Shown: in pieces, positions 1 through 64,000 of the stretch | Position numbering within the stretch: the first letter of the stretch is position 1 | How the letters are laid out: each line of letters begins with the position of its first letter | NCBI GenBank assembly: GCA_963678705.1 | Contig: CAVMBN010000143.1 | Location: 62,001 to 126,000 of the forward strand | Length of the DNA: 64,000 nucleotides | Source of the DNA: Panorpa germanica | Taxonomy: Eukaryota > Arthropoda > Insecta > Mecoptera > Panorpidae | Direction: 5' to 3' | The notes under the pieces: generated by a model | What the model was told of the DNA's origin: nothing | Databases searched by the model: none | The model's input: the letters and a program-made list of their open reading frames with translations, nothing else | Program-made: the position numbers and the translations under genes

Positions 1-220
1 TCAAGTAAGTCGAATAACATTAACTATAAATAATATTAAAACACAAGAATTAGTTTATATAAATGCGTGTTTTAAATAATAATGAGAGTGTATTAATTGT
101 TATAAGTGATTAAGTAAACAATATATGCGGTTTTCTTGGAAATAGTGATTGATCGTTCATGAACATTCAATGGTAACAAACAAATGGTAAGTAAGTAGGC
201 ATAAGTACAAGTATGTATAT

Positions 221-1183
221 AAGATATTTATAGAAATTCAGTGTGCCTTTGTTGATGTCCGGTGGCCAAGTGACCTTCAAAGAATTAGACCGGCAAAAAC
301 CTATAGGTACGTCTACTGCGCTATGGAGAACTATTTTCATTGTCGAACATTATTTTACAAACCGATTACCGATCCATGAAAAGGCAACTATCTAAAGGTT
401 GTCCTCAGCGATCTGTAATGGGGCCTGAGCTCTGGAACATGGTATTCGACGAGAACTGAGATTCTCACTCGAAAGGTTGTGTAGACATATGTTTTGCCAA
501 CGATAATGTGATCCTTATCGGTGCAAATAGTACAGAAACCCTAGAAAGCCGTTCTCGACCTGCTATCTATAAAATCTGTAGTTTCTTGAAGCTACAAAGC
601 TACGAAACAAATACAGTAGCAACGAATGATAAACTTGTAACACACCTTGCGCGTGTCACAAGGACGGAATGAAGCTTAAACTCGGCAACTATGCCGACAC
701 TATACAAGGGGGCATTTATGCTAATAGTTGTGTATTGTGCTTCGGCATGGTATTACAGGATTAATCTTCCAGATCTTCCATGCAAAAAACTATGTTATTG
801 ACGATGACGCGTTGTTGCAGAACTGTATCTACAGAAGTGGTGCAAGTGATATTGGGGACAATTCCTTTAGATTTAAAAATCACTCATGCACTTACTCAAG
901 TACAAATTACGCTTGAACTGAAAAAATCAAATTTTGATGATTTAAAATTAATGCGACAAATTTCGAGGATTTAAAGTTAATGCGGCTGTAGGATAAAAGT
1001 GTGGAGACGATACCAAATATATTGCCAAAGAGATGAATGCATATATGCATAAGCTCTGGCAAGACAGATGGGACTTAATACAAAAAGGAAGACCTACGTA
1101 TTGGTTTACAAGGACGTTAATATTGCTTTGCAACACAAGTGGTTCCTATCTACTATGTGTGTGATCGGCTCCTGCTACTTTAG
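221..1183 (+). pseudogene. Dead R1-like LINE ORF2 fragment, unit 1
   Basis: The parent protein is the reverse transcriptase ORF of a non-LTR retrotransposon, which copies element RNA at a nicked target. Visible blocks in order: motif A (FIEIQCAF then RWP) at 221-361, whose frame may extend about 20 nt upstream; motif B (KGCPQRSVMGPELWN) at 394-441; motif C as FAND at 493-504; a thumb block (TLYKGAF) after a TGA near 670; a post-RT block (CRTVSTEVVQV, IPLDL) near 815-880; and a tail block (LWQDRWDLIQKGRPTYW) near 1050-1110. They lie in three frames. Motif A has E for the expected Asp and V for the following Asp, and motif C has N for the first Asp. An extra TGA at 457-459 follows motif B. The upstream endonuclease domain, ORF1 and the terminal zinc knuckle are absent. 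Clade assignment is from memory of family motifs; no search was run. Confidence 0.8.
1037..1050. repeat. 14-bp perfect palindrome ATGCATATATGCAT
   Basis: It is exactly self-complementary and sits in the LINE tail block just before the LWQDRW codons. Almost every unit that keeps the tail has it unchanged. It may simply be inherited coding sequence, and no function is shown. Confidence 0.85.
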
Positions 1184-1806
1184 GTGAAAAAAGTGATTAA
1201 AAGTGAGAAATTAATTATGGAAAAAAATTAAATAAATTATATGAATACTTTTTCAAACGAAAAGTATTTAAGTTTGTTTTAAATTTGTGTTAATTTACCC
1301 TAAACAAAGTGTTTTTACAAAAGTTTGACAGTTGGAAACCAGTGTTAAAAACGAATTTTTCATTAGGCGTACACGCGGTCTTATAAACATAACCTGAAAT
1401 TTGTAACTTTGATGTTTGATATAAGACATTATTAAGTGCGACAGACAAAAAAAGTGATAATATTTAGGTTAGTGTTAGTGCTAAAACATCAAGTGGTTTA
1501 AAATTTAAGAAATCTGTAGAGATATATAAGGAAGATCTCATATAAACACTACAAATATACGGAAGACAAAAAGTTGCCGCCCACTATCAAGTAAGTCGAA
1601 TAACATTAACTATAAATAATATTAAAACACAAGAATTAGTTTATATAAATGCGTGTTATAAATAATAATGAGAGTGTATTAATTGTTATAAGTGATTAAG
1701 TGAACAATATATGCGGTTTTCTTGGAAATAGTGATTGATCGTTTATGAACATTCAATGGTAACAAACAAATGGTAAGTAGGTAGGCATAAGTACAAGTAT
1801 GTATAT
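1184..1806. repeat. Spacer part of the unit (example: unit 1/2 junction)
   Basis: This ~620-bp AT-rich stretch lies between the end of one LINE remnant and the start of the next, and the equivalent interval recurs at every junction. No reading frame of note is present. It holds a small hairpin (1244-1268), a CpG-bearing patch (ACGCGTACACGCGG in most units), runs of A, and two GTAAGT motifs at the unit start and near 187 of unit 1. It could be untranslated LINE sequence or the original genomic flank; the sequence does not decide this. Confidence 0.7.
1244..1268. repeat. Small spacer hairpin
   Basis: AATACTTTTTC and GAAAAGTATT pair around an AAAC loop, with one bulged base in the stem. The pair is kept in nearly all full-length units. 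A few units (such as 23-26 and their copies) have AAGTTTTT on the right arm, which weakens the stem. Confidence 0.6.
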
Positions 1807-2956
1807 AAGATATTTATAGAAATTCAGTGTGCCTTTGTTGATGTCCGGTGGCCAAGTGACCTTCAAAGAATTAGACCGGCAAAAACCTATAGGTACGTCT
1901 ACTGCGCTATGGAGAACTATTTTCATTGTCGAACATTATTTTACAAACCGATTACCGTTCCATGAAAAGGCAACTATGTAAAGGTTGTCCTTAGCGATCT
2001 GTAATGAAGCCTGAGCTCTGGAACATGGTATTCGACGAGAACTGTGTTTCTCACTCAAAAGGTTGTGTTAACATATGTTTTGCCAACGATAATGTGATCC
2101 TTTTCGGTGCAAATAGTACAGAAACCCCAGAAAGCCGTTCTCGACCTGCTATATATAAAATCTGTAGTTTCTTGAAGCTACAAAGCTACGAAACAAATAC
2201 AGTAGCAACGAATGATAAACTTGTAACACACCTTGCGAGTGTCACAAGGACGGAATGAAGCTTAAACTCGGCAACTATGCCGACACTATACAAGGGGGCA
2301 TTTTTGCTAATAGTTGTGTATTGTGCTTCGGCATGATATTACAGGATCAATCTTCCAGATCTTCCATGCAAAGAACTATGTTATTGACGATGACGCGTTG
2401 TTGCAGAACTGTATCTACACAAGTGGTGCAAGTGATATTGGGGACAATTCCTTTAAATTTAAAAATCACTCATGCACTTACTCAAGTACAAATTACGCTA
2501 GAACTGAAAAAATCAAATTTTGATTATTTAAAATTAATGCATAAGTGTACAATGTATGATATATTATAATAGATTATTGTATATAAAAACAAGAGGGCAT
2601 TCACTGGAATGTTTCTCTTACATGTCTAAATTAATAATGTTAGTTATTATGTAAGAAGCTTATTGCCTACTTAGGCAGATTGCTGAAACAATAGGAGAAA
2701 TAAAAAAAAAAAAAAAAAAATTAATGCGACAAATTTCGAGGATTTAAAGTTAATGCGGATGTAGGATAAAAGTCTGGAGACGATACCAAATATATTGCCA
2801 AAGAGATGAATGCATATATGCATAAGCTCTGGCAAGACAGATAGGACTTAATACAAAAAGGAAGACCCACGTATTGGTTTACAAGGACGTTAATATTGCT
2901 TTGCAACACAAGTGGTTCCTATCTACTATGTGTGTGATCGGCTCCTGCTACTTTAG
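1807..2956 (+). pseudogene. LINE ORF2 fragment, unit 2, interrupted
   Basis: The motif B to D segment is open at 2004-2258 and has the KPELWN variant rather than GPELWN. CPQ has become a stop upstream (ccttagcg). The insertion at 2541-2720 splits the post-RT block from the tail block. Confidence 0.75.
2541..2720 (+). mobile_element. A-tailed retroinsertion (SINE-like or truncated LINE 3' end)
   Basis: About 160 bp of sequence foreign to the unit ends in AATAAA run straight into 19 A. The target string TTAATGC flanks it on both sides, and the duplication can be read as 8-11 bp because A residues are shared with the tail. A-tail plus short target duplication is the mark of LINE-type reverse transcription. 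No promoter boxes or long ORF are seen. A 6-bp stem, TGCCTA-CT-TAGGCA, lies at 2664-2677 near its 3' end. Whether it is a SINE or a 5'-truncated LINE cannot be told. Confidence 0.75.
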
Positions 2957-3579
2957 GTGAAAAAAGTGATTAAAAGTGAGAAATTAATTATGGAAAAAAA
3001 TTAAATAAATTATATGAATACTTTTTCAAACGAAAAGTATTTAAGTTTGTTTTAAATTTGTGTTAATTTACCCTAAACAAAGTGTTTTTACAAAAGTTTG
3101 ACAGTTGGAAACCAGTGTTAAAAACGAATTTTTCATTACGCGTACACGCGGTCTTATAAACATAACCTCAAATTTGTAACTTTGATGTTTGATATAAGAC
3201 ATTAATAAGTGCGACAGACAAAAAAAGTGATAATAATTAGGTTAGTGTTAGTGCTAAAACATCAAGTGGTTTAAAATTTAAGAAATCTGTAGAGATATAT
3301 AAGGAAGATCTCATATAAACACTACAAACATACGGAAGACAAAAAGTTGCCGCCCACTATCAAGTAAGTCGAATAACATTAACTATAAATAATATTAAAA
3401 CACAAGAATTAGTTTATATAAATGCGTGTTATAAATAATAATGAGAGTGTATTAATTGTTATAAGTGATTAAGTAAACAATATATGCGGTTTTCTTGGAA
3501 ATAGTGATTGATCGTTCATGAACATTCAATGGTAACAAACAAATGGTAAGTAAGTAGGCATAAGTACAAGTATGTATAT

Positions 3580-4733
3580 AAGATATTTATAGAAATTCAG
3601 TGTGCCTTTGTTGATGTCCGGTAGCCAAGTGACCTTCAAAGAATTAGACCGGCAAAAACCTATAGGTACGTCTACTGCGCTATGGAGAACTATTTTCATT
3701 GTCGAACATTATTTTACAAACCGATTACCGTTCCATGAAAAGGCAACTATCTAAAGGTTGTCCTCAGCGATCTGTAATGAAGCCTGAGCTCTGGAACATG
3801 GTATTCGTCGAGAACTGTGTTTCTCACTCAAAAGGATGTGTTAACATATGTTTTGCCAACGATAATGTGATCCTTTTCGGTGCAAATAGTACAGAAACCC
3901 CAGAAAGCCGTTCTCGACCTGCTATATATAAAATCTGTAGTTTCTTGAAGCTACAAAGCTACGAAACAAATACAGTAGCAACGAATGATAAACTTGTAAC
4001 ACACCTTGCGCGTGTCACAAGGACGGAATGAATCTTAAACTCGGCAACTATGCCGACACTATACAAGGGAGCATTTATGGTAATAGTTGTGTATTGTGCT
4101 TCGGCATGGTATTACAGGATCAATCTTCCAGATCTTCCATGCAAAGAACTATGTTATTGACGATGACGCGTTGTTGCAGAACTGTATCTACACAAGTGGT
4201 GCAAGTGATATTGGGGACAATTTCTTTAGATTTAAAAATCACTCATGCACTTACTCAAGTACAAATTACGCTAGAACTGAAAAAATCAAATTTTGATTAT
4301 TTAAAATTAATGCATTAGTGTACAATGTATGATATATTATAATAGATTATTGTATATAAAAACAAGAGGGCATTCACTAGAATGTTTCTCTTACATGTCT
4401 AAATTAATTATGTAAGTTATCATGTAAGAAGCTTATTGCCTACTTTAGGCAGATTGCTGAAACAATAGGAGAAAATAAAAAAAAAAAAAAAAAAAAAATT
4501 AAGCGACAAATTTCGAGGATTTAAAGTTAATGCGGCTGTAGGATAAAAGTCTGGAGACGATACCAAATATATTGCCAAAGAGATGAATGCATATATGCAT
4601 AAGCTCTGCCAAGACAGATTGGACTTAATACAAAAAGGAAGACCTACGTATTGGTTTACAAGGACGTTAATATTGCTTTGCAACACAAGTGGTTCCTATC
4701 TACTATGTGTGTGATCGGCTCCTGCTACTTTAG
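3580..4733 (+). pseudogene. LINE ORF2 fragment, unit 3, interrupted
   Basis: The motif B to D segment is open for 110 codons at 3699-4031 (KPELWN, FVEN, FAND). The insertion lies between the post-RT and tail blocks. Confidence 0.75.
4314..4498 (+). mobile_element. A-tailed retroinsertion, copy 2
   Basis: Same insertion site and near-identical body as in unit 2, with a 22-A tail. The right target copy has lost a T (TTAAGC). Confidence 0.75.
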
Positions 4734-5135
4734 GTGAAAAAAGTGATTAAAAGTGAGAAATTAATTATGGAAAAAAATTAAATAAATTATATGAATACTT
4801 TTCAAACGAAAAGTATTTAAGTTTGTTTTAAATTTGTGTTAATTTACCCTAAACAAAGTGTTCTTACTAAAGTTTGACAGTTGGAAACCAGTGTTTAAAA
4901 ACGAATTTTTCATTACGCGTACACGCGGTCTTATAAACATAACCTCAAATTTGTAACTTTGATGTTTGATATAAGACTTAATTAGTGCGATAGACAAAAA
5001 AAGTGATAATAATTAGGTAAGTGTTAGTGCTAAAACATCAAGTGGTTTAAAATTCAAGAAATCTGTAGAGATATATAAGGAAGACCTGATATAAACACTA
5101 CAAATATACGGAAGACAAAAGGTTGCCGCCCACTA

Positions 5136-6258
5136 TTAAGTAAGTCGAATAACATTAACTATAAATAATATTAAAACACAAGAATTAATTTATATAAATG
5201 CGTGTTTTAAATAATAATAAGAGTGTATTAATTGTTATAAGTGATGGAAATAGTGATTGATCGTTCATGAACATTCAATGGTAACAAACAAATGGTAAGT
5301 AAGTAGGCATAAGTACAAGTATGTATATGAGATATTTATAGAAATTTAGTGTGCCTTTGTTGATGTCCGGTGGCCAAGTGACCTTCAAAGAATTAGACCG
5401 GCAAAAACCTATAGGTACGTCTACTGCGCTATGGAGAACTATTTTCATTGTCGAACATTATTTTACAAACCGATTACCGTTCCATGAAAAGGCAACTATC
5501 TAAAGGTTGTCCTTAGCGATCTGTAATGAAGCCTGAGCTCTGGAACATGGTATTCGACGAGAACTGTGTTTCTCACTCAAAAGGTTGTGTTAACATATGT
5601 TTTGCCAACGATAATGTGATCCTTTTCGGTGCAAATAGTACAGAAACCCCAGAAAGCCGTTCTCGACCTGCTATATATAAAATCTGTAGTTTCTTGAAGC
5701 TACAAAGCTACGAAACAAATACAGTAGCAACGAATGATAAACTTGTAACACACCTTGCGCGTGTCACAAGGACGGAATGACAAGGACGTTAATATTGCTT
5801 TGCAACACAAGTGGTTCCTATCTACTATGTGTGTGATCGGCTCCTGCTACTTTAGGTGAAAAAAGTGATTAAAAGTGAGAAATTAATTATGGAAAAAAAT
5901 TAAATAAATTATATGAATACTTTTTCAAACGAAAAGTATTTAAGTTTGTTTTAAATTTGTGTTAATTTACCCTAAACAAAGTGTTCTTACAAAAGTTTGA
6001 CAGTTGGAAACCAGTGTTAAAAACGAATTTTTCATTACGCGTACACGCGGTCTTATAAACATAACCTCAAATTTGTAACTTTGATGTTTGATATAAGACA
6101 TTAATTAGTGCGATAGACAAAAAAAGTGATAATAATTAGGTTAGTGTTAGTGCTAAAACATCAAGTGGTTTAAAATTCAAGAAATCTGTAGAGATATATA
6201 AGGAAGACCTGATATAAACACTACAAGTATACGGAAGACAAAAGGTTGCCGCCCACTA
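5136..6258 (+). repeat. Satellite unit 4, 436-bp and 27-bp deletions
   Basis: 1,123 bp. One deletion joins GGAATGA to CAAGGACGTT at about 5780. A second, about 27-bp deletion at 5244 removes the region just before GGAAATAGTG. Confidence 0.9.
5329..5855 (+). pseudogene. LINE ORF2 fragment, unit 4, internally deleted
   Basis: Motifs A to D remain (open 5526-5780). The thumb, post-RT and most of the tail block are removed by the 436-bp deletion; only the last ~75 bp of the LINE part follow. Confidence 0.75.
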
Positions 6259-6478
6259 TCAAGTAAGTCAAATAACATTAACTATAAATAATATTAAAAC
6301 ACAAGAATTAGTTTATATAAATGCGTGTTTTAAATAATAATGAGAGTGTATTAATTGTTATAAGTGATTAAGTGAACAATATATGCGGTTTTCTTGGAAA
6401 TAGTGATTGATCGTTCATGAACATTCAATGGTAACAAACAAATGGTAAGTAAGTAGGCATAAGTACAAGTATGTATAT

Positions 6479-7623
6479 GAGATATTTATAGAAATTCAGT
6501 GTGCCTTTGTTGATGTCCGGTGGCCAAGTGACCTTCAAAGAATTAGACCGGCAAAAACCTATAGGTACGTCTACTGCGCTATGGAGAACTATTTTCATTG
6601 TCGAACATTATTTTACAAACCGATTACCGTTCCATGAAAAGGCAACTATCTAAAGGTTGTTTTCAGCGATCTGTAATGGGGCCTGAGCTCTGGAACATGG
6701 TATTCGACGAGAACTGAGATTCTCACTCGAAAGGTTGTGTAGACATATGTTTTGCCAACGATAATGTGATCCTTATCGGTGCAAATAGTACAGAAACCCT
6801 AGAAAGCTGTTCTCGACCTGCTATATATAAAATCTGTAGTTTCTTGAAGCTACAAAGCTACGAAACAAATACAGTAGCAACGAATGATAAACTTGTAACA
6901 CACCTTGCGCGTGTCACAAGGACGGAATGAAGCTTAAACTCGGCAACTATGCCGACACTATACAACTGGGCATTTATGCTAATAGTTGTGTATTGTGCTT
7001 TGGCATGGTATTACAGGATCAATCTTCCAGATCTTCCATGCAAAGAACTATGTTATTGACGATGACGCGTTGTTGCAGAACTGTATCTACAGAAGTGGTG
7101 CAAGTGATATTAGGGACAATTGCTTTAGATTTAAAAATCACTCATGCACTTACTCAAGTACAAATTACGCTAGAACTGAAAAAATCAAATTTTGATTATT
7201 TAAAATTAATGCATTAGTGTACAATGTATGATATATTATAATAGATTATTGTATATAAAAACAAAAGGGCATTCACTGGAATGTTTCTCTTACATGTCTA
7301 AATTAATTATGTAAGTTATCATGTAAGAAGCTTATTGCCTACTTAGGCAGATTGCTGAAACAATAGGAGAAATAAAAAAAAAAAAAATTAATGCGACAAA
7401 TTTCGAGGATTTAAAGTTAATGCGGCTGTAGGATAAAAGTCTGGAGACGATACAAAATATATTGCCAAAGAGATGAATGCATATATGCATAAGCTCTGGC
7501 AAGACAGATTGGACTTAATACAAAAAGGAAGACCTACGTATTGGTTTACAAGGACGTTAATATTGCTTTGCAACACAAGTGGTTCCTATCTACTATGTGT
7601 GTGATCGGCTCCTGCTACTTTAG
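6479..7623 (+). pseudogene. LINE ORF2 fragment, unit 5, interrupted
   Basis: TGA at 6715-6717 follows GPELWNMVFDEN. The post-RT block reads IALDL instead of IPLDL. The insertion at 7213-7387 separates the tail block. Confidence 0.75.
7213..7387 (+). mobile_element. A-tailed retroinsertion, copy 3
   Basis: Same site as the other copies. It has the shortest tail of the five, 14 A. Confidence 0.75.
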
Positions 7624-8026
7624 GTGAAAAAAGTGATTAAAAGTGAGAAATTAATTATGGAAAAAAATTAAATAAATTATATGAATACTTTTTCAAACGA
7701 AAAGTATTTAAGTTTGTTTTAAATTTGTGTTAATTTACCCTAAACAAAGTGTTCTTACAAAAGTTTGACAGTTGGAAACCAGTGTTAAAAACGAATTTTT
7801 CATTACGCGTACACGCGGTCTTATAAACATAACCTCAAATTTGTAACTTTGATGTTTGATATAAGACATTAATTAGTGCGATAGACAAAAAAAGTGATAA
7901 TAATTAGGTTAGTGTTAGTGCTAAAACATCAAGTGGTTTAAAATTCAAGAAATCTGTAGAGATATATAAGAAGGACCTGATATAAACACTACAAATATAC
8001 GGAAGACAAAAGGTTGCCGCCCACTA

Positions 8027-9612
8027 TCAAGTAAGTCGAATAACATTAACTATAAATAATATTAAAACACAAGAATTAGTTTATATAAATGCGTGTTTTA
8101 AATAATAATGAGAGTGTATTAATTGTTATAAGTGATTAAGTGAACAATATATGCGGTTTTCTTGGAAATAGTGATTGATCGTTCATGAACATTCAATGGT
8201 AACAAACAAATGGTAAGTAAGTAGGCATAAGTACAAGTATGTATATGAGATATTTATAGAAATTTAGTGTGCCTTTGTTGATGTCCGGTGGCAAAGTGAC
8301 CTTCAAAGAATTAGACCGGCAAAAACCTATAGGTACGTCTACTGCGCTATGGAGAACTATTTTCATTGTCGAACATTATTTTACAAACCGATTACCGTTC
8401 CATGAAAAGGCAACTATCTAAAGGTTGTCCTCAGCGATCTGTAATGGGGCCTGAGCTCTGGAACATGGTATTCGACGAGAACTGAGATTCTCACTCGAAA
8501 GGTTGTGTAGACATATGTTTTGCCAACGATAATGTGATCCTTATCGGTGCAAATAGTACAGAAACCCTAGAAAGCCGTTCTCGACCTGCTATATATAAAA
8601 TCTGTAGTTTCTTGAAGCTACAAAGCTACGAAACAAATACAGTAGCAACGAATGATAAACTTGTAACACACCTTGCGCGTGTCACAAGGACGGAATGAAG
8701 CTTAAACTCGGCAACTATGCCAACACTATACAAGGGGGCATTTATGCTAATAGTTGTGTATTGTGCTTCGGCATGGTATTACAGGATCAATCTTCCAGAT
8801 CTTCCATGCAAAGAACTATGTTATTGACGATGACGCGTTGTTGCAGAACTGTATCTACAGAAGTGGTGCAAGTGATATTGGGGACAATTCCTTTAGATTT
8901 AAAAATCACTCATGCACTTACTCAAGTACAAATTACGCTAGAACTGAAAAAATCAAATTTTGATGATTTAAAATTAATGCGACAAATTTCGAGGATTTAA
9001 AGTTAATGCGGCTGTAGGATAAAAGTCTGGAGACGATACCAAATATATTGCCAAAGAGATGAATGCATATATGCATAAGCTCTGGCAAGACAGATGGGAC
9101 TTAATACAAAAAGGAAGACCTACGAATTGGTTTACAAGGACGTTAATATTGCTTTGCAACACAAGTGGTTCCTATCTACTATGTGTGTGATCGGCTCCTG
9201 CTACTTTAGGTGAAAAAAGTGATTAAAAGTGAGAAATTAATTATGGAAAAAAATTAAATAAATTATATGAATACTTTTTCAAACGAAAAGTATTTAAGTT
9301 TGTTTTAAATTTGTGTTAATTTACCCTAAACAAAGTGTTCTTACAAAAGTTTGACAGTTGGAAACCAGTGTTAAAAACGAATTTTTCATTACGCGTACAC
9401 GCGGTCTTATAAACATAACCTCAAATTTGTAACTTTGATGTTTGATATAAGACATTAATTAGTGCGATAGACAAAAAAAGTGATAATAATTAGGTTAGTG
9501 TTAGTGCTAAAACATCAAGTGGTTTAAAATTCAAGAAATCTGTAGAGATATATAAGAAAGACCTGATATAAACACTACAAATATACGGAAGACAAAAGGT
9601 TGCCGCCCACTA
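8027..9612 (+). repeat. Satellite unit 6, full length
   Basis: 1,586 bp, stop-bearing haplotype, no insertion. Confidence 0.9.
8247..9209 (+). pseudogene. LINE ORF2 fragment, unit 6
   Basis: TGA at 8483-8485 after motif B. The 101-codon post-RT frame is open at 8695-9000. Confidence 0.75.
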
Positions 9613-9828
9613 TCAAGTAAGTCGAATAACATTAACTATAAATAATATTAAAACACAAGAATTAGTTTTTATGCGTGTTTTAAATAATAATGAGAGTGTA
9701 TTAATTGTTATAAGTGATTAAGTGAACAATATATGCGGTTTTCTTGGAAATAGTGATTGATCGTTCATGAACATTCAATGGTAACAAACAAATGGTAAGT
9801 AAGTAGGCATAAGTACAAGTATGTATAT

Positions 9829-10980
9829 GAGATATTTATAGAAATTTAGTGTGCCTTTGTTGATGTCCGGTGGCAAAGTGACCTTCAAAGAATTAGACCG
9901 GCAAAAACCTATAGGTACGTCTACTGCGCTATGGAGAACTATTTTCATTGTCGAACATTATTTTACAAACCGATTACCGTTCCATGAAAAGGCAACTATC
10001 TAAAGGTTGTCCTCAGCGATCTGTAATGGGGCCTTAGCTCTGGAACATGGTATTCGACGAGAACTGTGTTTCTCACTCAAAAGGTTGTGTTAACATATGT
10101 TTTGCCAACGATAATGTGATCATTTTCGGTGCAAATAGTACAGAAACCCCAGAAAGCCGTTCTCGACCTGCTATATATAAAATCTGTAGTTTCTTGAAGC
10201 TACAAAGCTACGAAACAAATACAGTAACAACGAATGATAAACTTGTAACACACCTTGCGCGTGTCACAAGGACGGAATGAAGCTTAAACTCGGCAACTAT
10301 GCCGACACTATACAAGGGGGCATTTATGCTAATGGTTGTGTATTGTGCTTCGGCATGGTATTACAGGATCAATCTTCCAGATCTTCCATGCAAAGAACTA
10401 TGTTATTGACGATGACGCGTTGTTGCAGAACTGTATCTACACAAGTGGTGCAAGTGATATTGGGGACAATTCCTTTAGATTTAAAAATCACTCATGCACT
10501 TACTCAAGTACAAATTACGCTAGAACTGAAAAAATCAAATTTTGATTATTTAAAATTAATGCATTAGTGTACAATGTATGATATATTATAATAGATTATT
10601 GTATATAAAAACAAGAGGGCATTCACTGGAATGTTTCTCTTACATGTCTAAATTAATTATGTAAGTTATCATGTAAGAAGCTTATTGCCTACTTAGGCAG
10701 ATTGCTGAAACAATAGGAAAAATAAAAAAAAAAAAAAAAAAAAATTAATGCGACAAATTTCGAGGATTTAAAGTTAATGCGGCTGTAGGTTAAAAATCTG
10801 GAGACGATACCAAATATATTGCCAAAGAGATGAATGCATATATGCATAAGCTCTGGCAAGACAGATTGGACTTAATACAAAAAGGAAGACCTACGTATTG
10901 GTTTACAAGGACGTTAATATTGCTTTGCAACACAAGTGGTTCCTATCTACTATGTGTGTGATCGGCTCTTGCTACTTTAG
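9829..10980 (+). pseudogene. LINE ORF2 fragment, unit 7, interrupted
   Basis: A private TAG at 10035-10037 replaces Glu in GPELWN. The following segment is open from 10047. Confidence 0.75.
10563..10744 (+). mobile_element. A-tailed retroinsertion, copy 4
   Basis: Same site; tail of 21 A. Confidence 0.75.
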
Positions 10981-11383
10981 GTGAAAAAAGTGATTAATAG
11001 TGAGAAATTAATTATGGAAAAAAATTAAATAAATTATATGAATACTTTTTCAAACGAAAAGTATTTAAGTTTGTTTTAAATTTGTGTTAATTTACCCTAA
11101 ACAAAGTGTTCTTACAAAAGTTTGACAGTTGGAAACCAGTGTTAAAAACGAATTTTTCATTACGCGTACACGCGGTCTTATAAACATAACCTCAAATTTG
11201 TAACTTTGATGTTTGATATAAGACATTAATTAGTGCGATAGACAAAAAAAGTGATAATAATTAGGTTAGTGTTAGTGCTAAAACATCAAGTGGTTTAAAA
11301 TTCAAGAAATCTGTAGAGATATATAAGGAAGACCTGATATAAACACTACAAATATACGGAAGACAAAAGGTTGCCGCCCACTA

Positions 11384-12971
11384 TCAAGTAAGTCGAATAA
11401 CATTAACTATAAATAATATTAAAACACAAGAATTAATTTATATAAATGCGTGTTTTAAATAATAATGAGAGTGTATTAATTGTTATAAGTGATTAAGTGA
11501 ACAATATATGCGGTTTTCTTGGAAATAGTGATTGATCGTTCATAAACATTCAATGGTAACAAACAAATGGTAAGTAAGTAGGCATAAGTACAAGTATGTA
11601 TATGAGATATTTATAGAAATTTAGTGTGCCTTTGTTGATGTCCGGTGGCCAAGTGACCTTCAAAGAATTAGACCGGCAAAAGCCTATAGGTACGTCTACT
11701 GCGCTATGGAGAACTATTTTCATTGTCGAACATTATTTTACAAACCGATTACCGTTCCATGAAAAGGCAACTATCTAAAGGTTGTCCTCAGCGATCTGTA
11801 ATGGGGCCTGAGCTCTGGAACATGGTATTCGACGAGAACTGAGATTCTCACTCGAAAGGTTGTGTAGACATATGTTTTGCCAACGATAATGTGATCCTTA
11901 TCGGTGCAAATAGTACAGAAACCCTAGAAAGCCGTTCTCGACCTGCTATATATAAAATCTGTAGTTTCTTGAAGCTACAAAGCTACGAAACAAATACAGT
12001 AGCAACGAATGATAAACTTGTAACACACCTTGCGCGTGTCACAAGGACGGAATGAAGCTTAAACTCGGCAACTATGCCGACACTATACAAGGTGGCATTT
12101 ATGCTAATAGTTGTGTATTGTGCTTCGGCATGGTATTACAGGATTAATCTTCCAGATCTTCCATGCAAAGAACTATGTTATTGACGATGACGCGTTGTTG
12201 CAGAACTGTATCTACAGAAGTGGTGCAAGTGATATTGGGGACAATTCCTTTAGATTTAAAAATCACTCATGCACTTACTCAAGTACAAATTACGCTAGAA
12301 CTGAAAAAATCAAATTTTGATGATTTAAAATTAATGCGACAAATTTCGAGGATTTAAAGTTAATGCGGCTGTAGGATAAAAGTCTGGAGACGATACCAAA
12401 TATATTGCCAAAAAGAGATGAATGCATATATGCATAAGCTCTGGCAAGACAGATGGGACTTAATACAAAAAGGAAGACCTACGTATTGGTTTACAAGGAC
12501 GTTAATATTGCTTTGCAACACAAGTGGTTCCTATCTACTATGTGTGTGATCGGCTCCTGCTACTTTAGGTGAAAAAAAAGATTAAAAGTGAGAAATTAAT
12601 TATGGAAAAAAATTAAATAAATTATATGAATACTTTTTCAAACGAAAAGTATTTAAGTTTGTTTTAAATTTGTGTTAATTTACCCTAAACAAAGTGTTTT
12701 TACAAAATTTTGACAGTTGGAAACCAGTGTTAAAAACGAATTTTTCATTACGCGTACACGCAATCTTATAAACATAACCTCAAATTTGTAACTTTGATGT
12801 TTAATATAAGACATTAATAAGTGCGACAGACAAAAAAAGTGATAATAATTAGGTTAGTGTTAGTGCTAAAACATCAAGTTGTTTAAAATTTAAGAAATCT
12901 GTAGAGATATATAAGGAAGATCTTATATAAACACTACAAATATACGGAAGACAAAAAGTTGCCGCCCACTA
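11384..12971 (+). repeat. Satellite unit 8, full length
   Basis: 1,588 bp, stop-bearing haplotype. Two extra A near 12412 account for the added length. Confidence 0.9.
11604..12568 (+). pseudogene. LINE ORF2 fragment, unit 8
   Basis: TGA at 11840-11842 after motif B. A second stop (GGATTAATC) in the post-RT frame is shared only with unit 1 among the units checked. Confidence 0.75.
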
Positions 12972-14557
12972 TCAAGTAAGTCGAATAACATTAACTATAA
13001 ATAATATTAAAACACAAGAATTAGTTTATATAAATTCGTGTTTTAAATAATAATTAGAGTGTATTAATTGTTATAAGTGATTAAGTGAACAATATATGCG
13101 GTTTTCTTGGAAATAGTGATTGATCGTTCATGAATATTCAATGGTAACAAACAAATGGTAACTAAGTAGGCATAAGTACAAGTATGTATATAAGATATTT
13201 ATAGAAATTCAGTGTGCCTTTGTTGATGTCCGGTGGCCAAGTGACCTTCAAAGAATTAGACCGGCAAAAACCTATAGGTACGTCTACTGCGCTATGGAGA
13301 ACTATTTTCATTGTCGAACATTATTTTACAAACCGATTACCGTTCCATGAAAAGGCAACTATCTAAAGGTTGTCCTCAGCGATCTGTAATGAAGCCTGAG
13401 CTCTGGAACATGGTATTCGACGAGAACTGTGTTTCTCACTCAAAAGGTTGTGTTAACATAAGTTTTGCCAACGATAATGTGATCCTTTTCGGTGCAAATA
13501 GTACAGAAACCTTAGAAAGCCGTTCTCGACCTGCTATATATAAAATCTGTAGTTTCTTGAAGCTACAAAGCTACGAAACAAATACAGTACCAACGAATGA
13601 TAAATCTGTAACACACCTTGCGCGTGTCACAAGGACGGAATAAAGCTTAAACTCGGCAACTATGCCGACACTATACAAGGGGGCATTTATGCTAATAGTT
13701 GTGTATTGTGCTTCGGCATGGTATTACAGGATCAATCTTCCAGATCTTCCATGCAAAGAACTATGTTATTGACGATGACGCGTTGTTGCAGAACTGTATC
13801 TACAGAAGTGGTGCAAGTGATATTGGGGACAATTCCTTTAGATTTAAAAATCACTCATGCACTTACTCAAGTACAAATTACGCTAGAACTAAAAAAATCC
13901 AATTTTGATTATTTAAAATTAATGCGACAAATTTCGAGGATTTAAAGTTAATGCGGCTGTAGGATAAAAGTCTGGAGACGATACCAAATATATTGCCAAA
14001 GAGATGAATGCATATATGCATAAGCTCTGGCAAGACAGATGGGACTTAATACAAAAAGGAAGACCTACGTATTGGTTTACAAGGACGTTAATATTGCTTT
14101 GCAACACAAGTGGTTCCTATCTACTATGTGTGTGATCGGCTCCTGCTACTTTAGGTGAAAAAAGTGATTAAAAGTGAGAAATTAATTATGGAAAAAAATT
14201 AAATAAATTATATGAATACTTTTTCAAACGAAAAGTATTTAAGTTTGTTTTAAATTTGTGTTAATTTACCCTAAACAAAGTGTTTTTACAAAAGTTTGAC
14301 AGTTGGAAACCAGTGTTAAAAACGAATTTTTCATTACGCGTACACGCGGTCTTATAAACATAACCTCAAATTTGTAACTTTGATGTTTGATATAAGACAT
14401 TAATAAGTGCGACAGACAAAAAAAGTGATAATAATTAGGTTAGTGTTAGTGCTAAAACATCAAGTGGTTTAAAATTTAAGAAATCTGTAGAGATATATAA
14501 GGAAGATCTTATATAAACACTACAAATATACGGAAGACAAAAAGTTGCCGCCCACTA
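12972..14557 (+). repeat. Satellite unit 9, full length
   Basis: 1,586 bp, KPELWN haplotype. Confidence 0.9.
13192..14154 (+). pseudogene. LINE ORF2 fragment, unit 9
   Basis: The motif B to D frame is open for 110 codons (13311-13643). Motif C is SFAND here. Confidence 0.75.
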
Positions 14558-14778
14558 TCAAGTAAGTCGAATAACATTAACTATGAATATTTTTAAAAAC
14601 ACAAGAATTAGTTTATATAAATGCGTGTTTTAAATAATAATTAGAGTGTATTAATTGTTATAAGTGATTAAGTGAACAATATATGCGGTTTTCTTGGAAA
14701 TAGTGATTGATCGTTCATGAACATTCAATGGTAACAAACAAATGGTAACTAAGTAGGCATAAGTAAAAGTATGTATAT

Positions 14779-15931
14779 AAGATATTTATAGAAATTCAGT
14801 GTGCCTTTGTTGATGTCCGGTGGCCAAGTGACCTTCAAAGAATTAGACCGGCAAAAACCTATAGGTACGTCTACTGCGCTATGCAGAACTATTTTCATTG
14901 TCGAACATTATTTTACAAACCGATTACCGTTCCATGAAAAGGCAACTATCTAAAGGTTGTCCTCAGCGATCTGTAATGAAGCCTGAGCTCTGGAACATGG
15001 TATTCGACGAGAACTGTGTTTCTCACTCAAAAGGTTGTGTTAACATATGTTTTGCCAACGATAATGTGATCCTTTTCGGTGCAAATAGTACAGAAACCCC
15101 AGAAAGCCGTTCTCGACCTGCTCTATATAAAATCTGTAGTTTCTTGAAGCTACAAAGCTACGAAACAAATACAGTAACAACGAATGATAAACTTGTAACA
15201 CACCTTGCGCGTGTCACAAGGACGGAATGAAGCTTAAACTCGGCAACTATGCCGACACTATACAAGAGGGCATTTATGCTAATAGTTGTGTATTGTGCTT
15301 CGGCATGGTATTACAGGATCAATCTTCCAGATCTTCCATGCAAAGAACTATGTTATTGACGATGACGCGTTGTTGCAGAACTGTATCTACAGAAGTGGTG
15401 CAAGTGATATTGGGGACAATTCCTTTAGATTTAAAAATCACTCATGCACTTACTCAAGTACAAATTACGCTAGAACTGAAAAAATCAAATTTTGATTATT
15501 TAAAATTAATGCATTAGTGTACAATGTATGATATATTATAATAGATTATTGTATATAAAAACAAAAGGGCATTCACTGGAATGTTTCTCTTACATGTCTA
15601 AATTAATTATGTAAGTTATCATGTAAGAAGCTTATTGCCTACTTAGGCAGATTGCTGAAGCAATAGGAGAAATAAAAAAAAAAAAAAAAAAAAAATTAAT
15701 GCGACAAATTTCGAGGATTTAAAGTTAATGCGGCTGTAGGATAAAAGTCTGGAGACGATACAAAATATATTGCCAAAGAGATGAATGCATATATGCATAA
15801 GCTCTGGCAAGACAGATTGGACTTAATACAAAAAGGAAGACCTACGAATTGGTTTACAAGGACGTTAATATTGCTTTGCAACACAAGTGGTTCCTATCTA
15901 CTATGTGTGTGATCGGCTCCTGCTACTTTAG
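14779..15931 (+). pseudogene. LINE ORF2 fragment, unit 10, interrupted
   Basis: The motif B to D frame is open at 14898-15230. RPALYK replaces the usual RPAIYK, shared with unit 12. Confidence 0.75.
15513..15695 (+). mobile_element. A-tailed retroinsertion, copy 5
   Basis: Same site; tail of 22 A. Confidence 0.75.
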
Positions 15932-16334
15932 GTGAAAAAAGTGATTAAAAGTGAGAAATTAATTATGGAAAAAAATTAAATAAATGATATGAATACTTTT
16001 TCAAACGAAAAGTATTTAAGTTTGTTTTAAATTTGTGTTAATTTACCCTAAACAAAGTGTTCTTACAAAAGTTTGACAGTTGGAAACCAGTGTTAAAAAC
16101 GAATTTTTCATTACGCGTACACGCAGTCTTATAAACATAACCTCAAATTTGTAACTTTGATGTTTGATATAAGACATTACTTAGTGCGATAGACAAAAAA
16201 AGTGATAATAATTAGGTTAGTGTTAGTGCTAAAACATCAAGTGGTTTAAAATTCAAGAAATCTGTAGAGATATATAAGGAAGACCTGATATAAACACTAC
16301 AAATATACGGAAGACAAAAGGTTGCCGCCCACTA

Positions 16335-17920
16335 TCAAGTAAGTCGAATAACATTAACTATAAATAATAATAAAACACAAGAATTAGTTTATATAAATGC
16401 GTGTTTTAAATAATAATGAGAGTGTATTAATTGTTATAAGTGATTAAGTGAACAATATATGCGGTTTTCTTGGAAATAGTGATTGATCGTTCATGAACAT
16501 TCAATGGTAACAAACAAATGGTAAGTAAGTAGGCATAAGTACAAGTATGTATATGAGATATTTATAGAAATTTAGTGTGCCTTTGTTGATGTCCGGTGGC
16601 AAAGTGACCTTCAAAGAATTAGACCGGCAAAAACCTATAGGTACGTCTACTGCGCTATGGAGAACTATTTTCATTGTCGAACATTATTTTACAAACCGAT
16701 TACCGTTCCATGAAAAGGCAACTATCTAAAGGTTGTCCTCAGCGATCTGTAATGGGGCCTGAGCTCTGGAACATGGTATTCGACGAGAACTGAGATTCTC
16801 ACTCGAAAGGTTGTGTAGACATATGTTTTGCCAACGATAATGTGATCCTTATCGGTGCAAATAGTACAGAAACCCTAGAAAGCCGTTCTCGACCTGCTAT
16901 ATATAAAATCTGTAGTTTCTTGAAGCTACAAAGCTACGAAACAAATACAGTAGCAACGAATGATAAACTTATAACACACCTTGCGCGTGTCACAAGGACG
17001 GAATGAAGCTTAAACTCGGCAACTATGCCGACACTATACAAGGGGGCATTTATGCTAATAGTTGTGTATTGTGCTTCGGCATGGTATTACAGGATCAATC
17101 TTCCAGATCTTCCATGCAAAGAACTATGTTATTGACGATGACGCGTTGTTGCAGAACTGTATCTACAGAAGTGGTGCAAGTGATATTGGGGACAATTCCT
17201 TTAGATTTAAAAATCACTCATGCACTTACTCAAGTACAAATTACGCTAGAACTGAAAAAATCAAATTTTGATGATTTAAAATTAATGCGACAAATTTCGA
17301 GGATTTAAAGTTAATGCGGCTGTAGGATAAAAGTCTGGAGACGATACCAAATATATTGCCAAAGAGATGAATGCATATATGCATAAGCTCTGGCAAGACA
17401 GATGGGACTTAATACAAAAAGGAAGACCTACGTATTGGTTTACAAGGACGTTAATATTGCTTTGCAACACAAGTGGTTCCTATCTACTATGTGTGTGATC
17501 GGCTCCTGCTACTTTAGGTGAAAAAAGTGATTAAAAGTGAGAAATTAATTATGGAAAAAAATTAAATAAATTATATGAATACTTTTTCAAACGAAAAGTA
17601 TTTAAGTTTGTTTTAAATTTGTGTTAATTTACCCTAAACAAAGTGTTTTTACAAAAGTTTGACAGTTGGAAACCAGTGTTAAAAACGAATTTTTCATTAC
17701 GCGTACACGCGGTCTTATAAACATAACCTCAAATTTTTAACTTTGATGTTTGATATAAGACATTAATAAGTGCGACAGACAAAAAAAGTGATAATAATTA
17801 GGTTAGTGTTAGTGCTAAAACATCAAGTGGTTTAAAATTTAAGAAATCTGTAGAGATATATAAGGAAGATCTCATATAAACACTACAAATATACGGAAGA
17901 CAAAAAGTTGCCGCCCACTA
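16335..17920 (+). repeat. Satellite unit 11, full length
   Basis: 1,586 bp, stop-bearing haplotype. Confidence 0.9.
16555..17517 (+). pseudogene. LINE ORF2 fragment, unit 11
   Basis: TGA at 16791-16793 after motif B. The post-RT frame is open at 17003-17308. Confidence 0.75.
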
Positions 17921-19506
17921 TCAAGTAAGTCGAATAACATTAACTATAAATAATATTAAAACACAAGAATTAGTTTATATAAATGCGTGTTATAAATAAT
18001 AATGAGAGTGTATTAATTGTTATAAGTGATTAAGTGAACAATATATGCGGTTTTCTTGGAAATAGTGATTGATCGTTCATGAACATTCAATGGTAACAAA
18101 CAAATGGTATGTAAGTAGGCATAAGTACAAGTATGTATATAAGATATTTATAGAAATTCAGTGTGCCTTTGTTGATGTCCGGTGGCCAAGTGACCTTCCA
18201 AGAATTAGACCGGCAAAAACCTATACGTACGTCTACTGCGCTATGGAGAACTATTTTCATTGTCGAACATTATTTTTCAAACCGATTACCGTTCCATGAA
18301 AAGGCAACTATCTAAAGGTTGTCCTCAGCGATCTGTAATGAAGCCTGAGCTCTGGAACATGGTATTCGACGAGAACTGTGTTTCTCACTCAAAAGGTTGT
18401 GTTAACATATGTTTTGCCAACGATAATGTGATCCTTTTCGGTGCAAATAGTACAGAAACCGCAGAAAGCCGTTCTCGACCTGCTCTATATAAAATCTGTA
18501 GTTTCTTGAAGCTACAAAGCTACGAAACAAATACAGTAACAACGAATGATAAACTTGTAACACACCTTGCGCGTGTCACAAGGACGGAATGAAGCTTGAA
18601 CTCGGCAACTATGCCGACACTATACAAGAGGGCATTTATGCTAATAGTTGTGTATTGTGCTTCGGCATGGTATTACAGGATCAATCTTCCAGATCTTCCA
18701 TGCAAAGAACTATGTTATTGACGATGACGCGTTGTTGCAGAACTGTATCTACAGAAGTGGTGCAAGTGATATTGGGGACAATTCCTTTAGATTTAAAAAT
18801 CACTCATGCACTTACTCAAGTACAAATTACGCTAGAACTGAAAAAATCAAATTTTGATTATTTAAAATTAATGCGACAAATTTCGAGGATTTAAAGTTAA
18901 TGCGGCTGTAGGATAAAAGTCTGGAGACGATATTAAATATATTGCCAAAGAGATGAATGCATATATGCATAAGCTCTGGCAAGACAGATGGGACTTAATA
19001 CAAAAAGGAAGACCTACGTATTGGTTTACAAGGACGTTAATATTGCTTTGCAACACAAGTGGTTCCTATCTACTATGTGTGTGATCGGCTCCTGCTACTT
19101 TAGGTGAAAAAAGTGATTAAAAGTGAGAAATTAGTTATGGAAAAAAATTAAATAAATTATATGAATACTTTTTCAAACGAAAAGTATTTAAGTTTGTTTT
19201 AAATTTGTGTTAATTTACCCTAAACAAAGTGTTCTTACAAAAGTTTGACAGTTAGAAACCAGTGTTAAAAACGAATTTTTCATTACGCGTACACGCGGTC
19301 TTATAAACATAACCTCAAATTTGTAACTTTGATGTTTGATATAAGACATTAATAAGTGCGATAGACAAAAAAAGTGATAATAATTAGGTTAGTGTTAGTG
19401 CTAAAACATCAAGTGGTTTAAAATTCAAGAAATCTGTAGAGATATATAAGGAAGACCTCATATAAACACTACAAATATACGGAAGACAAAAGGTTGCCGC
19501 CCACTA
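17921..19506 (+). repeat. Satellite unit 12, full length
   Basis: 1,586 bp, KPELWN haplotype. GGTATGTAAG replaces GGTAAGTAAG in the spacer. Confidence 0.9.
18141..19103 (+). pseudogene. LINE ORF2 fragment, unit 12 (clearest motif A)
   Basis: Motif A is best read here. The frame 18069-18299 is open through YVYKIFIEIQCAFVDVRWP and continues to ENYFHCRTLFFKP, which matches the usual motif A to motif B spacing. The next frame (18260-18592) carries motif B, FAND and motif D, then stops at TGA. The two frames overlap by about 40 bp, which shows a frameshift between A and B. Confidence 0.8.
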
Positions 19507-19726
19507 TCAAGTAAGTCGAATAACATTAACTATAAATAATATTAAAACACAAGAATTAGTTTATATAAATGCGTGTTTTAAATAATAATGAGAGTGTATT
19601 AATTCTTATAAGTGATTAAGTGAACAATATATGCGGTTTTCTTGGAAATAGTGATTGATCGTTTATGAACATTCAATGGTAACAAACAAATGGTAAGTAA
19701 GTAGGCATAAGTACAAGTATGTATAT

Positions 19727-20688
19727 AAGATATTTATAGAAATTCAGTGTGCCTTTGTTGATGTCTGGTGGCCAAGTGACCTTCAAAGAATTAGACCGGC
19801 AAAAACCTATAGGTACGTCTACTGCGCTATGAAGAACTATTTTCATTGTCGAACATTATTTTACAAACCGATTACCGTTCCATGAAAAGGCAACTATCTA
19901 AAGGTTGTCCTCAGCGATCTGTAATGAAGCCTGAGCTCTGGAACATAATATTCGACGAGAACTGTGTTTCTCACTCAAAAGGTTGTGTAGACATATGTTT
20001 TGCCAAAGATAATGTGATCCTTATCGGTGCAAATAGTACAGAAACCCCAGAAAGCCGTTCTCGACCTGCTATATATAAAATTTGTAGTTTCTTGAAGCTA
20101 CAAAGCTACGAAACAAATACAGTAACAACGAATGATAAACTTGTAACACACCTTGCGCGTGTCACAAGGACGCAATAAAGCTTAAACTCGGCAACTATGC
20201 CGACACTATACAAGGGGGCATTTATGCTAATAGTTGTGTATTGTGCTTCGGCATGGTATTACAGAATCAATCTTCCAGATCTTTCATGCAATGAACTATA
20301 TTATTGACGATGACGCGTTGTTGCAGAACTGTATCTACAGAAGTAGTGCAAGTGATATTGGGGACAATTCCTTTAGATTTAAAAATCACTCATGCACTTA
20401 CTCAAGTACAAATTACGCTAGAACTGAAAAAATCCAATTTTGATTATTTAAAATTAATGCGACAAATTTCGAGGATTTAAAGTTAATGCGGCTGTAGGAT
20501 AAAAGTCTGGAGACGATACCAAATATATTGCTAAAGAGATGAATGCATATATGCATAAGCTCTGGCAAGACAGATGGGACTTAATACAAAAAGGAAGACC
20601 TACGTATTGGTTTACAAGGACGTTAATATTGCTTTGCAACACAAGTGGTTCCTATCTACTATGTGTGTGATCGGCTCCTGCTACTTAA
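19727..20688 (+). pseudogene. LINE ORF2 fragment, unit 13
   Basis: The motif B to D frame is open at 19846-20178. Motif C is FAKD, a private change. The transposon sits at the very end of the LINE part. Confidence 0.75.
20685..20688. repeat. TTAA target-site duplication, left
   Basis: TTAA directly abuts the left terminal repeat. The same TTAA is present once at the empty site in unit 14 (23202-23205). Confidence 0.85.
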
Positions 20689-20707
20689 GGGGTTAGGGGT
20701 AGTCAGA
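20689..20707 (+). repeat. Left terminal inverted repeat
   Basis: GGGGTTAGGGGTAGTCAGA. It pairs with 21597-21615 with one mismatch. Confidence 0.85.
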
Positions 20708-20818
20708 ATTTAAAAAAATCGATTTTTTTTTTTTTGCATTTTCTTAAAGTATAATATTTTAAAAATATTGTGTAAAAATTTGAAGTGAATCCGACAAATT
20801 TTTTTCGAGTTATTTAAC

Positions 20819-21016
20819 AATGACCAAAGGTATACCAGAGTATCTCATCGGTATGCAGAAAGAATGGATGCTGCACGTATCAAAGTAGCAGATAAGCGCG
20901 CTAATGATAACACCCGAGAAGGTCGATTGCAACGTAGGCACCAGAAAATCGATATTTTGGAAGCTGCTATGACGGCTGAAGAGCTATTATATGGTCCAGG
21001 AATAGATGACTCAGTG
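20819..21016 (+). pseudogene. Exon-like coding fragment inside the transposon
   Basis: A 66-codon open stretch reads RYTRVSHRYAERMDAARIK near its start and MTAEELLYGPGIDDSV at its end, with a charged, probably helical middle. TAA follows at 21017-21019, and a perfect GTAAGT donor starts at 21016. The composition differs from the AT-rich surroundings, which suggests a real former exon: either the C-terminal part of the element's own transposase or a captured host exon. I do not recognise the protein. No start codon with upstream support is seen. Confidence 0.5.
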
Positions 21017-21176
21017 TAAGTTATTAAATAATTCTTATAATTCGACATAAATCCATAGCAAAACTTTAAATGCGTTTTTCTGAAAACTATGTTTTCTGAA
21101 CTGGTGATCACTGTAACTTAAAAACTGCTCGGTAGATTTCAATAAAATTTCTTGTACTTTTGAAATACATTTAAAA

Positions 21177-21333
21177 CTCGTGCCTGATCGAAGGATTTCT
21201 TTTTTTTCAAAAATTTCGATTTTTTTTTAACAATAAACTGTCGGTTTTTTTCTTGAAAATTTGGAAAAAATTTCCTTAGGCCGCCATTTTGTTAATTTCG
21301 AAAAAAAAAAAAAAAGCTTCGATCAGGCACAAG
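21177..21333. repeat. Internal fold-back within the transposon
   Basis: CTCGTGCCTGATCGAAG at 21177-21193 pairs with CTTCGATCAGGCACAAG at 21317-21333 (one mismatch), and T and A runs extend the stem inward. It lies between the two coding-like stretches, where an intron would be. Confidence 0.7.
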
Positions 21334-21378
21334 ATTATCTATTAATAAAACTAATTTTTCTTGTCCGATTGATTTTAG

Positions 21379-21451
21379 ATGAATCTCCAAGGACTTATGA
21401 TGATCACCGCAAAGGACTTCGGGAGGAACGGGCTCTACAAAAACAGCGATA
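21379..21451 (+). pseudogene. Second exon-like fragment inside the transposon
   Basis: After a TTTTAG acceptor-like site the frame reads DESPRTYDDHRKGLREERAL and ends QKQR then TAA. The first codon uses a G from the acceptor side, so the phase does not join cleanly to the GTAAGT donor at 21016. Either the splice sites used differ or an indel has broken the frame. It is likely the C-terminal end of the same former protein. Confidence 0.4.
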
Positions 21452-21596
21452 ACTTTTTAAATTATTAATTATTTTTTTTTAAATTTTCGTGAAGTCAAAT
21501 CGAAACGTGTTCTAATAAAGATATGTTTTTATTTTTGTCAAATAAAGTAATTAACTACAAAAAAAAAATTATTGAAAATCATCATTTTTTCAGGCC

Positions 21597-21615
21597 TCTG
21601 AGTACCCCTAACCCC
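21597..21615 (-). repeat. Right terminal inverted repeat
   Basis: TCTGAGTACCCCTAACCCC, the inverse of the left end except at one base. Confidence 0.85.
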
Positions 21616-21619
21616 TTAA
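21616..21619. repeat. TTAA target-site duplication, right
   Basis: TTAA is followed by GGTGAAAAAAG, the normal continuation of the satellite unit. Confidence 0.85.
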
Positions 21620-22023
21620 GGTGAAAAAAGTGATTAAAAGTGAGAAATTAATTATGGAAAAAAATTAAATAAATTATATGAATACTTTTTCAAACGAAAA
21701 GTATTTAAGTTTGTTTTAAATTTGTGTTAATTTACCCTAAACAAAGTGTTTTTACAAAAGTTTTACAGTTGGAAACCAGTGTTAAAAACGAATTTTTCAT
21801 TACGCGTACACGCAATCTTATAAACATAACCTTAAATTTGTAACTTTGATGTTGGATAAAAGACATTAATAAGTGCGATAGACAAAAAAAGTGATAATAA
21901 TTAGGTTAGTGTTAGTGCTAAAACATCAAGTGGTTTAAAATTCAAGAAATCTGTAGAGATATATAAGGAAGACCTCATATAAACACTACAAATATACGGA
22001 AGACAAAAGGTTGCCGCCCACTA

Positions 22024-23609
22024 TTAAGTAAGTCGAATAACATTAACTATAAATAATATTAAAACACAAGAATTGGTTTATATAAATGCGTGTTTTAAAT
22101 AATAATGAGAGTGTATTAACTGTTATAAAAGATTAAGTGAACAATATATGCGGTTTTCTTGGAAATAGTGATTGATCGTTCATGAACATTCAATGGTAAC
22201 AAACAAATGGTAAGTAAGTAGGCATAAGTACAAGTATGTATATGAGATATTTATAGAAATTCAGTGTGCCTTTGTTGATGTCCGGTGGCCAAGTGACCTT
22301 CAAAGAATTAGACCGGCAAAAACCTATAGGTACGTCTACTGCGCTATGGAGAACTATTTTCATTGTCGAACATTATTTTACAAACCGATTACCGTTCCAT
22401 GAAAAGGCAACTATCTAAAGGTTGTCCTCAGCGATCTGTAATGGGGCCTGAGCTCTGAAACATGGTATTCGACGAAAACTGTGTTTCTCACTCGAAAGGT
22501 TGTGGAGGCATACGTTTTGCCAACGATAATGTGATCCTTATCGGTGCAAATAGTACAGAAACCCTAGAAAGCCGTTCTCGACCTGCTATATATAAAATCT
22601 GTAGTTTCTTGAAGCTACAAAGCTACGAGACAAATACAGTAACAACGAATGATAAACTTGTAACACACCTAGCGCGTGTCACAAGGACGGAATGAAGCTT
22701 AAATTAGGCAACTATGCCGACACTATACAAGAGGGCATTTATGCTAATAGTTGTGTATTGTGCTTCGGCATGGTATTACAGGATCAATCTTCCAGATCTT
22801 CCATGCAAAGAACTATGTTATTGACGATGACGCGTTGTTGCAGAACTGTATCTACAGAAGTGGTGCAAGTGATATTGGGGACAATTCCTTTAGATTTAAA
22901 AATCACTCATGCACTTACTCAAGTACAAATTACGCTAGAACTGAAAAAATCAAATTTTGATGATTTAAAATTAATGCGACAAATTTCGAGGATTTAAAGT
23001 TAATGCGGCTGTAGGATAAAAGTCTGGAGACGATACCAAATATATTGCCAAAGAGATGAATGCATATATGCATAAGCTCTGGCAAGACAGATGGGACTTA
23101 ATACAAAAAGGAAGACCTACGTATTGGTTTACAAGGACGTTAATATTGCTTTGCAACACAAGTGGTTCCTATCTACTATGTGTGTGATCGGCTCCTGCTA
23201 CTTAAGGTGAAAAAAGTGATTAAAAGTGAGAAATTAATTATGGAAAAAAATTAAATAAATTATATGAATACTTTTTCAAACGAAAAGTATTTAAGTTTGT
23301 TTTAAATTTGTGTTAATTTACCCTAAACAAAGTGTTTTTACAAAAGTTTTACAGTTGGAAACCAGTGTTAAAAACGAATTTTTCATTACGCGTACACGCA
23401 ATCTTATAAACATAACCTTAAATTTGTAACTTTGATGTTGGATAAAAGACATTAATAAGTGCGATAGACAAAAAAAGTGATAATAATTAGGTTAGTGTTA
23501 GTGCTAAAACATCAAGTGGTTTAAAATTCAAGAAATCTGTAGAGATATATAAGGAAGACCTCATATAAACACTACAAATATACGGAAGACAAAAGGTTGA
23601 CGCCCACTA
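22024..23609 (+). repeat. Satellite unit 14, full length, holds the empty TTAA site
   Basis: 1,586 bp. CTACTTAAGG at 23198-23207 is the unoccupied version of the transposon site; most units have CTACTTTAGG. The left edge of the higher-order repeat lies inside this unit. Confidence 0.9.
22244..23206 (+). pseudogene. LINE ORF2 fragment, unit 14
   Basis: TGA at 22456-22458 replaces Trp in motif B. The following segment has CGGIRFAND, a variant limited to units 14, 15 and 27. Confidence 0.75.
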
Positions 23610-25193
23610 TTAAGTAAGTCGAATAACATTAACTATAAATAATATTAAAACACAAGAATTGGTTTATATAAATGCGTGTTTTAAATAATAATGAGAGTGT
23701 ATTAACTGTTATAAAAGATTAAGTGAACAATATATGCGGTTTTCTTGGAAATAGTGATTGATCGTTCATGAACATTCAATGGTAACAAACAAATGGTAAG
23801 TAAGTAGGCATAAGTACAAGTATGTATATGAGATATTTATAGAAATTCAGTGTGCCTTTGTTGATGTCCGGTGGCCAAGTGACCTTCAAAGAATTAGACC
23901 GGCAAAAACCTATAGGTACGTCTACTGCGCTATGGAGAACTATTTTCATTGTCGAACATTATTTTACAAACCGATTACCGTTCCATGAAAAGGCAACTAT
24001 CTAAAGGTTGTCCTCAGCGATCTGTAATGGGGCCTGAGCTCTGAAACATGGTATTCGACGAGAACTGTGTTTCTCACTCGAAAGGTTGTGGAGGCATACG
24101 TTTTGCCAACGATAATGTGATCCTTATCGGTGCAAATAGTACAGAAACCCTAGAAAGCCGTTCTCGACCTGCTATATATAAAATCTGTAGTTTCTTGAAG
24201 CTACAAAGCTACGAGACAAATACAGTAACAACGAATGATAAACTTGTAACACACCTAGCGCGTGTCACAAGGACGGAATGAAGCTTAAATTAGGCAACTA
24301 TGCCGACACTATACAAGGGGGCATTTATGCTAATAGTTGTGTATTGTGCTTCGGCATGGTATTACAGGATCAATCTTCCAGATCTTCCATGCAAAGAACT
24401 ATGTTATTGACGATGACGCGTTGTTGCAGAACTGTATCTACAGAAGTGGTGCAAGTGATATTGGGGACAATTCCTTTAGATTTAAAAATCACTCATGCAC
24501 TTACTCAAGTACAAATTACGCTAGAACTGAAAAAATCAAATTTTGATGATTTATAATTAATGCGACAAATTTCGAGGATTTAAAGTTAATGCGGCTGTAG
24601 GATAAAAGTCTGGAGACGATACCAAATATATTGCCAAAGAGATGAATGCATATATGCATAAGCTCTGGCAAGACAGATGGGACTTAATACAAAAAGGAAG
24701 ACCTACGTATTGGTTTACAAGGACGTTAATATTGCTTTGCAACACAAGTGGTTCCTATCTACTATGTGTGTGATCGGCTCCTGCTACTTTAGGTGAAAAA
24801 AGTGATTAAAAGTGAGTAATTAATTATGGAAAAAAATTAAATAAATTATATGAATACTTTTTCAAACGAAAAGTATTTAAGTTTGTTTTAAATTTGTGTT
24901 AATTTACCCTAAACAAAGTGTTTTTACAAAAGTTTGACAGTTGGAAACCAGTGTTAAAAACGAATTTTTTATTACGCGTACACGCGGTCTTATAAACATA
25001 ACCTCAAATTTGTAACTTTGATGTTTGATATAAGACATTAATAAGTGCGATAGACAAAAAAAGTGATAATAATTAGGTTAGTGTTAGTGCTAAAACATCA
25101 AGTGGTTTAAAATTCAAGAAATCTGTAGATATATAAGGAAGACCTCATATAAACACTACAAATATACGGAAGACAAAAGGTTGCCGCCCACTA
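23610..25193 (+). repeat. Satellite unit 15, full length
   Basis: 1,584 bp. It is almost identical to unit 14 through the LINE part, with a 2-bp loss near 25127 (GTAGATATAT). Confidence 0.9.
23830..24792 (+). pseudogene. LINE ORF2 fragment, unit 15
   Basis: TGA at 24042-24044 in motif B; CGGIRFAND variant. The post-RT frame ends early at a TAA (GATTTATAATT). Confidence 0.75.
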
Positions 25194-26779
25194 TCAAGTA
25201 AGTCGAATAACATTAACTATAAATAATATTAAAACACAAGAATTAGTTTATATAAATGCCTGTTTTAAATAATAATGAGAGTGTATTAACTGTTATAAGT
25301 GATTAAGTGAACAATATATGCGGTTTTCTTGGAAATAGTGATTGATCGTTCATGAACATTCAATGGTAACAAACAAATGGTAAGTAAGTAGGCATAAGTA
25401 CAAGTATGTATATGAGATATTTATAGAAATTCAGTGTGCCTTTGTTGATGTCCGGTGGCCAAGTGACCTTCAAAGAATTAGACCGGCAAAAACCTATTGG
25501 TACGTCTACTGCGCTATGGAGAACTATTTTCATTGTCGAACATTATTTAACAAACCGATTACCGTTCCATAGAAAGGCAACTATCTAAAGGTTGTCCTCA
25601 GCGATCTGTAATGGGGCCTGAGCTCTGAAACATGGTATTCGACGAGAACTGTGTTTCTCACTCGAAAGGTTGTGTAGACATATGTTTTGCCAACGATAAT
25701 GTGATCCTTATCGGTGCAAATAGTGCAGAAACCCTAGAAAGCCGTTCTCGACCTGCTATATATAAAATCTGTAGTTTCTTGAAGCTACAAAGCTACGAAA
25801 CAAATACAGTAACAACGAATGATAAACTTGTAACACACCTTGCGCGTGTCACAAGGACGGAATGAAGCCTAAACTCGGCAACTATGCCGACACTATACAA
25901 GGGGGCATTTATGCTAATAGTTGTGTATTGTGCTTCGGCATGGTATTACAGGATCAATCTTCCAGATCTTCCATGCAAAGAACTATGTTATTGACGATTA
26001 CGCGTTGTTGCAGAACTGTATCTACAGAAGTGGTGCAAGTGATATTGGGGACAATTCCTTTTGATTTAAAAATCACTCATGCACTTACTCAAGTACAAAT
26101 TACGCTAGAACTGAAAAAATCAAATTTTGATGATTTAAAATTAATGCGACAAATTTCGAGGATTTAAAGTTAATGCGGCTGTAGGATAAAAGTCTGGAGA
26201 CGATACTAAATATATTGCCAAAGAGATGAATGCATATATGCATAAGCTCTGGCAAGACAGATGGGACTTAATACAAAAAGGAAGACCTACGTATTAGTTT
26301 ACAAGGACGTTAATATTGCTTTGCAACACAAGTGGTTCCTATCTACTATGTGTGTGATCGGCTCCTGCTACTTTAGGTGAAAAAAGTGATTAAAAGTGAG
26401 AAATTAATTATGGAAAAAAATTAAATAAATTATATGAATACTTTTTCAAACGAAAAGTATTTAAGTTTGTTTTAAATTTGTGTTAATTTACCCTAAACAA
26501 AGTGTTTTTACAAAAGTTTGACAGTTGGAAACCAGTGTTAAAAAGGAATTTTTCATTACGCGTACACGCGGTCTTTTAAACATAACCTCAAATTTGTAAC
26601 TTTGATGTTTGATATAAGACATTAATAAGTGCGATAGACAAAAAATGTGATAATAATTAGGTTAGTGTTAGTGCTAAAACATCAAGTGGTTTAAAATTCA
26701 AGAAATCTGTAGAGATATATAAGGAAGATCTCATATAAACACTACAAATATACGGAAGACAAAAGGTTGCCGCCCACTA
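25194..26779 (+). repeat. Satellite unit 16, full length
   Basis: 1,586 bp. First member of a full, 955, 1,558 trimer. Confidence 0.9.
25414..26376 (+). pseudogene. LINE ORF2 fragment, unit 16
   Basis: TGA at 25626-25628 in motif B. The tail block has a stop (TATTAGTTT) where TYWF is usual. Confidence 0.75.
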
Positions 26780-27734
26780 TCAAGTAAGTCGAATAACATT
26801 AACTATAAATAATATTAAAACACAAGAATTAGTTTATATAAATGCCTGTTTTAAATAATAATGAGAGTGTATTAACTGTTATAAGTGATTAAGTGAACAA
26901 TATATGCGGTTTTCTTGGAAATAGTGATTGATCGTTCATGAACATTCAATGGTAACAAACAAATGGTAAGTAAGTAGGCATAAGTACAAGTATGTATATG
27001 AGATATTTATAGAAATTCAGTGTGCCTTTGTTGATGTCCGGTGGCCAAGTGACCTTTAAAGAATTAGACCGGCAAAAACCTATTGGTACGTCTACTGCGC
27101 TATGGAGAACTATTTTCATTGTCGAACATTATTTTACAAACCGATTACCGTTCCATAGAAATTCAACTATCTAAAGGTTGTCCTCAGCGATCTGTAATGG
27201 GGCCTGAGCTCTGGAACATGGTATTCGACGAGAACTGTGTTTCTCACTCGAAAGGTTGTGTAGACATATGTTTTGCCAACGATAATGTGATCCTTATCGG
27301 TGCAAATAGTACAGAAACCCTAGAAAGCCGTTCTCGACCTGCTATATATAAAATCTGTAGTTTCTTGAAGCTACAAAGCTACGAAACAAATACAGTAACA
27401 ACGAATGATAAACTTGTAACACACCTTGCGCGTGTCACAAGGACGGAATGAAGCCTAAACTCGGCAACTATGCCGACACTATACAAGGGGGCATTTATGC
27501 TAATAGTTGTGTATTGTGCTTCGGCATGGTATTACAGGATCAATCTTCCAGATCTTCCATGCAAAGAACTATGTTATTGACGATGACGCGTTGTTGCAGA
27601 ACTGATAATAATTAGGTTAGTGTTAGTGCTAAAACATCAAGTGGTTTAAAATTTAAGAAATCTGTAGAAATATATAAGGGAGGCCTCATATAAACACTAC
27701 AAATATACGGAAGACAAAAAGTTGCCGCCCACTA
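26780..27734 (+). repeat. Satellite unit 17, 955-bp type
   Basis: A 631-bp deletion joins GCAGAACTG to ATAATAATTAGG at 27604/27605, with TG shared at the junction. It removes the post-RT and tail blocks and part of the spacer. Confidence 0.9.
27000..27604 (+). pseudogene. LINE ORF2 fragment, unit 17, truncated
   Basis: The motif B to D frame is open at 27083-27451 (122 codons, the start extended by a local change). The LINE part ends at the deletion. Confidence 0.75.
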
Positions 27735-29291
27735 TCAAGTAAGTCGAATAACATTAACTATAAATTATATTAAAACACAAGAATTAGTTTATATAAATGC
27801 GTGTTTTAAATAATAATGACAGTGTATTAATTGTTATAAGTGATTAAGTGAACAATATATGCAAGTTTCTTGGAAATAGTGATTGATCGTTCATGAACAT
27901 TCAATGGTAACAAACAAATGGTAAGTAAGTAGGCATAAGTACAAGTATGTATATAAGATATTTATAGAAATTCAGTGCGCCTTCAAAGAATTAGACCGAA
28001 AAAACCTATAGGTACGTCTACTGCGCTATGGAGAACTATTTTCATTGTCGAACATTATTTTACAAACCGATTACCATTCCATGAAAAGGCAACTATCTAA
28101 AGGTTGTCCTCAGCGATCTGTAATGAAGCCTGAGCTCTGGAACATGGTATTCGACAAAAACTGTGTTTCTCACTCAAAAGGTTGTGTAGACATATGTTTT
28201 GTTAACGATAATGTGATCCTTATCGGTGCAAATAGTACAGAAACCCCAGAAAGCCGTTCTCGACCTGCTATATATAAAATCTGTAGTTTCTTGAAGCTAC
28301 AAAGCTACGAAACAAATACAGTAACAACGAATGATAAACTTGTAACACACCTTGCGCGTGTCACAAGGACGGAATGAAGCTTAAATACGGCAACTATGCC
28401 GACACTATACAAGGGGGCATTTATGCTTATAGTTGTGTATTGTGCTTCGGCATAGTATTACAGGATCAATCTTCCAGATCTTCCATGCAAAGAACTATGT
28501 TATTGAGGATGACTCGTTGTTGCAGAACTGTATCTACAGAAGTGGTGCAAGTGATATTGGGGACAATTCCTTTAGATTTAAAAATCACTCATGCACTTAC
28601 TCAAGTACAAATTACGCTAGAACTGAAAAAATCAAATTTTGATTATTTAAAATTAATGCGACAAATTTCGAGGATTTAAAGTTAATGCGGCTGTAGGATA
28701 AAAGTCTGGAGGCGATACCAAATATATTGCCAAAAAAATGAATGCATATATGCATAAGCTCTGGCAAGACAGATGGGACTTAATACAAAAAGGAAGACCT
28801 ACGTATTGATTTACAAGGACGTTAATATTGCTTTGCAACACAAGTGGTTCCTATCTACTATGTGTGTGATCGGCTCCTGCTACTTTAGGTGAAAAAAGTG
28901 AATAAAAGTGAGAAATTAATTATGGAAAAAAATTAAATAAATTATATGAATACTTTTTCAAACGAAAAGTATTTAAGTTTGTTTTAAATTTGTGTTAATT
29001 TACCCTAAACAAAGTGTTTTTACAAAAGTTTGACAGTTGGAAACCAGTGTTAAAAACGAATTTTTCATTACGCGTACACGCGGTCTTTTAAACATAACCT
29101 CAAATTTGTAACTATGATGTTTGATATAAGACATTAATAAGTGCGATAGACAAAAAAAGTGATAATAATTAGGTTAGTGTTAGTGCTAAAACATCAAGTG
29201 GTTTAAAATTCAAGAAATCTGTAGAGATATATAAGGAAGATCTCATATAAACACTACAAATATACGGAAGACAAAAGGTTGCCGCCCACTA
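27735..29291 (+). repeat. Satellite unit 18, 28-bp deletion type
   Basis: 1,557 bp. A 28-bp deletion after motif A (CAGTGCGCCTTCAAAG at 27974-27989) falls between two CCTT tetramers. Confidence 0.9.
27955..28888 (+). pseudogene. LINE ORF2 fragment, unit 18
   Basis: Motif A loses its RWP part to the 28-bp deletion. The motif B to D frame is open at 28045-28377, with FVND at motif C. Confidence 0.75.
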
Positions 29292-30246
29292 TCAAGTAAG
29301 TCGAATAACATTAACTATAAATATTATTAAAACACAAGAATTAGTTTATATAAATGCGTGTTTTAAATAATAATGAAAGTGTATTAATTGTTATAAGTGA
29401 TTAAGTGAACAATATATGCGGTTTTCTTGGAAATAGTGATTGATCGTTCATGAACATTCAATGGTAACAAACAAATGGTAAGTAAGTAGGCAGAAGTACA
29501 AGTATGGATATGAGATATTTATAGAAATTCAGTGTGCCTTTGTTGATGTCCGGTGGCCAAGTGACCTTCAAAGAATTAGACCGGCAAAAACCTATAGGTA
29601 CGTCTACTGCGCTATGGAGAACTATTTTCATTGTCGAACATTATTTTACAAACCGATTACCGTTCCATGAAAAGGCAACTATCTAAAGGTTGTCTTTAGC
29701 GATCTGTAATGGGGAATGAGCTCTGAAACATGGTATTCGACGAGAACTGTGTTTCTCACTTGAAAGGTTGTGTAGACATATGTTTTGCCAACGATAATGT
29801 GATCCTTATCGGTGCAAATAGTGCAGAAACCCTAGAAAGCCGTTCTCGACCTGCTATATATAAAATCTGTAGTTTCTTGAAGCTACAAAGCTACGAAACA
29901 AATACAGTAACAACGAATGATAAACTTGTAACACACCTTGCGCGTGTCACAAGGACGGAATGAAGCTTAAACTCGGCAACTATGCCGACACTATACAAGG
30001 GGGCATTTATGCTAATAGTTGTGTATTGTGCTTCGGCATGGTATTACAGGATCAATCTTCCAGATCTTCCATGCAAAGAACTATGTTATTGACGATGACG
30101 CGTTGTTGCAGAACTGATAATAATTAGGTTAGTGTTAGTGCTAAAACATCAAGTGGTTTAAAATTCAAGAAATCTGTAGAGATATATAAGGAAGACCTCA
30201 CATGAACACTACAAATATACGGAAGACAAAAAGTTGCCGCCCACTA
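29292..30246 (+). repeat. Satellite unit 19, 955-bp type
   Basis: Same 631-bp deletion as unit 17. This is the only 955-bp unit in the repeat that is not followed by a 28-bp-deleted unit. Confidence 0.9.
29512..30116 (+). pseudogene. LINE ORF2 fragment, unit 19, truncated
   Basis: The motif B region is damaged (GGGGAATGAG and CTCTGAAAC), leaving an open stretch at 29730-29963. Confidence 0.75.
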
Positions 30247-31832
30247 TCAAGTAAGTCGAATAACATTAACTATAAATAATAATAAAACACAAGAATTAGT
30301 TTATATAAATGCGTGTTTTAAATAATAATGAGAGTGTATTAATTGTTATAAGTGATTAAGTGAACAATATATGCGGTTTTCTTGGAAATAGTGATTGATC
30401 GTTCATGAACATTCAATGGTAACAAACAAATGGTAAGTAAGTAGGCATAAGTACAAGTATGTATATAAGATATTTATAGAAATTCAGTGTGCCTTTGTTG
30501 ATGTCCGGTGGCCAAGTGACCTTCAAAGAATTAGACCGGCAAAAACCTATAGGTACGTCTACTGCGCTATGGAGAACTATTTTCATTGTCGAACATTATT
30601 TTACAAACCGATTACCGTTCCATGAAAAGGCAACTATCTAAAGGTTGTCCTCAGCGATCTGTAATGGGGCCTGAGCTCTGGAACATGGTATTCGACGAGA
30701 ACTGTGTTTCTCACTCGAAAGGTTGTGTAGACATATGTTTTGCCAACGATAATGTGATCCTTATCGGTGCAAATAGTACAGAAACCCTAGAAAGCCGTTC
30801 TCGACCTGCAATATATAAAATCTGTAGATTCTTGAAGCTACAAAGCTACGAAACAAATACAGTAACAACGAATGATAAACTTGTAACACACCTTGCGCGT
30901 GTCAAAAGGACGGAATGAAGCTTAAACTCGGCAACTATGCCGACACTATACAAGGGGGCATTTATGCTAATAGTTTTGTATTGTGCTTCAGCATGGTATT
31001 ACAGGATCAATCTTCCAGATCTTCCATGCAAAGAACTATGTTATTGACGATTACGCGTTGTTGCAGAGCTGTATCTACAGAAGTGGTGCAAGTGATATTG
31101 GGGACAATTCCTTTAGATTTAAAAATCACTCATGCACTTACTCAAGTACAAATTACGCTAGAACTGAAAAAATCAAATTTTGATGATTTAAAATTAATGC
31201 GACAAATTTCGAGGATTTAAAGTTAATGCGGCTGTAGGATAAAAGTCTGGAGACGATACTAAATATATTGCCAAAGAGATGAATGCATATATGCATAAGC
31301 TCTGGCAAGACAGATGGGACTTAATACAAACAGGAAGACCTACGTATTGGTTTACAAGGACGGTAATATTGCTTTGCAACACAAGTGGTTCCTATCTACT
31401 ATGTGTGTGATCGGCTCCTGCTACTTTAGGTGAAAAAAGTGATTAAAAGTGAGAAATAAATTATGGAAAAAAATTAAATAAATTATATGAATACTTTTTC
31501 AAACGAAAAGTATTTAAGTTTGTTTTAATTTTGTGTTAATTTACCCTAAACAAAGTGTTTTTACAAAAGTTTGACAGTTGGAAACCAGTGTTAAAAACGA
31601 ATTTTTCATTACGCGTACACGCGGTCTTATAAACATAACCTCAAATTTGTAACTTTGATGTTTGATATAAGACATTAATAAGTGCGATAGACAAAAAAAG
31701 TGGTAATAATTAGGTTAGTGTTAGTGCTAAAACATCAAGTGGTTTAAAAGTCAAGAAATCTGTAGAGATATATAAGGAAGACCTCATATAAACACTACAA
31801 ATATACGGAAGACAAAAGGTTGAAGCCCACTA
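30247..31832 (+). repeat. Satellite unit 20, full length
   Basis: 1,586 bp. Starts the second trimer. Confidence 0.9.
30467..31429 (+). pseudogene. LINE ORF2 fragment, unit 20
   Basis: The motif B to D frame is open at 30586-30918 (GPELWN), and the post-RT frame at 30915-31220. Confidence 0.75.
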
Positions 31833-32787
31833 TCAAGTAAGTCGAATAACATTAACTATAAATATTATTAAAATACAAGAATTAGTTTATATAAATGCGT
31901 GTTTTAAATAATAATGAGAGTGTATTAATTGTTATAAGTGATTAAGTGAACAATATATGCGGTTTTCTTGGAAATAGTGATTGATCGTTCATGAACATTC
32001 AATGGTAACAAACAAATGGTAAGTAAGTAGGCAGAAGTACAAGTATGTATATGAGATATTTATAGAAATTCAGTGTGCCTTTGTTGATGTCCGGTGGCCA
32101 AATGACCTTCAAAGAATTAGACCGGCAAAATCCTATAGGTACGTCTACTGCGCTATGGAGAACTATTTTCATTGTCGAACATTATTTTACAAACCGATTA
32201 CCGTTCCATGAAAAGGCAACTATCTAAAGGTTGTCCTCAGCGATCTGTAATGGGGCCTGAGCTCTGGAACATGGTATTCGACGAGAACTGTGTTTCTCAC
32301 TCGAAAGGTTGTGTAGACATATGTTTTGCCAACGATAATGTGATCCTTATCGGTGCAAATAGTGCAGAAACCCTAGAAAGCCGTTCTCGACCTGCTATAT
32401 ATAAAATCTGTAGTTTCTTGGAGCTACAAAGCTACGAAACAAATACAGTAACAACAAATGATAAACTTGAAACACACCTTGCGCGTGTCACAAGGACGGA
32501 ATGAAGCTTAAACTCGGCAACTATGCCGACACTATACAAGGGGGCATTTATGCTAATAGTTGTGTATTGTGCTTCGGCATGGTATTACAGGATCAATCTT
32601 CCAGATCTTCCATGCAAAGAACTATGTTATTGACGATGACGCGATGTTGCAGAACTGATAATAATTAGGTTAGTGTTAGTGCTAAAACATCAAGTGGTTT
32701 CAAATTCAAGAAATCTGTAGAGATATATAAGGAAGACCTCATATAAACACTACAAATATACGGAAGACAAAAAGTTCCCGCCCACTA
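31833..32787 (+). repeat. Satellite unit 21, 955-bp type
   Basis: The 631-bp deletion junction is at 32657/32658. Confidence 0.9.
32053..32657 (+). pseudogene. LINE ORF2 fragment, unit 21, truncated
   Basis: The motif B to D frame is open at 32172-32504. Confidence 0.75.
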
Positions 32788-34345
32788 TCAAGTAAGTCAA
32801 ATAACATTAACTATAAATAATATTAAAACACAAGAATTAGTTTATATAAATGCGTGTTTTAAATAATAATGAGAGTGTATTAATTGTTATAAGTGATTAA
32901 GTGAACAATATATGCGATTTTCTTGGAAATAGTGATTGATCGTTCATGAACATTCAATGGTAACAAACAAATGGTAAGTAAGTAGGCATAAGTACAAGTA
33001 TGTATATAAGATATTTATAGAAATTCAGTGCGCCTTCAAAGAATTAGACCGTCAAAAACCTATAGGTACGTCTACTGCGCTATGGAGAACTATTTTCATT
33101 GTCGAACATTATTTTACAAACCGATTACCGTTCCATGAAAAGGCAACTATCTAAAGGTTGTCCTCAGCGATCTGTAATGAAGCCTGAGCTCTGGAACATG
33201 GTATTCGACGAGAACTGTGTTTCTTACTCAAAAGGTTGTGTAGACATATGTTTTGCCAACGATAATGTGATCCTTATCGGTGCAAATAGTACAGAAACCC
33301 CAGAAAGCCGTTCTCGACCTGCTATATATAAAATCTGTAGTTTCTTGAAGCTACAAAGCTACGAAACAAATACAGTAACAACGAATGATAAACTTGTAAC
33401 ACACCTTGCGCGTGTCACAAGGACGGAATGAAGCTTAAACTCGGCAACTATGCCGACACTATACAAGGGGGCATTTATGCTCATAGTTGTGTATTGTGCT
33501 TCGGCATAGTATTACAGGATCAATCTTCCAGATCTTCCATGCAAAGAACTATGTTATTGACGATGACGCGTTGTTGCAGAACTGTATCTACAGAAGTGGT
33601 GCAAGTGATATTGGGGACAATTTTTTTAGATTTAAAAATCACTCATGCACTTACTCAAATACAAATTACGCTAGAACTGAAAAAATCAAATTTTGATTAT
33701 TTAAAATTAATGCGACAAATTTCGAAGATTTAAAGTTAATGCGGCTGTAGGATAAAAGTCTGGAGACGATACCAAATATATTGCAAAAGAGATGAATGCA
33801 TATATGCATAAGCTCTGGCAAGACAGATGGGACTTAATACAAAAAGAAAGACCTACGTATTGGTTTACAAGGACGTTAATATTGCTTTGCAACACAAGTG
33901 GTTCCTATCTACTATGTGTGTGATCGGCTCCTGCTACTTTAGGTGAAAAAAGTGATTAAAAGTGAGAAATTAACTATGGAAAAAAATTAAATAAATTATA
34001 TGAATACTTTTTCAAACGAAAAGTATTTAAGTTTGTTTTAAATTTGTGTTAATTTACCCTAAACAAAGTGTTTTTACAAAAGTTTGACAGTTGGAAACCA
34101 GTGTTAAAAACGAATTTTTTATTACGCGTACACGCGGTCTTATAAACATAACCTCAAATTTGTAACTTTGATGTTTGATATAAGACATTAATAAGTGCGA
34201 TAGACAAAAAAAGTGATAATAATTAGGTTAGTGTTAGTGCTAAAACATCAAGTGGTTTAAAATTCAAGAAATCTGTAGAGATATATAAGGAAGACCTCAT
34301 ATAAACACTACAAATATACGGAAGACAAAAGGTTGCCGCCCACTA
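32788..34345 (+). repeat. Satellite unit 22, 28-bp deletion type
   Basis: 1,558 bp. Confidence 0.9.
33008..33942 (+). pseudogene. LINE ORF2 fragment, unit 22
   Basis: KPELWN variant with the motif B to D frame open at 33099-33431, and the post-RT frame open at 33428-33733. Confidence 0.75.
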
Positions 34346-35926
34346 TCAAGTAAGTCGAATAACATTAACTATAAATAATATTAAAACACAAGAATTAATT
34401 TATATAAATGCGTGTTTTAAATAATAATGAGAGTGTATTAATTGTTATAAGTGATTAAGTGAACAATATATGCGGTTTTCTTGGAAATAGTGATTGATCG
34501 TTCATGAACATTCAATGGTAACAAACAAATGGTAAGTAAGTAGGCATAAGTACAAGTATGTAAATGAGATATTTATAGAAATTCAGTGTGCCTTTGTTGA
34601 TGTTCGGTGGCTAAGTGACCTTCAAAGAATTAGACCGGCAAAAACCTATAGGTACGTCTGCTGCGCTATGGAGAACTTTTTTCATTGTCGAACATCATTT
34701 TACAAACCGATTACCGTTCCATGAAAAGGCAACTATCTAAAAGTAGTCCTCAGCGATCTGTAATGGGGCCTGAGCTCTGGAACATGGTATTCGACGAGAA
34801 CTGTGTTTCTCACTCAAAAGGTTGTGTAGACATATGTTTTGCCAACGATAATGTGATCCTTATCGGTGCAAATAGTACAGAAACCCTAGAAAGCCGTTCT
34901 CGACCTGCTATATATAAAATCTGTAGTTTCTTGAAGCTACAAAGCTACGAAACAAATACAGTAACAATGAATGATAAACTTGTAACACACCTTGCGCGTG
35001 TCACAAGGACGGAATGAAGCTTAAACTCGGCAACTATGCCGACACTATACAAGGGGGCATTTATGCTAATAGTTGTGTATTGTGCTTCGGCATGGCATTA
35101 CAGGATCAATCTTCCAGATCTTTCATGCAAAGAACTATGTTATTGACGATAACGCGTTGTTGCAGAACTGTATCTACAGAAGTGGTGCAAGTGATATTGG
35201 GGACAATTCCTTTAGATTTAAAAATCACTCATGCACTTACTCAAGTACAAATTACGCTATAACTGAAAAAATCAAATTTTGATCATTTAAAATTAATGCG
35301 ACAAATTTCGAGGATTTAAAGTTAATGCGGCTGTAGGATAAAAGTCTGGAGACGATATTAAATATATTGCCAAAGAGATGAATGCATATATGCATAAGCT
35401 CTGGCAAGACAGATGGGACTTAATACAAAAAGGAAGACCTACGTATTGGTTTACATAAACGTTATTATTGCTTTGCAACACAAGTGGTTCCTATCTACTA
35501 TGTGTGTGATCGGCTCCTGCTACTTTAGGTGAAAAAAGTGATTAAAAGTGAGAAATTAATTATGGAAAAAAATTAAATAAATTATATGAATACTTTTTCA
35601 AACGAAAAGTTTTTAAGTTTGTTTTAAATTTGTGTTAATTTACCCTAAACAAAGTGTTTTTACAAAAGTTTGACAGTTGGAAACCAGTGTTAAAAACGAA
35701 TTTTTCATTACGCGTACGTCTTATAAACATAACCTCAAATTTGTAACTTTGATGTTTGATATAAGACACTAATAAGTGCAATAGACAAAAAAAGTGATAA
35801 TAATTAGGTTAGTGTTAGTGCTAAAACATCAAGTGGTTTAAAATTCTAGAAATCTGAAGAGATATATAAGGAAGACCTCATATATACACTACAAATATAC
35901 GGAAGACAAAAGGTTGCCGCCCACTA
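34346..35926 (+). repeat. Satellite unit 23, full length
   Basis: 1,581 bp. A private 5-bp loss turns the usual ACGCGTACACGCGG into ACGCGTACG near 35712. Confidence 0.9.
34566..35528 (+). pseudogene. LINE ORF2 fragment, unit 23
   Basis: Open at 34685-35017 with SSPQRS in place of GCPQRS, so motif B has lost its conserved Gly. CTATAACTG near 35262 puts a stop in the post-RT frame. Confidence 0.75.
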
Positions 35927-36881
35927 TCAAGTAAGTCGAATAACATTAACTATAAATAATATTAAAACACAAGAATTAGTTTATATAAATGCGTGTTTTA
36001 AATAATAATGAGAGTGTATTAATTGTTATAAGTGATTAAGTGAACAATATATGCAGTTTTCTTGGAAATAGTGATTGATCGTTCATGAACATTCAATGGT
36101 AACAAACAAATGGTAAGTAAGTAGGCATAAGTACAAGTATGTAAATGAGATATTTATAGAAAATCAGTGTGCCTTTGTTGGTGTCCGGTGGCCAAGTGAC
36201 CTTCAAAGAATTAGACCGGCAAAAACCTATAGGTACGTCTACTGCGCTATGGAAAACTATTTTCATTGTCGAACATTATTTTACAAACCGATTACCGTTC
36301 CATGAAAAGGCAACTATCTAAAAGTAGTCCTCAGCGATCTGTAATGTGGCCTGAGCTCTGAAACATGGTATTCGACGAGAACTGTGTTTCTCACTCAAAA
36401 GGTTGTGTAGACATATGTTTTGCCAACGATAATGTGATCCTTATCGGTGCAAATAGTACAGAAACCCTAGAAAGCCGTTCTCGACCTACTATATATAAAA
36501 TCTGTAGTTTCTTGAAGCTACAAAGCTACGAAACAAATACAGTAACAACGAATGATAAACTTGTTACACACCTTGCGCGTGTCACAAGGACGGAATAAAG
36601 CTTAAACTCGGCAACTATGCCGACACTATACAAGGGGGCATTTATGCTAATAGTTGTGTATTGTGCTTCGGCATGGTATTACAGGATCAATCTTCCAGAT
36701 CTTCCATGCCAAGAACTATGTTATTGACGATGACGCGTTGTTGCAGAACTGATAATAATTAGGTTAGTGTTAGTGCTAAAACATCAAGTGGTTTAAAATT
36801 CAAGAAATCTGTAGAGATATATAAGGAAGACCTCATATAAACACTACAAATATACGGAAGACAAAAAGTTGCCGCCCACTA
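35927..36881 (+). repeat. Satellite unit 24, 955-bp type
   Basis: The 631-bp deletion junction is at 36751/36752. Confidence 0.9.
36147..36751 (+). pseudogene. LINE ORF2 fragment, unit 24, truncated
   Basis: A stop in motif B (CTCTGAAAC). Open again at 36365-36598, where RPTIYK differs from the copy-2 counterpart. Confidence 0.75.
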
Positions 36882-38439
36882 TCAAGTAAGTCGAATAACA
36901 TTAACTATAAATAATATTAAAACACAAGAATTAGTTTATATAAATGCGTGTTTTAAATAATAATGAGAGTGTATTAATTGTTATAAGTGATTAAGTGAAC
37001 AATATATGCGGTTTTCTTGGAAATAGTGATTGATCGTTCATGAACATTCAATGGTAACAAACAAATGGTAAGTAAGTAGACATAAGTACAAGTATGTATA
37101 TAAGATATTTATAGAAATTCAGTGCGCCTTCAAAGAATTAGACCGGCAAAAACCTATAGGTACGTCTACTGCGCTATGGAGAACTATTTTTATTGTCGAA
37201 CATTATTTTACAAACCGATTACCGTTCCATGAAAAGGCAACTATCTAAAGGTTGTCCTCAGCGATCTGTAATGAAGCCTGAGCTCTGGAACATGGTATTC
37301 GACGAGAACTGTGTTTCTCACTCAAAAGGTTGTGTAGACATATGTTTTGCCAACGATAATGTGATCCTTATCGGTGCAAATAGTACAGAAACCCCAGAAA
37401 GCCGTTCTCGACCTGCTATATATAAAATCTGTAGTTTCTTAAAGCTACAAAGCTACGAAACAAATACAGTAACAACGAATAATAAACTTGTAACACACCT
37501 TGCGCGTGTCACAAGGACGGAATGAAGCTTAAACTCGGCAACTATGCCGACACTATACAAGGGGGCATTTATGCTAATAGTTGTGTATTGTGCTTCGGCA
37601 TAGTATTACAGGATCAATCTTCCAGATCTTCCATGCAAAGAACTATGTTATTGACGATGACGCGTTGTTGCAGAACTGTATCTACAGAAGTGGTGCAAGT
37701 GATATTAGGGACAATTCTTTTAGATTTAAAAATCACTCATGCACTTACTCAAATACAAATTACGCTAGAACTGAAAAAATCAAATTTTGATTATTTAAAA
37801 TTAATGCGACAAATTTCGAGGATTTAAAGTTAATGCGGCTGTAGGATAAAAGTCTGGAGACGATACCAAATATATTGCCAAAGAGATGAATGCATATATG
37901 CATAAGCTCTGGCAAGACAGATGGGACTTAATACAAAAAGAAAGACCTACGTATTGGTTTACAAGGACGTTAATATTGCTTTGCAACACAAGTGGTTCCT
38001 ATCTACTATGTGTGTGATCGGCTCCTGCTACTTTAGGTGAAAAAAGTGATTAAAAGTGAGAAATTAATTATGGAAAAAAATTAAATAAATTATATGAATA
38101 CTTTTTCAAACGAAAAGTTTTTAAGTTTGTTTTATATTTGTGTTAATTTACCCTAAACAAAGTGTTTTTACAAAAGTTTGACAGTTGGAAACCAGTGTTA
38201 AAAACGAATTTTTCATTACGCGTACACGCGGTCTTATAAACATAACCTCAAATTTGTAACTTTGATGTTTGATATAAGACATTAATAAGTGCGATAGACA
38301 AAAAAAGTGATAATAATTAGGTTAGTGTTAGTGCTAAAACATCAAGTGGTTTAAAATTCAAGAAATCTGTAGAGATATATAAGGAAGACCTCATATAAAC
38401 ACTACAAATATACGGAAGACAAAAGGTTGCCGCCCACTA
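36882..38439 (+). repeat. Satellite unit 25, 28-bp deletion type
   Basis: 1,558 bp. Confidence 0.9.
37102..38036 (+). pseudogene. LINE ORF2 fragment, unit 25
   Basis: KPELWN variant, open at 37193-37525. The post-RT frame reads ILLDL and is open at 37522-37827. Confidence 0.75.
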
Positions 38440-40025
38440 TCAAGTAAGTCGAATAACATTAACTATAAATAATATTAAAACACAAGAATTAGTTTATATA
38501 AATGCGTGTTTTAAATAATAATGAGAGTGTATTAATTGTTATAAGTGATTATGTGAACAATATATGCGGTTTTCTTGAAAATAGTGATTGATCGCTCATG
38601 AACATTCAATGGTAACAAACAAATGGTTAGTAAGTAGGCATAAGTACAAGTATATAAATGAGATATTTATAGAAATTCAGTGTGCCTTTGTTGATGTCCG
38701 GTGGCCAAGTGACCTTCAAAGAATTAGACCGGCAAAAACCTATAGGTACGTCTGCTGCGCTATGGAGAACTATTTTCATTGTCGAACATTATTTTACAAA
38801 CCGATTACCGTTCCATGAAAAGGCAACTATCTAAAAGTAGTCCTCAGCGATCTGTTATAGGGCCTGAGCTCTGGAACATGGTATTCGACGAGAACTGTGT
38901 TTCTCACTCAAAAGGTTGTGTAGACATATGTTTTGCCAACGATAATGTGATCCTTATCGGTGCAAATAGTACAGAAACCCTAGAAAGCCGTTCTCGACCT
39001 GCTATATATAAAATCTGTAGTTTCTTGAAGCTACAAAGCTACGAAACAAATACAGTAACAATGAATGATAAACTTGTAACACACCTAGCGCGTGTCACAA
39101 GGACGGAATGAAGCTTAAATTAGGCAACTATGCCGACACTATACAAGAGGGCATTTATGCTAATAGTTGTGTATTGTGCTTCGGCATGGTATTACAGGAT
39201 CAATCTTCCAGATCTTCCATGCAAAGAACTATGTTATTGACGATGACGCGTTGTTGCAGAACTGTATCTACAGAAGTGGTGCAAGTGATATTGGGGACAA
39301 TTCCTTTAGATTTAAAAATCACTCATGCACTTACTCAAGTACAAATTACGCTAGAACTGAAAAAATCAAATTTTGATGATTTAAAATTAATGCGACAAAT
39401 TTCGAGGATTTAAAGTTAATGCGGCTGTAGGATAAAAGTCTGGAGACGATACCAAATATATTGCCAAAGAGATGAATGCATATATGCATAAGCTCTGGCA
39501 AGACAGATGGGACTTAATACAAAAAGGAAGACCTACGTATTGGTTTACAAGGACGTTAATATTGCTTTGCAACACAAGTGGTTCCTATCTACTATGTGTG
39601 TGATCGGCTCCTGCTACTTAAGGTGAAAAAAGTGATTAAAAGTGAGAAATTAATTATGGAAAAAAATTAAATAAATTATATGAATACTTTTTCAAACGAA
39701 AAGTATTTAAGTTTGTTTTAAATTTGTGTTAATTTACCCTAAACAAAGTGTTTTTACAAAAGTTTTACAGTTGGAAACCAGTGTTAAAAACGAATTTTTC
39801 ATTACGCGTACACGCAATCTTATAAACATAACCTTAAATTTGTAACTTTGATGTTGGATAAAAGACATTAATAAGTGCGATAGACAAAAAAAGTGATAAT
39901 AATTAGGTTAGTGTTAGTGCTAAAACATCAAGTGGTTTAAAATTCAAGAAATCTGTAGAGATATATAAGGAAGACCTCATATAAACACTACAAATATACG
40001 GAAGACAAAAGGTTGACGCCCACTA
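38440..40025 (+). repeat. Satellite unit 26, hybrid across the higher-order junction
   Basis: 1,586 bp. Its left part matches unit 38 (SSPQRS, AATGAATG, GGTTAGTAAG) and its right part matches unit 14 (CCTAGCG, AAATTAGGC, CTACTTAAGG). The switch lies between 39,062 and 39,087. Confidence 0.9.
38660..39622 (+). pseudogene. LINE ORF2 fragment, unit 26
   Basis: Motif A is open at 38588-38818, motif B to D at 38779-39111 (SSPQRSVIGPELWN) and the post-RT block at 39108-39413. It ends at an empty TTAA site (39618-39621). Confidence 0.75.
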
Positions 40026-41609
40026 TTAAGTAAGTCGAATAACATTAACTATAAATAATATTAAAACACAAGAATTGGTTTATATAAATGCGTGTTTTAA
40101 ATAATAATGAGAGTGTATTAACTGTTATAAAAGATTAAGTGAACAATATATGCGGTTTTCTTGGAAATAGTGATTGATCGTTCATGAACATTCAATGGTA
40201 ACAAACAAATGGTAAGTAAGTAGGCATAAGTACAAGTATGTATATGAGATATTTATAGAAATTCAGTGTGCCTTTGTTGATGTCCGGTGGCCAAGTGACC
40301 TTCAAAGAATTAGACCGGCAAAAACCTATAGGTACGTCTACTGCGCTATGGAGAACTATTTTCATTGTCGAACATTATTTTACAAACCGATTACCGTTCC
40401 ATGAAAAGGCAACTATCTAAAGGTTGTCCTCAGCGATCTGTAATGGGGCCTGAGCTCTGAAACATGGTATTCGACGAGAACTGTGTTTCTCACTCGAAAG
40501 GTTGTGGAGGCATACGTTTTGCCAACGATAATGTGATCCTTATCGGTGCAAATAGTACAGAAACCCTAGAAAGCCGTTCTCGACCTGCTATATATAAAAT
40601 CTGTAGTTTCTTGAAGCTACAAAGCTACGAGACAAATACAGTAACAACGAATGATAAACTTGTAACACACCTAGCGCGTGTCACAAGGACGGAATGAAGC
40701 TTAAATTAGGCAACTATGCCGACACTATACAAGGGGGCATTTATGCTAATAGTTGTGTATTGTGCTTCGGCATGGTATTACAGGATCAATCTTCCAGATC
40801 TTCCATGCAAAGAACTATGTTATTGACGATGACGCGTTGTTGCAGAACTGTATCTACAGAAGTGGTGCAAGTGATATTGGGGACAATTCCTTTAGATTTA
40901 AAAATCACTCATGCACTTACTCAAGTACAAATTACGCTAGAACTGAAAAAATCAAATTTTGATGATTTATAATTAATGCGACAAATTTCGAGGATTTAAA
41001 GTTAATGCGGCTGTAGGATAAAAGTCTGGAGACGATACCAAATATATTGCCAAAGAGATGAATGCATATATGCATAAGCTCTGGCAAGACAGATGGGACT
41101 TAATACAAAAAGGAAGACCTACGTATTGGTTTACAAGGACGTTAATATTGCTTTGCAACACAAGTGGTTCCTATCTACTATGTGTGTGATCGGCTCCTGC
41201 TACTTTAGGTGAAAAAAGTGATTAAAAGTGAGTAATTAATTATGGAAAAAAATTAAATAAATTATATGAATACTTTTTCAAACGAAAAGTATTTAAGTTT
41301 GTTTTAAATTTGTGTTAATTTACCCTAAACAAAGTGTTTTTACAAAAGTTTGACAGTTGGAAACCAGTGTTAAAAACGAATTTTTTATTACGCGTACACG
41401 CGGTCTTATAAACATAACCTCAAATTTGTAACTTTGATGTTTGATATAAGACATTAATAAGTGCGATAGACAAAAAAAGTGATAATAATTAGGTTAGTGT
41501 TAGTGCTAAAACATCAAGTGGTTTAAAATTCAAGAAATCTGTAGATATATAAGGAAGACCTCATATAAACACTACAAATATACGGAAGACAAAAGGTTGC
41601 CGCCCACTA
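40026..41609 (+). repeat. Satellite unit 27, full length
   Basis: 1,584 bp, counterpart of unit 15. Confidence 0.9.
40246..41208 (+). pseudogene. LINE ORF2 fragment, unit 27
   Basis: Stop in motif B and CGGIRFAND as in unit 15; the post-RT frame ends early at 40972. Confidence 0.75.
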
Positions 41610-43195
41610 TCAAGTAAGTCGAATAACATTAACTATAAATAATATTAAAACACAAGAATTAGTTTATATAAATGCCTGTTTTAAATAATAATGAGAGTGT
41701 ATTAACTGTTATAAGTGATTAAGTGAACAATATATGCGGTTTTCTTGGAAATAGTGATTGATCGTTCATGAACATTCAATGGTAACAAACAAATGGTAAG
41801 TAAGTAGGCATAAGTACAAGTATGTATATGAGATATTTATAGAAATTCAGTGTGCCTTTGTTGATGTCCGGTGGCCAAGTGACCTTCAAAGAATTAGACC
41901 GGCAAAAACCTATTGGTACGTCTACTGCGCTATGGAGAACTATTTTCATTGTCGAACATTATTTAACAAACCGATTACCGTTCCATAGAAAGGCAACTAT
42001 CTAAAGGTTGTCCTCAGCGATCTGTAATGGGGCCTGAGCTCTGAAACATGGTATTCGACGAGAACTGTGTTTCTCACTCGAAAGGTTGTGTAGACATATG
42101 TTTTGCCAACGATAATGTGATCCTTATCGGTGCAAATAGTGCAGAAACCCTAGAAAGCCGTTCTCGACCTGCTATATATAAAATCTGTAGTTTCTTGAAG
42201 CTACAAAGCTACGAAACAAATACAGTAACAACGAATGATAAACTTGTAACACACCTTGCGCGTGTCACAAGGACGGAATGAAGCCTAAACTCGGCAACTA
42301 TGCCGACACTATACAAGGGGGCATTTATGCTAATAGTTGTGTATTGTGCTTCGGCATGGTATTACAGGATCAATCTTCCAGATCTTCCATGCAAAGAACT
42401 ATGTTATTGACGATTACGCGTTGTTGCAGAACTGTATCTACAGAAGTGGTGCAAGTGATATTGGGGACAATTCCTTTTGATTTAAAAATCACTCATGCAC
42501 TTACTCAAGTACAAATTACGCTAGAACTGAAAAAATCAAATTTTGATGATTTAAAATTAATGCGACAAATTTCGAGGATTTAAAGTTAATGCGGCTGTAG
42601 GATAAAAGTCTGGAGACGATACTAAATATATTGCCAAAGAGATGAATGCATATATGCATAAGCTCTGGCAAGACAGATGGGACTTAATACAAAAAGGAAG
42701 ACCTACGTATTAGTTTACAAGGACGTTAATATTGCTTTGCAACACAAGTGGTTCCTATCTACTATGTGTGTGATCGGCTCCTGCTACTTTAGGTGAAAAA
42801 AGTGATTAAAAGTGAGAAATTAATTATGGAAAAAAATTAAATAAATTATATGAATACTTTTTCAAACGAAAAGTATTTAAGTTTGTTTTAAATTTGTGTT
42901 AATTTACCCTAAACAAAGTGTTTTTACAAAAGTTTGACAGTTGGAAACCAGTGTTAAAAAGGAATTTTTCATTACGCGTACACGCGGTCTTTTAAACATA
43001 ACCTCAAATTTGTAACTTTGATGTTTGATATAAGACATTAATAAGTGCGATAGACAAAAAATGTGATAATAATTAGGTTAGTGTTAGTGCTAAAACATCA
43101 AGTGGTTTAAAATTCAAGAAATCTGTAGAGATATATAAGGAAGATCTCATATAAACACTACAAATATACGGAAGACAAAAGGTTGCCGCCCACTA
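41610..43195 (+). repeat. Satellite unit 28, full length
   Basis: 1,586 bp, counterpart of unit 16. Confidence 0.9.
41830..42792 (+). pseudogene. LINE ORF2 fragment, unit 28
   Basis: Stop in motif B, open from 42048. The post-RT frame has IPFDL (42278-42583). Confidence 0.75.
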
Positions 43196-44150
43196 TCAAG
43201 TAAGTCGAATAACATTAACTATAAATAATATTAAAACACAAGAATTAGTTTATATAAATGCCTGTTTTAAATAATAATGAGAGTGTATTAACTGTTATAA
43301 GTGATTAAGTGAACAATATATGCGGTTTTCTTGGAAATAGTGATTGATCGTTCATGAACATTCAATGGTAACAAACAAATGGTAAGTAAGTAGGCATAAG
43401 TACAAGTATGTATATGAGATATTTATAGAAATTCAGTGTGCCTTTGTTGATGTCCGGTGGCCAAGTGACCTTTAAAGAATTAGACCGGCAAAAACCTATT
43501 GGTACGTCTACTGCGCTATGGAGAACTATTTTCATTGTCGAACATTATTTTACAAACCGATTACCGTTCCATAGAAATTCAACTATCTAAAGGTTGTCCT
43601 CAGCGATCTGTAATGGGGCCTGAGCTCTGGAACATGGTATTCGACGAGAACTGTGTTTCTCACTCGAAAGGTTGTGTAGACATATGTTTTGCCAACGATA
43701 ATGTGATCCTTATCGGTGCAAATAGTACAGAAACCCTAGAAAGCCGTTCTCGACCTGCTATATATAAAATCTGTAGTTTCTTGAAGCTACAAAGCTACGA
43801 AACAAATACAGTAACAACGAATGATAAACTTGTAACACACCTTGCGCGTGTCACAAGGACGGAATGAAGCCTAAACTCGGCAACTATGCCGACACTATGC
43901 AAGGGGGCATTTATGCTAATAGTTGTGTATTGTGCTTCGGCATGGTATTACAGGATCAATCTTCCAGATCTTCCATGCAAAGAACTATGTTATTGACGAT
44001 GACGCGTTGTTGCAGAACTGATAATAATTAGGTTAGTGTTAGTGCTAAAACATCAAGTGGTTTAAAATTTAAGAAATCTGTAGAAATATATAAGGGAGGC
44101 CTCATATAAACACTACAAATATACGGAAGACAAAAAGTTGCCGCCCACTA
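43196..44150 (+). repeat. Satellite unit 29, 955-bp type
   Basis: Counterpart of unit 17; G at 43,899 distinguishes it. Confidence 0.9.
43416..44020 (+). pseudogene. LINE ORF2 fragment, unit 29, truncated
   Basis: Open for 122 codons at 43499-43867. Confidence 0.75.
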
Positions 44151-45707
44151 TCAAGTAAGTCGAATAACATTAACTATAAATTATATTAAAACACAAGAAT
44201 TAGTTTATATAAATGCGTGTTTTAAATAATAATGACAGTGTATTAATTGTTATAAGTGATTAAGTGAACAATATATGCAAGTTTCTTGGAAATAGTGATT
44301 GATCGTTCATGAACATTCAATGGTAACAAACAAATGGTAAGTAAGTAGGCATAAGTACAAGTATGTATATAAGATATTTATAGAAATTCAGTGCGCCTTC
44401 AAAGAATTAGACCGAAAAAACCTATAGGTACGTCTACTGCGCTATGGAGAACTATTTTCATTGTCGAACATTATTTTACAAACCGATTACCATTCCATGA
44501 AAAGGCAACTATCTAAAGGTTGTCCTCAGCGATCTGTAATGAAGCCTGAGCTCTGGAACATGGTATTCGACAAAAACTGTGTTTCTCACTCAAAAGGTTG
44601 TGTAGACATATGTTTTGTTAACGATAATGTGATCCTTATCGGTGCAAATAGTACAGAAACCCCAGAAAGCCGTTCTCGACCTGCTATATATAAAATCTGT
44701 AGTTTCTTGAAGCTACAAAGCTACGAAACAAATACAGTAACAACGAATGATAAACTTGTAACACACCTTGCGCGTGTCACAAGGACGGAATGAAGCTTAA
44801 ATACGGCAACTATGCCGACACTATACAAGGGGGCATTTATGCTTATAGTTGTGTATTGTGCTTCGGCATAGTATTACAGGATCAATCTTCCAGATCTTCC
44901 ATGCAAAGAACTATGTTATTGAGGATGACTCGTTGTTGCAGAACTGTATCTACAGAAGTGGTGCAAGTGATATTGGGGACAATTCCTTTAGATTTAAAAA
45001 TCACTCATGCACTTACTCAAGTACAAATTACGCTAGAACTGAAAAAATCAAATTTTGATTATTTAAAATTAATGCGACAAATTTCGAGGATTTAAAGTTA
45101 ATGCGGCTGTAGGATAAAAGTCTGGAGGCGATACCAAATATATTGCCAAAAAAATGAATGCATATATGCATAAGCTCTGGCAAGACAGATGGGACTTAAT
45201 ACAAAAAGGAAGACCTACGTATTGATTTACAAGGACGTTAATATTGCTTTGCAACACAAGTGGTTCCTATCTACTATGTGTGTGATCGGCTCCTGCTACT
45301 TTAGGTGAAAAAAGTGAATAAAAGTGAGAAATTAATTATGGAAAAAAATTAAATAAATTATATGAATACTTTTTCAAACGAAAAGTATTTAAGTTTGTTT
45401 TAAATTTGTGTTAATTTACCCTAAACAAAGTGTTTTTACAAAAGTTTGACAGTTGGAAACCAGTGTTAAAAACGAATTTTTCATTACGCGTACACGCGGT
45501 CTTTTAAACATAACCTCAAATTTGTAACTATGATGTTTGATATAAGACATTAATAAGTGCGATAGACAAAAAAAGTGATAATAATTAGGTTAGTGTTAGT
45601 GCTAAAACATCAAGTGGTTTAAAATTCAAGAAATCTGTAGAGATATATAAGGAAGATCTCATATAAACACTACAAATATACGGAAGACAAAAGGTTGCCG
45701 CCCACTA
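44151..45707 (+). repeat. Satellite unit 30, 28-bp deletion type
   Basis: 1,557 bp, counterpart of unit 18. Confidence 0.9.
44371..45304 (+). pseudogene. LINE ORF2 fragment, unit 30
   Basis: Open at 44461-44793, FVND at motif C. Confidence 0.75.
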
Positions 45708-46662
45708 TCAAGTAAGTCGAATAACATTAACTATAAATATTATTAAAACACAAGAATTAGTTTATATAAATGCGTGTTTTAAATAATAATGAAAGTGTAT
45801 TAATTGTTATAAGTGATTAAGTGAACAATATATGCGGTTTTCTTGGAAATAGTGATTGATCGTTCATGAACATTCAATGGTAACAAACAAATGGTAAGTA
45901 AGTAGGCAGAAGTACAAGTATGGATATGAGATATTTATAGAAATTCAGTGTGCCTTTGTTGATGTCCGGTGGCCAAGTGACCTTCAAAGAATTAGACCGG
46001 CAAAAACCTATAGGTACGTCTACTGCGCTATGGAGAACTATTTTCATTGTCGAACATTATTTTACAAACCGATTACCGTTCCATGAAAAGGCAACTATCT
46101 AAAGGTTGTCTTTAGCGATCTGTAATGGGGAATGAGCTCTGAAACATGGTATTCGACGAGAACTGTGTTTCTCACTTGAAAGGTTGTGTAGACATATGTT
46201 TTGCCAACGATAATGTGATCCTTATCGGTGCAAATAGTGCAGAAACCCTAGAAAGCCGTTCTCGACCTGCTATATATAAAATCTGTAGTTTCTTGAAGCT
46301 ACAAAGCTACGAAACAAATACAGTAACAACGAATGATAAACTTGTAACACACCTTGCGCGTGTCACAAGGACGGAATGAAGCTTAAACTCGGCAACTATG
46401 CCGACACTATACAAGGGGGCATTTATGCTAATAGTTGTGTATTGTGCTTCGGCATGGTATTACAGGATCAATCTTCCAGATCTTCCATGCAAAGAACTAT
46501 GTTATTGACGATGACGCGTTGTTGCAGAACTGATAATAATTAGGTTAGTGTTAGTGCTAAAACATCAAGTGGTTTAAAATTCAAGAAATCTGTAGAGATA
46601 TATAAGGAAGACCTCACATGAACACTACAAATATACGGAAGACAAAAAGTTGCCGCCCACTA
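45708..46662 (+). repeat. Satellite unit 31, 955-bp type
   Basis: Counterpart of unit 19. Confidence 0.9.
45928..46532 (+). pseudogene. LINE ORF2 fragment, unit 31, truncated
   Basis: Damaged motif B; open at 46146-46379. Confidence 0.75.
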
Positions 46663-48248
46663 TCAAGTAAGTCGAATAACATTAACTATAAATAATAATA
46701 AAACACAAGAATTAGTTTATATAAATGCGTGTTTTAAATAATAATGAGAGTGTATTAATTGTTATAAGTGATTAAGTGAACAATATATGCGGTTTTCTTG
46801 GAAATAGTGATTGATCGTTCATGAACATTCAATGGTAACAAACAAATGGTAAGTAAGTAGGCATAAGTACAAGTATGTATATAAGATATTTATAGAAATT
46901 CAGTGTGCCTTTGTTGATGTCCGGTGGCCAAGTGACCTTCAAAGAATTAGACCGGCAAAAACCTATAGGTACGTCTACTGCGCTATGGAGAACTATTTTC
47001 ATTGTCGAACATTATTTTACAAACCGATTACCGTTCCATGAAAAGGCAACTATCTAAAGGTTGTCCTCAGCGATCTGTAATGGGGCCTGAGCTCTGGAAC
47101 ATGGTATTCGACGAGAACTGTGTTTCTCACTCGAAAGGTTGTGTAGACATATGTTTTGCCAACGATAATGTGATCCTTATCGGTGCAAATAGTACAGAAA
47201 CCCTAGAAAGCCGTTCTCGACCTGCAATATATAAAATCTGTAGATTCTTGAAGCTACAAAGCTACGAAACAAATACAGTAACAACGAATGATAAACTTGT
47301 AACACACCTTGCGCGTGTCAAAAGGACGGAATGAAGCTTAAACTCGGCAACTATGCCGACACTATACAAGGGGGCATTTATGCTAATAGTTTTGTATTGT
47401 GCTTCAGCATGGTATTACAGGATCAATCTTCCAGATCTTCCATGCAAAGAACTATGTTATTGACGATTACGCGTTGTTGCAGAGCTGTATCTACAGAAGT
47501 GGTGCAAGTGATATTGGGGACAATTCCTTTAGATTTAAAAATCACTCATGCACTTACTCAAGTACAAATTACGCTAGAACTGAAAAAATCAAATTTTGAT
47601 GATTTAAAATTAATGCGACAAATTTCGAGGATTTAAAGTTAATGCGGCTGTAGGATAAAAGTCTGGAGACGATACTAAATATATTGCCAAAGAGATGAAT
47701 GCATATATGCATAAGCTCTGGCAAGACAGATGGGACTTAATACAAACAGGAAGACCTACGTATTGGTTTACAAGGACGGTAATATTGCTTTGCAACACAA
47801 GTGGTTCCTATCTACTATGTGTGTGATCGGCTCCTGCTACTTTAGGTGAAAAAAGTGATTAAAAGTGAGAAATAAATTATGGAAAAAAATTAAATAAATT
47901 ATATGAATACTTTTTCAAACGAAAAGTATTTAAGTTTGTTTTAATTTTGTGTTAATTTACCCTAAACAAAGTGTTTTTACAAAAGTTTGACAGTTGGAAA
48001 CCAGTGTTAAAAACGAATTTTTCATTACGCGTACACGCGGTCTTATAAACATAACCTCAAATTTGTAACTTTGATGTTTGATATAAGACATTAATAAGTG
48101 CGATAGACAAAAAAAGTGGTAATAATTAGGTTAGTGTTAGTGCTAAAACATCAAGTGGTTTAAAAGTCAAGAAATCTGTAGAGATATATAAGGAAGACCT
48201 CATATAAACACTACAAATATACGGAAGACAAAAGGTTGAAGCCCACTA
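46663..48248 (+). repeat. Satellite unit 32, full length
   Basis: 1,586 bp, counterpart of unit 20. Confidence 0.9.
46883..47845 (+). pseudogene. LINE ORF2 fragment, unit 32
   Basis: Open at 47002-47334 and 47331-47636. Confidence 0.75.
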
Positions 48249-49203
48249 TCAAGTAAGTCGAATAACATTAACTATAAATATTATTAAAATACAAGAATTA
48301 GTTTATATAAATGCGTGTTTTAAATAATAATGAGAGTGTATTAATTGTTATAAGTGATTAAGTGAACAATATATGCGGTTTTCTTGGAAATAGTGATTGA
48401 TCGTTCATGAACATTCAATGGTAACAAACAAATGGTAAGTAAGTAGGCAGAAGTACAAGTATGTATATGAGATATTTATAGAAATTCAGTGTGCCTTTGT
48501 TGATGTCCGGTGGCCAAATGACCTTCAAAGAATTAGACCGGCAAAATCCTATAGGTACGTCTACTGCGCTATGGAGAACTATTTTCATTGTCGAACATTA
48601 TTTTACAAACCGATTACCGTTCCATGAAAAGGCAACTATCTAAAGGTTGTCCTCAGCGATCTGTAATGGGGCCTGAGCTCTGGAACATGGTATTCGACGA
48701 GAACTGTGTTTCTCACTCGAAAGGTTGTGTAGACATATGTTTTGCCAACGATAATGTGATCCTTATCGGTGCAAATAGTGCAGAAACCCTAGAAAGCCGT
48801 TCTCGACCTGCTATATATAAAATCTGTAGTTTCTTGGAGCTACAAAGCTACGAAACAAATACAGTAACAACAAATGATAAACTTGAAACACACCTTGCGC
48901 GTGTCACAAGGACGGAATGAAGCTTAAACTCGGCAACTATGCCGACACTATACAAGGGGGCATTTATGCTAATAGTTGTGTATTGTGCTTCGGCATGGTA
49001 TTACAGGATCAATCTTCCAGATCTTCCATGCAAAGAACTATGTTATTGACGATGACGCGATGTTGCAGAACTGATAATAATTAGGTTAGTGTTAGTGCTA
49101 AAACATCAAGTGGTTTCAAATTCAAGAAATCTGTAGAGATATATAAGGAAGACCTCATATAAACACTACAAATATACGGAAGACAAAAAGTTCCCGCCCA
49201 CTA
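48249..49203 (+). repeat. Satellite unit 33, 955-bp type
   Basis: Counterpart of unit 21. Confidence 0.9.
48469..49073 (+). pseudogene. LINE ORF2 fragment, unit 33, truncated
   Basis: Open at 48588-48920. Confidence 0.75.
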
Positions 49204-50761
49204 TCAAGTAAGTCAAATAACATTAACTATAAATAATATTAAAACACAAGAATTAGTTTATATAAATGCGTGTTTTAAATAATAATGAGAGTGTATTAAT
49301 TGTTATAAGTGATTAAGTGAACAATATATGCGATTTTCTTGGAAATAGTGATTGATCGTTCATGAACATTCAATGGTAACAAACAAATGGTAAGTAAGTA
49401 GGCATAAGTACAAGTATGTATATAAGATATTTATAGAAATTCAGTGCGCCTTCAAAGAATTAGACCGTCAAAAACCTATAGGTACGTCTACTGCGCTATG
49501 GAGAACTATTTTCATTGTCGAACATTATTTTACAAACCGATTACCGTTCCATGAAAAGGCAACTATCTAAAGGTTGTCCTCAGCGATCTGTAATGAAGCC
49601 TGAGCTCTGGAACATGGTATTCGACGAGAACTGTGTTTCTTACTCAAAAGGTTGTGTAGACATATGTTTTGCCAACGATAATGTGATCCTTATCGGTGCA
49701 AATAGTACAGAAACCCCAGAAAGCCGTTCTCGACCTGCTATATATAAAATCTGTAGTTTCTTGAAGCTACAAAGCTACGAAACAAATACAGTAACAACGA
49801 ATGATAAACTTGTAACACACCTTGCGCGTGTCACAAGGACGGAATGAAGCTTAAACTCGGCAACTATGCCGACACTATACAAGGGGGCATTTATGCTCAT
49901 AGTTGTGTATTGTGCTTCGGCATAGTATTACAGGATCAATCTTCCAGATCTTCCATGCAAAGAACTATGTTATTGACGATGACGCGTTGTTGCAGAACTG
50001 TATCTACAGAAGTGGTGCAAGTGATATTGGGGACAATTTTTTTAGATTTAAAAATCACTCATGCACTTACTCAAATACAAATTACGCTAGAACTGAAAAA
50101 ATCAAATTTTGATTATTTAAAATTAATGCGACAAATTTCGAAGATTTAAAGTTAATGCGGCTGTAGGATAAAAGTCTGGAGACGATACCAAATATATTGC
50201 AAAAGAGATGAATGCATATATGCATAAGCTCTGGCAAGACAGATGGGACTTAATACAAAAAGAAAGACCTACGTATTGGTTTACAAGGACGTTAATATTG
50301 CTTTGCAACACAAGTGGTTCCTATCTACTATGTGTGTGATCGGCTCCTGCTACTTTAGGTGAAAAAAGTGATTAAAAGTGAGAAATTAACTATGGAAAAA
50401 AATTAAATAAATTATATGAATACTTTTTCAAACGAAAAGTATTTAAGTTTGTTTTAAATTTGTGTTAATTTACCCTAAACAAAGTGTTTTTACAAAAGTT
50501 TGACAGTTGGAAACCAGTGTTAAAAACGAATTTTTTATTACGCGTACACGCGGTCTTATAAACATAACCTCAAATTTGTAACTTTGATGTTTGATATAAG
50601 ACATTAATAAGTGCGATAGACAAAAAAAGTGATAATAATTAGGTTAGTGTTAGTGCTAAAACATCAAGTGGTTTAAAATTCAAGAAATCTGTAGAGATAT
50701 ATAAGGAAGACCTCATATAAACACTACAAATATACGGAAGACAAAAGGTTGCCGCCCACTA
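49204..50761 (+). repeat. Satellite unit 34, 28-bp deletion type
   Basis: 1,558 bp, counterpart of unit 22. Confidence 0.9.
49424..50358 (+). pseudogene. LINE ORF2 fragment, unit 34
   Basis: Open at 49515-49847 and 49844-50149. Confidence 0.75.
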
Positions 50762-52342
50762 TCAAGTAAGTCGAATAACATTAACTATAAATAATATTAA
50801 AACACAAGAATTAATTTATATAAATGCGTGTTTTAAATAATAATGAGAGTGTATTAATTGTTATAAGTGATTAAGTGAACAATATATGCGGTTTTCTTGG
50901 AAATAGTGATTGATCGTTCATGAACATTCAATGGTAACAAACAAATGGTAAGTAAGTAGGCATAAGTACAAGTATGTAAATGAGATATTTATAGAAATTC
51001 AGTGTGCCTTTGTTGATGTTCGGTGGCTAAGTGACCTTCAAAGAATTAGACCGGCAAAAACCTATAGGTACGTCTGCTGCGCTATGGAGAACTTTTTTCA
51101 TTGTCGAACATCATTTTACAAACCGATTACCGTTCCATGAAAAGGCAACTATCTAAAAGTAGTCCTCAGCGATCTGTAATGGGGCCTGAGCTCTGGAACA
51201 TGGTATTCGACGAGAACTGTGTTTCTCACTCAAAAGGTTGTGTAGACATATGTTTTGCCAACGATAATGTGATCCTTATCGGTGCAAATAGTACAGAAAC
51301 CCTAGAAAGCCGTTCTCGACCTGCTATATATAAAATCTGTAGTTTCTTGAAGCTACAAAGCTACGAAACAAATACAGTAACAATGAATGATAAACTTGTA
51401 ACACACCTTGCGCGTGTCACAAGGACGGAATGAAGCTTAAACTCGGCAACTATGCCGACACTATACAAGGGGGCATTTATGCTAATAGTTGTGTATTGTG
51501 CTTCGGCATGGCATTACAGGATCAATCTTCCAGATCTTTCATGCAAAGAACTATGTTATTGACGATAACGCGTTGTTGCAGAACTGTATCTACAGAAGTG
51601 GTGCAAGTGATATTGGGGACAATTCCTTTAGATTTAAAAATCACTCATGCACTTACTCAAGTACAAATTACGCTATAACTGAAAAAATCAAATTTTGATC
51701 ATTTAAAATTAATGCGACAAATTTCGAGGATTTAAAGTTAATGCGGCTGTAGGATAAAAGTCTGGAGACGATATTAAATATATTGCCAAAGAGATGAATG
51801 CATATATGCATAAGCTCTGGCAAGACAGATGGGACTTAATACAAAAAGGAAGACCTACGTATTGGTTTACATAAACGTTATTATTGCTTTGCAACACAAG
51901 TGGTTCCTATCTACTATGTGTGTGATCGGCTCCTGCTACTTTAGGTGAAAAAAGTGATTAAAAGTGAGAAATTAATTATGGAAAAAAATTAAATAAATTA
52001 TATGAATACTTTTTCAAACGAAAAGTTTTTAAGTTTGTTTTAAATTTGTGTTAATTTACCCTAAACAAAGTGTTTTTACAAAAGTTTGACAGTTGGAAAC
52101 CAGTGTTAAAAACGAATTTTTCATTACGCGTACGTCTTATAAACATAACCTCAAATTTGTAACTTTGATGTTTGATATAAGACACTAATAAGTGCAATAG
52201 ACAAAAAAAGTGATAATAATTAGGTTAGTGTTAGTGCTAAAACATCAAGTGGTTTAAAATTCTAGAAATCTGAAGAGATATATAAGGAAGACCTCATATA
52301 TACACTACAAATATACGGAAGACAAAAGGTTGCCGCCCACTA
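50762..52342 (+). repeat. Satellite unit 35, full length
   Basis: 1,581 bp, counterpart of unit 23 with the same 5-bp loss. Confidence 0.9.
50982..51944 (+). pseudogene. LINE ORF2 fragment, unit 35
   Basis: Open at 51101-51433, SSPQRS at motif B. Confidence 0.75.
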
Positions 52343-53297
52343 TCAAGTAAGTCGAATAACATTAACTATAAATAATATTAAAACACAAGAATTAGTTTAT
52401 ATAAATGCGTGTTTTAAATAATAATGAGAGTGTATTAATTGTTATAAGTGATTAAGTGAACAATATATGCAGTTTTCTTGGAAATAGTGATTGATCGTTC
52501 ATGAACATTCAATGGTAACAAACAAATGGTAAGTAAGTAGGCATAAGTACAAGTATGTAAATGAGATATTTATAGAAAATCAGTGTGCCTTTGTTGGTGT
52601 CCGGTGGCCAAGTGACCTTCAAAGAATTAGACCGGCAAAAACCTATAGGTACGTCTACTGCGCTATGGAAAACTATTTTCATTGTCGAACATTATTTTAC
52701 AAACCGATTACCGTTCCATGAAAAGGCAACTATCTAAAAGTAGTCCTCAGCGATCTGTAATGTGGCCTGAGCTCTGAAACATGGTATTCGACGAGAACTG
52801 TGTTTCTCACTCAAAAGGTTGTGTAGACATATGTTTTGCCAACGATAATGTGATCCTTATCGGTGCAAATAGTACAGAAACCCTAGAAAGCCGTTCTCGA
52901 CCTGCTATATATAAAATCTGTAGTTTCTTGAAGCTACAAAGCTACGAAACAAATACAGTAACAACGAATGATAAACTTGTTACACACCTTGCGCGTGTCA
53001 CAAGGACGGAATAAAGCTTAAACTCGGCAACTATGCCGACACTATACAAGGGGGCATTTATGCTAATAGTTGTGTATTGTGCTTCGGCATGGTATTACAG
53101 GATCAATCTTCCAGATCTTCCATGCCAAGAACTATGTTATTGACGATGACGCGTTGTTGCAGAACTGATAATAATTAGGTTAGTGTTAGTGCTAAAACAT
53201 CAAGTGGTTTAAAATTCAAGAAATCTGTAGAGATATATAAGGAAGACCTCATATAAACACTACAAATATACGGAAGACAAAAAGTTGCCGCCCACTA
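52343..53297 (+). repeat. Satellite unit 36, 955-bp type
   Basis: Counterpart of unit 24; G at 52,904 restores the common RPAIYK. Confidence 0.9.
52563..53167 (+). pseudogene. LINE ORF2 fragment, unit 36, truncated
   Basis: Stop in motif B; open at 52781-53014. Confidence 0.75.
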
Positions 53298-54854
53298 TCA
53301 AGTAAGTCGAATAACATTAACTATAAATAATATTAAAACACAAGAATTAGTTTATATAAATGCGTGTTTTAAATAATAATGAGAGTGTATTAATTGTTAT
53401 AAGTGATTAAGTGAACAATATATGCGGTTTTCTTGGAAATAGTGATTGATCGTTCATGAACATTCAATGGTAACAAACAAATGGTAAGTAAGTAGACATA
53501 AGTACAAGTATGTATATAAGATATTTATAGAAATTCAGTGCGCCTTCAAAGAATTAGACCGGCAAAAACCTATAGGTACGTCTACTGCGCTATGGAGAAC
53601 TATTTTTATTGTCGAACATTATTTTACAAACCGATTACCGTTCCATGAAAAGGCAACTATCTAAAGGTTGTCCTCAGCGATCTGTAATGAAGCCTGAGCT
53701 CTGGAACATGGTATTCGACGAGAACTGTGTTTCTCACTCAAAAGGTTGTGTAGACATATGTTTTGCCAACGATAATGTGATCCTTATCGGTGCAAATAGT
53801 ACAGAAACCCCAGGAAGCCGTTCTCGACCTGCTATATATAAAATCTGTAGTTTCTTAAAGCTACAAAGCTACGAAACAAATACAGTAACAACGAATAATA
53901 AACTTGTAACACACCTTGCGCGTGTCACAAGGACGGAATGAAGCTTAAACTCGGCAACTATGCCGACACTATACAAGGGGGCATTTATGCTAATAGTTGT
54001 GTATTGTGCTTCGGCATAGTATTACAGGATCAATCTTCCAGATCTTCCATGCAAAGAACTATGTTATTGACGATGACGCGTTGTTGCAGAACTGTATCTA
54101 CAGAAGTGGTGCAAGTGATATTAGGGACAATTCTTTTAGATTTAAAAATCACTCATGCACTTACTCAAATACAAATTACGCTAGAACTGAAAAAATCAAA
54201 TTTTGATTATTTAAAATTAATGCGACAAATTTCGAGGATTTAAAGTTAATGCGGCTGTAGGATAAAAGTCTGGAGACGATACCAAATATATTGCCAAAGA
54301 GATGAATGCATATATGCATAAGCTCTGGCAAGACAGATGGGACTTAATACAAAAAGAAAGACTACGTATTGGTTTACAAGGACGTTAATATTGCTTTGCA
54401 ACACAAGTGGTTCCTATCTACTATGTGTGTGATCGGCTCCTGCTACTTTAGGTGAAAAAAGTGATTAAAAGTGAGAAATTAATTATGGAAAAAAATTAAA
54501 TAAATTATATGAATACTTTTTCAAACGAAAAGTTTTTAAGTTTGTTTTATATTTGTGTTAATTTACCCTAAACAAAGTGTTTTTACAAAAGTTTGACAGT
54601 TGGAAACCAGTGTTAAAAACGAATTTTTCATTACGCGTACACGCGGTCTTATAAACATAACCTCAAATTTGTAACTTTGATGTTTGATATAAGACATTAA
54701 TAAGTGCGATAGACAAAAAAAGTGATAATAATTAGGTTAGTGTTAGTGCTAAAACATCAAGTGGTTTAAAATTCAAGAAATCTGTAGAGATATATAAGGA
54801 AGACCTCATATAAACACTACAAATATACGGAAGACAAAAGGTTGCCGCCCACTA
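53298..54854 (+). repeat. Satellite unit 37, 28-bp deletion type
   Basis: 1,557 bp, counterpart of unit 25 with a one-base loss at 54,361 (AGACTACG). Confidence 0.9.
53518..54451 (+). pseudogene. LINE ORF2 fragment, unit 37
   Basis: Open at 53609-53941 and 53938-54243. Confidence 0.75.
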
Positions 54855-56435
54855 TCAAGTAAGTCGAATAACATTAACTATAAATAATATAAAACACAAG
54901 AATTAGTTTATATAAATGCGTGTTTTAAATAATAATGAGAGTGTATTAATTGTTATAAGTGATTAAGTGAACAATATATGCGGTTTTCTTGAAAATAGTG
55001 ATTGATCGCTCATGAACATTCAATGGTAACAAACAAATGGTTAGTAAGTAGGCATAAGTACAAGTATATAAATGAGATATTTATAGAAATTCAGTGTGCC
55101 TTTGTTGATGTCCGGTGGCCAAGTGACCTTCAAAGAATTAGACCGGCAAAAACCTATAGGTACGTCTGCTGCGCTATGGAGAACTATTTTCATTGTCGAA
55201 CATTATTTTACAAATCGATTACCGTTCCATGAAAGGCAACTATCTAAAAGTAGTCCTCAGCGATCTGTTATAGGGCCTGAGCTCTGGAACATGGTATTCG
55301 ACGAGAACTGTGTTTCTCACTCAAAAGGTTGTGTAGACATATGTTTTGCCAACGATAATGTGATCCTTATCGGTGCAAATAGTACAGAAACCCTAGAAAG
55401 CCGTTCTCGACCTGCTATATATAAAATCTGTAGTTTCTTGAAGCTACAAAGCTACGAAACAAATACAGTAACAATGAATGATAAACTTGTAACACACCTT
55501 GCGCGTGTCACAAGGACAGAATAAAGCCTAAACTCGGCAACTATGCCGACACTATACAAGGGGGCATTTATGCTAATAGTTGTGTATTGTGCTTCGGCAT
55601 GGCATTACAGGATCAATCTTCCAGATCTTCCATGCAAAGAACTATGTTATTGACGATAACGCGTTGTTGCAGAACTGTATCTACAGAAGTGGTGCAAGTG
55701 ATATTGGGGACAATTCCTTTAGATTTAAAATCACTCATGCACTTACTTAAGTACAAATTACGCTTGAACTGAAAAAATCAAATTTTGATGATTTAAAATT
55801 AATGCGACAAATTTCAAGGATTTAAAGTTAATGCGGCTGTAGGATAAAAGTCTGGAGACGATACCAAATATATTGCCAAAGAGATGAATGCATATATGCA
55901 TAAGCTCTGGCAAGACAGATGGGACTTAATACAAAAAGGAAGACCTACGTATTGGTTTACAAGGACGTTAATATTGCTTTGCAACACAAGTGGTTCCTAT
56001 CTACTATGTGTGTGATCGGCTCCTGCTACTTTAGGTGAAAAAAGTGATTAAAAGTGAGAAATTAAATATGGAAAAAATTAAATAAATTATATGAATACTT
56101 TTTCAAACGAAAAGTTTTTAAATTTGTTTTAAATTTGTGTTAATTTGCCCTAAACAAAGTGTTTTTACAAAAGTTTGACAGTTGGAAACCAGTGTTAAAA
56201 ACGAATTTTTCATTACGCGTACACGCGGTCTATAAACATAACCTCAAATTTGTAACTTTGATGTTTGATATAAGACATTAATAAGTGCGATAGACAAAAA
56301 AAGTGATAATAATTAGGTTAGTGTTAGTGCTAAAACATCAAGTGGTTTAAAATTCAAGAAATCTGTAGAGATATATAAGGAAGACCTCATATAAACACTA
56401 CAAATATACGGAAGACAAAAGGTTGCCGCCCACTA
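54855..56435 (+). repeat. Satellite unit 38, full length with several one-base losses
   Basis: 1,581 bp. The left part matches unit 26. One-base losses lie near 54,890, 55,231, 55,729, 56,075 and 56,231. Confidence 0.9.
55074..56034 (+). pseudogene. LINE ORF2 fragment, unit 38, frames fused by a one-base loss
   Basis: Loss of an A near 55,231 (CATGAAAGGC) joins an upstream frame to the motif B frame and gives a 142-codon ORF (55096-55524), the longest in the window. The joined upstream frame is not the one that carries motif A, so this is not a repair of the RT. Confidence 0.7.
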
Positions 56436-58016
56436 TCAAGTAAGTCGAATAACATTAACTATAAATAATATTAAAACACAAGAATTAGTTTATATAAATG
56501 CGTGTTTTAAATAATAATGAGAGTGTATTAATTGTTATAAGTGATTAAGTGAACAATATATGCGGTTTTCTTGGAAATAGTGATTGATCGTTCATGAACA
56601 TTCAATGGTAACAAACAAATGGTAAGTAAGTAGGCATAAGTACAAGTATGTATATGAGATATTTATAGAAATTCAGTGTGCCTTTGTTGATGTCCGGTGG
56701 CCAAGTGACCTTCAAAGAATTAGACCGGCAAAAACCTATAGGTACGTCTACTGCGCTATGGAGAACTATTTTCATTGTCGAACATTATTTTACAAACCGA
56801 TTACCGTTCCATGAAAAGGCAACTATCTAAAAGTAGTCCTCAGCGATCTGTAATGGGGCCTGAGCTCTGAACATGGTATTCGACGAGAACTGTGTTTCTC
56901 ACTCAAAAGGTTGTGTAGACATATGTTTTGCCAACGATAATGTGATCCTTATCGGTGCAAATAGTACAGAAACCCTAGAAAGCCGTTCTCGACCTGCTAT
57001 ATATAAAATCTGTAGTTTCTTGAAGCTACAAAGCTACGAAACAATACAGTAACAATGAATGATAAACTTGTAACACACCTTGCGCGTGTCACAAGGACGG
57101 AATAAAGCCTAAACTCGGCAACTATGCCGACACTATACAAGGGGGCATTTATGCTAATAGTTGTGTATTGTGCTTCGGCATGGCATTACAGGATCAATCT
57201 TCCAGATCTTCCATGCAAAGAACTATGTTATTGACGATAACGCGTTGTTGCAGAACTGTATCTACAGAAGTGGTGCAAGTGATATTGGGGACAATTCCTT
57301 TAGATTTAAAAATCACTCATGCACTTACTTAAGTACAAATTACGCTTGAACTGAAAAAATCAAATTTTGATGATTTAAAATTAATGCGACAAATTTCAAG
57401 GATTTAAAGTTAATGCGGCTGTAGGATAAAAGTCTGGAGACGATACCAAATATATTGCCAAAGAGATGAATGCATATATGCATAAGCTCTGGCAAGACAG
57501 ATGGGACTTAATACAAAAAAGAAGACCTACGTATTGGTTTACAAGGACGTTATTTTGCTTTGCAACACAAGTGGTTCCTATCTACTATGTGTGTGATCGG
57601 CTCCTGCTACTTTAGGTGAAAAAAGTGATTAAAAGTGAGAAATTAACTATGGAAAAAAATTAAATAAATTATATGAATACTTTTTCAAACGAAAAGTATT
57701 TAAGTTTGTTTTAAATTTGTGTTAATTTACCCTAAACAAAGTGTTTTTACAAAAGTTTGACAGTTGGAAACCAGTGTTAAAAACGACTTTTTCATTACGC
57801 GTACACGCGGTCTTATAAACATAACCTCAAATTTGTAACTTTGATGTTGATATAAGACATTAATAAGTGCGATAGACAAAAAAAGTGATAATAATTAGGT
57901 TAGTGTTAGTGCTAAAACATCAAGTGGTTTAAAATTCAAGAAATCTGTAGAGATATATAAGGAAGACCTCATATAAACACTACAAATATACGGAAGACAA
58001 AGGTTGCCGCCCACTA
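56436..58016 (+). repeat. Satellite unit 39, full length with several one-base losses
   Basis: 1,581 bp. Losses near 56,870, 57,044, 57,553, 57,848 and 58,001. Confidence 0.9.
56656..57615 (+). pseudogene. LINE ORF2 fragment, unit 39
   Basis: Motif B is frameshifted by CTCTGAACATGG at about 56,870, so no long frame survives over motifs B to D. Confidence 0.7.
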
Positions 58017-59166
58017 TCAAGTAAGTCGAATAACATTAACTATAAATAATATTAAAACACAAGAATTAGTTTATATAAATGCGTGTTTTAAATAATAATG
58101 AGAGTGTATTAATTGTTATAAGTGATTAGTGTGAACAATATATGCGGTTTTCTTGGAAATAGTGATTGATCGTCATGAACATTCAATGGTAACAAACAAA
58201 TGGTAAGTAAGTAGGCATAAGTACAAGTATGTATATGAGATATTTATAGAAATTCAGTGTGCCTTTGTTGATGTCCGGTGGCCAAGTGACCTTCAAAGAA
58301 TTAGACCGGCAAAAACCTATAGGTACGTCTACTGCGCTATGGAGAACTATTTTCATTGTCGAACATTATTTTACAAACCGATTACCGTTCCATGAAAAGG
58401 CAACTATCTAAAGGTTGTCCTTAGCGATCTGTAATGGGGCCTGAGCTCTGGAACATGGTATTCGACGAGAACTGTGTTTCTCACTCGAAAGGTTGTGTAG
58501 ACATATGTTTTGCCAACGATAATGTGATCCTTATCGGTGCAAATAGTACAGAAACCCTAGAAAGCCGTTCTCGACCTGCTATATATAAAATCTGTAGTTT
58601 CTTGAAGCTACAAATCTACGAAACAAATACAGTAACAACGAATGATAAACTTGTAACACACCTTGCGCGTGTCACAAGGACGGAATGACAAGGACGTTAA
58701 TATTGCTTTGCAACACAAGTGGTTCCTATCTACTATGTGTGTGATCGGCTCCTGCTACTTTAGGTGAAAAAAGTGATTAAAAGTGAGAAATTAATTATGG
58801 AAAAAAATTAAATAAATTATATGAATACTTTTTCAAACGAAAAGTATTAAAGTTTGTTTTAAATTTGTGTTAATTTACCCTAAACAAAGTGTTTTTACAA
58901 AAGTTTGACAGTTGGAAACCAGTGTTAAAAACGAATTTTTCATTACGCGTACACGCGGTCTTATAAACATAACCTCAAATTTGTAACTTTGATGTTTGAT
59001 ATAAGACATTAATAAGTGCGATAGACAAAAAAAGTGATAATAATTAGGTTATTGTTAGTGCTAAAACATCAAGTGGTTTAAAATTCAAGAAATCTGTAGA
59101 GATATATAAGGAAGACCTCATATAAACACTACAAATATACGGAAGACAAAAGGTTGCCGCCCACTA
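58017..59166 (+). repeat. Satellite unit 40, 436-bp deletion
   Basis: 1,150 bp. The junction GGAATGA/CAAGGACGTT near 58,688 is identical to that of unit 4. Confidence 0.9.
58237..58763 (+). pseudogene. LINE ORF2 fragment, unit 40, internally deleted
   Basis: CCTTAGCG puts a stop at CPQ. Open from 58434 (GPELWN) to 58688; the thumb, post-RT and most of the tail are gone. Confidence 0.75.
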
Positions 59167-60626
59167 TCAAGTAAGTCGAATAACATTAACTATAAATAAT
59201 ATTAAAACACAAGAATTAGTTTATATAAATGCGTGTTTTAAATAATAATGAGAGTGTATTAATTGTTATAAGTGATTAGGTGAACAATATATGCGGTTTT
59301 CTTGGAAATAGAACTTCAAAGAATTAGACCGGCAAAAACCTATAGGTACGTCTACTGCGCTATGGAGAACTATTTTCATTGTCGAACATTATTTTACAAA
59401 CCGATTACCGTTCCATGAAAAGGCAACTATCTAAAGGTTGTCCTCAGCGATCTGTAATGGGGCCTGAGCTCTGGAACATGGTATTCGACGAGAACTGTGT
59501 TTCTCACTCAAAAGGTTGTGTAGACATATGTTTTGCCAACGATAATGTGATCCTTATCGGTGCAAATAGTACAGAAACCCTAGAAAGCCGTTCTCGACCT
59601 GCTATATATAAAATCTGTAGTTTCTTGAAGCTACAAAGCTACGAAACAAATACAGCAACAACGAATGATAAACTTGTAACACACCTTGCGCGTGTCAATA
59701 GGACGGAATGAAGCTTAAACTCGGCAACTATGCCGACACTATACAAGGGGGCATTTATGCTAATAGTTGTGTATTGTGCTTCGTCATGGTATTACAGGAT
59801 CAATCTTCCAGAACTTCCATGCAAAGAACTATGTTATTGACGATGACGCGTTGTTGCAGAACTGTATCTACAGAAGTGGTGCAAGTGATATTGGGGACAA
59901 TTCCTTTAGATTTAAAAATCACTCATGCACTTACTCAAGTACAAATTACGCTAGAACTGAAAAAATCAAATTTTGATGATTTAAAATTAATGCGACAAAT
60001 TTCGAGGATTTAAAGTTAATGCGGCTGTAGGATAAAAGTCTGGAGACGATACCAAATATATTGCCAAAGAGATGAATGCATATATGCATAAGCTCTGGCA
60101 AGACAGATGGGACCTAATACAAAAAGGAAGACCTACGTATTGGTTTACAAGGACGTTAATATTGCTTTGCAGCACAAGTGGTTCCTATCTACTATGTGTG
60201 TAATCGGCTCCTGCTACTTTAGGTGAAAAAAGTGATTAAAAGTGAGAAATTAATTATGGAAAAAAATTAAATAAATTATATGAATACTTTTTCAAACGAA
60301 AAGTATTTAAGGTTGTTTTAAATTTGTGTTAATTTACCCTAAACAAAGTGTTTTTACTAAAGTTTGACAGTAGGAAACCAGTGTTAAAAACGAATTTTTC
60401 ATTACGCGTACACGCGGTCTTATAAACATAACCTCAAATTTGTAACTTTGATGTTTGATATAAGACATTAATAAGTGCGATAGACAAAAAAAGTGATAAT
60501 AATTAGGTTAGTGTTAGTGCTAAAACATCAAGTGGTTTAAAATTCAAGAAATCTGTAGAGATATAAAAAGGAAGACCTCATATAAACACTACAAATATAC
60601 GGAAGACAAAAGGTTGCCGCCCACTA
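59167..60626 (+). repeat. Satellite unit 41, private ~126-bp deletion
   Basis: 1,460 bp. GGAAATAG joins AACTTCAAAG at about 59,311, removing the second GTAAGT motif and motif A. Confidence 0.9.
59314..60222 (+). pseudogene. LINE ORF2 fragment, unit 41, motif A missing
   Basis: Open at 59379-59711 (motif B to D) and 59708-60013 (post-RT). Confidence 0.75.
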
Positions 60627-62131
60627 TCAAGTAAGTCGAATAACATTAACTATAAATAATATTAAAACACAAGAATTAGTTTATATAAATGCGTGTTTTA
60701 AATAATAATGAGAGTGTTTTAGTTGTTATAAGTGATTAAGTGAACAATATATGCGGTTTTCTTGGAAAAAGTGATTAATCGTTCATGAACATTCAATGGT
60801 AACAAACAAATAATAAGTAAGTAGGCATAAGTACAAGTATGTATATGAGATATTTATAGAAAGTCAGTGTGCCTTTGTTGATGTCCGGTGGCCAAGTGAC
60901 CTTCAAAGAATTAGACCGGCAAAAACCTATAGGTACGTCTACTGCGCTATGGAGAACTATTTTCATTGTCGAACATTATTTTACAAACTGATTACCGTTC
61001 CATGAAAAGGCAACTATCTAAAGGTTGTCCTCAGCGATCTGTAATGGGGCCTGAGCTCTGGAACATGGTATTCGACGAGAACTGTGTTTCTCACTCGAAA
61101 GGTTGTGTAGACATATGTTTTGCCAACGGTAATGTGATCCTTATCGGTGCAAATAGTACAGAAACCCTAGAAAGCCGTTTTCGACCTGCTATATATAAAA
61201 TCTGTAGTTTCTTGAAGCTACAAAGCCACGAAACAAATACAGTAACAACGAATGATAAACTTGTAACACACCTTGCGCGTGTCACAAGGACGGAATGAAG
61301 CTTAAACTCGGCAACTATGCCGACACTATACAAGGGGGCATTTATGCTAATAGTTGTGTATTGTGCTTCGGCATGGTATTACAGGATCAATCTTCCAGAT
61401 CTTCCATGCTAAAAACTATGTTATTGACGATGACGCGTTGTTGCAGAACTGTATCTACATAACTGAAAAAATCAAATTTTGATGATTTAAAATTAATGCG
61501 ACAAATTTCGAGGATTTAAAGTTAATGCGGCTGTAGGATAAAAGTCTGGAGACGATACCAAATATATTGCTAAAGAGATAAATGCATATATGCATAAGCT
61601 CTGGCAAGACAGATGGGACTTAATACAAAAAAGAAGACCTACGTATTGGTTTACAAGGACGTTAATATTGCTTTGCAACACAAGTGGTTCCTATCTACTA
61701 TGTGTGTGATCGGCTCCTGCTACTTTAGGTGAAAAAAGTGATTAAAAGTGAGAAATTAATTATGGAAAAAAATTAAATAAATTATATGAATACTTTTTCA
61801 AACGAAAAGTATTTAAGTTTGTTTTAAATTTGTGTTAATTTTCCCTAAACAAAGTGTTTTTACAAAAGTTTGACAGTTGGAAACCAGTGTTAAAAACGAA
61901 TTTTTCATTACTCGTACACGCGGTCTTATAAACATAACCTCAAATTTGTAACTTTGATGTTTGATATAAGACATTAATAAGTGCGATAGACAAAAAAAGT
62001 GATAATAATTAGGTTAGTGTTAGTGCTAAAACATCAAGTGGTTTAAAATTCAAGAAATCTGTAGAGATATATAAGCAAGACCTCATATAAACACTACAAA
62101 TATACGGAAGACAAAAGGTTGCCGCCCACTA
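60627..62131 (+). repeat. Satellite unit 42, private 81-bp deletion
   Basis: 1,505 bp. TATCTACA joins TAACTGAAAA at about 61,459. Confidence 0.9.
60847..61728 (+). pseudogene. LINE ORF2 fragment, unit 42
   Basis: Open at 60966-61298, with FANG at motif C. The 81-bp deletion removes most of the post-RT block after CRTVST. Confidence 0.75.
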
Positions 62132-63717
62132 TCAAGTAAGTCGAATAACATTAACTATAAATAATATTAAAACACAAGAATTAGTTTATATAAATGCGTG
62201 TTTTAAATAATAATGAGAGTGTAATAATTGTTATAAGTGATTAGGTGAACAATATATGCGGTTTTCTTGGAAATAGTGATTGATCGTTCATGAACATTCA
62301 ATAGTAACAAACAAATGGTAAGTAAGTAGGCATAAGTACAAGTATGTATATGAGATATTTATAGAAATTCAGTGTGCCTTTGTTGATGTCCGGTGGCCAA
62401 GTGACCTTCAAAGAATTAGACCGGCAAAAACCTATAGGTACGTCTACTGCGCTATGGAGAACTATTTTCATTGTCGAACATTATTTAACAAACCGATTAC
62501 CGTTCCATGAAAAGGCAACTATCTAAAGGTTGTCCTCAGCGATCTGTAATGGGGCCTGAGCTCTGGAACATGGTATTCGACGAGAACTGAGATTCTCACT
62601 CGAAAGGTTGTGTAGACATATGTTTTGCCAACGATAATGTGATCCTTATCGGTGCAAATAGTACACAAACCCTAGAAAGCCGTTCTCGACCTGCTATATA
62701 TAAAATCTGTAGTTTCTTGAAGCTACAAAGCTACGAAACAAATACAGTAGCAACGAATGATAAACTTGTAACACACCTTGCGCGTGTCACAAGGACGGAA
62801 TGAAGCTTAAGCTCGGCAACTATGCCGACACTATACATGGGGGCATTTATGCTAATAGTTGTGTATTGTGCTTCGGCATGGTATTACAGGATCAATCTTC
62901 CAGATCTTCCATGCAAAAAACTATGTTATTGACGATGACGCGTTGTTGCAGAACTGTATCTACAGAAGTGGTGCAAGTGAAATTGGGGACAATTCCTTTA
63001 GATTTAAAAATCACTCATGCACTTACTCAAGTACAAATTACGCTAGAACTGAAAAAATCAAATTTTGATGATTTAAAATTAATGCGACAAATTTCAAGGA
63101 TTTAAAGTTAATGCGGTTGTAGGATAAAAGTCTGGAGACGATACCAAATATATTGCCAAAGAGATGAATGCATATATGCATAAGCTCTGGCAAGACAGAT
63201 GGGACTTAATACAAAAAGGAAGACCTACGTATTGGTTTACAAGGACGTTAATATTGCTTTGTAACACAAGTGGTTCCTATCTACTATGCGTGTGATCGGC
63301 TCCTGCTACTTTAGGTAAAAAAAGTGATTAAAAGTGAGAAATTAATTATGGAAAAAAATTAAATAATGTATATGAATACCTTTTCAAACGAAAAGTATTT
63401 AAGTTTGTTTTACATTTGTGTTAATTTACCCTAAACAAAGTGTTTTTACAAAAGTTTGACAGTTGGAAACCAGTGTTAAAAACGAATTTTTCATTACGCG
63501 TACACGCGGTCTTATAAACATAACCTCAAATTTGTAACTTTGATGTTTGATATAAGACATTAATAAGTGCGATAGACAAAAAAAGTGATAATAATTAGGT
63601 TAGTGTTAGTGCTAAAACATCAAGTGGTTTAAAATTCAAGAAATCTGTAGAGATATATAAGGAAGACCTCATATAAACACTACAAATATACGGAAGACAA
63701 AAGGTTGCCGCCCACTA
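62132..63717 (+). repeat. Satellite unit 43, full length
   Basis: 1,586 bp, with the same motif B stop haplotype as units 1, 5, 6, 8 and 11. Confidence 0.9.
62352..63314 (+). pseudogene. LINE ORF2 fragment, unit 43
   Basis: TGA at 62588-62590 after motif B. The post-RT frame is open at 62800-63105. Confidence 0.75.
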
Positions 63718-64000
63718 TCAAGTAAGTCGAATAACATTAACTATAAATAAATTTAAAACACAAGAATTAGTTTATATAAATGCGTGTTTTAAATAATAAT
63801 GACAGTGTATTAATTGTTATAAGTGATTAAGTGAACAATATATGCGGTTTTCTTGGAAATAGTGATTGATCGTTCATGAACATTCAATGGTAACAAACAA
63901 ATGGTAAGTAAGTAGGCATAAGTACAAGTATGTATATGAGATATTTATAGAAATTCAGTGTGCCTTTGTTGATGTCCGGTGGCCAAGTGACCTTCAAAGA
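63718..64000 (+). repeat. Satellite unit 44, partial
   Basis: The first 283 bp of a unit, cut by the window edge just inside motif A. Confidence 0.9.
63938..64000 (+). pseudogene. LINE ORF2 fragment, unit 44, cut by window edge
   Basis: Only the start of the motif A block is included. Confidence 0.6.

Follow-up and report, generated by a model that had tools for sequence, protein, structure and literature searches.

Pieces of LINE coding sequence have been described within several satellite monomers. Chicken HinfI carries a piece of CR1 ORF2, and Phodopus PROsat and seal Pvc 20 carry pieces of LINE-1 ORF2, as set out in the relevant part of PMC9659126. The window analysed here, the whole stretch of 64,000 bases, resembles these three satellites in having a LINE coding piece inside a tandem monomer, but the LINE clade and the hosts are different; ~60% of the present 1.6-kb unit is an R1-clade-like piece. 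The monomer of the common cetacean satellite also resembles a LINE piece, there the 3' end of L1, whereas ours is internal to ORF2 (PMC9659126). The 18HT satellite of the Drosophila Y chromosome, derived from HeT-A and TART, likewise consists of non-LTR retrotransposon sequence, but its sources are telomeric elements and their 3' non-coding region (PMC9659126, PMC6947457). Moth satellites include monomers of >1,000 bp, such as Cper-Sat01 (2,244 bp), which are long and AT-rich like the present unit, a likeness of description and not of sequence (PMC8042265). Passages of PMC10257491 on rDNA and moth satellites have no bearing on this array. The initial annotation called a TE-derived monomer of 1.6 kb uncommon; for insects this is fair as regards monomer length, but LINE-ORF2 satellites (PMC9659126) and long moth monomers (PMC8042265) have been published. 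The array is a further case of the LINE-ORF2-containing satellites already known elsewhere and leaves the general view of satellites unchanged.

The entire window is one head-to-tail tandem array in a single sense, with the 43 complete units counted in the initial annotation and a further partial unit of 283 bases. The unit consensus is 1,586 bp, similar in length to the monomer of the common cetacean satellite, and has no match on the minus strand of the window; unit phase is arbitrary and was fixed by the window start. Of the 20-mers in the window, which contains no N bases, 93% recur, and mean pairwise identity among units is 97.5% (n=31). No Rfam family at gathering threshold and no ARAGORN gene was found in the window, and the unit had no match in phage records. 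As a long array in which one monomer is repeated head to tail, the window is a long-monomer satellite whose unit carries a broken LINE piece together with other DNA, an AT-rich spacer of ~0.64 kb (GC content, 26.6% in the consensus spacer and 39.5% in the LINE part). The units were initially thought to share one architecture, but their lengths range from 955 to 2,517 bp and only 19 of the 43 fall within 1,580-1,590 bp.

Table 1. Positions in the window of the array, its units and the features within them
Feature	Position	Strand	Remarks
Uninterrupted tandem array	1..64000	+	43 complete units and one partial; extends past both window ends
U01, representative full-length unit	1..1586	+	98.7% identity to consensus
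LINE-like part of U01	200..1165	+	Motif blocks, RVT_1 match, translation; outer edges judged by eye and approximate
AT-rich spacer, from the end of U01 into the start of U02	1166..1786	.	Composition; no Rfam or Pfam family
A-tailed retro-insertion, U02	2541..2720	+	TTAATGC at 2534-2540 and 2721-2727
A-tailed retro-insertion, U03	4314..4498	+	Right-hand duplication degraded
U04, 436-bp deletion (unit 672-1107) and its own 27-bp deletion	5136..6258	+	
A-tailed retro-insertion, U05	7213..7387	+	
A-tailed retro-insertion, U07	10563..10744	+	
A-tailed retro-insertion, U10	15513..15695	+	
DNA-transposon-like insert, 927 bp, U13	20689..21615	.	Flanked on each side by TTAA; terminal inverted repeats of 19 bp (94.7% alike)
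First copy of 12-unit, 16,416-bp block, U14-U25	22024..38439	+	
U17, first 955-bp unit with 631-bp deletion	26780..27734	+	Others: U19, 21, 24, 29, 31, 33, 36
U18, first unit with 28-bp deletion	27735..29291	+	Others: U22, 25, 30, 34, 37
Second copy of block, U26-U37	38440..54854	+	Near-identity to first copy from 39063
U26, chimera	38440..40025	+	Contrasting sites versus U38 and U14
U40, shares the 436-bp deletion of U04	58017-59166		
U41, 127-bp deletion	59167..60626	+	
U42, 81-bp deletion	60627..62131	+	

The LINE part (~0.95 kb per unit) is a decayed, R1-clade-like ORF2, frameshifted and with both ends missing, a reading of the initial annotation that is moderately supported by motif blocks and a match to RVT_1. 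In order, it contains an RT domain that begins inside its own first half, motif B (GCPQ.SV.GP.LWN in U01), motif C (FANDN) and post-RT blocks. Six R1-clade blocks occur in the correct order on one strand (consensus unit 233-1107; frames 1-0-0-0-2-0), and each scores above all 200 simulated sequences; their motifs, written after the translation had been seen and presumably typical of the clade, suggest the R1-clade assignment. Weak RT domain homology is indicated by Pfam RVT_1 (E=0.0029; score 17.8, under the curated cut-off of 29.6; profile 66-164 of 205), a match obtained only with a reading joined from two frames, after Pfam searches without it. Ten single-frame pieces yielded no RT family in Pfam, a longer frame-joined reading no Pfam family, and two PDB searches no RT. 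PAN_3 appeared in two overlapping single-frame pieces with Pfam E values of 0.05-0.07 only and was judged a chance match. The joined reading had no relative in viral contigs. A general LINE motif matched neither viral contigs nor genome contigs, indicating that these collections are poor in insect DNA; no ancestral single copy turned up in them. The intact ORF1 and ORF2, endonuclease and 3' end of an R1-clade LINE are absent; no ORF reaches 150 aa and stops are shared between units. The LINE part is a derivative and not an element.

Our results make it very probable that this satellite, presumably of an insect genome, arose from one dead LINE fragment that was duplicated in tandem, spread and homogenised by unequal exchange. 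An R1-clade-like ORF2 fragment that had by then lost both ends and acquired frameshifts would have lain within AT-rich DNA, and the stretch bearing it would have undergone a first tandem duplication. Growth and homogenisation of the array would have followed, as units in register exchanged sequence by gene conversion and unequal crossing-over. Concerted evolution by inter-unit exchange is evident, given the overall identity of the 31 units, a mean r2 of 0.175 for sites within 50 bp of each other but only 0.04-0.10 for those more than 450 bp apart, the presence of all four combinations in 310 of the 820 pairs of 41 sites, and a chimeric unit, U26. As far as unit site 623, U26 agrees with U38 at 23 of 26 contrasting sites, and from site 648 onwards with U14 at 27 of 27.

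U26 lies at the join of two copies of a 12-unit block, the duplication of which would be the last visible event. The copies are 99.84% identical overall, with only four differences (three substitutions and a 1-bp gap) in 15.8 kb between 22647-38474 and its partner stretch, and share exact runs of 9,004 and 4,836 bp. This is a higher-order repeat, a multi-unit block far more alike than single units, although only two copies are seen and it may be an assembly artefact. Indeed, it is quite possible, if less probable than a biological origin, that one stretch was represented twice, so that the array would be real and the recent event not. The near-identity and the long exact runs would fit such an error, as would the finding that, outside the block pair, no exact repeat of >600 bp occurs among the 40 longest listed; an assembler too would join within homologous sequence, and its mis-join would look like U26. 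However, the differences between the copies are not zero, and an in-register chimera is the product expected if sister arrays had crossed over unequally at U38 and U14. Counting against such a crossover, U26 differs from U38 at four of the first 640 sites, which exceeds the divergence of the block copies. We infer that the duplication is biological; an artefact would in any case concern one step only of the history favoured here.

Lesions of single units would have been copied along with their units during spread from the dead fragment. Among the 43 units, 19 are near full length; a 631-bp deletion is common to 8 and a 28-bp deletion to 6, other deletions occur in 4, a retro-insertion in 5 and a transposon in 1. 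The deletions, which have short microhomology, do not feature in the initial annotation, nor do the two types of insertion or the duplication of 16.4 kb. The A-tailed retro-insertion (175-185 bp with 14-22 A, flanked by TTAATGC) lies inside U2, U3, U5, U7 and U10, five units with no private SNP in common. The 927-bp insert suggests that a TTAA-type transposon struck one unit: a T-to-A change creating TTAA is found only in U13, the adjoining U14 and U26, the copy of U14, and the transposon only in U13. The 76-codon frame of this insert has no Pfam family, and none of its 15 pattern matches in viral contigs is a relative. Where a 955-bp unit is taken together with the unit on its right (U17/18, U19/20, U21/22 and U24/25), these pairs differ from one another by 19-27 mismatches in the short unit and 17-48 in the neighbour, the median over all unit pairs being 33. 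As only U22-U25 (17 mismatches) are clearly closer than usual, the 955-bp unit and its neighbour are not a fresh two-unit repeat. The array is a natural record of satellite evolution, repeat DNA of a known type with an unusually readable history: insertions, deletions and the chimeric unit can be ordered on one repeat background, and hence spread by unequal exchange can be traced step by step in a single assembled array.

A role for the array as a functional, transcribed locus, such as a small-RNA source in a sex-limited or heterochromatic cluster, is unlikely. Nothing direct favours this, but the array has one sense throughout, and its long units, each bearing decayed TE sequence, would be suitable for making piRNAs. 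However, diversity does not differ between the LINE part (0.0246; 95% interval, 0.0206-0.0288) and the spacer (0.0230; 0.0184-0.0278), no ORF of at least 150 codons exists in the 64,000-base window, and indels of at least 28 bp are present in 24 of the 43 units. Third codon positions show no excess (0.030, 0.023 and 0.024 for the three positions). An apparently greater diversity of the LINE part (0.035 versus 0.023) came from misplacement of the 631-bp deletion by MAFFT and was gone after pairwise realignment to the consensus. A more specific proposal is highly doubtful: the spacer would hold a putative promoter and, at GTAAGT sites noted by eye, a splice donor, and transcription of the array, which might be sex-limited, would yield small RNAs, with the captured LINE piece guiding silencing of its living relatives. 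The array probably has no selected function.

R1 elements of rDNA can stand in tandem, and full-length tandem R1 is known in Drosophila. An active LINE might thus have inserted repeatedly at the same place, or the spacer might be the untranslated end of the LINE itself, and a LINE piece, whole or cut by a deletion, is indeed present in 43 of 43 units. This origin is very unlikely, as the fragment lacks both ends of ORF2, its stops are common across units, and no Rfam rRNA family reached gathering threshold in the window. The absence of A-tails and target duplications from unit borders, noted initially, holds for the borders inspected (1-5000 and 19000-24000), but an A-tailed insertion does occur inside five units. 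Stops were surveyed in 31 units, namely all complete units outside the second copy of the 12-unit block. Six of the nine stops checked in the LINE part occur in every covering unit (unit positions 377, 670, 799, 919, 972 and 1162, in 30/30, 29/29, 29/29, 25/25, 25/25 and 27/27 units, respectively); those at 416, 913 and 943 occur in 30/31, 20/24 and 24/25. Of the 31 units, 4 (U8, U18, U38 and U39) have indels of <5 bases within their LINE part. As most disabling stops are common to all covering units, the fragment was dead before amplification. The shared stops, the lack of a difference in diversity and the in-register chimera agree with the initial proposal, now well supported, that one captured, already dead fragment was amplified rather than retrotransposed repeatedly. 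Copying by a rolling-circle (Helitron-type) element is scarcely credible, for although Helitron-derived tandem repeats are described for the CTRs of Drosophila in part of PMC6947457, the CTRRTC head-to-tail joint expected at unit borders (CTRR-TC) is absent from both strands of the consensus, and the inverted-repeat pairs of at least 12 bp in U01 number only two (76% and 88% complementary).

The longest reading frame of the spacer had an apparent resemblance to a helix-turn-helix, which was rejected as no Pfam family matched. By eye, GTAAGT occurs at the unit start and again near unit position 190.

A single array makes up the window: when its first 1,586 bases were compared by BLAST with the whole sequence, units were found end to end and in a single sense across all 64 kb, and no minus-strand match to the 1,586-bp unit consensus was found within it. 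Cutting units at a fixed phase gave 44 starts, that is, 43 complete units (U1 to U43) and 283 bases of a 44th. Pairwise identity averaged 97.5% (range, 95.9 to 99.2%) among 31 units, a set without the second copy of a duplicated 12-unit block and without the partial unit. The array is a real and ordinary kind of object, and its history is instructive. LINE-derived satellites, part of them derived from ORF2, are catalogued in two reviews (PMC9659126, PMC6947457). Long monomers are described in a third source as unusual for insects yet present in moths and beetles (PMC8042265). No R1-clade ORF2 satellite appeared in titles or abstract openings among the matches listed, a result of low weight as the subscription literature lay mostly outside this scope.

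The initial annotation viewed the unit as containing an R1-like LINE ORF2 piece with both ends missing, and this description stands, the LINE clade being moderately supported. R1-clade-like blocks occur in the consensus translation in frames 1, 0, 0, 0, 2 and 0. Six R1-clade blocks scored 50 to 102 on the consensus versus maxima of 37 to 41 on 200 sequences simulated to match its neighbour-base frequencies; these scores are supportive, not independent, because the blocks were written down after the translation had been inspected. A reading joined from two frames matched Pfam RVT_1 (E=0.0029; profile positions 66 to 164 of 205) below the curated cut-off, and this match is more independent support for a LINE origin. 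No Pfam reverse transcriptase (RT) family was matched by single-frame readings or by a longer joined reading. Homology starts within the RT domain and ends short of the zinc-knuckle region found at the C-terminus of R1-type ORF2.

The LINE piece was already dead before the array grew. Six of nine stops checked (unit positions 377, 670, 799, 919, 972 and 1162) are present in all covering units of the 31, and the others in 30 of 31 (416), 20 of 24 (913) and 24 of 25 (943). Small indels within the LINE part affect only 4 of the 31 units; the frame changes are therefore common to nearly all units. These common stops, together with a diversity that does not differ between LINE part and spacer, bear out the proposal that one dead LINE fragment was amplified. 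The spacer (about 640 bp, 26.6% GC) matched no Rfam family at the gathering threshold, and its longest frame matched no Pfam family; the plainest guess is that it is host DNA that flanked the old LINE copy. One stretch of it has, by eye only, the look of a putative insect gene start. With an observed/expected ratio of 1.00, CpG shows no depletion, in keeping with an insect-like genome that is only lightly methylated.

The claim that all 43 units share one architecture did not survive, as only 19 measure 1,580 to 1,590 bp and the others carry deletions or insertions. A 28-bp deletion is present in 6 units, a single 631-bp deletion yields a length of 955 bp in 8, and other deletions occur in 4 (see the table). 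Microhomology of 1 to 4 bases was found at all six deletions tested on the consensus, barely above the chance expectation. Single-base deletions, five each in U38 and U39, are far above the number in other units and may be sequencing errors.

Features of the array (coordinates are those of the window)
Feature	Position	Detail
29-bp direct duplication in LINE part	928-984	same place in other units
Gene-start-like stretch of spacer	1260-1700	5'-UTR-like run, GTAAGT donor
First retro-insertion (U2)	2541-2720	
DNA-transposon-like insert (U13)	20689-21615	927 bp
Repeated segment	22647-38474	repeated 16,416 bp downstream with 4 differences
Substitutions between near-identical parts of the block copies	27483/43899, 36488/52904, 37398/53814	
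U38 and U39	54855-58016	
U4 and U40		436-bp deletion common to both
U4		additional 27-bp deletion
U41		127-bp deletion
U42		81-bp deletion

Later insertions account for the remaining classes. The same retro-insertion of 175 to 185 bp lies at the same site in five units (U2, U3, U5, U7 and U10), all inside the first 16.4 kb of the window, with an A-tail of 14 to 22 bases and TTAATGC on both sides, the right flank being degraded in U3. No private SNP is common to these five units, which fits one insertion event followed by spread through exchange. The insertion lies no more than a few bases from the point where the two halves of the 29-bp duplication meet. U13 carries a single DNA-transposon-like element with 19-bp inverted ends (GGGGTTAGGGGTA) and TTAA on both sides, piggyBac-like by its TTAA target only; its 76-codon open frame had no Pfam match. 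The target site reads TTAA in 3 of the 44 units (U13, U14 and U26, the copy of U14) and TTTA in 32, and is uncovered in 9.

Association between variable sites declines with distance along the unit, and all four combinations were found in 310 of 820 site pairs. Adjacent units are 97.85% identical versus about 97.3 to 98.0% (mostly near 97.5%) at greater separation, a slight excess. Up to site 623, U14 and U38 differ at 26 sites, and U26, which lies at the join of the 16.4-kb duplication, agrees with U38 at 23 of these; from site 648 on it agrees with U14 at 27 of 27 such sites. If U38 of one chromatid and U14 of the other had crossed over, a chimeric U26 of this kind would result. At the three exceptions (36, 362 and 379), U38 departs from U26 and U14 alike, and at site 113 U26 alone deviates. 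These four mismatches in the first 640 sites exceed the divergence of the block copies and speak against the simplest form of this crossover; U38 therefore either acquired changes afterwards, differs from the exact parent unit or contains sequencing errors. The chimeric U26 could also be the product of an assembler mis-join. At all three substitutions between the near-identical parts of the block copies, the first copy has A and the second G.
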